DNA from: Gordius sp. MW1
Lineage: Eukaryota; Nematomorpha; Gordioida; Gordea; Gordiidae
Assembly (NCBI GenBank): GCA_964036665.1
Contig: OZ038530.1
Location: forward strand, 1,116,001-1,180,000
Length of the DNA: 64,000 nt
Direction: 5' to 3'
The position numbers were made by a program, and so were the translations under genes. Positions 1 to 64,000 of this stretch are shown in pieces. The stretch's first letter is position 1, and each line of letters begins with the position of its first letter. The notes beneath the pieces are model-generated. The model searched no databases. It saw only the letters and a list, made by a program, of their open reading frames with translations, and was not told where the DNA came from.

Positions 1-660
1 TTCCGTTGTCCTTCCGTTGTCCTTCCGTTGTCCTTCCGTTGTCCTTCCGTTGTACGTCCGTTGTCCGTCTGATGTCATTTTGTTGTCCGTCCGTTGTCCG
101 CCCGTTGTCCATCCGTTGTCCTTCCGTTGTCCGTCTGATGTCATTTTGTTGTCCGTCCGTTGTCCGTCCGTTGTCCGTCCGTTGTCCGTTCGTTGTCCGT
201 CCGTTGTCCGTCTGATGTCCTTTTGTTGTCTGTCCGTTGACCGTTCGTTGTCCGTTCGTTGTCCGTTCGTTGTCCGTCTGATGTCCTTTTGTTGTCCTTC
301 CGTTGTCCGTCCGTTGTCCGTCTGATGTCCGCTCGTTGTCCTTCCGTTGTCCGTCCGTTGTCCGCCCGTTGTCCTTCCGTTGTCCTTCCGTTGTCCGTCC
401 GTTGTCCTTCCGTTGTCCGTCCGTTGTCCGTCTGATGTCCTTTTGTTGTCCGTCCGTTGTCCGTCTGATGTCCTTTTGTTGTCCTTCCGTTGTCCGTCCG
501 TTGTCCGTCTGATGTCCTTCCGTTGTCCATCCGTTGTCCGTCCCTTGTCCATCTGATGTCCTTCCGTTGTCCGTCCGTTGTCCGTCTGATGTCCTTCCGT
601 TGTCCGTCCGTTGTCCGTCCGTTGTCCGTCTGATGTCCTTCCGTTGTCCGTCCGTTGTCC
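1..660 (+). repeat. Satellite array A, 11-bp units, TTGTCCGTCCG orientation
   Basis: This is an uninterrupted run of 11-bp units, cut by the window start. Written in the phase NNNNNTTGTCC the units are mainly GTCCGTTGTCC, TTCCGTTGTCC, GCCCGTTGTCC, GTTCGTTGTCC, GTCTGATGTCC and TTTTGTTGTCC. It carries a rare TTGACC unit near 238-243. The same substitution occurs in reverse complement at about 37928-37933, and base p here pairs with base 38170 minus p there. Array A is therefore an inverted copy of the start of array D. No gene is seen. Confidence 0.97.
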
Positions 661-744
661 ATCAGGAGGCTACAAGTTTGAATCCCGGAGAGTATTCTGT
701 TCTTGTTAATAACATTGATAATATGACTTTTTAGCCGTCCGCTG
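661..744 (+). repeat. R1, tRNA-like (SINE-type) fragment at the left end of S1
   Basis: The segment AGGAGGCTACAAG followed by TTTGAATCCCGG resembles the variable loop and T-arm of a tRNA gene. AGTTTGAATCC at 675-685 matches the Pol III B-box consensus GGTTCGANTCC at 9 of 11 positions. A T5 run at 728-732 could act as a Pol III terminator. The T-stem does not pair well and no A box is seen, because the upstream sequence is satellite. A decayed 3' half of a tRNA-derived SINE is the best guess. It repeats in direct orientation as R2, which lacks a 15-bp stretch (about 699-713). Confidence 0.45.
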
Positions 745-1050
745 AAATTTTCACGAAGCCTATATGGTTGAACAAACAAATTTAAAAAATTTTCAAGTCG
801 AAAAAATTTTTTTTTTCGGAATTCACCTCTGATATCGAAAATTTTCATGAGGCCTATATGGTGTTACAAAAAAATTGAAAAAATTTTGAGGTCGAAAAAA
901 TATTTTCTGAACAAAAAAATTTTTTTTACGGAATTCACTTCTGATATCAAAAATTTTCATGAGGCCTATATGGTTGAACAAAAAAATGGAAAAAAATTTG
1001 AGGTCGAAAAAAATATTTTTTGATAAAAAAAATTTAATAAATTGCATAGC
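745..1050 (+). repeat. Three diverged AT-rich tandem modules of S1
   Basis: Three head-to-tail modules (about 745-836, 837-948 and 949-1050) share the order AAAATTTTCATGAGGCC, TATATGG, an A-rich run, GAGGTCGAAAAA, then GGAATTCAC and CTGATATC. The third ends differently, in AATAAATTGCATAGC. Long A and T runs dominate. The short reading frames here (MKIFDIR... on the minus strand) repeat only because the DNA repeats, and I do not regard them as coding. Confidence 0.85.
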
Positions 1051-1157
1051 ACGGAGGGACGACGGAGGGACGACGGACGGACGACGGACGGACGACGGAG
1101 AGACGACGGAGGGAGGACGGACGGACAACGGAGGGACGACGGACCGTCCGTTGTCCG
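1051..1157 (-). repeat. Reversed mini-array and orientation switch inside S1
   Basis: About eight diverged 11-bp units run in the orientation opposite to the flanking arrays (CGGAGGGACGA and CGGACGGACGA, with GACGAC where the main array has GACAAC). Orientation flips back at a near-perfect palindrome, ACGGACCGTCCGT at 1139-1151, centred on 1145. A short + stretch, GTCCGTTGTCCGTC, leads into R2. The divergence suggests an older satellite relic than the flanking arrays. Confidence 0.85.
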
Positions 1158-1230
1158 TCAGGAGGCAACAAGTTTGAATCCGTGAGAGTATTCTGTTGAT
1201 AATATGACTTTTTGGCCGTCCGCTGGCTAC
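1158..1230 (+). repeat. R2, second tRNA-like fragment at the right end of S1
   Basis: This is a direct repeat of R1. AGTTTGAATCC lies at 1171-1181 and a T5 run at 1209-1213. It then continues GGCCGTCCGCTGGCTAC, where R1 has AGCCGTCCGCTGA. The 15 bp between ATTCTGTT and GATAATATG in R1 is missing here. Satellite resumes immediately after. Confidence 0.6.
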
Positions 1231-1874
1231 GTCCGTTGTCCGTCCGTTGTCCGCCCGTTGTCCGTCTGTTGTCCGTCCGTTGTCCGTCCTTTGTCCGTTC
1301 GTTGTCCGTTCGTTGTCCTTCCGTTGTTCTTCCGTTGTCCTTCCGTTGTCCGTCCGTTGTCCGTCTGATGTCCTTCCGTTGTCCGTCCGTTGTCCGTCCG
1401 TTGTCCGCCCGTTGTCCTTCCGTTGTCCGTCCGTTGTCCTTCCGTTGTCCGTCCGTTGTCCTTCCGTTGTCCGTCCGTTGTCCTTCCGTTGTCCGTCCGT
1501 TGTCCGTCCGTTGTCCGTCTGATGTCCTTTTGTTGTCCTTCCGTTGTCCGTCCGTTGTCCGTCTGATGTCCTTCCGTTGTCCATCCGTTGTCCGTCCCTT
1601 GTCCGTCTGATGTCCTTCCGTTGTCCGTCCGTTGTCCGTCCCTTGTCCGTTTGATGTCCTTCCGTTGTCCGTCCGTTGTCCGTCCGTTGTCCGCCCGTTG
1701 TCCTTCCGTTGTCCTTCCGTTGTCCGTCCGTTGTCCGTCTGATGTCCTTCCGTTGTCCGTCCGTTGTCCGTCCGTTGTCCGTCCGTTGTCCGTCCGTTGT
1801 CCTTCCGTTGTCCGTCCGTTGTCCTTCCGTTGTCCGTCCGTTGTCCGTCTGATGTCCTTTTGTTGTCCGTCCGT

Positions 1875-2720
1875 TGTCCGTCCGTTGTCCGTCCCTTGTC
1901 CGTCTGATGTCCTTTTGTTGTCCGTCCGTTGTCCGTTCGTTGTCCGTTCGTTGTCCGTTCGTTGTCCTTCCGTTGTCCGTCCGTTGTCCGTCTGATGTCC
2001 TTCCGTTGTCCGTCCGTTGTCCGTCCGTTGTCCGCCCGTTGTCCTTCCGTTGTCCGTCCGTTGTCCGTCCGTTGTCCGTCTGATGTCCTTCCGTTGTCCT
2101 TCCGTTGTCCTTCCGTTGTCCTTCCGTTGTCCGTCCGTTGTCCGTCCGTTGTCCTTCCGTTGTCCGTCCGTTGTCCGTCCGTTGTCCTTCCGTTGTCCGT
2201 CAGATGTCCTTTTGTTGTCTGTCCGTTGTCCGTTCGTTGTCCGTTCGTTGTCCGCCCGTTGTCCTTCCGTTGTCCTTCCGTTGTCCGTCCGTTGTCCGTC
2301 CGTTGTCCTTCCGTTGTCCGTCTGATGTCCTTTTGTTGTCTGTCCGTTGTCCGTTCGTTGTCCGTTCGTTGTCCGTCCGTTGTCCGTCCGTTGTCCTTCC
2401 GTTGTCCTTCCGTTGTCCGTCCGTTGTCCGTCTGATGTCATTTTGTTGTCCGTCCGTTGTCCGTCCGTTGTCCGTTCGTTGTCCGTCCGTTGTCCGTCTG
2501 ATGTCCTTTTGTTGTCTATCCGTTGTCCGTTCGTTGTCCGTTCGTTGTCCGTTCGTTGTCCGTTCGTTGTCCGTCTGATGTCCTTTTGTTGTCCTTCCGT
2601 TGTCCGTCCGTTGTCCGTTTGATGTCCTTTTGTTGTCCGTCCGTTGTCCGTCCGTTGTCCGTCCGTTGTCCGTCCGTTGTCCTTCCGTTGTCCGTCTGAT
2701 GTCCTTTTGTTGTCTGTCCG
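1875..2720 (+). repeat. Block alpha copy 1 within array B
   Basis: This string of variant units recurs with almost the same order at about 10926-11770, 14886-15730 and 18736-19580. Markers include the unit runs around GTCAGATGTCC, TTGTCTATCCG and ATGTCATTTTG. Between copies the offsets are multiples of 11 bp. Boundaries are approximate, judged from the order of variant units. Confidence 0.7.
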
Positions 2721-5700
2721 TTGTCCGTTCGTTGTCCGTTCGTTGTCCGTCCGTTGTCCGTCCGTTGTCCTTCCGTTGTCCTTCCGTTGTCCTTCCGTTG
2801 TCCTTCCGTTGTCCGTCCGTTGTCCGTCTGATGTCATTTTGTTGTCCGTCCGTTGTCCGTCCGTTGTCCGTTCGTTGTCCGTCCGTTGTCCGTTCGTTGT
2901 TCGTTCGTTGTCCTTCCGTTGTCCTTCCGTTGTCCGTCCGTTGTCCGTCTGATGTCCTTCCGTTGTCCGTCCGTTGTCCGTCCGTTGTCCGCCCGTTGTC
3001 CTTCCGTTGTCCGTCCGTTGTCCTTCCGTTGTCCTTCCGTTGTCCTTCCGTTGTCCTTCCGTTGTCCGCCCGTTGTCCGCCCGTTGTCCGTCCGTTGTCC
3101 GCCCGTTGTCCTTCCGTTGTCCGCCCATTGTCCGTCCGTTGTCCGTCCGTTGTCCTTTCGTTGTCCGCCCGGTGTCCGTCCGTTGTCCGTCCGTTGTCCG
3201 CCCGTTGTCCTTCCGTTGTCCTTCCGTTGTCCTTCCGTTGTCCGTCCGTTGTCCGTCTGATGTTATTTTGTTGTCCGTCCGTTGTCCGTCTGATGTCCTT
3301 TTGTTGTCCGTCCCTTGTCCGTCTGATGTCCTTTTGTTGTCCGTCCGTTGTCCGTTCGTTGTCCTTCCGTTGTCCGTTCGTTGTCCGTCTGATGTCCTTC
3401 CGTTGTCCGTCCGTTGTCCTTCCGTTGTCCTTCCGTTGTCCTTCCGTTGTCCGTCCGTTGTCCGTCCGTTGTCCTTCCGTTGTCCGTCAGATGTCCTTTT
3501 GTTGTCTGTCCGTTGTCCGTTCGTTGTCCGTTCGTTGTCCGCCCGTTGTCCTTCCGTTGTCCTTCCGTTGTCCGTCCGTTGTCCGTCCCTTGTCCGTCTG
3601 ATGTCCTTCCGTTGTCCGTCTGATGTCCTTCCGTTGTCCGTCCGTTGTCCGTCCGTTGTCCGCCCGTTGTCTATCCGTTGTCCTTCCGTTGTCCGTCCGT
3701 TGTCCGTCTGATGTCTATCCGTTGTCCGTCCGTTGTCCGTCCGTTGTCCGTCCGTTGTCCGTCCGTTGTCCTTCCGTTGTCCGTCCGTTGTCCGTCTGAT
3801 GTCCTTTTGTTGTCCGTCCGTTGTCCGTCTGTTGTCCGTCCGTTGTCCGTTCGTTGTCCGTCCCTTGTCCGTCTGATGTCCTTTTGTTGTCCGTCCGTTG
3901 TCCGTCTGTTGTCCGTCCGTTGTCCGTCCTTTGTCCGTTCGTTGTCCGTTAGTTGTCCTTCCGTTGTCCTTCCGTTGTCCGTCCGTTGTCCGTCTGATGT
4001 CCTTCCGTTGTCCGTCCGTTGTCCGTCCGTTGTCCGCCCGTTGTCCTTCCGTTGTCCGTCCGTTGTCCGTCCGTTGTCCGTCTGATGTCCTTCCGTTGTC
4101 CGTCCGTTGTCCTTCCGTTGTCCGTCCGTTGTCCGTCCGTTGTCCGTCCGTTGTCCGCCCGTTGTCCTTCCGTTGTCCTTCCGTTGTCCTTCCGTTGTCC
4201 GTCCGTTGTCCTTCCGTTGTCCGTCCGTTGTCCGTCCGTTGTCCGTCTGATGTCCTTTTGTTGTCCTTCCGTTGTCCGTCCGTTGTCCGTCTGATGTCCT
4301 TCCGTTGTCCATCCGTTGTCCGTCCCTTGTCCGTCTGATGTCCTTCCGTTGTCCGTCCGTTGTCCGTCCCTTGTCCGTCTGATGTCCTTCCGTTGTCCGT
4401 CCGTTGTCCGTCCGTTGTCCGCCCGTTGTCTATCCGTTGTCCTTCCGTTGTCCGTCCGTTGTCCGTCTGATGTCCTTCCGTTGTCCGTCCGTTGTCCGTC
4501 CGTTGTCCGCCCGTTGTCTATCCGTTGTCCTTCCGTTGTCCGTCCGTTGTCCGTCTGATGTCCTTCCGTTGTCCGTCCGTTGTCCGTCCGTTGTCCGTCC
4601 GTTGTCCGTCCGTTGTCCGTCCGTTGTCCTTCCGTTGTCCGTCCGTTGTCCTTCCGTTGTCCGTCCGTTGTCCGTCTGATGTCCTTTTGTTGTCCGTCAG
4701 TTGTCCGTCCGTTGTCCGTTCGTTGTCCGTCCCTTGTCCGTCTGATGTCCTTTTGTTGTCCGCCCGTTGTCCGTCCGTTGTCCGTCCGTTGTCCGTCCGT
4801 TGTCCGTCCGTTGTCCGTCCGTTGTCCTTCCGTTGTCCGTCCGTTGTCCTTCCGTTGTCCGTCCGTTGTCCGTCTGATGTCCTTTTGTTGTCCGTCCGTT
4901 GTCCGTCCGTTGTCCGTCCGTTGTCCGTCTGATGTCCTTCCGTTGTCCATCCGTTGTCCGTCCCTTGTCCGTCTGATGTCCTTCCGTTGTCCGTCCGTTG
5001 TCCGTCCCTTGTCCGTCTGATGTCCTTCCGTTGTCCGTCCGTTGTCCGTCCGTTGTCCTTCCGTTGTCCGTCCGTTGTCCGTCCGTTGTCCTTCCGTTGT
5101 CCGTCAGATGTCCTTTTGTTGTCTGTCCGTTGTCCGTTCGTTGTCCGTTCGTTGTCCTTCCGTTGTCCGTCCGTTGTCCGTCTGATGTCCTTCCGTTGTC
5201 CATCCGTTGTCCGTCCCTTGTCCGTCTGATGTCCTTCCGTTGTCCGTCCGTTGTCCGTCCCTTGTCCGTCTGATGTCCTTCCGTTGTCCGTCCGTTGTCC
5301 GTCCGTTGTCCGCCCGTTGTCTATCCGTTGTCCTTCCGTTGTCCGTCCGTTGTCCGTCTGATGTCCTTCCGTTGTCCGTCCGTTGTCCGTCCGTTGTCCG
5401 TCCGTTGTCCGTCCGTTGTCCGTCCGTTGTCCGTCCGTTGTCCGTCCGTTGTCCGTCTGTTGTCCGTCCGTTGTCCGTTCGTTGTCCGTTCGTTGTCCTT
5501 CCGTTGTCCTTCCGTTGTCCGTCCGTTGTCCGTCCGTTGTCCTTCCGTTGTCCGTCAGATGTCCTTTTGTTGTCTGTCCGTTGTCCGTTCGTTGTCCGTT
5601 CGTTGTCCTTCCGTTGTCCGTCCGTTGTCCGTCTGATGTCCTTCCGTTGTCCATCCGTTGTCCGTCCCTTGTCCGTCTGATGTCCTTCCGTTGTCCGTCC

Positions 5701-6240
5701 GTTGTCCGTCCCTTGTCCGTCTGATGTCCTTCCGTTGTCCGTCCGTTGTCCGTCCGTTGTCCGCCCGTTGTCTATCCGTTGTCCTTCCGTTGTCCGTCCG
5801 TTGTCCGTCTGATGTCCTTCCGTTGTCCGTCCGTTGTCCGTCCGTTGTCCGTCCGTTGTCCGTCCGTTGTCCGTCCGTTGTCCGTCCGTTGTCCGTCCGT
5901 TGTCCGTCCGTTGTCCTTCCGTTGTCCGTCCGTTGTCCTTCCGTTGTCCGTCCGTTGTCCGTCTGATGTCCTTTTGTTGTCCGTCCGTTGTCCGTCCGTT
6001 GTCCGTCCGTTGTCCGTTCGTTGTCCGTCCCTTGTCCGTCTGATGTGCTTTTGTTGTCCGTCCGTTGTCCGTCTGTTGTCCGTCCGTTGTCCTTCCGTTG
6101 TCCGTCCGTTGTCCGTCCGTTGTCCGCCTGTTGTCCTTCCGTTGTCCTTCCGTTGTCTTTCCGTTGTCCTTCCGTTGTCCGTCCGTTGTCCTTCCGTTGT
6201 CCGTCCGTTGTCCGTCCGTTGTCCGTCCGTTGTCCGTCCG

Positions 6241-6270
6241 TTGTCCGTCTGATGTCCTTTGTTGTCCGTC
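6241..6270 (+). other. One-base deletion in array B (10-bp unit)
   Basis: GATGTCCTTTGTTGTCC stands here in place of the usual GATGTCCTTTTGTTGTCC. It is the only break in 11-bp register I found in array B, and it accounts exactly for the array being one base short of 2,704 units. It also explains why the duplication comparing about 3898 with 6339 is offset by 2,441 bp (222 units minus 1). Confidence 0.85.
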
Positions 6271-8164
6271 CGTTGTCCGTCCGTTGTCCGTTCGTTGTCC
6301 GTCCCTTGTCCGTCTGATGTCCTTTTGTTGTCCGTCCGTTGTCCGTCTGTTGTCCGTCCGTTGTCCGTCCTTTGTCCGTTCGTTGTCCGTTCGTTGTCCT
6401 TCCGTTGTCCTTCCGTTGTCCGTCCGTTGTCCGTCTGATGTCCTTCCGTTGTCCGTCCGTTGTCCGTCCGTTGTCCGCCCGTTGTCCTTCCGTTGTCCGT
6501 CCGTTGTCCGTCCGTTGTCCGTCTGATGTCCTTCCGTTGTCCGTCCGTTGTCCTTCCGTTGTCCGTCCGTTGTCCGTCCGTTGTCCGTCCGTTGTCCGCC
6601 CGTTGTCCTTCCGTTGTCCTTCCGTTGTCCTTCCGTTGTCCGTCCGTTGTCCTTCCGTTGTCCGTCCGTTGTCCGTCCGTTGTCCGTCTGATGTCCTTTT
6701 GTTGTCCTTCCGTTGTCCGTCCGTTGTCCGTCTGATGTCCTTCCGTTGTCCATCCGTTGTCCGTCCCTTGTCCGTCTGATGTCCTTCCGTTGTCCGTCCG
6801 TTGTCCTTCCGTTGTCCGTCCCTTGTCCGTCTGATGTCCTTCCGTTGTCCGTCCGTTGTCCTTCCGTTGTCCGTCCGTTGTCCGTCTGATGTCCTTTTGT
6901 TGTCCGTCCGTTGTCCGTCCGTTGTCCGTCCGTTGTCCGTCTGTTGTCCTTCCGTTGTCCGTCCGTTGTCCGTCCGTTGTCCGCCCGTTGTCCTTCCGTT
7001 GTCCTTCCGTTGTCCTTCCGTTGTCCGTCCGTTGTCCTTCCGTTGTCCGTCCGTTGTCCGTCCGTTGTCCGTCTGATGTCCTTTTGTTGTCCTTCCGTTG
7101 TCCGTCCGTTGTCCGTCTGATGTCCTTCCGTTGTCCATCCGTTGTCCGTCCCTTGTCCGTCTGATGTCCTTTTGTTGTCCGTCCGTTGTCCGTCCGTTGT
7201 CCGCCCGTTGTCTATCCGTTGTCCTTCCGTTGTCCGTCCGTTGTCCGTCTGATGTCCTTCCGTTGTCCGTCCGTTGTCCGTCCGTTGTCCGTCCGTTGTC
7301 CGTCCGTTGTCCGTCCGTTGTCCGTCCGTTGTCCGTCCGTTGTCCGTCCGTTGTCCTTCCGTTGTCCGTCCGTTGTCCTTCCGTTGTCCGTCCGTTGTCC
7401 GTCTGATGTCCTTTTGTTGTCCGTCCGTTGTCCGTCCGTTGTCCGTTCGTTGTCCGTCCCTTGTCCGTCTGATGTCCTTTTGTTGTCCGTCCGTTGTCCG
7501 TCTGTTGTCCGTCCGTTGTCCTTCCGTTGTCCGTCCGTTGTCCGTCCGTTGTCCGCCCGTTGTCCTTCCGTTGTCCTTCCGTTGTCTTTCCGTTGTCCTT
7601 CCGTTGTCCGTCCGTTGTCCTTCCGTTGTCCGTCCGTTGTCCGTCTGTTGTCCTTCCGTTGTCCGTCCGTTGTCCGTCCGTTGTCCGCCCGTTGTCCTTC
7701 CGTTGTCCTTCCGTTGTCCTTCCGTTGTCCGTCCGTTGTCCTTCCGTTGTCCGTCCGTTGTCCGTCCGTTGTCCGTCTGATGTCCTTTTGTTGTCCTTCC
7801 GTTGTCCGTCCGTTGTCCGTCTGATGTCCTTCCGTTGTCCATCCGTTGTCCGTCCCTTGTCCGTCTGATGTCCTTTTGTTGTCCGTCCGTTGTCCGTCCG
7901 TTGTCCGCCCGTTGTCTATCCGTTGTCCTTCCGTTGTCCGTCCGTTGTCCGTCTGATGTCCTTCCGTTGTCCGTCCGTTGTCCGTCCGTTGTCCGTCCGT
8001 TGTCCGTCCGTTGTCCGTCCGTTGTCCGTCCGTTGTCCGCCCGTTGTCCGTCCGTTGTCCTTCCGTTGTCCTTCCGTTGTCCGTTCGTTGTCCGTTCGTT
8101 GTCCGTCCGTTGTCCGTCTGATGTCCTTCCGTTGTCCGTCCGTTGTCCGTCCGTTGTCCGCCCG

Positions 8165-11100
8165 TTGTCCTTCCGTTGTCCGTCCGTTGTCCGTCCGTTG
8201 TCCGTCTGATGTCCTTCCGTTGTCCGTCCGTTGTCCTTCCGTTGTCCGTCCGTTGTCCGTCCGTTGTCCTTCCGTTGTCCGTCCGTTGTCCGTCCGTTGT
8301 CCGCCCGTTGTCCTTCCGTTGTCCTTCCGTTGTCCTTCCGTTGTCCGTCCGTTGTCCTTCCGTTGTCCGTCCGTTGTCCGTCCGTTGTCCGTCTGATGTC
8401 CTTTTGTTGTCCTTCCGTTGTCCGTCCGTTGTCCGTCTGATGTCCTTCCGTTGTCCATCCGTTGTCCGTCCCTTGTCCGTCTGATGTCCTTCCGTTGTCT
8501 GTCTGATGTCCTTCCGTTGTCCGTCCGTTGTCCGTCCGTTGTCCGTCCGTTGTCCGTCCGTTGTCCGCCCGTTGTCTATCCGTTGTCCTTCCGTTGTCCG
8601 TCCGTTGTCCGTCTGATGTCCTTCCGTTGTCCGTCCGTTGTCCGTCCGTTGTCCTTCCGTTGTCCGTTCGTTGTCCGTTCGTTGTCCGTCCGTTGTCCGT
8701 CTGATGTCCTTCCGTTGTCCGTCCGTTGTCCGTCCGTTGTCCGCCCGTTGTCCTTCCGTTGTCCGTCCGTTGTCCGTCCGTTGTCCGTCTGATGTCCTTC
8801 CGTTGTCCGTCCGTTGTCCTTCCGTTGTCCGTCCGTTGTCCGTCCGTTGTCCGCCCGTTGTCCTTCCGTTGTCCTTCCGTTGTCCTTCCGTTGTCCGTCC
8901 GTTGTCCTTCCGTTGTCCGTCCGTTGTCCGTCCGTTGTCCGTCTGATGTCCTTTTGTTGTCCTTCCGTTGTCCGTCCGTTGTCCGTCTGATGTCCTTCCG
9001 TTGTCCATCCGTTGTCCGTCCCTTGTCCGTCTGATGTCCTTCCGTTGTCTGTCTGATGTCCTTCCGTTGTCCGTCCGTTGTCCGTCCGTTGTCCGTCCGT
9101 TGTCCGTCCGTTGTCCGCCCGTTGTCTATCCGTTGTCCTTCCGTTGTCCGTCCGTTGTCCGTCTGATGTCCTTCCGTTGTCCGTCCGTTGTCCGTCCGTT
9201 GTCCGTCCGTTGTCCGTCCGTTGTCCGTCCGTTGTCCTTCCGTTGTCCGTCCGTTGTCCTTCCGTTGTCCGTCCGTTGTCCGTCTGATGTCCTTTTGTTG
9301 TCCGTCCGTTGTCCGTCCGTTGTCCGTTCGTTGTCCGTCCCTTGTCCGTCTGATGTCCTTTTGTTGTCCGTCCGTTGTCCGTCTGTTTTCCGTCCGTTGT
9401 CCGTCCTTTGTCCGTTCGTTGTCCGTTCGTTGTCCTTCCGTTGTCCTTCCGTTGTCCTTTTGTTGTCCGTCCGTTGTCCGTCTGATGTCCTTCCGTTGTC
9501 CGTCCGTTGTCCGTCCGTTGTCCGCCCGTTGTCCTTCCGTTGTCCGTCCGTTGTCCGTCCGTTGTCCGTCTGATGTCCTTCCGTTGTCCGTCCGTTGTCC
9601 TTCCGTTGTCCGTCCGTTGTCCGTCCGTTGTCCGCCCGTTGTCCTTCCGTTGTCCTTCCGTTGTCCTTCCGTTGTCCGTCCGTTGTCCTTCCGTTGTCCG
9701 TCCGTTGTCCGTCCGTTTTCCGTCTGATGTCCTTTTGTTGTCCTTCCGTTGTCCGTCCGTTGTCCGTCTGATGTCCTTCCGTTGTCCGTCCGTTGTCCTT
9801 CCGTTGTCCGTCCGTTGTCCGTCCGTTGTCCGCCCGTTGTCCTTCCGTTGTCCTTCCGTTGTCCTTCCGTTGTCCGTCCGTTGTCCTTCCGTTGTCCGTC
9901 CGTTGTCCGTCCGTTGTCCGTCTGATGTCCTTTTGTTGTCCTTCCGTTGTCCGTCCGTTGTCCGTCTGATGTCCTTCCGTTGTCCATCCGTTGTCCGTCC
10001 CTTGTCCGTCTGATGTCCTTTTGTTGTCCGTCCGTTGTCCGTCCGTTGTCCGTTCGTTGTCCGTCCCTTGTCCGTCTGATGTCCTTTTGTTGTCCGTCCG
10101 TTGTCCGTCTGTTGTCCGTCCGTTGTCCGTTCGTTGTCCGTTCGTTGTCCTTCCGTTGTCCTTCCGTTGTCCGTCCGTTGTCCGTCCGTTGTCCTTCCGT
10201 TGTCCGTCAGATGTCCTTTTGTTGTCTGTCCGTTGTCCGTTCGTTGTCCGTTCGTTGTCCTTCCGTTGTCCGTCCGTTGTCCGTCTGATGTCCTTCCGTT
10301 GTCCGTCCGTTGTCCGTCCCTTGTCCGTCTGATGTCCTTCCGTTGTCCGTCCGTTGTCCGTCCGTTGTCCGCCCGTTGTCTATCCGTTGTCCTTCCGTTG
10401 TCCGTCCGTTGTCCGTCTGATGTCCTTCCGTTGTCCGTCCGTTGTCCGTCCGTTGTCCGTCCGTTGTCCGTCCGTTGTCCGTCCGTTGTCCGTCCGTTGT
10501 CCGTCCGTTGTCCTTCCGTTGTCCGTCCGTTGTCCTTCCGTTGTCCGTCCGTTGTCCGTCCGTTGTCCGTTCGTTGTCCGTCCCTTGTCCGTCTGATGTC
10601 CTTTTGTTGTCCGTCCGTTGTCCGTCTGATGTCCTTTTGTTGTCCGTCCGTTGTCCGTCCGTTGTCCGTTCGTTGTCCGTCCCTTGTCCGTCTGATGTCC
10701 TTTTGTTGTCCGTCCGTTGTCCGTCTGTTGTCCGTCCGTTGTCCTTCCGTTGTCCGTCCGTTGTCCGTCCGTTGTCCGTCTGATGTCCTTCCGTTGTCCG
10801 TCCGTTGTCCGTCCGTTGTCCGTCCGTTGTCCGTCCGTTGTCCGTCCGTTGTCCTTCCGTTGTCCGTCCGTTGTCCTTCCGTTGTCCGTCCGTTGTCCGT
10901 CTGATGTCCTTTTGTTGTCCGTCCGTTGTCCGTCCGTTGTCCGTCCCTTGTCCGTCTGATGTCCTTTTGTTGTCCGTCCGTTGTCCGTTCGTTGTCCGTT
11001 CGTTGTCCGTTCGTTGTCCTTCCGTTGTCCGTCCGTTGTCCGTCTGATGTCCTTCCGTTGTCCGTCCGTTGTCCGTCCGTTGTCCGCCCGTTGTCCTTCC

Positions 11101-14100
11101 GTTGTCCGTCCGTTGTCCGTCCGTTGTCCGTCTGATGTCCTTCCGTTGTCCTTCCGTTGTCCTTCCGTTGTCCTTCCGTTGTCCGTCCGTTGTCCGTCCG
11201 TTGTCCTTCCGTTGTCCGTCCGTTGTCCGTCCGTTGTCCTTCCGTTGTCCGTCAGATGTCCTTTTGTTGTCTGTCCGTTGTCCGTTCGTTGTCCGTTCGT
11301 TGTCCGCCCGTTGTCCTTCCGTTGTCCTTCCGTTGTCCGTCCGTTGTCCGTCCGTTGTCCTTCCGTTGTCCGTCTGATGTCCTTTTGTTGTCTGTCCGTT
11401 GTCCGTTCGTTGTCCGTTCGTTGTCCGTCCGTTGTCCGTCCGTTGTCCTTCCGTTGTCCTTCCGTTGTCCGTCCGTTGTCCGTCTGATGTCATTTTGTTG
11501 TCCGTCCGTTGTCCGTCCGTTGTCCGTTCGTTGTCCGTCCGTTGTCCGTCTGATGTCCTTTTGTTGTCTATCCGTTGTCCGTTCGTTGTCCGTTCGTTGT
11601 CCGTTCGTTGTCCGTTCGTTGTCCGTTCGTTGTCCGTCTGATGTCCTTTTGTTGTCCTTCCGTTGTCCGTCCGTTGTCCGTTTGATGTCCTTTTGTTGTC
11701 CGTCCGTTGTCCGTCCGTTGTCCGTCCGTTGTCCGTCCGTTGTCCGTCCGTTGTCCTTCCGTTGTCCGTCTGATGTCCTTTTGTTGTCTGTCCGTTGTCC
11801 GTCCGTTGTCCGTCTGATGTCCTTCCGTTGTCCGTCCGTTGTCCGTCCGTTGTCCGTCCGTTGTCCGTCCGTTGTCCGTCCGTTGTCCGTCCGTTGTCCG
11901 TCCGTTGTCCTTCCGTTGTCCGTCCGTTGTCCTTCCGTTGTCCGTCCGTTGTCCGTCCGTTGTCCGTTCGTTGTCCGTCCCTTGTCCGTCTGATGTCCTT
12001 TTGTTGTCCGTCCGTTGTCCGTCTGATGTCCTTTTGTTGTCCGTCCGTTGTCCGTCCGTTGTCCGTTCGTTGTCCGTCCCTTGTCCGTCTGATGTCCTTT
12101 TGTTGTCCGTCCGTTGTCCGTCTGTTGTCCGTCCGTTGTCCTTCCGTTGTCCGTCCGTTGTCCGTCCGTTGTCCGTCTGATGTCCTTCCGTTGTCCGTCC
12201 GTTGTCCTTCCGTTGTCCGTCCGTTGTCCGTCCGTTGTCCTTCCGTTGTCCGTCCGTTGTCCGTCCGTTGTCCGCCCGTTGTCCTTCCGTTGTCCTTCCG
12301 TTGTCCTTCCGTTGTCCGTCCGTTGTCCTTCCGTTGTCCGTCCGTTGTCCGTCCGTTGTCCGTCTGATGTCCTTTTGTTGTCCTTCCGTTGTCCGTCCGT
12401 TGTCCGTCTGATGTCCTTCCGTTGTCCATCCGTTGTCCGTCCCTTGTCCGTCTGATGTCCTTCCGTTGTCTGTCTGATGTCCTTCCGTTGTCCGTCCGTT
12501 GTCCGTCCGTTGTCCGTCCGTTGTCCGTCCGTTGTCCGCCCGTTGTCTATCCGTTGTCCTTCCGTTGTCCGTCCGTTGTCCGTCTGATGTCCTTCCGTTG
12601 TCCGTCCGTTGTCCGTCCGTTGTCCTTCCGTTGTCCGTTCGTTGTCCGTTCGTTGTCCGTCCGTTGTCCGTCTGATGTCCTTCCGTTGTCCGTCCGTTGT
12701 CCGTCCGTTGTCCGCCCGTTGTCCTTCCGTTGTCCGTCCGTTGTCCGTCCGTTGTCCGTCTGATGTCCTTCCGTTGTCCGTCCGTTGTCCTTCCGTTGTC
12801 CGTCCGTTGTCCGTCCGTTGTCCGCCCGTTGTCCTTCCGTTGTCCTTCCGTTGTCCTTCCGTTGTCCGTCCGTTGTCCTTCCGTTGTCCGTCCGTTGTCC
12901 GTCCGTTGTCCGTCTGATGTCCTTTTGTTGTCCTTCCGTTGTCCGTCCGTTGTCCGTCTGATGTCCTTCCGTTGTCCATCCGTTGTCCGTCCCTTGTCCG
13001 TCTGATGTCCTTCCGTTGTCTGTCTGATGTCCTTCCGTTGTCCGTCCGTTGTCCGTCCGTTGTCCGTCCGTTGTCCGTCCGTTGTCCGCCCGTTGTCTAT
13101 CCGTTGTCCTTCCGTTGTCCGTCCGTTGTCCGTCTGATGTCCTTCCGTTGTCCGTCCGTTGTCCGTCCGTTGTCCGTCCGTTGTCCGTCCGTTGTCCGTC
13201 CGTTGTCCTTCCGTTGTCCGTCCGTTGTCCTTCCGTTGTCCGTCCGTTGTCCGTCTGATGTCCTTTTGTTGTCCGTCCGTTGTCCGTCCGTTGTCCGTTC
13301 GTTGTCCGTCCCTTGTCCGTCTGATGTCCTTTTGTTGTCCGTCCGTTGTCCGTCTGTTGTCCGTCCGTTGTCCGTCCTTTGTCCGTTCGTTGTCCGTTCG
13401 TTGTCCTTCCGTTGTCCTTCCGTTGTCCTTTTGTTGTCCGTCCGTTGTCCGTCTGATGTCCTTCCGTTGTCCGTCCGTTGTCCGTCCGTTGTCCGCCCGT
13501 TGTCCTTCCGTTGTCCGTCCGTTGTCCGTCCGTTGTCCGTCTGATGTCCTTCCGTTGTCCGTCCGTTGTCCTTCCGTTGTCCGTCCGTTGTCCGTCCGTT
13601 GTCCGCCCGTTGTCCTTCCGTTGTCCTTCCGTTGTCCGTCCGTTGTCCTTCCGTTGTCCGTCCGTTGTCCGTCCGTTTTCCGTCTGATGTCCTTTTGTTG
13701 TCCTTCCGTTGTCCGTCCGTTGTCCGTCTGATGTCCTTCCGTTGTCCGTCCGTTGTCCTTCCGTTGTCCGTCCGTTGTCCGTCCGTTGTCCGCCCGTTGT
13801 CCTTCCGTTGTCCTTCCGTTGTCCTTCCGTTGTCCGTCCGTTGTCCTTCCGTTGTCCGTCCGTTGTCCGTCCGTTGTCCGTCTGATGTCCTTTTGTTGTC
13901 CTTCCGTTGTCCGTCCGTTGTCCGTCTGATGTCCTTCCGTTGTCCATCCGTTGTCCGTCCCTTGTCCGTCTGATGTCCTTTTGTTGTCCGTCCGTTGTCC
14001 GTCCGTTGTCCGTTCGTTGTCCGTCCCTTGTCCGTCTGATGTCCTTTTGTTGTCCGTCCGTTGTCCGTCTGTTGTCCGTCCGTTGTCCGTTCGTTGTCCG

Positions 14101-15760
14101 TTCGTTGTCCTTCCGTTGTCCTTCCGTTGTCCGTCCGTTGTCCGTCCGTTGTCCTTCCGTTGTCCGTCAGATGTCCTTTTGTTGTCTGTCCGTTGTCCGT
14201 TCGTTGTCCGTTCGTTGTCCTTCCGTTGTCCGTCCGTTGTCCGTCTGATGTCCTTCCGTTGTCCGTCCGTTGTCCGTCCCTTGTCCGTCTGATGTCCTTC
14301 CGTTGTCCGTCCGTTGTCCGTCCGTTGTCCGCCCGTTGTCTATCCGTTGTCCTTCCGTTGTCCGTCCGTTGTCCGTCTGATGTCCTTCCGTTGTCCGTCC
14401 GTTGTCCGTCCGTTGTCCGTCCGTTGTCCGTCCGTTGTCCGTCCGTTGTCCGTCCGTTGTCCGTCCGTTGTCCTTCCGTTGTCCGTCCGTTGTCCTTCCG
14501 TTGTCCGTCCGTTGTCCGTCCGTTGTCCGTTCGTTGTCCGTCCCTTGTCCGTCTGATGTCCTTTTGTTGTCCGTCCGTTGTCCGTCTGATGTCCTTTTGT
14601 TGTCCGTCCGTTGTCCGTCCGTTGTCCGTTCGTTGTCCGTCCCTTGTCCGTCTGATGTCCTTTTGTTGTCCGTCCGTTGTCCGTCTGTTGTCCGTCCGTT
14701 GTTCTTCCGTTGTACTTCCGTTGTCCGTCCGTTGTCCGTCTGATGTCCTTCCGTTGTCCGTCCGTTGTCCGTCCGTTGTCCGTCCGTTGTCCGTCCGTTG
14801 TCCGTCCGTTGTCCTTCCGTTGTCCGTCCGTTGTCCTTCCGTTGTCCGTCCGTTGTCCGTCTGATGTCCTTTTGTTGTCCGTCCGTTGTCCGTCCGTTGT
14901 CCGTCCCTTGTCCGTCTGATGTCCTTTTGTTGTCCGTCCGTTGTCCGTTCGTTGTCCGTTCGTTGTCCGTTCGTTGTCCTTCCGTTGTCCGTCCGTTGTC
15001 CGTCTGATGTCCTTCCGTTGTCCGTCCGTTGTCCGTCCGTTGTCCGCCCGTTGTCCTTCCGTTGTCCGTCCGTTGTCCGTCCGTTGTCCGTCTGATGTCC
15101 TTCCGTTGTCCTTCCGTTGTCCTTCCGTTGTCCTTCCGTTGTCCGTCCGTTGTCCGTCCGTTGTCCTTCCGTTGTCCGTCCGTTGTCCGTCCGTTGTCCT
15201 TCCGTTGTCCGTCAGATGTCCTTTTGTTGTCTGTCCGTTGTCCGTTCGTTGTCCGTTCGTTGTCCGCCCGTTGTCCTTCCGTTGTCCTTCCGTTGTCCGT
15301 CCGTTGTCCGTCCGTTGTCCTTCCGTTGTCCGTCTGATGTCCTTTTGTTGTCTGTCCGTTGTCCGTTCGTTGTCCGTTCGTTGTCCGTCCGTTGTCCGTC
15401 CGTTGTCCTTCCGTTGTCCTTCCGTTGTCCGTCCGTTGTCCGTCTGATGTCATTTTGTTGTCCGTCCGTTGTCCGTCCGTTGTCCGTTCGTTGTCCGTCC
15501 GTTGTCCGTCTGATGTCCTTTTGTTGTCTATCCGTTGTCCGTTCGTTGTCCGTTCGTTGTCCGTTCGTTGTCCGTTCGTTGTCCGTTCGTTGTCCGTCTG
15601 ATGTCCTTTTGTTGTCCTTCCGTTGTCCGTCCGTTGTCCGTTTGATGTCCTTTTGTTGTCCGTCCGTTGTCCGTCCGTTGTCCGTCCGTTGTCCGTCCGT
15701 TGTCCGTCCGTTGTCCTTCCGTTGTCCGTCTGATGTCCTTTTGTTGTCTGTCCGTTGTCC
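8165..15760 (+). repeat. Tandem duplication of a ~3.6-kb segment, period ~3.97 kb
   Basis: About 8165-11790 reappears at about 12136-15760. The offset is 3,971 bp (361 units) up to about 13550 and 3,960 bp (360 units) from about 13900 on, so one unit was lost inside. A few point changes separate the copies, such as TTGTTCTTCCGTTGTAC near 14700 in the second copy only. This fits in-register unequal crossing-over. Ends are approximate. Confidence 0.8.
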
Positions 15761-18700
15761 GTTCGTTGTCCGTTCGTTGTCCGTCCGTTGTCCGTCTGTT
15801 GTCCTTCCGTTGTCCGTCCGTTGTCCGTCTGATGTGCTTCCGTTGTCCGTCCGTTGTCCGCCCGTTGTCATTCCGTTGTGCTTCCGTTGTCCGTTCGTTG
15901 TCCGTCGGTTGTCCGTCTGATGTCCTTCCGTTGTCCGTGCGTTGTCCGTCCCTTGTCCGTCTGATGTCCTTCCGTTGTCCGTCCGTTGTCCGTCCGTTGT
16001 CCGCCCGTTGTCCTTCCGTTGTCCGTCAGATGTCCTTTTGTTGTCTGTCTGTTGTTTGTTCGTTGTCCGTTCGTTGTCCGCCCGTTGTCCTTCCGTTGTC
16101 CTTCCGTTGTCCGTCCGTTGTCCGTCCGTTGTCCGTCCGTTGTCCGTCCGTTGTCCGTCCGTTGTCCTTCCGTTGTCCTTCCGTTGTCCTTCCGTTGTCC
16201 TTCCGTTGTCCGTCCGTTGTCCGTCTGATGTCATTTTGTTGTCCGTCCGTTGTCCGTCCGTTGTCCGTCCGTTGTCCGTCCGTTGTCCGTCCGTTGTCCT
16301 TCCGTTGTCCTTCCGTTGTCCGCCCGTTGTCCGTTCGTTGTCCGTTCGTTGTCCGTTCGTTGTCCGTCTGATGTCCTTTTGTTGTCCTTCCGTTGTCCGT
16401 CCGTTGTCCGTCTGATGTCCTTCCGTTGTCCGTCCGTTGTCCGCCCGTTGTCATTCCGTTGTCCTTCCGTTGTCCGTCCGTTGTCCGCCCGTTGTCCTTC
16501 CGTTGTCCTTCCGTTGTCCGTCCGTTGTCCGTCTGATGTCCTTTTGTTGTCCGTCTGATGTCCTTCCGTTGTCCGTCCGTTGTCCGCCCGTTGTCCTTCC
16601 GTTGTCCTTCCGTTGTCCTTCCGTTGTCCTTCCGTTGTCCGTCCGTTGTCCGTCTGATGTCATTTTGTTGTCCGTCCGTTGTCCGCCCGTTGTCCGTCCG
16701 TTGTCCGTTCGTTGTCCGTTCGTTGTCCGCCCGTTGTCCGTCTGATGTCCTTCCGTTATCCGTCCGTTGTCCGTCCGTTGTCCGTCTGATGTCCTTCCGT
16801 TGTCCGTCCGTTGTCCGCCCGTTGTCCTTCCGTTGTCCGTCCGTTGTCCGTCCGTTGTCCGTCTGATGTCCTTTTGTTGTCCGTCCGTTGTCCGCCCGTT
16901 GTCCATCCGTTGTCCGCCCGTTGTCCGTCCGTTGTCCGTCCGTTGTCCGCCCGTTGTCCTTCCGTTGTCCTTCCGTTGTCCGCCCGTTGTCCGCCCGTTG
17001 TCCGCCCGTTGTCCTTCCGTTGTCCGCCCATTGTCCGTCCGTTGTCCGTCCGTTGTCCGTCCGTTGTCCGTCCGTTGTCCTTTCGTTGTCCGTCCGTTGT
17101 CCGCCCGTTGTCCTTCCGTTGTCCGCCCGTTGTCCGTCCGTTGTCCGTCCGTTGTCCGCCCGTTGTCCTTCCGTTGTCCTTCCGTTGTCCTTCCGTTGTC
17201 CGTCCGTTGTCCGTCTGATGTCCTTTTGTTGTCCGTCCGTTGTCCGTCCGTTGTCCTTCCGTTGTCACTCCGTTGTCCGCCCGTTGTCCGCCCGTTGTCC
17301 GTCCGTTGTCCGCCCGTTGTCCTTCCGTTGTCCGCCCATTGTCCGTCCGTTGTCCGTCCGTTGTCCGTCCGTTGTCCGTCTGTTGTCCTTTCGTTGTCCG
17401 CCCGTTGTCCGTCCGTTGTCCGTCCGTTGTCCGTCCGTTGTCCGTCCGTTGTCCGCCCGTTGTCCTTCCGTTGTCCGTTCGTTGTCCGTTCGTTGTCCGT
17501 CTGATGTCATTTTGTTGTCCGTCCGTTGTCCGCCCGTTGTCCGTCCGTTGTCCGTTCGTTGTCCGTTCGTTGTCCGCCCGTTGTCCGTCTGATGTCCTTC
17601 CGTTATCCGTCCGTTGTCCGTCCGTTGTCCGTCTGATGTCCTTCCGTTGTCCGTCCGTTGTCCGCCCGTTGTCCTTCCGTTGTCCGTCCGTTGTCCGTCC
17701 GTTGTCCGTCCGTTGTCCGTCGGTTGTCCGTCTGATGTCCTTCCGTTGTCCGTGCGTTGTCCGTCCCTTGTCCGTCTGATGTCCTTCCGTTGTCCGTCCG
17801 TTGTCCGTCCGTTGTCCGTCCGTTGTCCGTTCGTTGTCCGTCCCTTGTCCGTCTGATGTCCTTTTGTTGTCCGTCCGTTGTCCGTCTGTTGTCCGTCCGT
17901 TGTCCGTTCGTTGTCCGTTCGTTGTCCTTCCGTTGTCCTTCCGTTGTCCGTCCGTTGTCCGTCCGTTGTCCTTCCGTTGTCCGTCAGATGTCCTTTTGTT
18001 GTCTGTCCGTTGTCCGTTCGTTGTCCGTTCGTTGTCCTTCCGTTGTCCGTCCGTTGTCCGTTTGATGTCCTTCCGTTGTCCGTCCGTTGTCCGTCCCTTG
18101 TCCGTCTGATGTCCTTCCGTTGTCCGTCCGTTGTCCGTCCGTTGTCCGCCCGTTGTCTATCCGTTGTCCTTCCGTTGTCCGTCCGTTGTCCGTCTGATGT
18201 CCTTCCGTTGTCCGTCCGTTGTCCGTCCGTTGTCCGTCCGTTGTCCGTCCGTTGTCCGTCCGTTGTCCGTCCGTTGTCCGTCCGTTGTCCGTCCGTTGTC
18301 CTTCCGTTGTCCGTCCGTTGTCCTTCCGTTGTCCGTCCGTTGTCCGTCTGATGTCCTTTTGTTGTCCGTCCGTTGTCCGTCCGTTGTCCGTTCGTTGTCC
18401 GTCCCTTGTCCGTCTGATGTCCTTTTGTTGTCCGTCCGTTGTCCGTCTGATGTCCTTTTGTTGTCCGTCCGTTGTCCGTCCGTTGTCCGTTCGTTGTCCG
18501 TCCCTTGTCCGTCTGATGTCCTTTTGTTGTCCGTCCGTTGTCCGTCTGTTGTCCGTCCGTTGTCCTTCCGTTGTCCGTCCGTTGTCCGTCCGTTGTCCGT
18601 CTGATGTCCTTCCGTTGTCCGTCCGTTGTCCGTCCGTTGTCCGTCCGTTGTCCGTCCGTTGTCCTTCCGTTGTCCGTCCGTTGTCCTTCCGTTGTCCGTC

Positions 18701-21618
18701 CGTTGTCCGTCTGATGTCCTTTTGTTGTCCGTCCGTTGTCCGTCCGTTGTCCGTCCCTTGTCCGTCTGATGTCCTTTTGTTGTCCGTCCGTTGTCCGTTC
18801 GTTGTCCGTTCGTTGTCCGTTCGTTGTCCTTCCGTTGTCCGTCCGTTGTCCGTCTGATGTCCTTCCGTTGTCCGTCCGTTGTCCGTCCGTTGTCCGCCCG
18901 TTGTCCTTCCGTTGTCCGTCCGTTGTCCGTCCGTTGTCCGTCTGATGTCCTTCCGTTGTCCTTCCGTTGTCCTTCCGTTGTCCTTCCGTTGTCCGTCCGT
19001 TGTCCGTCCGTTGTCCTTCCGTTGTCCGTCCGTTGTCCGTCCGTTGTCCTTCCGTTGTCCGTCAGATGTCCTTTTGTTGTCTGTCCGTTGTCCGTTCGTT
19101 GTCCGTTCGTTGTCCGCCCGTTGTCCTTCCGTTGTCCTTCCGTTGTCCGTCCGTTGTCCGTCCGTTGTCCTTCCGTTGTCCGTCTGATGTCCTTTTGTTG
19201 TCTGTCCGTTGTCCGTTCGTTGTCCGTTCGTTGTCCGTCCGTTGTCCGTCCGTTGTCCTTCCGTTGTCCTTCCGTTGTCCGTCCGTTGTCCGTCTGATGT
19301 CATTTTGTTGTCCGTCCGTTGTCCGTCCGTTGTCCGTTCGTTGTCCGTCCGTTGTCCGTCTGATGTCCTTTTGTTGTCTATCCGTTGTCCGTTCGTTGTC
19401 CGTTCGTTGTCCGTTCGTTGTCCGTTCGTTGTCCGTCTGATGTCCTTTTGTTGTCCTTCCGTTGTCCGTCCGTTGTCCGTTTGATGTCCTTTTGTTGTCC
19501 GTCCGTTGTCCGTCCGTTGTCCGTCCGTTGTCCGTCCGTTGTCCTTCCGTTGTCCGTCTGATGTCCTTTTGTTGTCTGTCCGTTGTCCGTTCGTTGTCCG
19601 TTCGTTGTCCGTCCGTTGTCCGTCCGTTGTCCTTCCGTTGTCCGTCCGTTGTCCGTCTGATGTGCTTCCGTTGTCCGTCCGTTGTCCGCCCGTTGTCATT
19701 CCGTTGTGCTTCCGTTGTCCGTTCGTTGTCCGTCGGTTGTCCGTCTGATGTCCTTCCGTTGTCCGTGCGTTGTCCGTCCCTTGTCCGTCTGATGTCCTTC
19801 CGTTGTCCGTCCGTTGTCCGTCCGTTGTCCGCCCGTTGTCCTTCCGTTGTCCGTCAGATGTCCTTTTGTTGTCTGTCTGTTGTCCGTTCGTTGTCCGTTC
19901 GTTGTCCGCCCGTTGTCCTTCCGTTGTCCTTCCGTTGTCCGTCCGTTGTCCGTCCGTTGTCCGTCCGTTGTCCGTCCGTTGTCCTTCCGTTGTCCTTCCG
20001 TTGTCCTTCCGTTGTCCTTCCGTTGTCCGTCCGTTGTCCGTCTGATGTCATTTTGTTGTCCGTCCGTTGTCCGTCCGTTGTCCGTCCGTTGTCCGTCCGT
20101 TGTCCGTCCGTTGTCCTTCCGTTGTCCTTCCGTTGTCCGCCCGTTGTCCGTTCGTTGTCCGTTCGTTGTCCGTTCGTTGTCCGTCTGATGTCCTTTTGTT
20201 GTCCTTCCGTTGTCCGTCCGTTGTCCGTCTGATGTCCTTCCGTTGTCCGTCCGTTGTCCGCCCGTTGTCATTCCGTTGTCCTTCCGTTGTCCGTCCGTTG
20301 TCCGCCCGTTGTCCTTCCGTTGTCCTTCCGTTGTCCGTCCGTTGTCCGTCTGATGTCCTTTTGTTGTCCGTCTGATGTCCTTCCGTTGTCCGTCCGTTGT
20401 CCGCCCGTTGTCCTTCCGTTGTCCTTCCGTTGTCCTTCCGTTGTCCTTCCGTTGTCCGTCCGTTGTCCGTCTGATGTCATTTTGTTGTCCGTCCGTTGTC
20501 CGCCCGTTGTCCGTCCGTTGTCCGTTCGTTGTCCGTTCGTTGTCCGCCCGTTGTCCGTCTGATGTCCTTCCGTTATCCGTCCGTTGTCCGTCCGTTGTCC
20601 GTCTGATGTCCTTCCGTTGTCCGTCCGTTGTCCGCCCGTTGTCCTTCCGTTGTCCGTCCGTTGTCCGTCCGTTGTCCGTCTGATGTCCTTTTGTTGTCCG
20701 TCCGTTGTCCGCCCGTTGTCCATCCGTTGTCCGCCCGTTGTCCATCCGTTGTCCGCCCGTTGTCCGTCCGTTGTCCGTCCGTTGTCCGCCCGTTGTCCTT
20801 CCGTTGTCCTTCCGTTGTCCGCCCGTTGTCCGCCCGTTGTCCGCCCGTTGTCCTTCCGTTGTCCGCCCATTGTCCGTCCGTTGTCCGTCCGTTGTCCGTC
20901 CGTTGTCCGTCCATTGTCCTTTCGTTGTCCGTCCGTTGTCCGCCCGTTGTCCTTCCGTTGTCCGCCCGTTGTCCGTCCGTTGTCCGTCCGTTGTCCGCCC
21001 GTTGTCCTTCCGTTGTCCTTCCGTTGTCCTTCCGTTGTCCGTCCGTTGTCCGTCTGATGTCCTTTTGTTGTCCGTCCGTTGTCCGTCCGTTGTCCTTCCG
21101 TTGTCACTCCGTTGTCCGCCCGTTGTCCGCCCGTTGTCCGTCCGTTGTCCGCCCGTTGTCCTTCCGTTGTCCGCCCATTGTCCGTCCGTTGTCCGTCCGT
21201 TGTCCGTCCGTTGTCCGTCTGTTGTCCTTTCGTTGTCCGCCCGTTGTCCGTCCGTTGTCCGTCCGTTGTCCGTCCGTTGTCCGTCCGTTGTCCGCCCGTT
21301 GTCCTTCCGTTGTCCGTTCGTTGTCCGTTCGTTGTCCGTCTGATGTCATTTTGTTGTCCGTCCGTTGTCCGCCCGTTGTCCGTCCGTTGTCCGTTCGTTG
21401 TCCGTTCGTTGTCCGCCCGTTGTCCGTCTGATGTCCTTCCGTTATCCGTCCGTTGTCCGTCCGTTGTCCGTCTGATGTCCTTCCGTTGTCCGTCCGTTGT
21501 CCGCCCGTTGTCCGCCCGTTGTCCGTCCGTTGTCCGTCCGTTGTCCGTCCGTTGTCCGTCGGTTGTCCGTCTGATGTCCTTCCGTTGTCCGTGCGTTGTC
21601 CGTCCCTTGTCCGTCTGA
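13985..21618 (+). repeat. Tandem duplication with period ~3.82-3.85 kb
   Basis: About 13985-17780 reappears at about 17802-21618. The offset is 3,817 bp at first, 3,850 near 14941/18791, 3,828 near 15942/19770, 3,817 near 16250/20067 and 3,839 near 17240/21079. These are 347-350 units. Shared rare markers include TGATGTGCTTCCG, TCATTCCGTTGTGC and GTCGGTTGTCC. It partly overlaps the preceding duplication, making three copies of the common core. Ends are approximate. Confidence 0.8.
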
Positions 21619-22398
21619 TGTCCTTCCGTTGTCCGTCCGTTGTCCGTCCGTTGTCCATCCGTTGTCCGCCCGTTGTCCGTCCGTTGTCCGTCCGTTGTCC
21701 GCCCGTTGTCCTTCCGTTGTCCTTCCGTTGTCCTTCCGTTGTACGTCCGTTGTCCGTCTGATGTCATTTTGTTGTCCGTCCGTTGTCCGCCCGTTGTCCA
21801 TCCGTTGTCCTTCCGTTGTCCTTCCGTTGTCCTTCCGTTGTCCGTCCGTTGTCCGTCCGTTGTCCTTCCGTTGTCCGTCCGTTGTCCGTCTGATGTCCTT
21901 TTGTTGTCCGTCCGTTGTCCGTCCGTTGTCCTTCCGTTGTCACTCCGTTGTCCGCCCGTTGTCCGCCCGTTGTCCGTCCGTTGTCCGCCCGTTGTCCTTC
22001 CGTTGTCCGCCCGTTGTCCGTCCGTTGTCCGTCCGTTGTCCGTCCGTTGTCCGTCTGTTGTCCTTTCGTTGTCCGCCCGTTGTCCGTCCGTTGTCCGTCC
22101 GTTGTCCGTCCGTTGTCCGTCCGTTGTCCGCCCGTTGTCCTTCCGTTGTCCGTTCGTTGTCCGTTCGTTGTCCGTTCGTTGTCCGTCTGATGTCCTTTTG
22201 TTGTCCTTCCGTTGTCCGTCCGTTGTCCGTCTGATGTCCTTCCGTTGTCCGTCCGTTGTCCGCCCGTTGTCATTCCGTTGTCCTTCCGTTGTCCGTCCGT
22301 TGTCCGCCCGTTGTCCTTCCGTTGTCCTTCCGTTGTCCGTCCGTTGTCCTTCCGTTGTCCGTCCGTTGTCCGTCTGATGTCCTTCCGTTGTCCGTCCG

Positions 22399-25300
22399 TT
22401 GTCCGCCCGTTGTCCTTCCGTTGTCCTTCCGTTGTCCTTCCGTTGTCCTTCCGTTGTCCTTCCGTTGTACGTCCGTTGTCCGTCTGATGTCATTTTGTTG
22501 TCCGTCCGTTGTCCGCCCGTTGTCCATCCGTTGTCCTTCCGTTGTCCTTCCGTTGTCCTTCCGTTGTCCGTCCGTTGTCCGTCCGTTGTCCTTCCGTTGT
22601 CCGTCCGTTGTCCGTCCGTTTTCCTTCCGTTGTCCGTCAGATGTCCTTTTGTTGTCTGTCCGTTGTCCGTTCGTTGTCCGTTCGTTGTCCGCCCGTTGTC
22701 CTTCCGTTGTCCTTCCGTTGTCCGTCCGTTGTCCGTCCGTTGTCCTTCCGTTGTCCGTCTGATGTCCTTTTGTTGTCTGTCCGTTGTCCGTTCGTTGTCC
22801 GTTCGTTGTCCGTCCGTTGTCCGTCCGTTGTCCTTCCGTTGTCCTTCCGTTGTCCTTCCGTTGTCCGTTAGTTGTGCGTCTGATGTCATTTTGTTGTCCG
22901 TCCGTTGTCCGTCCGTTGTCCGTTTGTTGTCCGTCCGTTGTCCGTCTGATGTCCTTTTGTTGTCTATCCGTTGTCCGTTCGTTGTCCGTTCGTTGTCCGT
23001 TCGTTGTCCGTTCGTTGTCCGTCTGATGTCCTTTTGTTGTCCTTCCGTTGTCCGTCCGTTGTCCGTTTGATGTCCTTTTGTTGTCCGTCCGTTGTCCGTC
23101 CGTTGTCCTTGCGTTGTCCTTCCGTTGTCCGCCCGTTGTCCGTTCGTTGTCCGTCCGTTGTCCTTTCGTTGTCCGCCCGTTGTCCGTCCGTTGTCCGTCC
23201 GTTGTCCGTCCGTTGTCCGCCCGTTGTCCTTCCGTTGTCCTTCCGTTGTCCGTCTGTTGTCCTTTCGTTGTCCGCCCGTTGTCCGCCCGTTGTCCGTCCG
23301 TTGTCCGTCCGTTGTCCGCCCGTTGTCCTTCCGTTGTCCTTCCGTTGTCCTTCCGTTGTCCGTCCGTTGTCCGTCTGATGTCCTTTTGTTGTCCGTCCGT
23401 TGTCCGTCCGTTGTCCTTCCGTTGTCACTCCGTTGTCCGCCCGTTGTCCGCCCGTTGTCCGTCCGTTGTCCGCCCGTTGTCCTTCCGTTGTCCGCCCATT
23501 GTCCGTCCGTTGTCCGTCCGTTGTCCGTCCGTTGTCCGCCCGTTGTCCTTCCGTTGTCCGCCCATTGTCCGTCCGTTGTCCGTTCGTTGTCCGTCGGTTG
23601 TCCGTCTGATGTCCTTCCGTTGTCCGTGCGTTGTCCGTCCCTTGTCCGTCTGATGTCCTTCCGTTGTCCGTCCGTTGTCCGTCCGTTGTCCGCCCGTTGT
23701 CCTTCCGTTGTCCGTTCGTTTTCCGTTCGTTGTCCGTCTGATGTCATTTTGTTGTCCGTCCGTTGTCCGCCCGTTGTCCGTCCGTTGTCCGTTCGTTGTC
23801 CGTTCGTTGTCCGCCCGTTGTCCGTCTGATGTCCTTCCGTTATCCGTCCGTTGTCCGTCCGTTGTCCGTCTGATGTCCTTCCGTTGTCCGTCCGTTGTCC
23901 GCCCGTTGTCCTTTCGTTGTCCGTCCGTTGTCCGCCCGTTGTCCTTCCGTTGTCCGCCCGTTGTCCGTCCGTTGTCCGTCCGTTGTCCGCCCGTTGTCCT
24001 TCCGTTGTCCTTCCGTTGTCCTTCCGTTGTCCGTCCGTTGTCCGTCTGATGTCCTTTTGTTGTCCGTCCGTTGTCCGTCCGTTGTCCTTCCGTTGTCACT
24101 CCGTTGTCCGCCCGTTGTCCGCCCGTTGTCCGTCCGTTGTCCGCCCGTTGTCCTTCCGTTGTCCGCCCATTGTCCGTCCGTTGTCCGTCCGTTGTCCGTC
24201 CGTTGTCCGTCTGTTGTCCTTTCGTTGTCCGTCTGATGTCCTTCCGTTGTCCGTCCGTTGTCCGCCCGTTGTCCTTCCGTTGTCCTTCCGTTGTCCTTCC
24301 GTTGTCCTTCCGTTGTCCGTCCGTTGTCCGTCTGATGTCATTTTGTTGTCCGTCCGTTGTCCGCCCGTTGTCCGTCCGTTGTCCGTTCGTTGTCCGTTCG
24401 TTGTCCGCCCGTTGTCCGTCTGATGTCCTTCCGTTATCCGTCCGTTGTCCGTCCGTTGTCCGTCTGATGTCCTTCCGTTGTCCGTCCGTTGTCCGCCCGT
24501 TGTCCTTCCGTTGTCCGTCCGTTGTCCGTCCGTTGTCCGTCTGATGTCCTTTTGTTGTCCGTCCGTTGTCCGCCCGTTGTCCATCCGTTGTCCGCCTGTT
24601 GTCCGTCCGTTGTCCGTCCGTTGTCCGCCCGTTGTCCTTCCGTTGTCCTTCCGTTGTCCTTCCGTTGTCCGCCCGTTGTCCGCCCGTTGTCCGTCCGTTG
24701 TCCTTCCGTTGTCCTTCCGTTGTCCTTCCGTTGTCCTTCCGTTGTCCTTCCGTTGTACGTCCGTTGTCCGTCTGATGTCATTTTGTTGTCCGTCCGTTGT
24801 CCGCCCGTTGTCCATCCGTTGTCCTTCCGTTGTCCTTCCGTTGTCCTTCCGTTGTCCGTCCGTTGTCCGTCCGTTGTCCTTCCGTTGTCCGTCCGTTGTC
24901 CGTCCGTTTTCCTTCCGTTGTCCGTCAGATGTCCTTTTGTTGTCTGTCCGTTGTCCGTTCGTTGTCCGTTCGTTGTCCGCCCGTTGTCCTTCCGTTGTCC
25001 TTCCGTTGTCCGTCCGTTGTCCGTCCGTTGTCCTTCCGTTGTCCGTCTGATGTCCTTTTGTTGTCTGTCCGTTGTCCGTTCGTTGTCCGTTCGTTGTCCG
25101 TCCGTTGTCCGTCCGTTGTCCTTCCGTTGTCCTTCCGTTGTCCTTCCGTTGTCCGTTAGTTGTGCGTCTGATGTCATTTTGTTGTCCGTCCGTTGTCCGT
25201 CCGTTGTCCGTTTGTTGTCCGTCCGTTGTCCGTCTGATGTCCTTTTGTTGTCTATCCGTTGTCCGTTCGTTGTCCGTTCGTTGTCCGTTCGTTGTCCGTT

Positions 25301-25540
25301 CGTTGTCCGTCTGATGTCCTTTTGTTGTCCTTCCGTTGTCCGTCCGTTGTCCGCTTGATGTCCTTTTGTTGTCCGTCCGTTGTCCGTCCGTTGTCCTTGC
25401 GTTGTCCTTCCGTTGTCCGCCCGTTGTCCGTTCGTTGTCCGTCCGTTGTCCTTTCGTTGTCCGCCCGTTGTCCGTCCGTTGTCCGTCCGTTGTCCGTCCG
25501 TTGTCCGCCCGTTGTCCTTCCGTTGTCCTTCCGTTGTCCG
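22399..25540 (+). repeat. Tandem duplication offset 2,288 bp in array B
   Basis: The unit order at about 22420-23250 is repeated at about 24710-25540, offset 2,288 bp (208 units). Both copies carry the rare sequences CGTCCGTTTTCCTTCC, GTTAGTTGTGCGTC and CCTTGCGTTGTCC. Extents are approximate. Confidence 0.75.
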
Positions 25541-27049
25541 TCTGTTGTCCTTTCGTTGTCCGCCCGTTGTCCGTCCGTTGTCCGTCCGTTGTCCGTCCGT
25601 TGTCCTTCCGTTGTCCTTCCGTTGTCCGTCCGTTGTCCTTCCGTTGTCCGTCCGTTGTCCGTCCGTTGTCCGTCCGTTGTCCTTCCGTTGTCCGCCCGTT
25701 GTCCGTTCGTTGTCCGTTCGTTGTCCGTTCGTTGTCCGTCTGATGTCCTTTTGTTGTCCTTCCGTTGTCCGTCCGTTGTCCGTCTGATGTCCTTCCGTTG
25801 TCCGTCCGTTGTCCGCCCGTTGTCATTCCGTTGTCCTTCCGTTGTCCGTCCGTTGTCCGCCCGTTGTCCTTCCGTTGTCCTTCCGTTGTCCGTCCGTTGT
25901 CCTTCCGTTGTCCGTCCGTTGTCCGTCTGATGTCCTTCCGTTGTCCGTCCGTTGTCCGCCCGTTGTCCTTCCGTTGTCCTTCCGTTGTCCTTCCGTTGTC
26001 CTTCCGTTGTCCTTCCGTTGTCCGTCCGTTGTCCGCCCGTTGTCCTTCCGTTGTCCTTCCGTTGTCCGTCAGATGTCCTTTTGTTGTCTGTCCGTTGTCC
26101 GTTCGTTGTCCGTTCGTTGTCCGTCCGTTGTCCGCCCTTTGTCCTTCCGTTGTCCTTCCGTTGTCCGTCAGATGTCCTTTTGTTGTCTGTCCGTTGTCCG
26201 TTTGTTGTCCGTTCGTTGTCCGTCCGTTGTCCTTCCGTTGTCCTTCCGTTGTCCGTTCGTTGTCCGTCCGTTGTCCGTCCGTTGTCCTTCCGTTGTCCGT
26301 CCGTTGTCCGTCCGTTGTCCGTCCGTTGTCCGTCCGTTGTCCGTCCGTTGTCCGTCTGATGTCCTTCCGTTGTCCGTCCGTTGTCCGCCCGTTGTCCTTC
26401 CGTTGTCCGTCCGTTGTCCGTCTGATGTCCTTCCGTTGTCCATCCGTTGTCCGTCCCTTGTCCGTCTGATGTCCTTCCGTTGTCCGTCCGTTGTCCGTCC
26501 GTTGTCCGTCCGTTGTCCTTCCGTTGTCCGTCCGTTGTCCGTCTGATGTCCTTCCGTTGTCCGTCCGTTGTCCGTCCGTTGTCCGTCCGTTGTCCGTCCG
26601 TTGTCCGTCCGTTGTCCGTCCGTTGTCCGTCCGTTGTCCGTCCGTTGTCCGTCCGTTGTCCTTCCGTTGTCCGTCCGTTGTCCTTCCGTTGTCCGTCCGT
26701 TGTCCGTCTGATGTCCTTTTGTTGTCCGTCCGTTGTCCGTCCGTTGTCCGTTCGTTGTCCGTCCCTTGTCCGTCTGATGTCCTTTTGTTGTCCGTCCGTT
26801 GTCCGTCTGTTGTCCGTCCGTTGTCCTTCCGTTGTCCGTCCGTTGTCCGTCCGTTGTCCGCCCGTTGTCCTTCCGTTGTCCTTCCGTTGTCTTTCCGTTG
26901 TCCTTCCGTTGTCCGTCCGTTGTCCTTCCGTTGTCCGTCCGTTGTCCGTCCGTTGTCCGTCCGTTGTCCGTCTGATGTCCTTCCGTTGTCCGTCCGTTGT
27001 CCTTCCGTTGTCCGTCCGTTGTCCGTCCGTTGTCCGCCCGTTGTCCGTC

Positions 27050-30000
27050 CGTTGTCCGTCTGATGTCCTTTTGTTGTCCTTCCGTTGTCCGTCCGTTGTC
27101 CGTCTGATGTCCTTCCGTTGTCCATCCGTTGTCCGTCCCTTGTCCGTCTGATGTCCTTCCGTTGTCCGTCCGTTGTCCGTCCGTTGTCCGTCCGTTGTCC
27201 TTCCGTTGTCCGTCCGTTGTCCGTCTGATGTCCTTTTGTTGTCCGCCCGTTGTCCTTCCGTAGTCCGCCCGTTGTCCGTCCGTTGTCCTTCCGTTGTCCT
27301 TCCGTTGTCCGTTCGTTGTCCGTTCGTTGTCCGTCCGTTGTCCGTCTGATGTCCTTCCGTTGTCCGTCCGTTGTCCGTCCGTTGTCCGTCCGTTGTCCGT
27401 CTGATGTCCTTCCGTTGTCCGCCCGTTGTCCTTCCGTTGTCCGTCCGTTGTCCGTCCGTTGTCCGTCTGATGTCCTTCCGTTGTCCGTCCGTTGTCCTTC
27501 CGTTGTCCGTCCGTTGTCCGTCCGTTGTCCGCCCGTTGTCCTTCCGTTGTCCTTCCGTTGTCCTTCCGTTGTCCGTCCGTTGTCCTTCCGTTGTCCGTCC
27601 GTTGTCCGTCCGTTGTCCGTCTGATGTCCTTTTGTTGTCCTTCCGTTGTCCGTCCGTTGTCCGTCTGATGTCCTTCCGTTGTCCATCCGTTGTCCGTCCC
27701 TTGTCCGTCTGATGTCCTTCCGTTGTCCGTCTGATGTCCTTCCGTTGTCCGTCCGTTGTCCGTCCGTTGTCCGCCCGTTGTCTATCCGTTGTCCTTCCGT
27801 TGTCCGTCCGTTGTCCGTCCGTTGTCCGTCCGTTGTCCGTCCGTTGTCCTTCCGTTGTCCGTCCGTTGTCCGTCTGATGTCCTTTTGTTGTCCGTCCGTT
27901 GTCCGTCCGTTGTCCGTTCGTTGTCCGTCCCTTGTCCGTCTGATGTCCTTTTGTTGTCCGTCCGTTGTCCGTCTGTTGTCCGTCCGTTGTCCGTCCTTTG
28001 TCCGCCCGTTGTCCTTCCGTTGTCCTTCCGTTGTCCGTCCGTTGTCCTTCCGTTGTCCGTCAGATGTCCTTTTGTTGTCTGTCCGTTGTCCGTTCGTTGT
28101 CCGTTCGTTGTCCTTCCGTTGTCCTTCCGTTGTCCGTCCGTTGTCCGTCCGTTGTCCTTCCGTTGTCCGTCTGATGTCCGTCCGTTGTCCTTCCGTTGTC
28201 CGTCCGTTGTCCGTCCGTTGTCCTTCCGTTGTCCGTCAGATGTCCTTTTGTTGTCTGTCCGTTGTCCGTTTGTTGTCCGTTCGTTGTCCGCCCGTTGTCC
28301 TTCCGTTGTCCTTCCGTTGTCCGTCCGTTGTCCGTCCGTTGTCCGTCCGTTGTCCTTCCGTTGTCCTTCCGTTGTCCTTCCGTTGTCCTTCCGTTGTCCT
28401 TCCGTTGTCCGTCTGATGTCATTTTGTTGTCCGTCCGTTGTCCGTCCGTTGTCCGTCCGTTGTCCGTTCGTTGTCCGTCCGTTGTCCGTCTGATGTCCTT
28501 TTGTTGTCTGTCCGTTGTCCGTTCGTTGTCCGTTCGTTGTCCGTTCGTTGTCCGTTCGTTGTCCGTTCGTTGTCCGTCTGATGTCCTTTTGTTGTCCTTC
28601 CGTTGTCCGTCCGTTGTCCGTCTGATGTCCGCCCGTTGTCCTTCCGTCGTCCGTCCGTTGTCCGCCCGTTGTCCTTCCGTTGTCCTTCCGTTGTCCGTCC
28701 GTTGTCCTTCCGTTGTCCGTCCGTTGTCCGTTCGTTGTCCGTTCGTTGTCCGCCCGTTGTCCTTCCGTTGTCCTTCCGTTGTCCGTCCGTTGTCCTTCCG
28801 TTGTCCGTCCGTTGTCCGTCTGATGTCATTTTGTTGTCCGTCCGTTGTCCGTCCGTTGTCCGTCCGTTGTCCGTTCGTTGTCCGTCCGTTGTCCGTCCGT
28901 TGTCCGTTCGTTGTCCGTCCGTTGTCCGTCCGTTGTCCTTCCGTTGTCCGTCCGTTGTCCGTTCGTTGTCCGTTCGTTGTCCGCCCGTTGTCCTTCCGTT
29001 GTCCTTCCGTTGTCCGTCCGTTGTCCTTCCGTTGTCCGTCCGTTGTCCGTCTGATGTCATTTTGTTGTCCGTCCGTTGTCCGTCCGTTGTCCGTCCGTTG
29101 TCCGTTCGTTGTCCGTCCGTTGTCCGTCTGATGTCCTTTTGTTGTCTGTCCGTTGTCCGTTCGTTGTCCGTTCGTTGTCCGTTCGTTGTCCGTTCGTTGT
29201 CCGTTCGTTGTCCGTCTGATGTCCTTTTGTTGTCCTTCCGTTGTCCGTCCGTTGTCCGTCTGATGTCCGCCCGTTGTCCTTCCGTCGTCCGTCCGTTGTC
29301 CGCCCGTTGTCCTTCCGTTGTCCTTCCGTTGTCCTTCCGTTGTCCGTCCGTTGTCCGCCCGTTGTCCTTCCGTTGTCCGTCCGTTGTCCGTCCGTTGTCC
29401 TTCCGTTGTCCGTCCGTTGTCCGTTTGATGTCCTTTTGTTGTCCGTCCGTTGTCCGTCCGTTGTCCTTCCGTTGTCCTTCCGTTGTCCGCCCGTTGTCCG
29501 TTCGTTGTCCGTCCGTTGTCCGCCCGTTGTCCTTCCGTTGTCCTTCCGTTGTCCGTCCGTTGTCCTTTCGTTGTCCGTCCGTTGTCCGTCCGTTGTCCGT
29601 TCGTTGTCCGTTCGTTGTCCGCCCGTTGTCCGTCTGATGTCCTTCCGTTGTCCTTCCGTTGTCCTTCCGTTGTCCTTCCGTTGTCCGTCCGTTGTCCGTC
29701 CGTTGTCCTTCCGTTGTCCTTCCGTTGTCCGTTCGTTGTCCGTCTGTTGTCCTTTCGTTGTCCGTCTGATGTCCTTTTGTTGTCCTTCCGTTGTCCGTCC
29801 GTTGTCCGTCTGATGTCCTTCCGTTGTCCATCCGTTGTCCGTCCCTTGTCCGTCCGTTGTCCTTCCGTTGTCCGTCCGTTGTCCGTCCGTTGTCCGCCCG
29901 TTGTCCGTCCGTTGTCCGTCTGATGTCCTTTTGTTGTCCTTCCGTTGTCCGTCCGTTGTCCGTCTGATGTCCTTCCGTTGTCCATCCGTTGTCCGTCCCT

Positions 30001-30640
30001 TGTCCGTCTGATGTCCTTCCGTTGTCCGTCCGTTGTCCGTCCGTTGTCCGTCCGTTGTCCTTCCGTTGTCCGTCCGTTGTCCGTCTGATGTCCTTTTGTT
30101 GTCCGCCCGTTGTCCTTCCGTAGTCCGCCCGTTGTCCGTCCGTTGTCCTTCCGTTGTCCTTCCGTTGTCCGTTCGTTGTCCGTTCGTTGTCCGTCCGTTG
30201 TCCGTCTGATGTCCTTCCGTTGTCCGTCCGTTGTCCGTCCGTTGTCCGCCCGTTGTCCTTCCGTTGTCCGTCCGTTGTCCGTCCGTTGTCCGTCTGATGT
30301 CCTTCCGTTGTCCGTCCGTTGTCCTTCCGTTGTCCGTCCGTTGTCCGTCCGTTGTCCGCCCGTTGTCCTTCCGTTGTCCTTCCGTTGTCCTTCCGTTGTC
30401 CGTCCGTTGTCCTTCCGTTGTCCGTCCGTTGTCCGTCCGTTGTCCGTCTGATGTCCTTTTGTTGTCCTTCCGTTGTCCGTCCGTTGTCCGTCTGATGTCC
30501 TTCCGTTGTCCATCCGTTGTCCGTCCCTTGTCCGTCTGATGTCCTTCCGTTGTCCGTCTGATGTCCTTCCGTTGTCCGTCCGTTGTCCGTCCGTTGTCCG
30601 CCCGTTGTCTATCCGTTGTCCTTCCGTTGTCCGTCCGTTG
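27050..30640 (+). repeat. Duplication offset 2,860 bp at the end of array B
   Basis: About 27050-27780 matches about 29910-30640 with an offset of 2,860 bp (260 units). Both carry the rare unit CCTTCCGTAGTCC (27251-27271 and 30111-30131). A second, shorter-period duplication lies between them: 28603 onward matches 29241 onward, offset 638 bp (58 units), marked by CCTTCCGTCGTCC. Confidence 0.75.
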
Positions 30641-30973
30641 TCCGTCTGATGTCCTTCCGTTGTCCGTCCGTTGTCCGTCCGTTGTCCGTCCGTTGTCCTT
30701 CCGTTGTCCGTCCGTTGTCCGTTTGTTGTCCGTCCGTTGTCCGTCCGTTGTCCGTTCGTTGTCCGTCCCTTGTCCGTCCCTTGTCCTTTTGTTGTCCGTC
30801 CGTTGTCCGTCTGTTGTCCGTCCGTTGTCCGTCCTTTGTCCGCCCGTTGTCCTTCCGTTGTCCTTCCGTTGTCCGTCCGTTGTCCTTCCGTTGTCCGTCA
30901 GATGTCCTTTTGTTGTCCGTCCGTTGTCCGTCCGTTGTCCGTCTGATGTCCTTCCGTTGTCCGTCCGTTGTCC

Positions 30974-31363
30974 ATCAGGAGGCTACAAGTTTGAATCCCG
31001 GAGAGTATTCTGTTCTTGTTAATAACATTGATAATATGACTTTTTAGCCGTCCGCTGAAATTTTCACGAAGCCTATATGGTTGAACAAAAAAATTTAAAA
31101 AATTTTCAAGTCGAAAAATTTTTTTTTTTCGGAATTCACCTCTGATATCGAAAATTTTCATGAGGCCTATATGGTGTTACAAAAAAATTGAAAAAATTTT
31201 GAGGTCGAAAAAATATTTTCTGATCAAAAAAATTTTTTTTACGGAATTCACTTCTGATATCAAAAATTTTCATGAGGCCTATATGGTTGAACAAAAAAAT
31301 GGAAAAAAATTTGAGGTCGAAAAAAATATTTTTTGATAAAAAAAATTTAATAAATTGCATAGC
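30974..31363 (+). repeat. S2, truncated spacer at the array inversion point
   Basis: It matches S1 from its first base through the third AT-rich module (390 bp, exactly the length of 661-1050). R1 is 30974-31057 and the AT modules are 31058 to about 31360. Where S1 enters its reversed mini-array and switches back to R2, S2 continues straight into 5.6 kb of array in '-' orientation. Only CGGAGGGAC at the junction resembles the mini-array. S2 therefore marks the breakpoint between + and '-' arrays. Confidence 0.92.
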
Positions 31364-34300
31364 ACGGAGGGACAACGGACGGACAACGGACGGACAACGG
31401 AAGGACATCAGACGGACAACGGACGGACAACGGACGGACAACAGACGGACAACGGACGGACAACAAAAGGACATCAGACGGACAAGGGACGGACAACGAA
31501 CGGACAACGGACGGACAACGGACGGACAACAAAAGGACATCAGACGGACAACGGACGGACAACGGAAGGACAACGGACGGACAACGGAAGGACAACGGAC
31601 GGACAACGGACGGACAACGGACGGACAACGGACGGACAACGGACGGACAACGGACGGACAACGGACGGACAACGGACGGACAACGGAAGGACATCAGACG
31701 GACAACGGACGGACAACGGAAGGACAACGGATAGACAACGGGCGGACAACGGACGGACAACGGACGGACAACGGAAGGACATCAGACGGACAAGGGACGG
31801 ACAACGGACGGACAACGGAAGGACATCAGACGGACAAGGGACGGACAACGGATGGACAACGGAAGGACATCAGACGGACAACGGACGGACAACGGAAGGA
31901 CAACGAACGGACAACGAACGGACAACGGACAGACAACAAAAGGACATCTGACGGACAACGGAAGGACAACGGACGGACAACGGACGGACAACGGAAGGAC
32001 AACGGAAGGACAACGAACGGACAACGAACGGACAACGGACGGACAACAGACGGACAACGGACGGACAACAAAAGGACATCAGACGGACAAGGGACGGACA
32101 ACGAACGGACAACGGACGGACAACGGACGGACAACAAAAGGACATCAGACGGACAAGGGACGGACAACGGATGGACAACGGAAGGACATCAGACGGACAA
32201 CGGACGGACAACGGAAGGACAACGGGCGGACAACGGACGGACAACGGACGGACAACGGAAGGACATCAGACGGACAACGGACGGACAACGGACGGACAAC
32301 GGAAGGACAACGGACGGACAACGGAAGGACAACGGAAGGACAACGGAAGGACAACGGGCGGACAACGGACGGACAACGGACGGACAACGGACGGACAACG
32401 GAAGGACAACGGACGGACAACGGAAGGACATCAGACGGACAACGGACGGACAACGGACGGACAACGGAAGGACAACGGGCGGACAACGGACGGACAACGG
32501 ACGGACAACGGAAGGACATCAGACGGACAACGGACGGACAACGGAAGGACAACGGAAGGACAACGAACGGACAACGAACGGACAAAGGACGGACAACGGA
32601 CGGACAACAGACGGACAACGGACGGACAACAAAAGGACATCAGACGGACAAGGGACGGACAACGAACGGACAACGGACGGACAACGGACGGACAACAAAA
32701 GGACATCAGACGGACAACGGACGGACAACGGAAGGACAACGGACGGACAACGGACGGACAACGGACGGACAACGGACGGACAACGGAAGGACATCAGACG
32801 GACAACGGACGGACAACGGAAGGACAACGGATAGACAACGGGCGGACAACGGACGGACAACGGACGGACAACGGAAGGACATCAGACGGACAACGGAAGG
32901 ACATCAGACGGACAAGGGACGGACAACGGATGGACAACGGAAGGACATCAGACGGACAACGGACGGACAACGGAAGGACAACGAAAGGACATCAGACGGA
33001 CAACGGACGGACAACGGACGGACAACGGAAGGACAACGGACGGACAACGGAAGGACAACGGAAGGACAACGGAAGGACAACGGGCGGACAACGGACGGAC
33101 AACGGACGGACAACGGAAGGACAACGGACGGACAACGGAAGGACATCAGACGGACAACGGACGGACAACGGACGGACAACGGAAGGACAACGGGCGGACA
33201 ACGGACGGACAACGGACGGACAACGGAAGGACATCAGACGGACAACGGACGGACAACGGAAGGACAACAAAAGGACATCAGACGGACAACGGACGGACAA
33301 CGGGCGGACAACGGACGGACAACGGACGGACAACGGAAGGACAACAAAAGGACATCAGACGGACAACGGACGGACAACGGACGGACAACGGAAGGACAAC
33401 GGACGGACAACGGAAGGACAACGGAAGTACAACGGAAGGACAACGGGCGGACAACGGACGGACAACGGACGGACAACGGAAGGACAACGGACGGACAACG
33501 GAAGGACATCAGACGGACAACGGACGGACAACGGACGGACAACGGACGGACAACGGAAGGACAACGGACGGACAACGGAAGGACAACGGAAAGACAACGG
33601 AAGGACAACGGAAGGACAACGGAAGGACAACGGACGGACAACGGGCGGACTACGGAAGGACAACGGGCGGACAACAAAAGGACATCAGACGGACAACGGA
33701 CGGACAACGGAAGGACAACGGACGGACAACGGACGGACAACGGACGGACAACGGAAGGACATCAGACGGACAACGGACGGACAACGGAAGGACATCAGAC
33801 GGACAACGGAAGGACATCAGACGGACAAGGGACGGACAACGGACGGACAACGGAAGGACAACGGAAGGACAACGGGCGGACAACGAACGGACAACGAACG
33901 GACAACGGACAGACAACAAAAGGACATCTGACGGACAACGGAAGGACAACGGACGGACAACGGACGGACAACGGAAGGACAACGGAAGGACAACGGAAGG
34001 ACAACGGACGGACAACGGAAGGACATCAGACGGACAACGAACGGACAACGGAAGGACAACGAACGGACAACGGACGGACAACAAAAGGACATCAGACGGA
34101 CAAGGGACGGACAACAAAAGGACATCAGACGGACAACGGACGGACAACAAAATAACATCAGACGGACAACGGACGGACAACGGAAGGACAACGGAAGGAC
34201 AACGGAAGGACAACGGGCGGACAACGGACGGACAACGGACGGACACCGGGCGGACAACGAAAGGACAACGGACGGACAACGGACGGACAATGGGCGGACA

Positions 34301-36935
34301 ACGGAAGGACAACGGGCGGACAACGGACGGACAACGGGCGGACAACGGGCGGACAACGGAAGGACAACGGAAGGACAACGGAAGGACAACGGACGGACAA
34401 CGGAAGGACAACGGGCGGACAACGGACGGACAACGGACGGACAACGGAAGGACATCAGACGGACAACGGACGGACAACGGAAGGACAACGGAAGGACAAC
34501 GAACGAACAACGAACGGACAACGGACGGACAACGAACGGACAACGGACGGACAACGGACGGACAACAAAATGACATCAGACGGACAACGGACGGACAACG
34601 GAAGGACAACGGAAGGACAACGGAAGGACAACGGAAGGACAACGGACGGACAACGGACGGACAACGAACGGACAACGAACGGACAACGGACAGACAACAA
34701 AAGGACATCAGACGGACAACGGAAGGACAACGGACGGACAACGGACGGACAACGGACGGACAACGGACGGACAACAAAAGGACATCAAACGGACAACGGA
34801 CGGACAACGGAAGGACAACAAAAGGACATCAGACGGACAACGAACGGACAACGAACGGACAACGAACGGACAACGAACGGACAACGGATAGACAACAAAA
34901 GGACATCAGACGGACAACGGACGGACAACGAACGGACAACGGACGGACAACGGACGGACAACAAAATGACATCAGACGGACAACGGACGGACAACGGAAG
35001 GACAACGGAAGGACAACGGAAGGACAACGGACGGACAACGGACGGACAACGAACGGACAACGAACGGACAACGGACAGACAACAAAAGGACATCAGACGG
35101 ACAACGGAAGGACAACGGACGGACAACGGACGGACAACGGAAGGACAACGGAAGGACAACGGGCGGACAACGAACGGACAACGAACGGACAACGGACAGA
35201 CAACAAAAGGACATCTGACGGACAACGGAAGGACAACGGACGGACAACGGACGGACAACGGAAGGACAACGGACGGACAACGGACGGACAACGGAAGGAC
35301 AACGGAAGGACAACGGAAGGACAACGGATGGACAACGGGCGGACAACGGACGGACAACAAAATGACATCAGACGGACAACGGACGTACAACGGACGGACA
35401 ACGGACGGACAACGGAAGGACAACGGAAGGACAACGAACGGACAACGAACGGACAACGGACGGACAACAGACGGACAACGGACGGACAACAAAAGGACAT
35501 CAGACGGACAAGGGACGGACAACGAACGGACAACGGACGGACAACGGACGGACAACAAAAGGACATCAGACGGACAAGGGACGGACAACGGATGGACAAC
35601 GGAAGGACATCAGACGGACAACGGACGGACAACGGAAGGACAACAAAAGGACATCAGACGGACAACGGACGGACAACGGACGGACAACGGAAGGACAACG
35701 GACGGACAACGGAAGGACAACGGAAGGACAACGGAAGGACAACGGGCGGACAACGGACGGACAACGGACGGACAACGGAAGGACAACAGACGGACAACGG
35801 ACGGACAACGGACGGACAACGGACGGACAACGGACGGACAACAAAAGGACATCAGACGGACAACGGACGGACAACGGAAGGACAACGGACGGACAACGGA
35901 CGGACAACGGACGGACAACGGACGGACAACGGACGGACAACGGACGGACAACGGACGGACAACGGACGGACAACGGACGGACAACGGACGGACAACGGAA
36001 GGACATCAGACGGACAAGGGACGGACAACGGATGGACAACGGAAGGACATCAGACGGACAACGGACGGACAACGGAAGGACAACAAAAGGACATCAGACG
36101 GACAACGGACGGACAACGGACGGACAACGGAAGGACAACGGATAGACAACGGGCGGACAACGGACGGACAACGGACGGACAACGGAAGGACATCAGACGG
36201 ACAAGGGACGGACAACGGAAGGACAACGGACGGACAACGGAAGGACATCAGACGGACAACGGACGGACAACGGACGGACAACGGAAGGACAACGGGCGGA
36301 CAACGGACGGACAACGGACGGACAACGGAAGGACATCAGACGGACAACGGACGGACCACGGAAGGACAACAAAAGGACATCAGACGGACAACGGACGGAC
36401 AACGGACGGACAACGGAAGGACAACGGACGGACAACGGGCGGACAACAAAAGGACAACGGAAGGACAACGGGCGGACAACGGACGGACAACGGACGGACA
36501 ACGGAAGGACAACGGACGGACAACGGAAGGACATCAGACGGACAACGGACGGACAACGGACGGACAACGGAAGGACAACGGGCGGACAACGGACGGACAA
36601 CGGACGGACAACGGAAGGACATCAGACGGACAACGGACGGACAACAAAAGGACAACGGAAGGACAACGGAAGGACAACGAACGGACAACGAACGGACAAA
36701 GGACGGACAACGGACGGACAACGGACGGACAACGGACGGACAACGGACGGACAACGGATAGACATCAGACGGACAACGGACGGACAACGGAAGGACATCA
36801 GACGGACAACGGACGGACAACGGAAGGACAACGGAAGGACAACGGAAGGACAACGAACGGACAACGAACGGACAACGGACGGACAACGGACGGACAACAG
36901 ACGGACAACGGGCGGACAACGGACGGACAACGGAC
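31364..36935 (-). repeat. Satellite array C, CGGACGGACAA orientation
   Basis: These are 5.6 kb of 11-bp units reading CGGACGGACAA on the + strand. Rare variants pair it with the beginning of array B in inverted order. GGACACC at 34241-34247 pairs with GGTGTCC at 3171-3177, AATAAC at 34151-34156 with GTTATT at 3262-3267, and CGAACA at 34504-34509 with TGTTCG at 2898-2903. No gene is seen. Confidence 0.96.
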
Positions 36936-37509
36936 GTAGCCAGCGGACGGCCAAAAAGTCATATTATCAACAGAATACTCTCACGGATTCAAACTTGTTG
37001 CCTCCTGACGGACAACGGACGGTCCGTCGTCCCTCCGTTGTCCGTCCGTCCTCCCTCCGTCGTCTCTCCGTCGTCCGTCCGTCGTCCGTCCGTCCGTCGT
37101 CCCTCCGTCGTCCCTCCGTGCTATGCAATTTATTAAATTTTTTTTATCAAAAAATATTTTTTTCGACCTCAAATTTTTTTCCATTTTTTTGTTCAACCAT
37201 ATAGGCCTCATGAAAATTTTTGATATCAGAAGTGAATTCCGTAAAAAAAATTTTTTTGATCAGAAAATATTTTTTCGACCTCAAAATTTTTTCAATTTTT
37301 TTGTAACACCATATAGGCCTCATGAAAATTTTCGATATCAGAGGTGAATTCCGAAAAAAAAAATTTTTTCGACTTGAAAATTTTTTAAATTTTTTTGTTC
37401 AACCATATAGGCTTCGTGAAAATTTCAGCGGACGGCTAAAAAGTCATATTATCAATGTTATTAACAAGAACAGAATACTCTCCGGGATTCAAACTTGTAG
37501 CCTCCTGAT
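36936..37509 (-). repeat. S3, complete spacer element, 574 bp
   Basis: This is the reverse complement of S1. R2 is at 36936-37009, the mini-array about 37010-37120, the AT-rich modules 37121-37425 and R1 37426-37509. The mini-array has an extra 4 bp (GTCCGTCCGTCCGTCG, where S1 and the other copies have one fewer CCGT step), which makes it the only 574-bp copy. It separates arrays C and D. Confidence 0.93.
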
Positions 37510-40500
37510 GGACAACGGACGGACAACGGAAGGACATCAGACGGACAACGGACGGACAACGGACGGACAACGGAAGGACATCAGACGGACAACGGACGGA
37601 CAACGGAAGGACATCAGATGGACAAGGGACGGACAACGGATGGACAACGGAAGGACATCAGACGGACAACGGACGGACAACGGAAGGACAACAAAAGGAC
37701 ATCAGACGGACAACGGACGGACAACAAAAGGACATCAGACGGACAACGGACGGACAACGGAAGGACAACGGACGGACAACGGAAGGACAACGGAAGGACA
37801 ACGGGCGGACAACGGACGGACAACGGAAGGACAACGAGCGGACATCAGACGGACAACGGACGGACAACGGAAGGACAACAAAAGGACATCAGACGGACAA
37901 CGAACGGACAACGAACGGACAACGAACGGTCAACGGACAGACAACAAAAGGACATCAGACGGACAACGGACGGACAACGAACGGACAACGGACGGACAAC
38001 GGACGGACAACGGACGGACAACAAAATGACATCAGACGGACAACGGAAGGACAACGGATGGACAACGGGCGGACAACGGACGGACAACAAAATGACATCA
38101 GACGGACAACGGACGTACAACGGAAGGACAACGGAAGGACAACGGAAGGACAACGGAAGGACAACGGAAGGACAACGGGCGGACAACGGACGGACAACGG
38201 AAGGATATCAGACGGACAACGGACGGACAACGGACGGACAACGGACGGACAACGGACGGACAACGGACGGACAACGGAAGGACAACGGACGGACAACGGA
38301 CGGACAACGAACGGACAACGGAAGGACAACGGAAGGACAACGGACGGACAACGAACGGACAACAAACGGACAACGGACAGACAACAAAAGGACATCTGAC
38401 GGACAACGGAAGGACAACGGACGGACAACGGACGGACAACGGAAGGACAACGGAAGGACAACGGGCGGACAACGGACGGACAACGAACGGACAACGAACG
38501 GACAACGGACAGACAACAAAAGGACATCTGACGGACAACGGAAGGACAACGGACGGACAACGGAAGGACAACGGAAGGACAACGGGCGGACAACGGAAGG
38601 ACAACGGAAGGACAACGGAAGGACAACGGATGGACAACGGGCGGACAACGGACGGACAACAAAATGACATCAGACGGACAACGGACGGACAACGGAAGGA
38701 CAACGGAAGGACAACGGAAGGACAACGGAAGGACAACGGAAGGACAACGGGCGGACAACGGACGGACAACGGAAGGACATCAGACGGACAACGGACGGAC
38801 AACGGAAGGACAACGGACGGACAACGGAAGGACAACGGAAGGACAACGGGCGGACAACGGACGGACAACGGAAGGACAACGGAATGACAACGGGCGGACA
38901 ACGGACGGACAACGGAAGGACATCAGACGGACAACGGAAGGACAACAAAAGGACATCAGACGGACAACGAACGGACAACGAACGGACAACGAACGGACAA
39001 CGGGCGGACAACGGAAGGACAACGGACGGACAACGGACGGACAACAAAAGGACATCAAACGGACAACGGACGGACAACGGAAGGACAACGGACGGACAAC
39101 GGAAGGACAACGGGCGGACAACGGACGGACAACGGACGGACAACGGACGGACAACGGGCGGACAACGAAAGGACAACAGACGGACAACGGAAGGACAACG
39201 GAAGGACAACGGGCGGACAACGGACGGACAACGGACGGACAACGGACGGACAACGGGCGGACAACGAAAGGACAACGGACGGACAACGAACGGACAACGG
39301 GCGGAAAACGGAAGGACAACGCAAGGACAACGGACGGACAACGGACGGACAACAAAAGGACATCAAACGGACAACGGACGGACAACGGAAGGACAACAAA
39401 AGGACATCAGACGGACAACGAACGGACAACGAACGGACAACGAACGGACAACGAACGGACAACGAACGGACAACGGATAGACAACAAAAGGACATCAGAC
39501 GGACAACGGACGGACAACAAACGGACAACGGACGGACAACGGACGGACAACAAAATGACATCAGACGCACAACGGACGGACAACGGAAGGACAACGGAAG
39601 GACAACGGAAGGACAACGGACGGACAACGGACAGACAACGAACGGACAACGAACGGACAACGGACAGACAACAAAAGGACATCAGACGGACAACGGAAGG
39701 ACAACGGACGGACAACGGACGGACAACGGAAGGACAACGGAAGGACAACGGGCGGACAACGAACGGACAACGAACGGACAACGGACAGACAACAAAAGGA
39801 CATCTGACGGACAACGGAAGGAAAACGGACGGACAACGGACGGACAACGGAAGGACAACGGACGGACAACGGACGGACAACGGAAGGACAACGGAAGGAC
39901 AACGGAAGGACAACGGATGGACAACGGGCGGACAACGGACGGACAACAAAATGACATCAGACGGACAACGGACGTACAACGGAAGGACAACGGAAGGACA
40001 ACGGAAGGACAACGGAAGGACAACGGAAGGACAACGGGCGGACAACGGACGGACAACGGAAGGACATCAGACGGACAACGGACGGACAACGGAAGGACAA
40101 CGGACGGACAACGGAAGGACAACGGAAGGACAACGGGCGGACAACGGACGGACAACGGAAGGACAACGGAATGACAACGGGCGGACAACGGACGGACAAC
40201 GGAAGGACATCAGACGGACAACGGACGGACAACGGAAGGACAACAAAAGGACATCAGACGGACAACGAACGGACAACGAACGGACAACGAACGGACAACG
40301 GAAGGACAACGGGCGGACAACGGACGGACAACGGACGGACAACGGACGGACAACGGACGGACAACGGGCGGACAACGAAAGGACAACAGACGGACAACGG
40401 ACGGACAACGGACGGACAACGGACGGACAATGGGCGGACAACGGAAGGACAACGGGCGGACAACGGACGGACAACGGGCGGACAACGGGCGGACAACGGA

Positions 40501-42394
40501 GTGACAACGGAAGGACAACGGACGGACAACGGACGGACAACAAAAGGACATCAGACGGACAACGGACGGACAACGGAAGGACAACGGAAGGACAACGGAA
40601 GGACAACGGGCGGACAACGGACGGACAACGGACGGACAACGGGCGGACAACGGAAGGACAACGGGCGGACAACGGACGGACAACGGACGGACAACGGACG
40701 GACAACGGACGGACAACGGACGGACAACGGACGGACAATGGGCGGACAACGGAAGGACAACGGGCGGACAACGGAAGGACAACGGAAGGACAACGGAAGG
40801 ACAACGGAAGGACAACGGGCGGACAACGGACGGACAACGGACGGACAACGGGCGGACAACGGATGGACAACGGGCGGACAACGGACGGACAACAAAAGGA
40901 CATCAGACGGACAACGGACGGACAACGGACGGACAACGGAAGGACAACGGGCGGACAACGGACGGACAACGGAAGGACATCAGACGGACAACGGACGGAC
41001 AACGGACGGATAACGGAAGGACATCAGACGGACAACGGGCGGACAACGAACGGACAACGAACGGACAACGGACGGACAACGGACGGACAACGAAAGGACA
41101 ACGGACGGACAACGGAAGGACAACGGAAGGACAACGGGCGGACAACGGACGGACAACGGGCGGACAACGGACGGACAACAAAATGACATCAGACGGACAA
41201 CGGACGGACAACGGAAGGACAACGGAAGGACAACGGAAGGACAACGGAAGGACAACGGACGGACAACGGAAGGACATCAGACGGACAACAAAAGGACATC
41301 AGACGGACAACGGACGGACAACGGAAGGACAACGGAAGGACAACGGGCGGACAACGGACGGACAACGGAAGGACAACGGAATGACAACGGGCGGACAACG
41401 GACGGACAACGGAAGGACATCAGACGGACAACGGACGGACAACGGAAGGACAACAAAAGGACATCGGACGGAAACCGAACGGACAACGAACGGACAACGA
41501 ACGGACAACGGGCGGACAACGGAAGGACAACGGAAGGACAACGGACGGACAACGGACGGACAACGGACGGACAACGGACGGACAACAAAATGACATCAGA
41601 CGGACAACGGACGGACAACGGAAGGACAACGGAAGGACAACGGAAGGACAACGGAAGGACAACGGACGGACAACGGACGGACAACGGACGGACAACGGAA
41701 GGACAACGGAAGGACAACGGGCGGACAACGAACGGACAACAAACGGACAACAGACAGACAACAAAAGGACATCTGACGGACAACGGAAGGACAACGGGCG
41801 GACAACGGACGGACAACGGACGGACAACGGAAGGACATCAGACGGACAAGGGACGGACAACGCACGGACAACGGAAGGACATCAGACGGACAACCGACGG
41901 ACAACGAACGGACAACGGAAGCACAACGGAATGACAACGGGCGGACAACGGACGGACAACGGAAGCACATCAGACGGACAACGGACGGACAACGGAAGGA
42001 CAACAAACGGACAACGAACGGACAACGAACGGACAACGGGCGGACAACGGAAGGACAACGGAAGGACAACGGACGGACAACGGACGGACAACAAAAGGAC
42101 ATCAAACGGACAACGGACGGACAACGGAAGGACAACGGACGGACAACGGAAGGACAACGGAAGGACAACGGGCGGACAACGGACGGACAACGGACGGACA
42201 ACGGGCGGACAACGAAAGGACAACGGACGGACAACGGACGGACAACGGACGGACAACGGACGGACAATGGGCGGACAACGGAAGGACAACGGGCGGACAA
42301 CGGACGGACAACGGGCGGACAACGGGCGGACAACGGAAGGACAACGGAAGGACAACGGACGGACAACGGACGGACAACAAAAGGACATCAGACG
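37510..42394 (-). repeat. Satellite array D, CGGACGGACAA orientation
   Basis: The span is 4,885 bp, or 444 units plus one base. The beginning mirrors array A. The last ~1.7 kb closely matches the ends of arrays G and I, which precede the same T junction. Rare markers GGAGTGACAACGG (about 40499) and ACGCAAGGACAACGG (about 39310) recur inverted in array B at 17-25 kb. It ends GGACATCAGACG at the T1 junction. Confidence 0.96.
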
Positions 42395-42831
42395 TCTGCA
42401 ATTCAAAAAAAACATAGAATGTATTATTTATAATAATTCTTTTTAAGTTTATAAGTAAGATAGTGATTTAATAATTCTAAAAGCATTTATTTATGTTTAG
42501 TTACCTATTGATATATTAAAGATAATTTGTAACTTTCAAGATTGTAAATTTACGGTTCACAGATGTTAAAAAATGATGTCTATGAATAATTTCCACCTGA
42601 TCTGTAAAAAAATTTAATTTCGCCAATTTTATATTTTTTATTGACAAATTAAAATAATTTATTGAATTTCAATTTTAGCCTAAGCCTATTATTAATATAA
42701 TTTATGACTTCATGGTGGAACCTCAGTTCATGTTCATGCTTCCTTCAATCAAAACTCTCCGGGGGGGGGGGGTATTTGAAACTCCCCGGGGAGGTATTAC
42801 CCCCCCGGGCTCCCCCCTGAAAGAAACCCTG
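42395..42831 (-). mobile_element. T1, truncated 5' end of the hAT-like element
   Basis: This 437-bp fragment is nearly identical to 61361-61798 of the complete element. It ends in the terminal inverted repeat CTGAAAGAAACCCTG (42817-42831) followed by the target-duplication sequence CAACGGGC. Its other end is a sharp junction with satellite: ...CATCAGACG, then TCTGCAATTC.... The break removes the transposase start codon and everything downstream, so this is the 5' UTR and 5' terminus only. A G12 tract lies at 42761-42772. T2 and T3 have the same junction. Confidence 0.9.
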
Positions 42832-44268
42832 CAACGGGCGGACAACGGACGGACAACGGACGGACAACGGACGGACAACGGACGGACAACGGACATACAA
42901 CGGGCGGACAACGTGCGGACAACGGAAGGACAACGGGCGGACAACGGACGGACAACGGAAGGACATCAGACGGACAACGGACGGACAACGGAAGGACAAC
43001 AAAAGGACATCAGACGGACAACGAACGGACAACGAACGGACAACGAACGGACAACGAACGGACAACGAACGGACAACGGACAGACAACAAAAGGACATCA
43101 CACGGTCAACGGACGTACAACGAACGGACAACGGGCGGACAACGGACGGACAACGGGCGGACAACGGACGGACAACGGACGGACAACGAACGGACAACGA
43201 ACGGACAACGGAAGGACAGGGAAGGACAACGGACGGACAACGGGCGGACTACGGAAGGACAACGGGCGGACAACAAAAGGACATCAGACGGACAACGGAC
43301 GGACAACGAACGGACAACGGACGGACAACGGGCGGACAACAAAAGGACATCAGACGGACAACGGACGGACAACGGGCGGACAAAGGACGGACAACGGACG
43401 GACAACGGACATACAACGGGCGGACAACGGACGGACAACGGAAGGACATCAGACGGACAACGGACGGACAACGGAAGGACAACAAAAGTACATCAGACGG
43501 ACAACGAACGGACAACGAAAGGACAACGAACGGACAACGAACGGACAACGAACGGACAACGGACGGACAACAAAAGGACATCAGACGGACAAGGGACGGA
43601 CAACGGACGGACAACGGACGGACAACAAAAGGACATCAGACGGACAACGGACGGACAACGGAAGGACAACGGACGGACAACGGAAGGACAACGGACGGAC
43701 AACGGACGGACAACGGACGGACAACGGACGGACAACGGACGGACAACGGAAGGACATCAGACGGACAACGGACGGACAACGGAAGGACAACGGAAGGACA
43801 ACGGGCGGACAACGGACGGACAACGGACGGACAACGGAAGGACATCAGACGGACAAGGGACGGACAACGGACGGACAACGGAAGGACATCAGACGGACAA
43901 GGGACGGACAACGGATGGACAACGGAAGGACATCAGACGGACAACGGACGGACAACGGAAGGACAACAAAAGGACATCAGACGGACAACGGACGGACAAC
44001 GGACGGACAACGGAAGGACAACGGACGGACAACGGAAGGACAACGGACGGACAACGGAAGGACAACGGACGGACAACGGAAGGACAACGGGCGGACAACG
44101 GACGGACAACGGACGGACAACGGAAGGACATCAGACGGACAACGGACGGACAACGGAAGGACAACGGAAGAACAACGGAAGGACAACGAACGGACAACGA
44201 ACGGACAAAGGACGGACAACGGACGGACAACAGACGGACAACGGGCGGACAACGGACGGACAACGGAC
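42832..44268 (-). repeat. Satellite array E
   Basis: The span is 1,437 bp, starting with the CAACGGGC flank of the transposon. Private markers shared with H, J and L are GGACATACAACGGGC, CACACGGTCAACGGACG and a one-base-short unit, GGACAGGGAAGGAC, near 43216. It is two units (22 bp) longer than H. Confidence 0.95.
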
Positions 44269-44838
44269 GTAGCCAGCGGACGGCCAAAAAGTCATATTAT
44301 CAACAGAATACTCTCACGGATTCAAACTTGTTGCCTCCTGACGGACAACGGACGGTCCGTCGTCCCTCCGTTGTCCGTCCGTCCTCCCTCCGTCGTCTCT
44401 CCGTCGTCCGTCCGTCGTCCCTCCGTCGTCCGTCCGTCGTCCCTCCGTGCTATGCAATTTATTAAATTTTTTTTATCAAAAAATATTTTTTTCGACCTCA
44501 AATTTTTTTCCATTTTTTTGTTCAACCATATAGGCCTCATGAAAATTTTTGATATCAGAAGTGAATTCCGTAAAAAAAATTTTTTTGATCAGAAAATATT
44601 TTTTTGACCTCAAAATTTTTTCAATTTTTTTGTAACACCATATAGGCCTCATGAAAATTTTCGATATCAGAGGTGAATTCCGAAAAAAAAAAATTTTTCG
44701 ACTTGAAAATTTTTTAAATTTTTTTGTTCAACCATATAGGCTTCGTGAAAATTTCAGCGGACGGCTAAAAAGTCATATTATCAATGTTATTAACAAGAAC
44801 AGAATACTCTCCGGGATTCAAACTTGTAGCCTCCTGAT
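44269..44838 (-). repeat. S4, complete 570-bp spacer element
   Basis: It has the S1 structure in reverse: R2, reversed mini-array, AT-rich modules, R1. The mini-array unit order (CCGTCGTCCCTCCGTCGTCCG) differs slightly from S1 and is shared with S5-S8. R2 reads TATCAACAGAATACT, as in S1, S3, S5 and S6. Confidence 0.93.
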
Positions 44839-46862
44839 GGACAACGGACGGACAACGGAAGGACATCAGACGGACAAGGGACGGACAACGGACGGACAAC
44901 GGAAGGACATCAGACGGACAACGGACGGACAACGGAAGGACATCAGATGGACAAGGGACGGACAACGGATGGACAACGGAAGGACATCAGACGGACAACG
45001 GACGGACAACGGAAGGACAACAAAAGGACATCAGACGGACAACGGACGGACAACAAAAGGACATCAGACGGACAACGGACGGACAACGGAAGGACAACGG
45101 ACGGACAACGGAAGGACAACGGAAGGACAACGGGCGGACAACGAACGGACAACGAACGGACAACGGACGGACAACGGAAGGACAACGGACGGACAACGGA
45201 AGGACAACGGAAGGACAACGGGCGGACAACGGACGGACGACGGAAGGACAACGGGCGGACATCAGACGGACAACGGACGGACAACGGAAGGACAACAAAA
45301 GGACATCAGACGGACAACGAACGGACAACGAACGGACAACGAACGGACAACGAACGGACAACGAACGGACAACGGACAGACAACAAAAGGACATCAGACG
45401 GACAACGGACGGACAACGAACGGACAACGGACGGACAACGGACGGACAACGGACGGACAACAAAATGACATCAGACGGACAACGGACGGACAACGGAAGG
45501 ACAACGGAAGGACAACGGAAGGACAACGGAAGGACAACGGACGGACAACGGACGGACAACGGACGGACAACGGACGGACAACGGAAGGACAACGGAAGGA
45601 CAACGGGCGGACAACGAACGGACAACAAACGGACAACGGACAGACAACAAAAGGACATCTGACGGACAACGGAAGGACAACGGACGGACAACGGACGGAC
45701 AACGGAAGGACAACGGACGGACATCAGACGGACAACGGAAGGACAACGGACGGACAACGGACGGACAACGGAAGGACAACGGAAGGACAACGAACGGACA
45801 ACGAACGGACAACGGACAGACAACAAAAGGACATCTGACGGACAACGGAAGGACAACGGACGGACAACGGAAGGACAACGGAAGGACAACGGGCGGACAA
45901 CGGACGGACAACGGAAGGACATCAGACGGACAACAAAAGGACATCAGACGGACAACGGACGGACAACGGGCGGACAAAGGACGGACAACGGACGGACAAC
46001 GGACATACAACGGGCGGACAACGGACGGACAACGGAAGGACATCAGACGGACAACGGACGGACAACGGAAGGACAACAAAAGTACATCAGACGGACAACG
46101 AACGGACAACGAAAGGACAACGAACGGACAACGAACGGACAACGAACGGACAACGGACGGACAACAAAAGGACATCAGACGGACAAGGGACGGACAACGG
46201 ACGGACAACGGACGGACAACAAAAGGACATCAGACGGACAACGGACGGACAACGGAAGGACAACGGACGGACAACGGAAGGACAACGGACGGACAACGGA
46301 CGGACAACGGACGGACAACGGACGGACAACGGACGGACAACGGAAGGACATCAGACGGACAACGGACGGACAACGGAAGGACAACGGAAGGACAACGGGC
46401 GGACAACGGACGGACAACGGACGGACAACGGAAGGACATCAGACGGACAAGGGACGGACAACGGACGGACAACGGAAGGACATCAGACGGACAAGGGACG
46501 GACAACGGATGGACAACGGAAGGACATCAGACGGACAACGGACGGACAACGGAAGGACAACAAAAGGACATCAGACGGACAACGGACGGACAACGGACGG
46601 ACAACGGAAGGACAACGGACGGACAACGGAAGGACAACGGACGGACAACGGAAGGACAACGGACGGACAACGGAAGGACAACGGGCGGACAACGGACGGA
46701 CAACGGACGGACAACGGAAGGACATCAGACGGACAACGGACGGACAACGGAAGGACAACGGAAGAACAACGGAAGGACAACGAACGGACAACGAACGGAC
46801 AAAGGACGGACAACGGACGGACAACAGACGGACAACGGGCGGACAACGGACGGACAACGGAC
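44839..46862 (-). repeat. Satellite array F
   Basis: The span is 2,024 bp, exactly 184 units. Its last ~930 bp repeats the end of E, and its first ~1.1 kb repeats as the first part of G, I and K. The variant GGACGGACGACGG near 45235 marks this block in F, G, I and K. Confidence 0.95.
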
Positions 46863-47432
46863 GTAGCCAGCGGACGGCCAAAAAGTCATATTATCAACAG
46901 AATACTCTCACGGATTCAAACTTGTTGCCTCCTGACGGACAACGGACGGTCCGTCGTCCCTCCGTTGTCCGTCCGTCCTCCCTCCGTCGTCTCTCCGTCG
47001 TCCGTCCGTCGTCCCTCCGTCGTCCGTCCGTCGTCCCTCCGTGCTATGCAATTTATTAAATTTTTTTTATCAAAAAATATTTTTTTCGACCTCAAATTTT
47101 TTTCCATTTTTTTGTTCAACCATATAGGCCTCATGAAAATTTTTGATATCAGAAGTGAATTCCGTAAAAAAAATTTTTTTGATCAGAAAATATTTTTTTG
47201 ACCTCAAAATTTTTTCAATTTTTTTGTAACACCATATAGGCCTCATGAAAATTTTCGATATCAGAGGTGAATTCCGAAAAAAAAAAATTTTTCGACTTGA
47301 AAATTTTTTAAATTTTTTTGTTCAACCATATAGGCTTCGTGAAAATTTCAGCGGACGGCTAAAAAGTCATATTATCAATGTTATTAACAAGAACAGAATA
47401 CTCTCCGGGATTCAAACTTGTAGCCTCCTGAT
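46863..47432 (-). repeat. S5, complete 570-bp spacer element
   Basis: As far as I can compare by eye it is identical in structure and sequence to S4, 2,594 bp upstream. It is part of the 2,594-bp tandem duplication. Confidence 0.93.
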
Positions 47433-50400
47433 GGACAACGGACGGACAACGGAAGGACATCAGACGGACAAGGGACGGACAACGGACGGACAACGGAAGG
47501 ACATCAGACGGACAACGGACGGACAACGGAAGGACATCAGATGGACAAGGGACGGACAACGGATGGACAACGGAAGGACATCAGACGGACAACGGACGGA
47601 CAACGGAAGGACAACAAAAGGACATCAGACGGACAACGGACGGACAACAAAAGGACATCAGACGGACAACGGACGGACAACGGAAGGACAACGGACGGAC
47701 AACGGAAGGACAACGGAAGGACAACGGGCGGACAACGAACGGACAACGAACGGACAACGGACGGACAACGGAAGGACAACGGACGGACAACGGAAGGACA
47801 ACGGAAGGACAACGGGCGGACAACGGACGGACGACGGAAGGACAACGGGCGGACATCAGACGGACAACGGACGGACAACGGAAGGACAACAAAAGGACAT
47901 CAGACGGACAACGAACGGACAACGAACGGACAACGAACGGACAACGAACGGACAACGAACGGACAACGGACAGACAACAAAAGGACATCAGACGGACAAC
48001 GGACGGACAACGAACGGACAACGGACGGACAACGGACGGACAACGGACGGACAACAAAATGACATCAGACGGACAACGGACGGACAACGGAAGGACAACG
48101 GAAGGACAACGGAAGGACAACGGAAGGACAACGGACGGACAACGGACGGACAACGGACGGACAACGGACGGACAACGGAAGGACAACGGAAGGACAACGG
48201 GCGGACAACGAACGGACAACAAACGGACAACGGACAGACAACAAAAGGACATCTGACGGACAACGGAAGGACAACGGACGGACAACGGACGGACAACGGA
48301 AGGACAACGGACGGACATCAGACGGACAACGGAAGGACAACGGACGGACAACGGACGGACAACGGAAGGACAACGGAAGGACAACGAACGGACAACGAAC
48401 GGACAACGGACAGACAACAAAAGGACATCTGACGGACAACGGAAGGACAACGGACGGACAACGGAAGGACAACGGAAGGACAACGGGCGGACAACGGACG
48501 GACAACGGAAGGACATCAGACGGACAACGAACGGACAACGGAAGGACAACAAAAGGACATCAGACGGACAACGAACGGACAACGGGCGGACAAAGGACGG
48601 ACAACGGACGGACAACGGACATACAACGGGCGGACAACGGACGGACAACGGAAGGACATCAGACGGACAACGGACGGACAACGGACGGACAACGGACGGA
48701 CAACGGACGGACAACGGGCGGACAACGAAAGGACAACGGACGGACAACGAACGGACAACGGGCGGACAACGGAAGGACAACGCAAGGACAACGGACGGAC
48801 AACGGACGGACAACAAAAGGACATCAAACGGACAACGGACGGACAACGGAAGGACAACAAAAGGACATCAGACGGACAACGAACGGACAACGAACGGACA
48901 ACGAACGGACAACGAACGGACAACGAACGGACAACGGATAGACAACAAAAGGACATCAGACGGACAACGGACGGACAACAAACGGACAACGGACGGACAA
49001 CGGACGGACAACAAAATGACATCAGACGCACAACGGACGGACAACGGAAGGACAACGGAAGGACAACGGAAGGACAACGGACGGACAACGGACAGACAAC
49101 GAACGGACAACGAACGGACAACGGACAGACAACAAAAGGACATCAGACGGACAACGGAAGGACAACGGACGGACAACGGACGGACAACGGAAGGACAACG
49201 GAAGGACAACGGGCGGACAACGAACGGACAACGAACGGACAACGGACAGACAACAAAAGGACATCTGACGGACAACGGAAGGAAAACGGACGGACAACGG
49301 ACGGACAACGGAAGGACAACGGACGGACAACGGACGGACAACGGAAGGACAACGGAAGGACAACGGAAGGACAACGGATGGACAACGGGCGGACAACGGA
49401 CGGACAACAAAATGACATCAGACGGACAACGGACGTACAACGGAAGGACAACGGAAGGACAACGGAAGGACAACGGAAGGACAACGGAAGGACAACGGGC
49501 GGACAACGGACGGACAACGGAAGGACATCAGACGGACAACGGACGGACAACGGAAGGACAACGGACGGACAACGGAAGGACAACGGAAGGACAACGGGCG
49601 GACAACGGACGGACAACGGAAGGACAACGGAATGACAACGGGCGGACAACGGACGGACAACGGAAGGACATCAGACGGACAACGGACGGACAACGGAAGG
49701 ACAACGGAAGGACAACGGAAGGACAACGGAAGGACAACGGACGGACAACGGACGGACAACGGACGGACAACGGAAGGACAACGGAAGGACAACGGGCGGA
49801 CAACGAACGGACAACAAACGGACAACAGACAGACAACAAAAGGACATCTGACGGACAACGGAAGGACAACGGGCGGACAACGGACGGACAACGGACGGAC
49901 AACGGAAGGACATCAGACGGACAAGGGACGGACAACGCACGGACAACGGAAGGACATCAGACGGACAACCGACGGACAACGAACGGACAACGGAAGCACA
50001 ACGGAATGACAACGGGCGGACAACGGACGGACAACGGAAGCACATCAGACGGACAACGGACGGACAACGGAAGGACAACAAACGGACAACGAACGGACAA
50101 CGAACGGACAACGGGCGGACAACGGAAGGACAACGGAAGGACAACGGACGGACAACGGACGGACAACAAAAGGACATCAAACGGACAACGGACGGACAAC
50201 GGAAGGACAACGGACGGACAACGGAAGGACAACGGAAGGACAACGGGCGGACAACGGACGGACAACGGACGGACAACGGGCGGACAACGAAAGGACAACG
50301 GACGGACAACGGACGGACAACGGACGGACAACGGACGGACAATGGGCGGACAACGGAAGGACAACGGGCGGACAACGGACGGACAACGGGCGGACAACGG

Positions 50401-50469
50401 GCGGACAACGGAAGGACAACGGAAGGACAACGGACGGACAACGGACGGACAACAAAAGGACATCAGACG
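47433..50469 (-). repeat. Satellite array G
   Basis: The span is 3,037 bp, or 276 units plus one base. The same remainder is found in D and I, because all three end at the same T junction. It begins like F and I and ends like D and I. Confidence 0.95.
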
Positions 50470-50906
50470 TCTGCAATTCAAAAAAAACATAGAATGTATT
50501 ATTTATAATAATTCTTTTTAAGTTTATAAGTAAGATAGTGATTTAATAATTCTAAAAGCATTTATTTATGTTTAGTTACCTATTGATATATTAAAGATAA
50601 TTTGTAACTTTCAAGATTGTAAATTTACGGTTCACAGATGTTAAAAAATGATGTCTATGAATAATTTCCACCTGATCTGTAAAAAAATTTAATTTCGCCA
50701 ATTTTATATTTTTTATTGACAAATTAAAATAATTTATTGAATTTCAATTTTAGCCTAAGCCTATTATTAATATAATTTATGACTTCATGGTGGAACCTCA
50801 GTTCATGTTCATGCTTCCTTCAATCAAAACTCTCCGGGGGGGGGGGGTATTTGAAACTCCCCGGGGAGGTATTACCCCCCCGGGCTCCCCCCTGAAAGAA
50901 ACCCTG
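50470..50906 (-). mobile_element. T2, truncated 5' end of the hAT-like element
   Basis: This 437-bp copy has the same satellite junction as T1 (CATCAGACG, then TCTGCAATTC), a G12 tract at 50836-50847, the terminal repeat at 50892-50906 and the CAACGGGC flank after it. It lies 8,075 bp from T1. Confidence 0.9.
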
Positions 50907-52321
50907 CAACGGGCGGACAACGGACGGACAACGGACGGACAACGGACGGACAACGGACGGACAACGGACATACAACGGGCGGACAACGTGCGGACAACGG
51001 AAGGACAACGGGCGGACAACGGACGGACAACGGAAGGACATCAGACGGACAACGGACGGACAACGGAAGGACAACAAAAGGACATCAGACGGACAACGAA
51101 CGGACAACGAACGGACAACGAACGGACAACGAACGGACAACGAACGGACAACGGACAGACAACAAAAGGACATCACACGGTCAACGGACGTACAACGAAC
51201 GGACAACGGGCGGACAACGGACGGACAACGGACGGACAACGAACGGACAACGAACGGACAACGGAAGGACAGGGAAGGACAACGGACGGACAACGGGCGG
51301 ACTACGGAAGGACAACGGGCGGACAACAAAAGGACATCAGACGGACAACGGACGGACAACGAACGGACAACGGACGGACAACGGGCGGACAACAAAAGGA
51401 CATCAGACGGACAACGGACGGACAACGGGCGGACAAAGGACGGACAACGGACGGACAACGGACATACAACGGGCGGACAACGGACGGACAACGGAAGGAC
51501 ATCAGACGGACAACGGACGGACAACGGAAGGACAACAAAAGTACATCAGACGGACAACGAACGGACAACGAAAGGACAACGAACGGACAACGAACGGACA
51601 ACGAACGGACAACGGACGGACAACAAAAGGACATCAGACGGACAAGGGACGGACAACGGACGGACAACGGACGGACAACAAAAGGACATCAGACGGACAA
51701 CGGACGGACAACGGAAGGACAACGGACGGACAACGGAAGGACAACGGACGGACAACGGACGGACAACGGACGGACAACGGACGGACAACGGACGGACAAC
51801 GGAAGGACATCAGACGGACAACGGACGGACAACGGAAGGACAACGGAAGGACAACGGGCGGACAACGGACGGACAACGGACGGACAACGGAAGGACATCA
51901 GACGGACAAGGGACGGACAACGGACGGACAACGGAAGGACATCAGACGGACAAGGGACGGACAACGGATGGACAACGGAAGGACATCAGACGGACAACGG
52001 ACGGACAACGGAAGGACAACAAAAGGACATCAGACGGACAACGGACGGACAACGGACGGACAACGGAAGGACAACGGACGGACAACGGAAGGACAACGGA
52101 CGGACAACGGAAGGACAACGGACGGACAACGGAAGGACAACGGGCGGACAACGGACGGACAACGGACGGACAACGGAAGGACATCAGACGGACAACGGAC
52201 GGACAACGGAAGGACAACGGAAGAACAACGGAAGGACAACGAACGGACAACGAACGGACAAAGGACGGACAACGGACGGACAACAGACGGACAACGGGCG
52301 GACAACGGACGGACAACGGAC
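50907..52321 (-). repeat. Satellite array H
   Basis: The span is 1,415 bp. It repeats E with two units fewer near 51200, and keeps the GGACATACAAC, GGTCAACGG and GGACAGGGAAGG markers. Confidence 0.95.
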
Positions 52322-52891
52322 GTAGCCAGCGGACGGCCAAAAAGTCATATTATCAACAGAATACTCTCACGGATTCAAACTTGTTGCCTCCTGACGGACA
52401 ACGGACGGTCCGTCGTCCCTCCGTTGTCCGTCCGTCCTCCCTCCGTCGTCTCTCCGTCGTCCGTCCGTCGTCCCTCCGTCGTCCGTCCGTCGTCCCTCCG
52501 TGCTATGCAATTTATTAAATTTTTTTTATCAAAAAATATTTTTTTCGACCTCAAATTTTTTTCCATTTTTTTGTTCAACCATATAGGCCTCATGAAAATT
52601 TTTGATATCAGAAGTGAATTCCGTAAAAAAAATTTTTTTGATCAGAAAATATTTTTTTGACCTCAAAATTTTTTCAATTTTTTTGTAACACCATATAGGC
52701 CTCATGAAAATTTTCGATATCAGAGGTGAATTCCGAAAAAAAAAAATTTTTCGACTTGAAAATTTTTTAAATTTTTTTGTTCAACCATATAGGCTTCGTG
52801 AAAATTTCAGCGGACGGCTAAAAAGTCATATTATCAATGTTATTAACAAGAACAGAATACTCTCCGGGATTCAAACTTGTAGCCTCCTGAT
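52322..52891 (-). repeat. S6, complete 570-bp spacer element
   Basis: It is like S4 and S5 and reads TATCAACAGAATACT in R2. It separates arrays H and I. Confidence 0.93.
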
Positions 52892-55800
52892 GGACAACGG
52901 ACGGACAACGGAAGGACATCAGACGGACAAGGGACGGACAACGGACGGACAACGGAAGGACATCAGACGGACAACGGACGGACAACGGAAGGACATCAGA
53001 TGGACAAGGGACGGACAACGGATGGACAACGGAAGGACATCAGACGGACAACGGACGGACAACGGAAGGACAACAAAAGGACATCAGACGGACAACGGAC
53101 GGACAACAAAAGGACATCAGACGGACAACGGACGGACAACGGAAGGACAACGGACGGACAACGGAAGGACAACGGAAGGACAACGGGCGGACAACGAACG
53201 GACAACGAACGGACAACGGACGGACAACGGAAGGACAACGGACGGACAACGGAAGGACAACGGAAGGACAACGGGCGGACAACGGACGGACGACGGAAGG
53301 ACAACGGGCGGACATCAGACGGACAACGGACGGACAACGGAAGGACAACAAAAGGACATCAGACGGACAACGAACGGACAACGAACGGACAACGAACGGA
53401 CAACGAACGGACAACGAACGGACAACGGACAGACAACAAAAGGACATCAGACGGACAACGGACGGACAACGAACGGACAACGGACGGACAACGGACGGAC
53501 AACGGACGGACAACAAAATGACATCAGACGGACAACGGACGGACAACGGAAGGACAACGGAAGGACAACGGAAGGACAACGGAAGGACAACGGACGGACA
53601 ACGGACGGACAACGGACGGACAACGGACGGACAACGGAAGGACAACGGAAGGACAACGGGCGGACAACGAACGGACAACAAACGGACAACGGACAGACAA
53701 CAAAAGGACATCTGACGGACAACGGAAGGACAACGGACGGACAACGGACGGACAACGGAAGGACAACGGACGGACATCAGACGGACAACGGAAGGACAAC
53801 GGACGGACAACGGACGGACAACGGAAGGACAACGGAAGGACAACGAACGGACAACGAACGGACAACGGACAGACAACAAAAGGACATCTGACGGACAACG
53901 GAAGGACAACGGACGGACAACGGAAGGACAACGGAAGGACAACGGGCGGACAACGGACGGACAACGGAAGGACATCAGACGGACAACGAACGGACAACGG
54001 AAGGACAACAAAAGGACATCAGACGGACAACGAACGGACAACGGGCGGACAAAGGACGGACAACGGACGGACAACGGACATACAACGGGCGGACAACGGA
54101 CGGACAACGGAAGGACATCAGACGGACAACGGACGGACAACGGACGGACAACGGACGGACAACGGACGGACAACGGGCGGACAACGAAAGGACAACGGAC
54201 GGACAACGAACGGACAACGGGCGGACAACGGAAGGACAACGCAAGGACAACGGACGGACAACGGACGGACAACGGACGGACAACAAAAGGACATCAAACG
54301 GACAACGGACGGACAACGGAAGGACAACAAAAGGACATCAGACGGACAACGAACGGACAACGAACGGACAACGAACGGACAACGAACGGACAACGAACGG
54401 ACAACGGATAGACAACAAAAGGACATCAGACGGACAACGGACGGACAACAAACGGACAACGGACGGACAACGGACGGACAACAAAATGACATCAGACGCA
54501 CAACGGACGGACAACGGAAGGACAACGGAAGGACAACGGAAGGACAACGGACGGACAACGGACAGACAACGAACGGACAACGAACGGACAACGGACAGAC
54601 AACAAAAGGACATCAGACGGACAACGGAAGGACAACGGACGGACAACGGACGGACAACGGAAGGACAACGGAAGGACAACGGGCGGACAACGAACGGACA
54701 ACGAACGGACAACGGACAGACAACAAAAGGACATCTGACGGACAACGGAAGGAAAACGGACGGACAACGGACGGACAACGGAAGGACAACGGACGGACAA
54801 CGGACGGACAACGGAAGGACAACGGAAGGACAACGGAAGGACAACGGATGGACAACGGGCGGACAACGGACGGACAACAAAATGACATCAGACGGACAAC
54901 GGACGTACAACGGAAGGACAACGGAAGGACAACGGAAGGACAACGGAAGGACAACGGAAGGACAACGGGCGGACAACGGACGGACAACGGAAGGACATCA
55001 GACGGACAACGGACGGACAACGGAAGGACAACGGACGGACAACGGAAGGACAACGGAAGGACAACGGGCGGACAACGGACGGACAACGGAAGGACAACGG
55101 AATGACAACGGGCGGACAACGGACGGACAACGGAAGGACATCAGACGGACAACGGACGGACAACGGAAGGACAACAAAAGGACATCAGACGGACAACGAA
55201 CGGACAACGAACGGACAACGAACGGACAACGGAAGGACAACGGGCGGACAACGGACGGACAACGGACGGACAACGGACGGACAACGGACGGACAACGGGC
55301 GGACAACGAAAGGACAACAGACGGACAACGGACGGACAACGGATGGACAACGGACGGACAATGGGCGGACAACGGAAGGACAACGGGCGGACAACGGACG
55401 GACAACGGGCGGACAACGGGCGGACAACGGAGTGACAACGGAAGGACAACGGACGGACAACGGACGGACAACAAAAGGACATCAGACGGACAACGGACGG
55501 ACAACGGAAGGACAACGGAAGGACAACGGAAGGACAACGGGCGGACAACGGACGGACAACGGACGGACAACGGGCGGACAACGGAAGGACAACGGGCGGA
55601 CAACGGACGGACAACGAAAGGACAACGGACGGACAACGGACGGACAACGGACGGACAACGGACGGACAATGGGCGGACAACGGAAGGACAACGGGCGGAC
55701 AACGGGCGGACAACGGAAGGACAACGGAAGGACAACGGAAGGACAACGGGCGGACAACGGACGGACAACGGAAGCACATCAGACGGACAACGGACGGACA

Positions 55801-56654
55801 ACGGAAGGACAACAAACGGACAACGAACGGACAACGAACGGACAACGGGCGGACAACGGAAGGACAACGGAAGGACAACGGACGGACAACGGACGGACAA
55901 CAAAAGGACATCAAACGGACAACGGACGGACAACGGAAGGACAACGGACGGACAACGGAAGGACAACGGAAGGACAACGGGCGGACAACGGACGGACAAC
56001 GGACGGACAACGGGCGGACAACGAAAGAACAACGGACGGACAACGGACGGACAACGGACGGACAACGGACGGACAATGGGCGGACAACGGAAGGACATCA
56101 GACGGACAAGGGACGGACAACGCACGGACAACGGAAGGACATCAGACGGACAACCGACGGACAACGAACGGACAACGGAAGCACAACGGAATGACAACGG
56201 GCGGACAACGGACGGACAACGGAAGCACATCAGACGGACAACGGACGGACAACGGAAGGACAACAAACGGACAACGAACGGACAACGAACGGACAACGGG
56301 CGGACAACGGAAGGACAACGGAAGGACAACGGACGGACAACGGACGGACAACAAAAGGACATCAAACGGACAACGGACGGACAACGGAAGGACAACGGAC
56401 GGACAACGGAAGGACAACGGAAGGACAACGGGCGGACAACGGACGGACAACGGACGGACAACGGGCGGACAACGAAAGGACAACGGACGGACAACGGACG
56501 GACAACGGACGGACAACGGACGGACAATGGGCGGACAACGGAAGGACAACGGGCGGACAACGGACGGACAACGGGCGGACAACGGGCGGACAACGGAAGG
56601 ACAACGGAAGGACAACGGACGGACAACGGACGGACAACAAAAGGACATCAGACG
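52892..56654 (-). repeat. Satellite array I
   Basis: The span is 3,763 bp, or 342 units plus one base, which is 66 units longer than G. The first ~2.2 kb follows G with one extra unit near 54265. The extra material lies around 55150-56100 and resembles part of D (GGAGTGACAACGG at about 55430 against 40499), so I looks like a mosaic of G-like and D-like blocks. Confidence 0.94.
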
Positions 56655-57092
56655 TCTGCAATTCAAAAAAAACATAGAATGTATTATTTATAATAATTCT
56701 TTTTAAGTTTATAAGTAAGATAGTGATTTAATAATTCTAAAAGCATTTATTTATGTTTAGTTACCTATTGATATATTAAAGATAATTTGTAACTTTCAAG
56801 ATTGTAAATTTACGGTTCACAGATGTTAAAAAATGATGTCTATGAATAATTTCCACCTGATCTGTAAAAAAATTTAATTTCGCCAATTTTATATTTTTTA
56901 TTGACAAATTAAAATAATTTATTGAATTTCAATTTTAGCCTAAGCCTATTATTAATATAATTTATGACTTCATGGTGGAACCTCAGTTCATGTTCATGCT
57001 TCCTTCAATCAAAACTCTCCGGGGGGGGGGGGGTATTTGAAACTCCCCGGGGAGGTATTACCCCCCCGGGCTCCCCCCTGAAAGAAACCCTG
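56655..57092 (-). mobile_element. T3, truncated 5' end of the hAT-like element
   Basis: This 438-bp copy has the same breakpoint as T1 and T2 but a G13 tract (57021-57033), like the full-length element. The terminal repeat is 57078-57092, followed by CAACGGGC. Confidence 0.9.
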
Positions 57093-58606
57093 CAACGGGC
57101 GGACAACGGACGGACAACGGACGGACAACGGACGGACAACGGACGGACAACGGACATACAACGGGCGGACAACGTGCGGACAACGGAAGGACAACGGGCG
57201 GACAACGGACGGACAACGGAAGGACATCAGACGGACAACGGACGGACAACGGAAGGACAACAAAAGGACATCAGACGGACAACGAACGGACAACGAACGG
57301 ACAACGAACGGACAACGAACGGACAACGGACAGACAACAAAAGGACATCACACGGTCAACGGACGTACAACGAACGGACAACGGGCGGACAACGGACGGA
57401 CAACGGACGGACAACGAACGGACAACGAACGGACAACGGAAGGACAGGGAAGGACAACGGACGGACAACGGGCGGACTACGGAAGGACAACGGGCGGACA
57501 ACAAAAGGACATCAGACGGACAACGGACGGACAACGAACGGACAACGGACGGACAACGGGCGGACAACAAAAGGACATCAGACGGACAACGGACGGACAA
57601 CGGGCGGACAAAGGACGGACAACGGACGGACAACGGACATACAACGGGCGGACAACGGACGGACAACGGAAGGACATCAGACGGACAACGGACGGACAAC
57701 GGAAGGACAACAAAAGTACATCAGACGGACAACGAACGGACAACGAAAGGACAACGAACGGACAACGAACGGACAACGAACGGACAACGGACGGACAACA
57801 AAAGGACATCAGACGGACAAGGGACGGACAACGGACGGACAACGGACGGACAACAAAAGGACATCAGACGGACAACGGACGGACAACGGAAGGACAACGG
57901 ACGGACAACGGAAGGACAACGGACGGACAACGGACGGACAACGGACGGACAACGGACGGACAACGGACGGACAACGGAAGGACATCAGACGGACAACGGA
58001 CGGACAACGGAAGGACAACGGAAGGACAACGGGCGGACAACGGACGGACAACGGACGGACAACGGAAGGACATCAGACGGACAAGGGACGGACAACGGAC
58101 GGACAACGGAAGGACATCAGACGGACAAGGGACGGACAACGGATGGACAACGGAAGGACATCAGACGGACAACGGACGGACAACGGAAGGACAACAAAAG
58201 GACATCAGACGGACAACGGACGGACAACGGACGGACAACGGAAGGACAACGGACGGACAACGGAAGGACAACGGACGGACAACGGAAGGACAACGGACGG
58301 ACAACGGAAGGACAACGGGCGGACAACGGACGGACAACGGAAGGACAACAAAAGGACATCAGACGGACAACGAACGGACAACGAACGGACAACGAACGGA
58401 CAACGAACGGACAACGAACGGACAACGGACAGACAACAAAAGGACATCAGACGGACAACGGACGGACAACGAACGGACAACGGACGGACAACGGACGGAC
58501 AACGGACGGACAACAAAATGACATCAGACGGACAACGGACGGACAACGGAAGGACAACGGAAGGACAACGGAAGGACAACGGAAGGACAACGGACGGACA
58601 ACGGGC
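57093..58606 (-). repeat. Satellite array J
   Basis: The span is 1,514 bp. It is nearly identical to array L but one unit longer. It differs from E and H at its end, where a block with ATGACATCAGACGG units leads to GGACAACGGGCGTAGCC. Confidence 0.95.
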
Positions 58607-59176
58607 GTAGCCAGCGGACGGCCAAAAAGTCATATTATCAAAAGAATACTCTCACGGATTCAAACTTGTTGCCTCCTGACGGACAACGGACGGTCCGTCG
58701 TCCCTCCGTTGTCCGTCCGTCCTCCCTCCGTCGTCTCTCCGTCGTCCGTCCGTCGTCCCTCCGTCGTCCGTCCGTCGTCCCTCCGTGCTATGCAATTTAT
58801 TAAATTTTTTTTATCAAAAAATATTTTTTTCGACCTCAAATTTTTTTCCATTTTTTTGTTCAACCATATAGGCCTCATGAAAATTTTTGATATCAGAAGT
58901 GAATTCCGTAAAAAAAATTTTTTTGATCAGAAAATATTTTTTTGACCTCAAAATTTTTTCAATTTTTTTGTAACACCATATAGGCCTCATGAAAATTTTC
59001 GATATCAGAGGTGAATTCCGAAAAAAAAAAATTTTTCGACTTGAAAATTTTTTAAATTTTTTTGTTCAACCATATAGGCTTCGTGAAAATTTCAGCGGAC
59101 GGCTAAAAAGTCATATTATCAATGTTATTAACAAGAACAGAATACTCTCCGGGATTCAAACTTGTAGCCTCCTGAT
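58607..59176 (-). repeat. S7, complete 570-bp spacer element
   Basis: It is like S4-S6 except that R2 reads TATCAAAAGAATACT. S8 shares this substitution, and the other copies lack it. Confidence 0.93.
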
Positions 59177-60368
59177 GGACAACGGACGGACAACGGAAGG
59201 ACATCAGACGGACAAGGGACGGACAACGGACGGACAACGGAAGGACATCAGACGGACAACGGACGGACAACGGAAGGACATCAGATGGACAAGGGACGGA
59301 CAACGGATGGACAACGGAAGGACATCAGACGGACAACGGACGGACAACGGAAGGACAACAAAAGGACATCAGACGGACAACGGACGGACAACAAAAGGAC
59401 ATCAGACGGACAACGGACGGACAACGGAAGGACAACGGACGGACAACGGAAGGACAACGGAAGGACAACGGGCGGACAACGAACGGACAACGAACGGACA
59501 ACGGACGGACAACGGAAGGACAACGGACGGACAACGGAAGGACAACGGAAGGACAACGGGCGGACAACGGACGGACGACGGAAGGACAACGGGCGGACAT
59601 CAGACGGACAACGGACGGACAACGGAAGGACAACAAAAGGACATCAGACGGACAACGAACGGACAACGAACGGACAACGAACGGACAACGAACGGACAAC
59701 GAACGGACAACGGACAGACAACAAAAGGACATCAGACGGACAACGGACGGACAACGAACGGACAACGGACGGACAACGGACGGACAACGGACGGACAACA
59801 AAATGACATCAGACGGACAACGGACGGACAACGGAAGGACAACGGAAGGACAACGGAAGGACAACGGAAGGACAACGGACGGACAACGGACGGACAACGG
59901 ACGGACAACGGACGGACAACGGAAGGACAACGGAAGGACAACGGGCGGACAACGAACGGACAACAAACGGACAACGGACAGACAACAAAAGGACATCTGA
60001 CGGACAACGGAAGGACAACGGACGGACAACGGACGGACAACGGAAGGACAACGGACGGACATCAGACGGACAACGGAAGGACAACGGACGGACAACGGAC
60101 GGACAACGGAAGGACAACGGAAGGACAACGAACGGACAACGAACGGACAACGGACAGACAACAAAAGGACATCTGACGGACAACGGAAGGACAACGGACG
60201 GACAACGGAAGGACAACGGAAGGACAACGGGCGGACAACGGACGGACAACGGAAGGACATCAGACGGACAACGAACGGACAACGGAAGGACAACAAAAGG
60301 ACATCAGACGGACAACGAACGGACAACGAACGGACAACGAACGGACGGACAACGGACGGACAACGGGC
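59177..60368 (-). repeat. Satellite array K, interrupted by the hAT insertion
   Basis: The span is 1,192 bp, or 108 units plus 4 bp. The extra 4 bp is a 15-bp unit near 60345 (GAACGGACGGACAACGG), just before the transposon. The final 8 bp, CAACGGGC (60361-60368), are the left target-site duplication. Confidence 0.94.
60361..60368. repeat. Left target-site duplication, CAACGGGC
   Basis: These 8 bp of satellite (the GCCCG-type unit) repeat exactly at the other side of the element. Because the target is itself repetitive, part of the match could arise by chance. The in-register restoration of the array supports a true duplication. Confidence 0.85.
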
Positions 60369-60383
60369 CAGGGTTTCTTTCAG
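60369..60383 (+). repeat. Terminal inverted repeat of hAT, 3' end of transposase side
   Basis: CAGGGTTTCTTTCAG. The inner flank continues ATGCTCC, a G6 run, TATTTTCAACTTCC and a G7 run. The opposite end has a similar G-rich order, giving an imperfect terminal repeat of roughly 40-55 bp. Confidence 0.9.
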
Positions 60384-60561
60384 AAAAAATGCTCCGGGGG
60401 GTATTTTCAACTTCCGGGGGGGTAAAAATTTTTTTAATTGCTAAACCATTTTGTATAATATTTACTAATTTTTATTGGTGATATAAGTGATATATAAATT
60501 GATACATACACGCATAATCATTAAATAAATACATGTAATATTTTAACGGGCAAGTGTTCTT

Positions 60562-60768
60562 TTAAGAAAGTAACCGAATACTTCTTTGTTTTTTAAAGGC
60601 GTACTCCTTCATCGCCATATCTAGATATTCTTCAGTAGGAAGGTCAGCCCCTTCTATAGATATTCTCATACAGTGGTCTAAAGATATCTCCCCTAGCCTG
60701 TTTCTTAATGCAACCATAATTCGGTTCATTGCACTAAAGTAAGGGATAAAACAAGAGTTTTTCTTAAT
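60562..60768 (-). pseudogene. hAT transposase C-terminal (dimerisation) fragment
   Basis: Read on the minus strand from 60738 to the stop at 60562-60564, this frame encodes FSAMNRIMVALRNRL, then MRISIEGADLP, and ends AMKEYAFKKQRSIRLLS. It matches the pattern of the hAT C-terminal dimerisation region (an FSA..RI...RNRL core, then L.R.SIEGP and a basic tail), as seen in ZMYM/ZNF862-like hAT relatives. The upstream residues (IKKNSCFIPY) do not fit the family's usual ERSFS entry, and a stop precedes them at 60769-60771. TTTATCCCTTACTTTAG ending at 60734 looks like a splice acceptor, so the true exon may begin at 60733. The central catalytic region is missing. Confidence 0.72.
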
Positions 60769-60769
60769 T

Positions 60770-60890
60770 CAGTCCCATCTTTACCTATTACAAACAAACA
60801 TATTCATGCCTTATTTATTATTTTATATAAACACAAATACCCATAGTATTCCCCAAACATATCTTCTCGCCTATTTCTAAATCAAAATCA
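60770..60890. other. AT-rich interior of the hAT element
   Basis: This stretch has no sustained frame. A minus-strand stretch near 60829-60880 (GEKICLGNTMGICVYIK) faintly resembles the GED...KDGIYIY peptide encoded by the neighbouring duplicated segment and may be a third, decayed copy. Confidence 0.35.
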
Positions 60891-61258
60891 AATAGATAAA
60901 AAAGATATTTTATCTATATCAGAATTTAAATGCATGACAGATAATTATCATTAGTTATAAACATTATTTTGTGTGTATAAATGTAAATACCATCTTTTTT
61001 ATTTTGACAATCTATGGAATAAACCAGTTTCTCCACAGAATTATCCTCACCTTTTCATAATACATAATTGATTAGACAAAAAAGATCTTTTTTATATGCT
61101 TGCAAGCAAATTATAATTAGTTAATATACATTTAAAATGACCAATATTTTGTTAGTAATATAAATATAAATACCATCCTTTTCATTATAACATTGAATGG
61201 AACAAACCAGAGTTTTTTCTACAGAACAATTATTCATATCTTCACCTGTTGCATAATT
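60891..61258 (-). repeat. Diverged tandem duplication inside the hAT element
   Basis: About 60891-61070 and 61071-61258 are two diverged copies with an offset of 180-195 bp. On the minus strand they read GEDNSVEKLVYSIDCQNKKD then GIYIYTHK, and GEDMNNCSVEKTLVCSIQC then YNEKDGIYIY. Each copy begins with a splice-donor-like sequence: CAG/GTGAAG at 61246/61245 and AAG/GTGAGG at 61051/61050. This could be a duplicated exon end or intron start. Only the right-hand copy is in frame with the start codon. Confidence 0.65.
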
Positions 61259-61357
61259 AAAATTATTCCAAATTAAATCATATTTACCATCCTTTTTATT
61301 AGACTTTTCCTTTTTACTAAAGTAGTGTAAAAGAGTACTTTTATATTTACCAGACAT
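61121..61357 (-). pseudogene. hAT transposase N-terminal fragment, 78 residues
   Basis: The frame opens MSGKYKSTLLHYFSKKEKSN and ends with a stop at 61121-61123. A short basic N-terminus with a T-L-L-x-x-F motif and lysines is typical of hAT/ZMYM-type transposase-like proteins, where a zinc finger usually follows. No zinc finger or catalytic residue is present here. A good donor site (CAG/GTGAAG) at 61246/61245 would end exon 1 after 37 codons plus one base. The candidate acceptor at 60734 needs two bases, so a direct splice would be out of frame. The start lies a few bases inside the point where T1-T3 are broken. Confidence 0.6.
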
Positions 61358-61726
61358 CTATCTGCAATTCAAAAAAAACATAGAATGTATTATTTATAAT
61401 AATTCTTTTTAAGTTTATAAGTAAGATAGTGATTTAATAATTCTAAAAGCATTTATTTATGTTTAGTTACCTATTGATATATTAAAGATAATTTGTAACT
61501 TTCAAGATTGTAAATTTACGGTTCACAGATGTTAAAAAATGATGTCTATGAATAATTTCCACCTGATCTGTAAAAAAATTTAATTTCGCCAATTTTATAT
61601 TTTTTATTGACAAATTAAAATAATTTATTGAATTTCAATTTTAGCCTAAGCCTATTATTAATATAATTTATGACTTCATGGTGGAACCTCAGTTCATGTT
61701 CATGCTTCCTTCAATCAAAACTCTCC

Positions 61727-61783
61727 GGGGGGGGGGGGGTATTTGAAACTCCCCGGGGAGGTATTACCCCCCCGGGCTCCCCC
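61727..61783. repeat. GC-rich subterminal repeats with G13 tract
   Basis: G13, then TATTTGAAA, CTCCCCGGGGAG, GTATTA, CCCCCCCGGG and CTCCCCCC. The palindromic G/C blocks also occur, less regularly, beside the other terminus (60391-60422), as expected of subterminal transposase-binding repeats in hAT elements. The G run is 12 in T1 and T2 and 13 in T3 and here. Confidence 0.6.
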
Positions 61784-61798
61784 CTGAAAGAAACCCTG
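61784..61798 (-). repeat. Terminal inverted repeat of hAT, 5' end
   Basis: CTGAAAGAAACCCTG is the exact reverse complement of 60369-60383. Confidence 0.92.
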
Positions 61799-63301
61799 CA
61801 ACGGGCGGACAACGGACGGACAACGGACGGACAACGGACGGACAACGGACATACAACGGGCGGACAACGTGCGGACAACGGAAGGACAACGGGCGGACAA
61901 CGGACGGACAACGGAAGGACATCAGACGGACAACGGACGGACAACGGAAGGACAACAAAAGGACATCAGACGGACAACGAACGGACAACGAACGGACAAC
62001 GAACGGACAACGAACGGACAACGGACAGACAACAAAAGGACATCACACGGTCAACGGACGTACAACGAACGGACAACGGGCGGACAACGGACGGACAACG
62101 GACGGACAACGAACGGACAACGAACGGACAACGGAAGGACAGGGAAGGACAACGGACGGACAACGGGCGGACTACGGAAGGACAACGGGCGGACAACAAA
62201 AGGACATCAGACGGACAACGGACGGACAACGAACGGACAACGGACGGACAACGGGCGGACAACAAAAGGACATCAGACGGACAACGGACGGACAACGGGC
62301 GGACAAAGGACGGACAACGGACGGACAACGGACATACAACGGGCGGACAACGGACGGACAACGGAAGGACATCAGACGGACAACGGACGGACAACGGAAG
62401 GACAACAAAAGTACATCAGACGGACAACGAACGGACAACGAAAGGACAACGAACGGACAACGAACGGACAACGAACGGACAACGGACGGACAACAAAAGG
62501 ACATCAGACGGACAAGGGACGGACAACGGACGGACAACGGACGGACAACAAAAGGACATCAGACGGACAACGGACGGACAACGGAAGGACAACGGACGGA
62601 CAACGGAAGGACAACGGACGGACAACGGACGGACAACGGACGGACAACGGACGGACAACGGACGGACAACGGAAGGACATCAGACGGACAACGGACGGAC
62701 AACGGAAGGACAACGGAAGGACAACGGGCGGACAACGGACGGACAACGGACGGACAACGGAAGGACATCAGACGGACAAGGGACGGACAACGGACGGACA
62801 ACGGAAGGACATCAGACGGACAAGGGACGGACAACGGATGGACAACGGAAGGACATCAGACGGACAACGGACGGACAACGGAAGGACAACAAAAGGACAT
62901 CAGACGGACAACGGACGGACAACGGACGGACAACGGAAGGACAACGGACGGACAACGGAAGGACAACGGACGGACAACGGAAGGACAACGGACGGACAAC
63001 GGAAGGACAACGGGCGGACAACGGACGGACAACGGAAGGACAACAAAAGGACATCAGACGGACAACGAACGGACAACGAACGGACAACGAACGGACAACG
63101 AACGGACAACGAACGGACAACGGACAGACAACAAAAGGACATCAGACGGACAACGGACGGACAACGAACGGACAACGGACGGACAACGGACGGACAACGG
63201 ACGGACAACAAAATGACATCAGACGGACAACGGACGGACAACGGAAGGACAACGGAAGGACAACGGAAGGACAACGGAAGGACAACGGACGGACAACGGG
63301 C
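61799..63301 (-). repeat. Satellite array L
   Basis: The span is 1,503 bp. It starts with the right target-site duplication CAACGGGC (61799-61806) and carries the same marker units as E, H and J. It matches J with one unit fewer. Confidence 0.95.
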
Positions 63302-63871
63302 GTAGCCAGCGGACGGCCAAAAAGTCATATTATCAAAAGAATACTCTCACGGATTCAAACTTGTTGCCTCCTGACGGACAACGGACGGTCCGTCGTCCCT
63401 CCGTTGTCCGTCCGTCCTCCCTCCGTCGTCTCTCCGTCGTCCGTCCGTCGTCCCTCCGTCGTCCGTCCGTCGTCCCTCCGTGCTATGCAATTTATTAAAT
63501 TTTTTTTATCAAAAAATATTTTTTTCGACCTCAAATTTTTTTCCATTTTTTTGTTCAACCATATAGGCCTCATGAAAATTTTTGATATCAGAAGTGAATT
63601 CCGTAAAAAAAATTTTTTTGATCAGAAAATATTTTTTTGACCTCAAAATTTTTTCAATTTTTTTGTAACACCATATAGGCCTCATGAAAATTTTCGATAT
63701 CAGAGGTGAATTCCGAAAAAAAAAAATTTTTCGACTTGAAAATTTTTTAAATTTTTTTGTTCAACCATATAGGCTTCGTGAAAATTTCAGCGGACGGCTA
63801 AAAAGTCATATTATCAATGTTATTAACAAGAACAGAATACTCTCCGGGATTCAAACTTGTAGCCTCCTGAT
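63302..63871 (-). repeat. S8, complete 570-bp spacer element
   Basis: It has the S structure in reverse and shares TATCAAAAGAATACT with S7. Together with J/L and the G13 tract this makes T3-J-S7 and the hAT-L-S8 segment sister copies. Confidence 0.93.
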
Positions 63872-64000
63872 GGACAACGGACGGACAACGGAAGGACATC
63901 AGACGGACAAGGGACGGACAACGGACGGACAACGGAAGGACATCAGACGGACAACGGACGGACAACGGACGGACAACGGAAGGACATCAGATGGACAAGG
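63872..64000 (-). repeat. Satellite array M, cut by the window end
   Basis: It begins like K but has one extra CGGACGGACAA unit near 63965, then runs off the window. Confidence 0.94.

Follow-up and report, generated by a model that had tools for sequence, protein, structure and literature searches.

In Drosophila, the DINE-TR1 repeat, which is arranged in tandem within a Helitron-type element, has reportedly given rise to heterochromatic satellite by expansion. More generally, short Helitron arrays can expand into satellites, and a rolling-circle model favors the 5' parts of the elements, as set out in one portion of PMC12628747. Among the HINEs of the oyster Crassostrea gigas (Cg_HINE), several carry GTCY, GTCC, or GTCK microsatellites in the left flank, according to a portion of PMC7492417. 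Conserved short motifs within satellites are also on record, since an excerpt of PMC3694981 describes Meloidogyne satellites with conserved CENP-B-box-like motifs.

The window considered here, a stretch of 64,000 bp from the 212-Mb genome of Gordius sp. MW1 (C4:1116001-1180000, contig OZ038530.1), consists for the most part of an 11-bp satellite with the unit GTCCGTTGTCC. An earlier note, made from the letters alone, had described such an array, and this description is borne out: period 11 extends over positions 1230-30973 and 31364-60366 (TRF), and parsing the sequence into units recovers 5,152 of them in runs of at least 20. The units run in the + orientation as far as about 30,973; from about 31,365 onward, in the second half of the window, they are inverted, and the array is split by eleven interruptions of 0.4 to 1.4 kb (Table 1). 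Neither the inverted half nor the interruptions appeared in the earlier note. Seven of the interruptions are near-identical 570-bp sequences, and four belong to a second type (three of 435 to 436 bp and one of 1,427 bp). The first interruption passes from an AT-rich element core of approximately 380 bp through approximately 100 bp of diverged 11-bp units in inverted orientation to a return segment. A foldback about the switch at 31 kb was considered and rejected: although a few shared blocks are mirrored around 31.2 kb, the majority of the 61 plus/minus block pairs show no such symmetry.

Table 1. Arrays and interruptions in the window (positions are those of the window)
Feature	Position	Strand	Basis
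11-bp array, GTCCGTTGTCC orientation	1..660	+	Unit parse, sequence
570-bp interruption	661..1230	+	Unit parse; MAFFT alignment with six copies in other arm
11-bp array; one 10-bp phase break near 6258-6267	1231..30973	+	Unit parse, TRF
Core copy of 570-bp element, at orientation switch	30974..31364	+	Unit parse/alignment
Inverted 11-bp array (GGACAACGGAC on + strand), interrupted	31365..64000	-	Unit parse, TRF
570-type interruption, 574 bp	36936..37509	-	Unit parse, alignment
Second-type interruption, 435 bp	42394..42828	-	Unit parse, alignment
570-type interruption	44269..44838	-	Unit parse, alignment
570-type interruption	46863..47432	-	Unit parse, alignment
Second-type interruption, 435 bp	50469..50903	-	Unit parse, alignment
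570-type interruption	52322..52891	-	Unit parse, alignment
Second-type interruption, 436 bp	56654..57089	-	Unit parse, alignment
570-type interruption	58607..59176	-	Unit parse, alignment
Second-type interruption, longer form, 1,427 bp	60369..61795	-	Unit parse, alignment
570-type interruption	63302..63871	-	Unit parse, alignment

Scaling the genome-wide three-unit matches (25,003 plus 59,780) by those in the window (2,975 matches per 56,672 bp) puts the satellite at a total of roughly 1.6 Mb. Sampled loci that contain it lie on contig C4 (left part), on C9, and at the right end of C8. Of the sampled ends of C1 to C9, three carry the satellite in place of the TTAGGG telomere (C4 left, C9 left, and C8 right), one has neither (C7 left), and the rest are TTAGGG. 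No paper on this satellite was found among full-text matches of 11-base array strings, as judged from titles and the opening lines of abstracts. At 0.16-0.38 Mb and 1.46-1.74 Mb on C4, composite ends lie mostly in opposite orientations, as they would if the left end of this contig formed a giant palindrome. Among the 100 of 318 copies listed, which lack those within the inverted arm of the window, mirrored spacings were not clearly above those in shuffles (6 versus a mean of 4.6 and maximum of 8; 5 versus a mean of 3.6 and maximum of 5), and the palindrome is at most a lead.

A separate 14.8-kb contig is mitochondrial, with cox1, nad1, and other genes recognized by eye, and contains long inverted repeats, some of which lie within genes and several of which are perfect, reaching 108 bp. 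Such inverted repeats have been described in the mitochondrial genomes of Nematomorpha (in a portion of PMC6649704), and those found here probably fit a horsehair worm. A centipede and a bryozoan, considered as sources at first, were set aside in view of these mitochondrial palindromes.

The satellite unit is also found in a dispersed element, a few bases in from its left end. This end has 8,273 matches genome-wide when up to one mismatch is allowed (0 for a reversed-pattern control), and GGACAAC lies 2 to 10 bp from 3,913 exact element ends. Read in HINE orientation, the copies examined proceed from TAATTGCTATGCAATTTATGGGCTCG through a T-rich spacer to one to three units of GTCCGTTGTCC. Judged by its sequence features, this element has the architecture of a HINE (a non-autonomous Helentron). 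At the left end, a 5' subTIR is adjoined by a complementary inverted repeat (TAATTGC-TAT-GCAATT in the listed copies), after which the GTCCGTTGTCC units form a left-flank microsatellite; at the right end, a complementary 3' subTIR (CCCATAAATTGCATAGCAAATA, matching in 21 of 22) is followed by the palindrome GAGGGCCGAAGGCCCGAG. A thymine precedes the left end in 18 of 19 cases and follows the right end in 8 of 8 (loci L024, L031, and L046 left out), and all five two-ended copies (800 to 2,160 bp) lack a clear target-site duplication, with A/T runs leaving a few bases ambiguous. Insertion, as judged from these filled sites, is thus at T|T without target-site duplication. Helitron Rep domains are abundant in the genome (all 150 that were scored among 714 candidates matched), and Rep plus PIF1 helicase is encoded at two loci; at these two loci, no element-matching ends flank the genes. 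Near the giant array, at 1.50 and 1.70 Mb on C4 (L024 and L046), element ends with shared flanking sequence form a composite tandem, which is a plausible intermediate.

The satellite is real and has a traceable link to a mobile element. It probably grew from the short GTCC-type repeat of the element and was homogenized by block duplication, with the constant core a founder effect. The starting point would be the one to three GTCCGTTGTCC units carried close to one end by an abundant HINE-type element, and rolling-circle or unequal exchange would have expanded these to roughly 1.6 Mb. Block duplication would then have homogenized the array, and the amplified blocks would have carried along a small number of early variants, with changes mainly at positions 1 to 4 and 6, giving a core that looks constant. 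Both the direction, from element to satellite, and the mechanism of expansion are what we infer from these sequences.

The reverse order, in which the satellite came first and a HINE-like element captured a few units and then spread them, appears unlikely. Capture of tandem repeats by Helitrons has been described (in a portion of PMC12628747), and the dispersed copies examined carry mostly consensus-like units, both of which are consistent with such an origin. However, oyster HINEs possess GTCY, GTCC, or GTCK microsatellites at the same place in the left flank (as given in the relevant portion of PMC7492417), suggesting that the element has long carried the repeat.

Variation within the unit was scored in the window and in a pooled set of 9,199 units, which combines the window with 10 satellite-bearing loci and retains only runs of at least 20 units, shorter runs being dropped. 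In the window, the percentages of non-consensus bases are 33.4, 8.1, 16.5, 19.2, and 2.7 at positions 1 to 5 and 11.6, 0.3, 0.4, 0.2, 1.2, and 3.7 at positions 6 to 11; the corresponding pooled values are 31.5, 7.8, 16.4, 19.2, and 3.2 and 11.6, 0.3, 0.6, 0.3, 1.5, and 4.4. On average, 15.6% of pentamer bases and 3.1% of core bases are non-consensus in the pooled units, a five-fold difference. The contrast between a variable pentamer and a fixed TTGTCC core, on which the earlier note centered, therefore stands as one of frequency, with variation mostly in positions 1 to 4, but its border was misplaced: position 6, the first T of TTGTCC, is more variable than pentamer positions 2 and 5, and the G at pentamer position 5 is 97% constant in the window. 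The truly constant stretch consists of positions 7 to 10 plus G5. To call TTGTCC almost fixed was likewise too strong, as it is exact in only 84.3% of units in the window and 83.1% of those pooled. The predominance of a few variants does hold, with 14 of 119 types comprising 93.1% of the pooled units.

Eight common variants account for 79.8% of the non-consensus bases in the pooled set, and their neighbors are far from random (chi-square = 9,378, 49 d.f., 7,708 neighbor pairs). GTCCC comes directly after ATCCG 24.7 times as often as expected, TTTTG after GTCTGA 9.8 times, and GTCTGA after GTCCC 9.0 times. There are 278 duplicated block pairs (score of at least 25), the longest spanning 195 units (window positions 13,615 and 9,655), and a 106-unit block is common to C8 and C4. 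Duplicated blocks diverge at 0.10% of bases (38 non-overlapping pairs, 2,882 unit pairs). The duplication of many units at once, together with the fixed neighbors, indicates that homogenization copies phrases of units and that old variants ride along, such that copying from a small set of units, one of the two causes raised in the earlier note, was close to the mark. There is no fixed higher-order period of the alpha-satellite kind: unit identity at lags of 1 to 399 is near that given by composition (0.20 and 0.19), with the best values being 0.27 at lag 360 in the + arm and 0.24 at lag 184 in the - arm.

The other cause raised was a protein that binds TTGTCC/GGACAA along the array, such that purifying selection purges core mutations in the manner of a CENP-B box. 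The five-fold lower mean variation of the core and the values of only 0.3 to 1.5% at positions 7 to 10 in the pooled set are what such binding would produce, but the 11.6% variation at position 6 and the mere 3.2% at position 5 (pooled) are not, and we regard this explanation as improbable. Protection of the core predicts that rare, recent variants would be scarce there. Among the 58 types with three or fewer copies, 40 could be placed a single step away from a common parent, with 24 changes in the core and 16 in the pentamer (expected, 21.8 and 18.2; P = 0.53). The opportunity-corrected ratio of core to pentamer rates in the pooled set is 0.79 (95% confidence interval [CI], 0.39 to 1.59) at this cutoff and 0.79 (0.46 to 1.37) and 0.89 (0.55 to 1.45) at cutoffs of 10 and 30 copies. 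At the same three cutoffs, the ratios are 0.93 (0.46 to 1.87), 0.85, and 0.94 after the addition of locus L051 (9,696 units, with parents set at 1.1% of units) and 1.21, 1.18, and 1.03 in the window only. The subset from C9 leans toward mild sparing of the core (0.72, 0.56 [0.30 to 1.03], and 0.59 [0.32 to 1.07]), which favors a bound protein. Some rare types may be assembly errors, and these would weaken any trace of selection; sparing is no stronger among types with 4 to 30 copies, which recur.

Differences between duplicated blocks give a similar picture. Those involving types of 30 or fewer copies are not depleted in the core (11 in the core and 8 in the pentamer, P = 0.82). All 13 differences between common types fall in positions 1 to 4, a clustering attributable to the exchange of old variants, although constraint would give the same result. 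The argument that a core recurring every 11 bp would face one side of the helix is weak over long arrays: the DNA helix makes a turn in about 10.5 bp, so an 11-bp step drifts by approximately 17 degrees per unit. Coding constraint on the GGACAA strand, prompted by a 656-amino-acid open frame through the array, was also rejected: mutations that create stops are equally frequent (10/36 versus 68/234, P = 1.0), and 232 of the 9,199 units contain a stop on this strand.

Outside the satellite, the unit was compared in genome-wide copies anchored to the element end, with three of the eleven positions (3, 8, and 10) counted. The consensus pattern has 2,250 matches, including copies inside C4:1-2,000,000. 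Outside this region lie 20 of 20 matches with a non-consensus base at core position 8, 20 of 21 at core position 10, and 25 of 99 at pentamer position 3, the other 74 being inside. The per-position ratio of core to pentamer in dispersed copies is 0.80 (0.49 to 1.32), as against satellite values of 0.6%, 1.5%, and 16.4% at positions 8, 10, and 3. That positions 8 and 10 diverge like position 3 indicates that the core is not special outside the satellite, and the comparison with the same repeat elsewhere in the genome, which the earlier note had proposed, thus yields no sparing of the core. Rare variants, rare block differences, and dispersed copies all have similar core and pentamer rates, which does not support a bound protein; for recent change, this is the outcome that the note had set against its own proposal, with wide intervals that allow up to about two-fold sparing, toward which the C9 subset leans. 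Mutation bias alone, such as CpG decay raising pentamer variability, is most improbable, for it would suit the common C-to-T change at position 4 (18.2% of pooled units) and the higher frequency of rare types where the base is C or G, but the commonest change is a transversion (G1 to T, 29.1% of pooled units), the non-CpG position 3 varies at 16.4% versus 0.6% at G8 and 1.5% at C10 (pooled), and the similar counts at positions 3, 8, and 10 in dispersed copies already disfavor it.

New mutations do not detectably avoid TTGTCC, and the results are best read as a constant core for which protection by a protein is not needed, with intervals that leave room for two-fold sparing. Selection is thus not required for a satellite to show a strikingly constant core, and a simple control is available in the comparison of rare with common variants and of the satellite with dispersed copies of the same unit. 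One genome displays three forms: a mobile element with one to three units, a composite tandem of its ends, and a giant homogenized array. A more specific reading, which we hold to be unlikely, is that the GTCC repeat from the left flank of a Helentron, where oyster elements have theirs as well, is now a megabase subterminal block in which orientation switches at element copies. The block would perhaps serve as a centromere or heterochromatin, in a phylum with scarcely any described satellites, and the TGTC stretch would retain a weak constraint of about two-fold at most.

Compared by description, DINE-TR1 is alike in that an internal repeat of a Helitron-type element became a satellite, and it differs in its repeat and its lineage. 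As in Meloidogyne (going by an excerpt of PMC3694981), a short part of the unit appears conserved across variants; in contrast to the constraint on a CENP-B-box-like motif, the constant part here is not detectably depleted of recent mutations (pooled ratios of 0.79 and 0.93; 0.56 to 0.72 in C9 alone). With the Cg_HINE elements, as presented in a portion of PMC7492417, the element shares a left flank with a subTIR, a complementary inverted repeat, and a GTCC-type microsatellite, a right flank with a subTIR and a palindrome, T-rich insertion sites without target-site duplication, and a link to satellites. The oyster satellite-like arrays derive, according to that portion of PMC7492417, from longer central repeats, whereas the giant array described here is built from the GTCC-type repeat itself.

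On contig C4, ends of the HINE-like element, a dispersed element with non-autonomous Helentron architecture, combine with 11-bp units to form a composite tandem at two loci, and the two tandems share flanking sequence. This arrangement is perhaps a step linking the dispersed element to the giant satellite. The composite element ends in two regions of the same contig lie mostly in opposite orientations, hinting at either a very large inverted duplication or a fold-back in the assembly. A test of the spacing of these ends did not clearly separate the observed arrangement from shuffled controls.

Within the window, the array changes orientation exactly where one copy of the interruption element lies; at other sites this element carries approximately 100 bp of inverted 11-bp units. 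An open frame of 656 aa also passes along part of the array sequence; the 11-bp unit contains no stop codon on the GGACAA strand, such that long frames are to be expected in the array, and this one is therefore no evidence of a gene.

Coordinates of features in the window and on contig C4
Feature	Sequence	Position
Interruption-element copy, orientation switch	window	30974-31364
Open frame	window	61670-63640
Composite tandem (L024)	C4	1.50 Mb
Composite tandem (L046)	C4	1.70 Mb
Composite element ends, first region	C4	0.16-0.38 Mb
Composite element ends, second region	C4	1.46-1.74 Mb

One end each of contigs C8 (L042), C9 (L016) and C4 (L020) consists of satellite without a telomere, and C9 has a telomere at its opposite end. 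These satellite ends therefore probably represent assembly breaks within the satellite.

The mitochondrial contig, C12 (L029 and L030), contains long inverted repeats, several of them perfect (up to 108 bp) and some situated within genes (e.g., nad1), resembling those described for Nematomorpha (PMC6649704).
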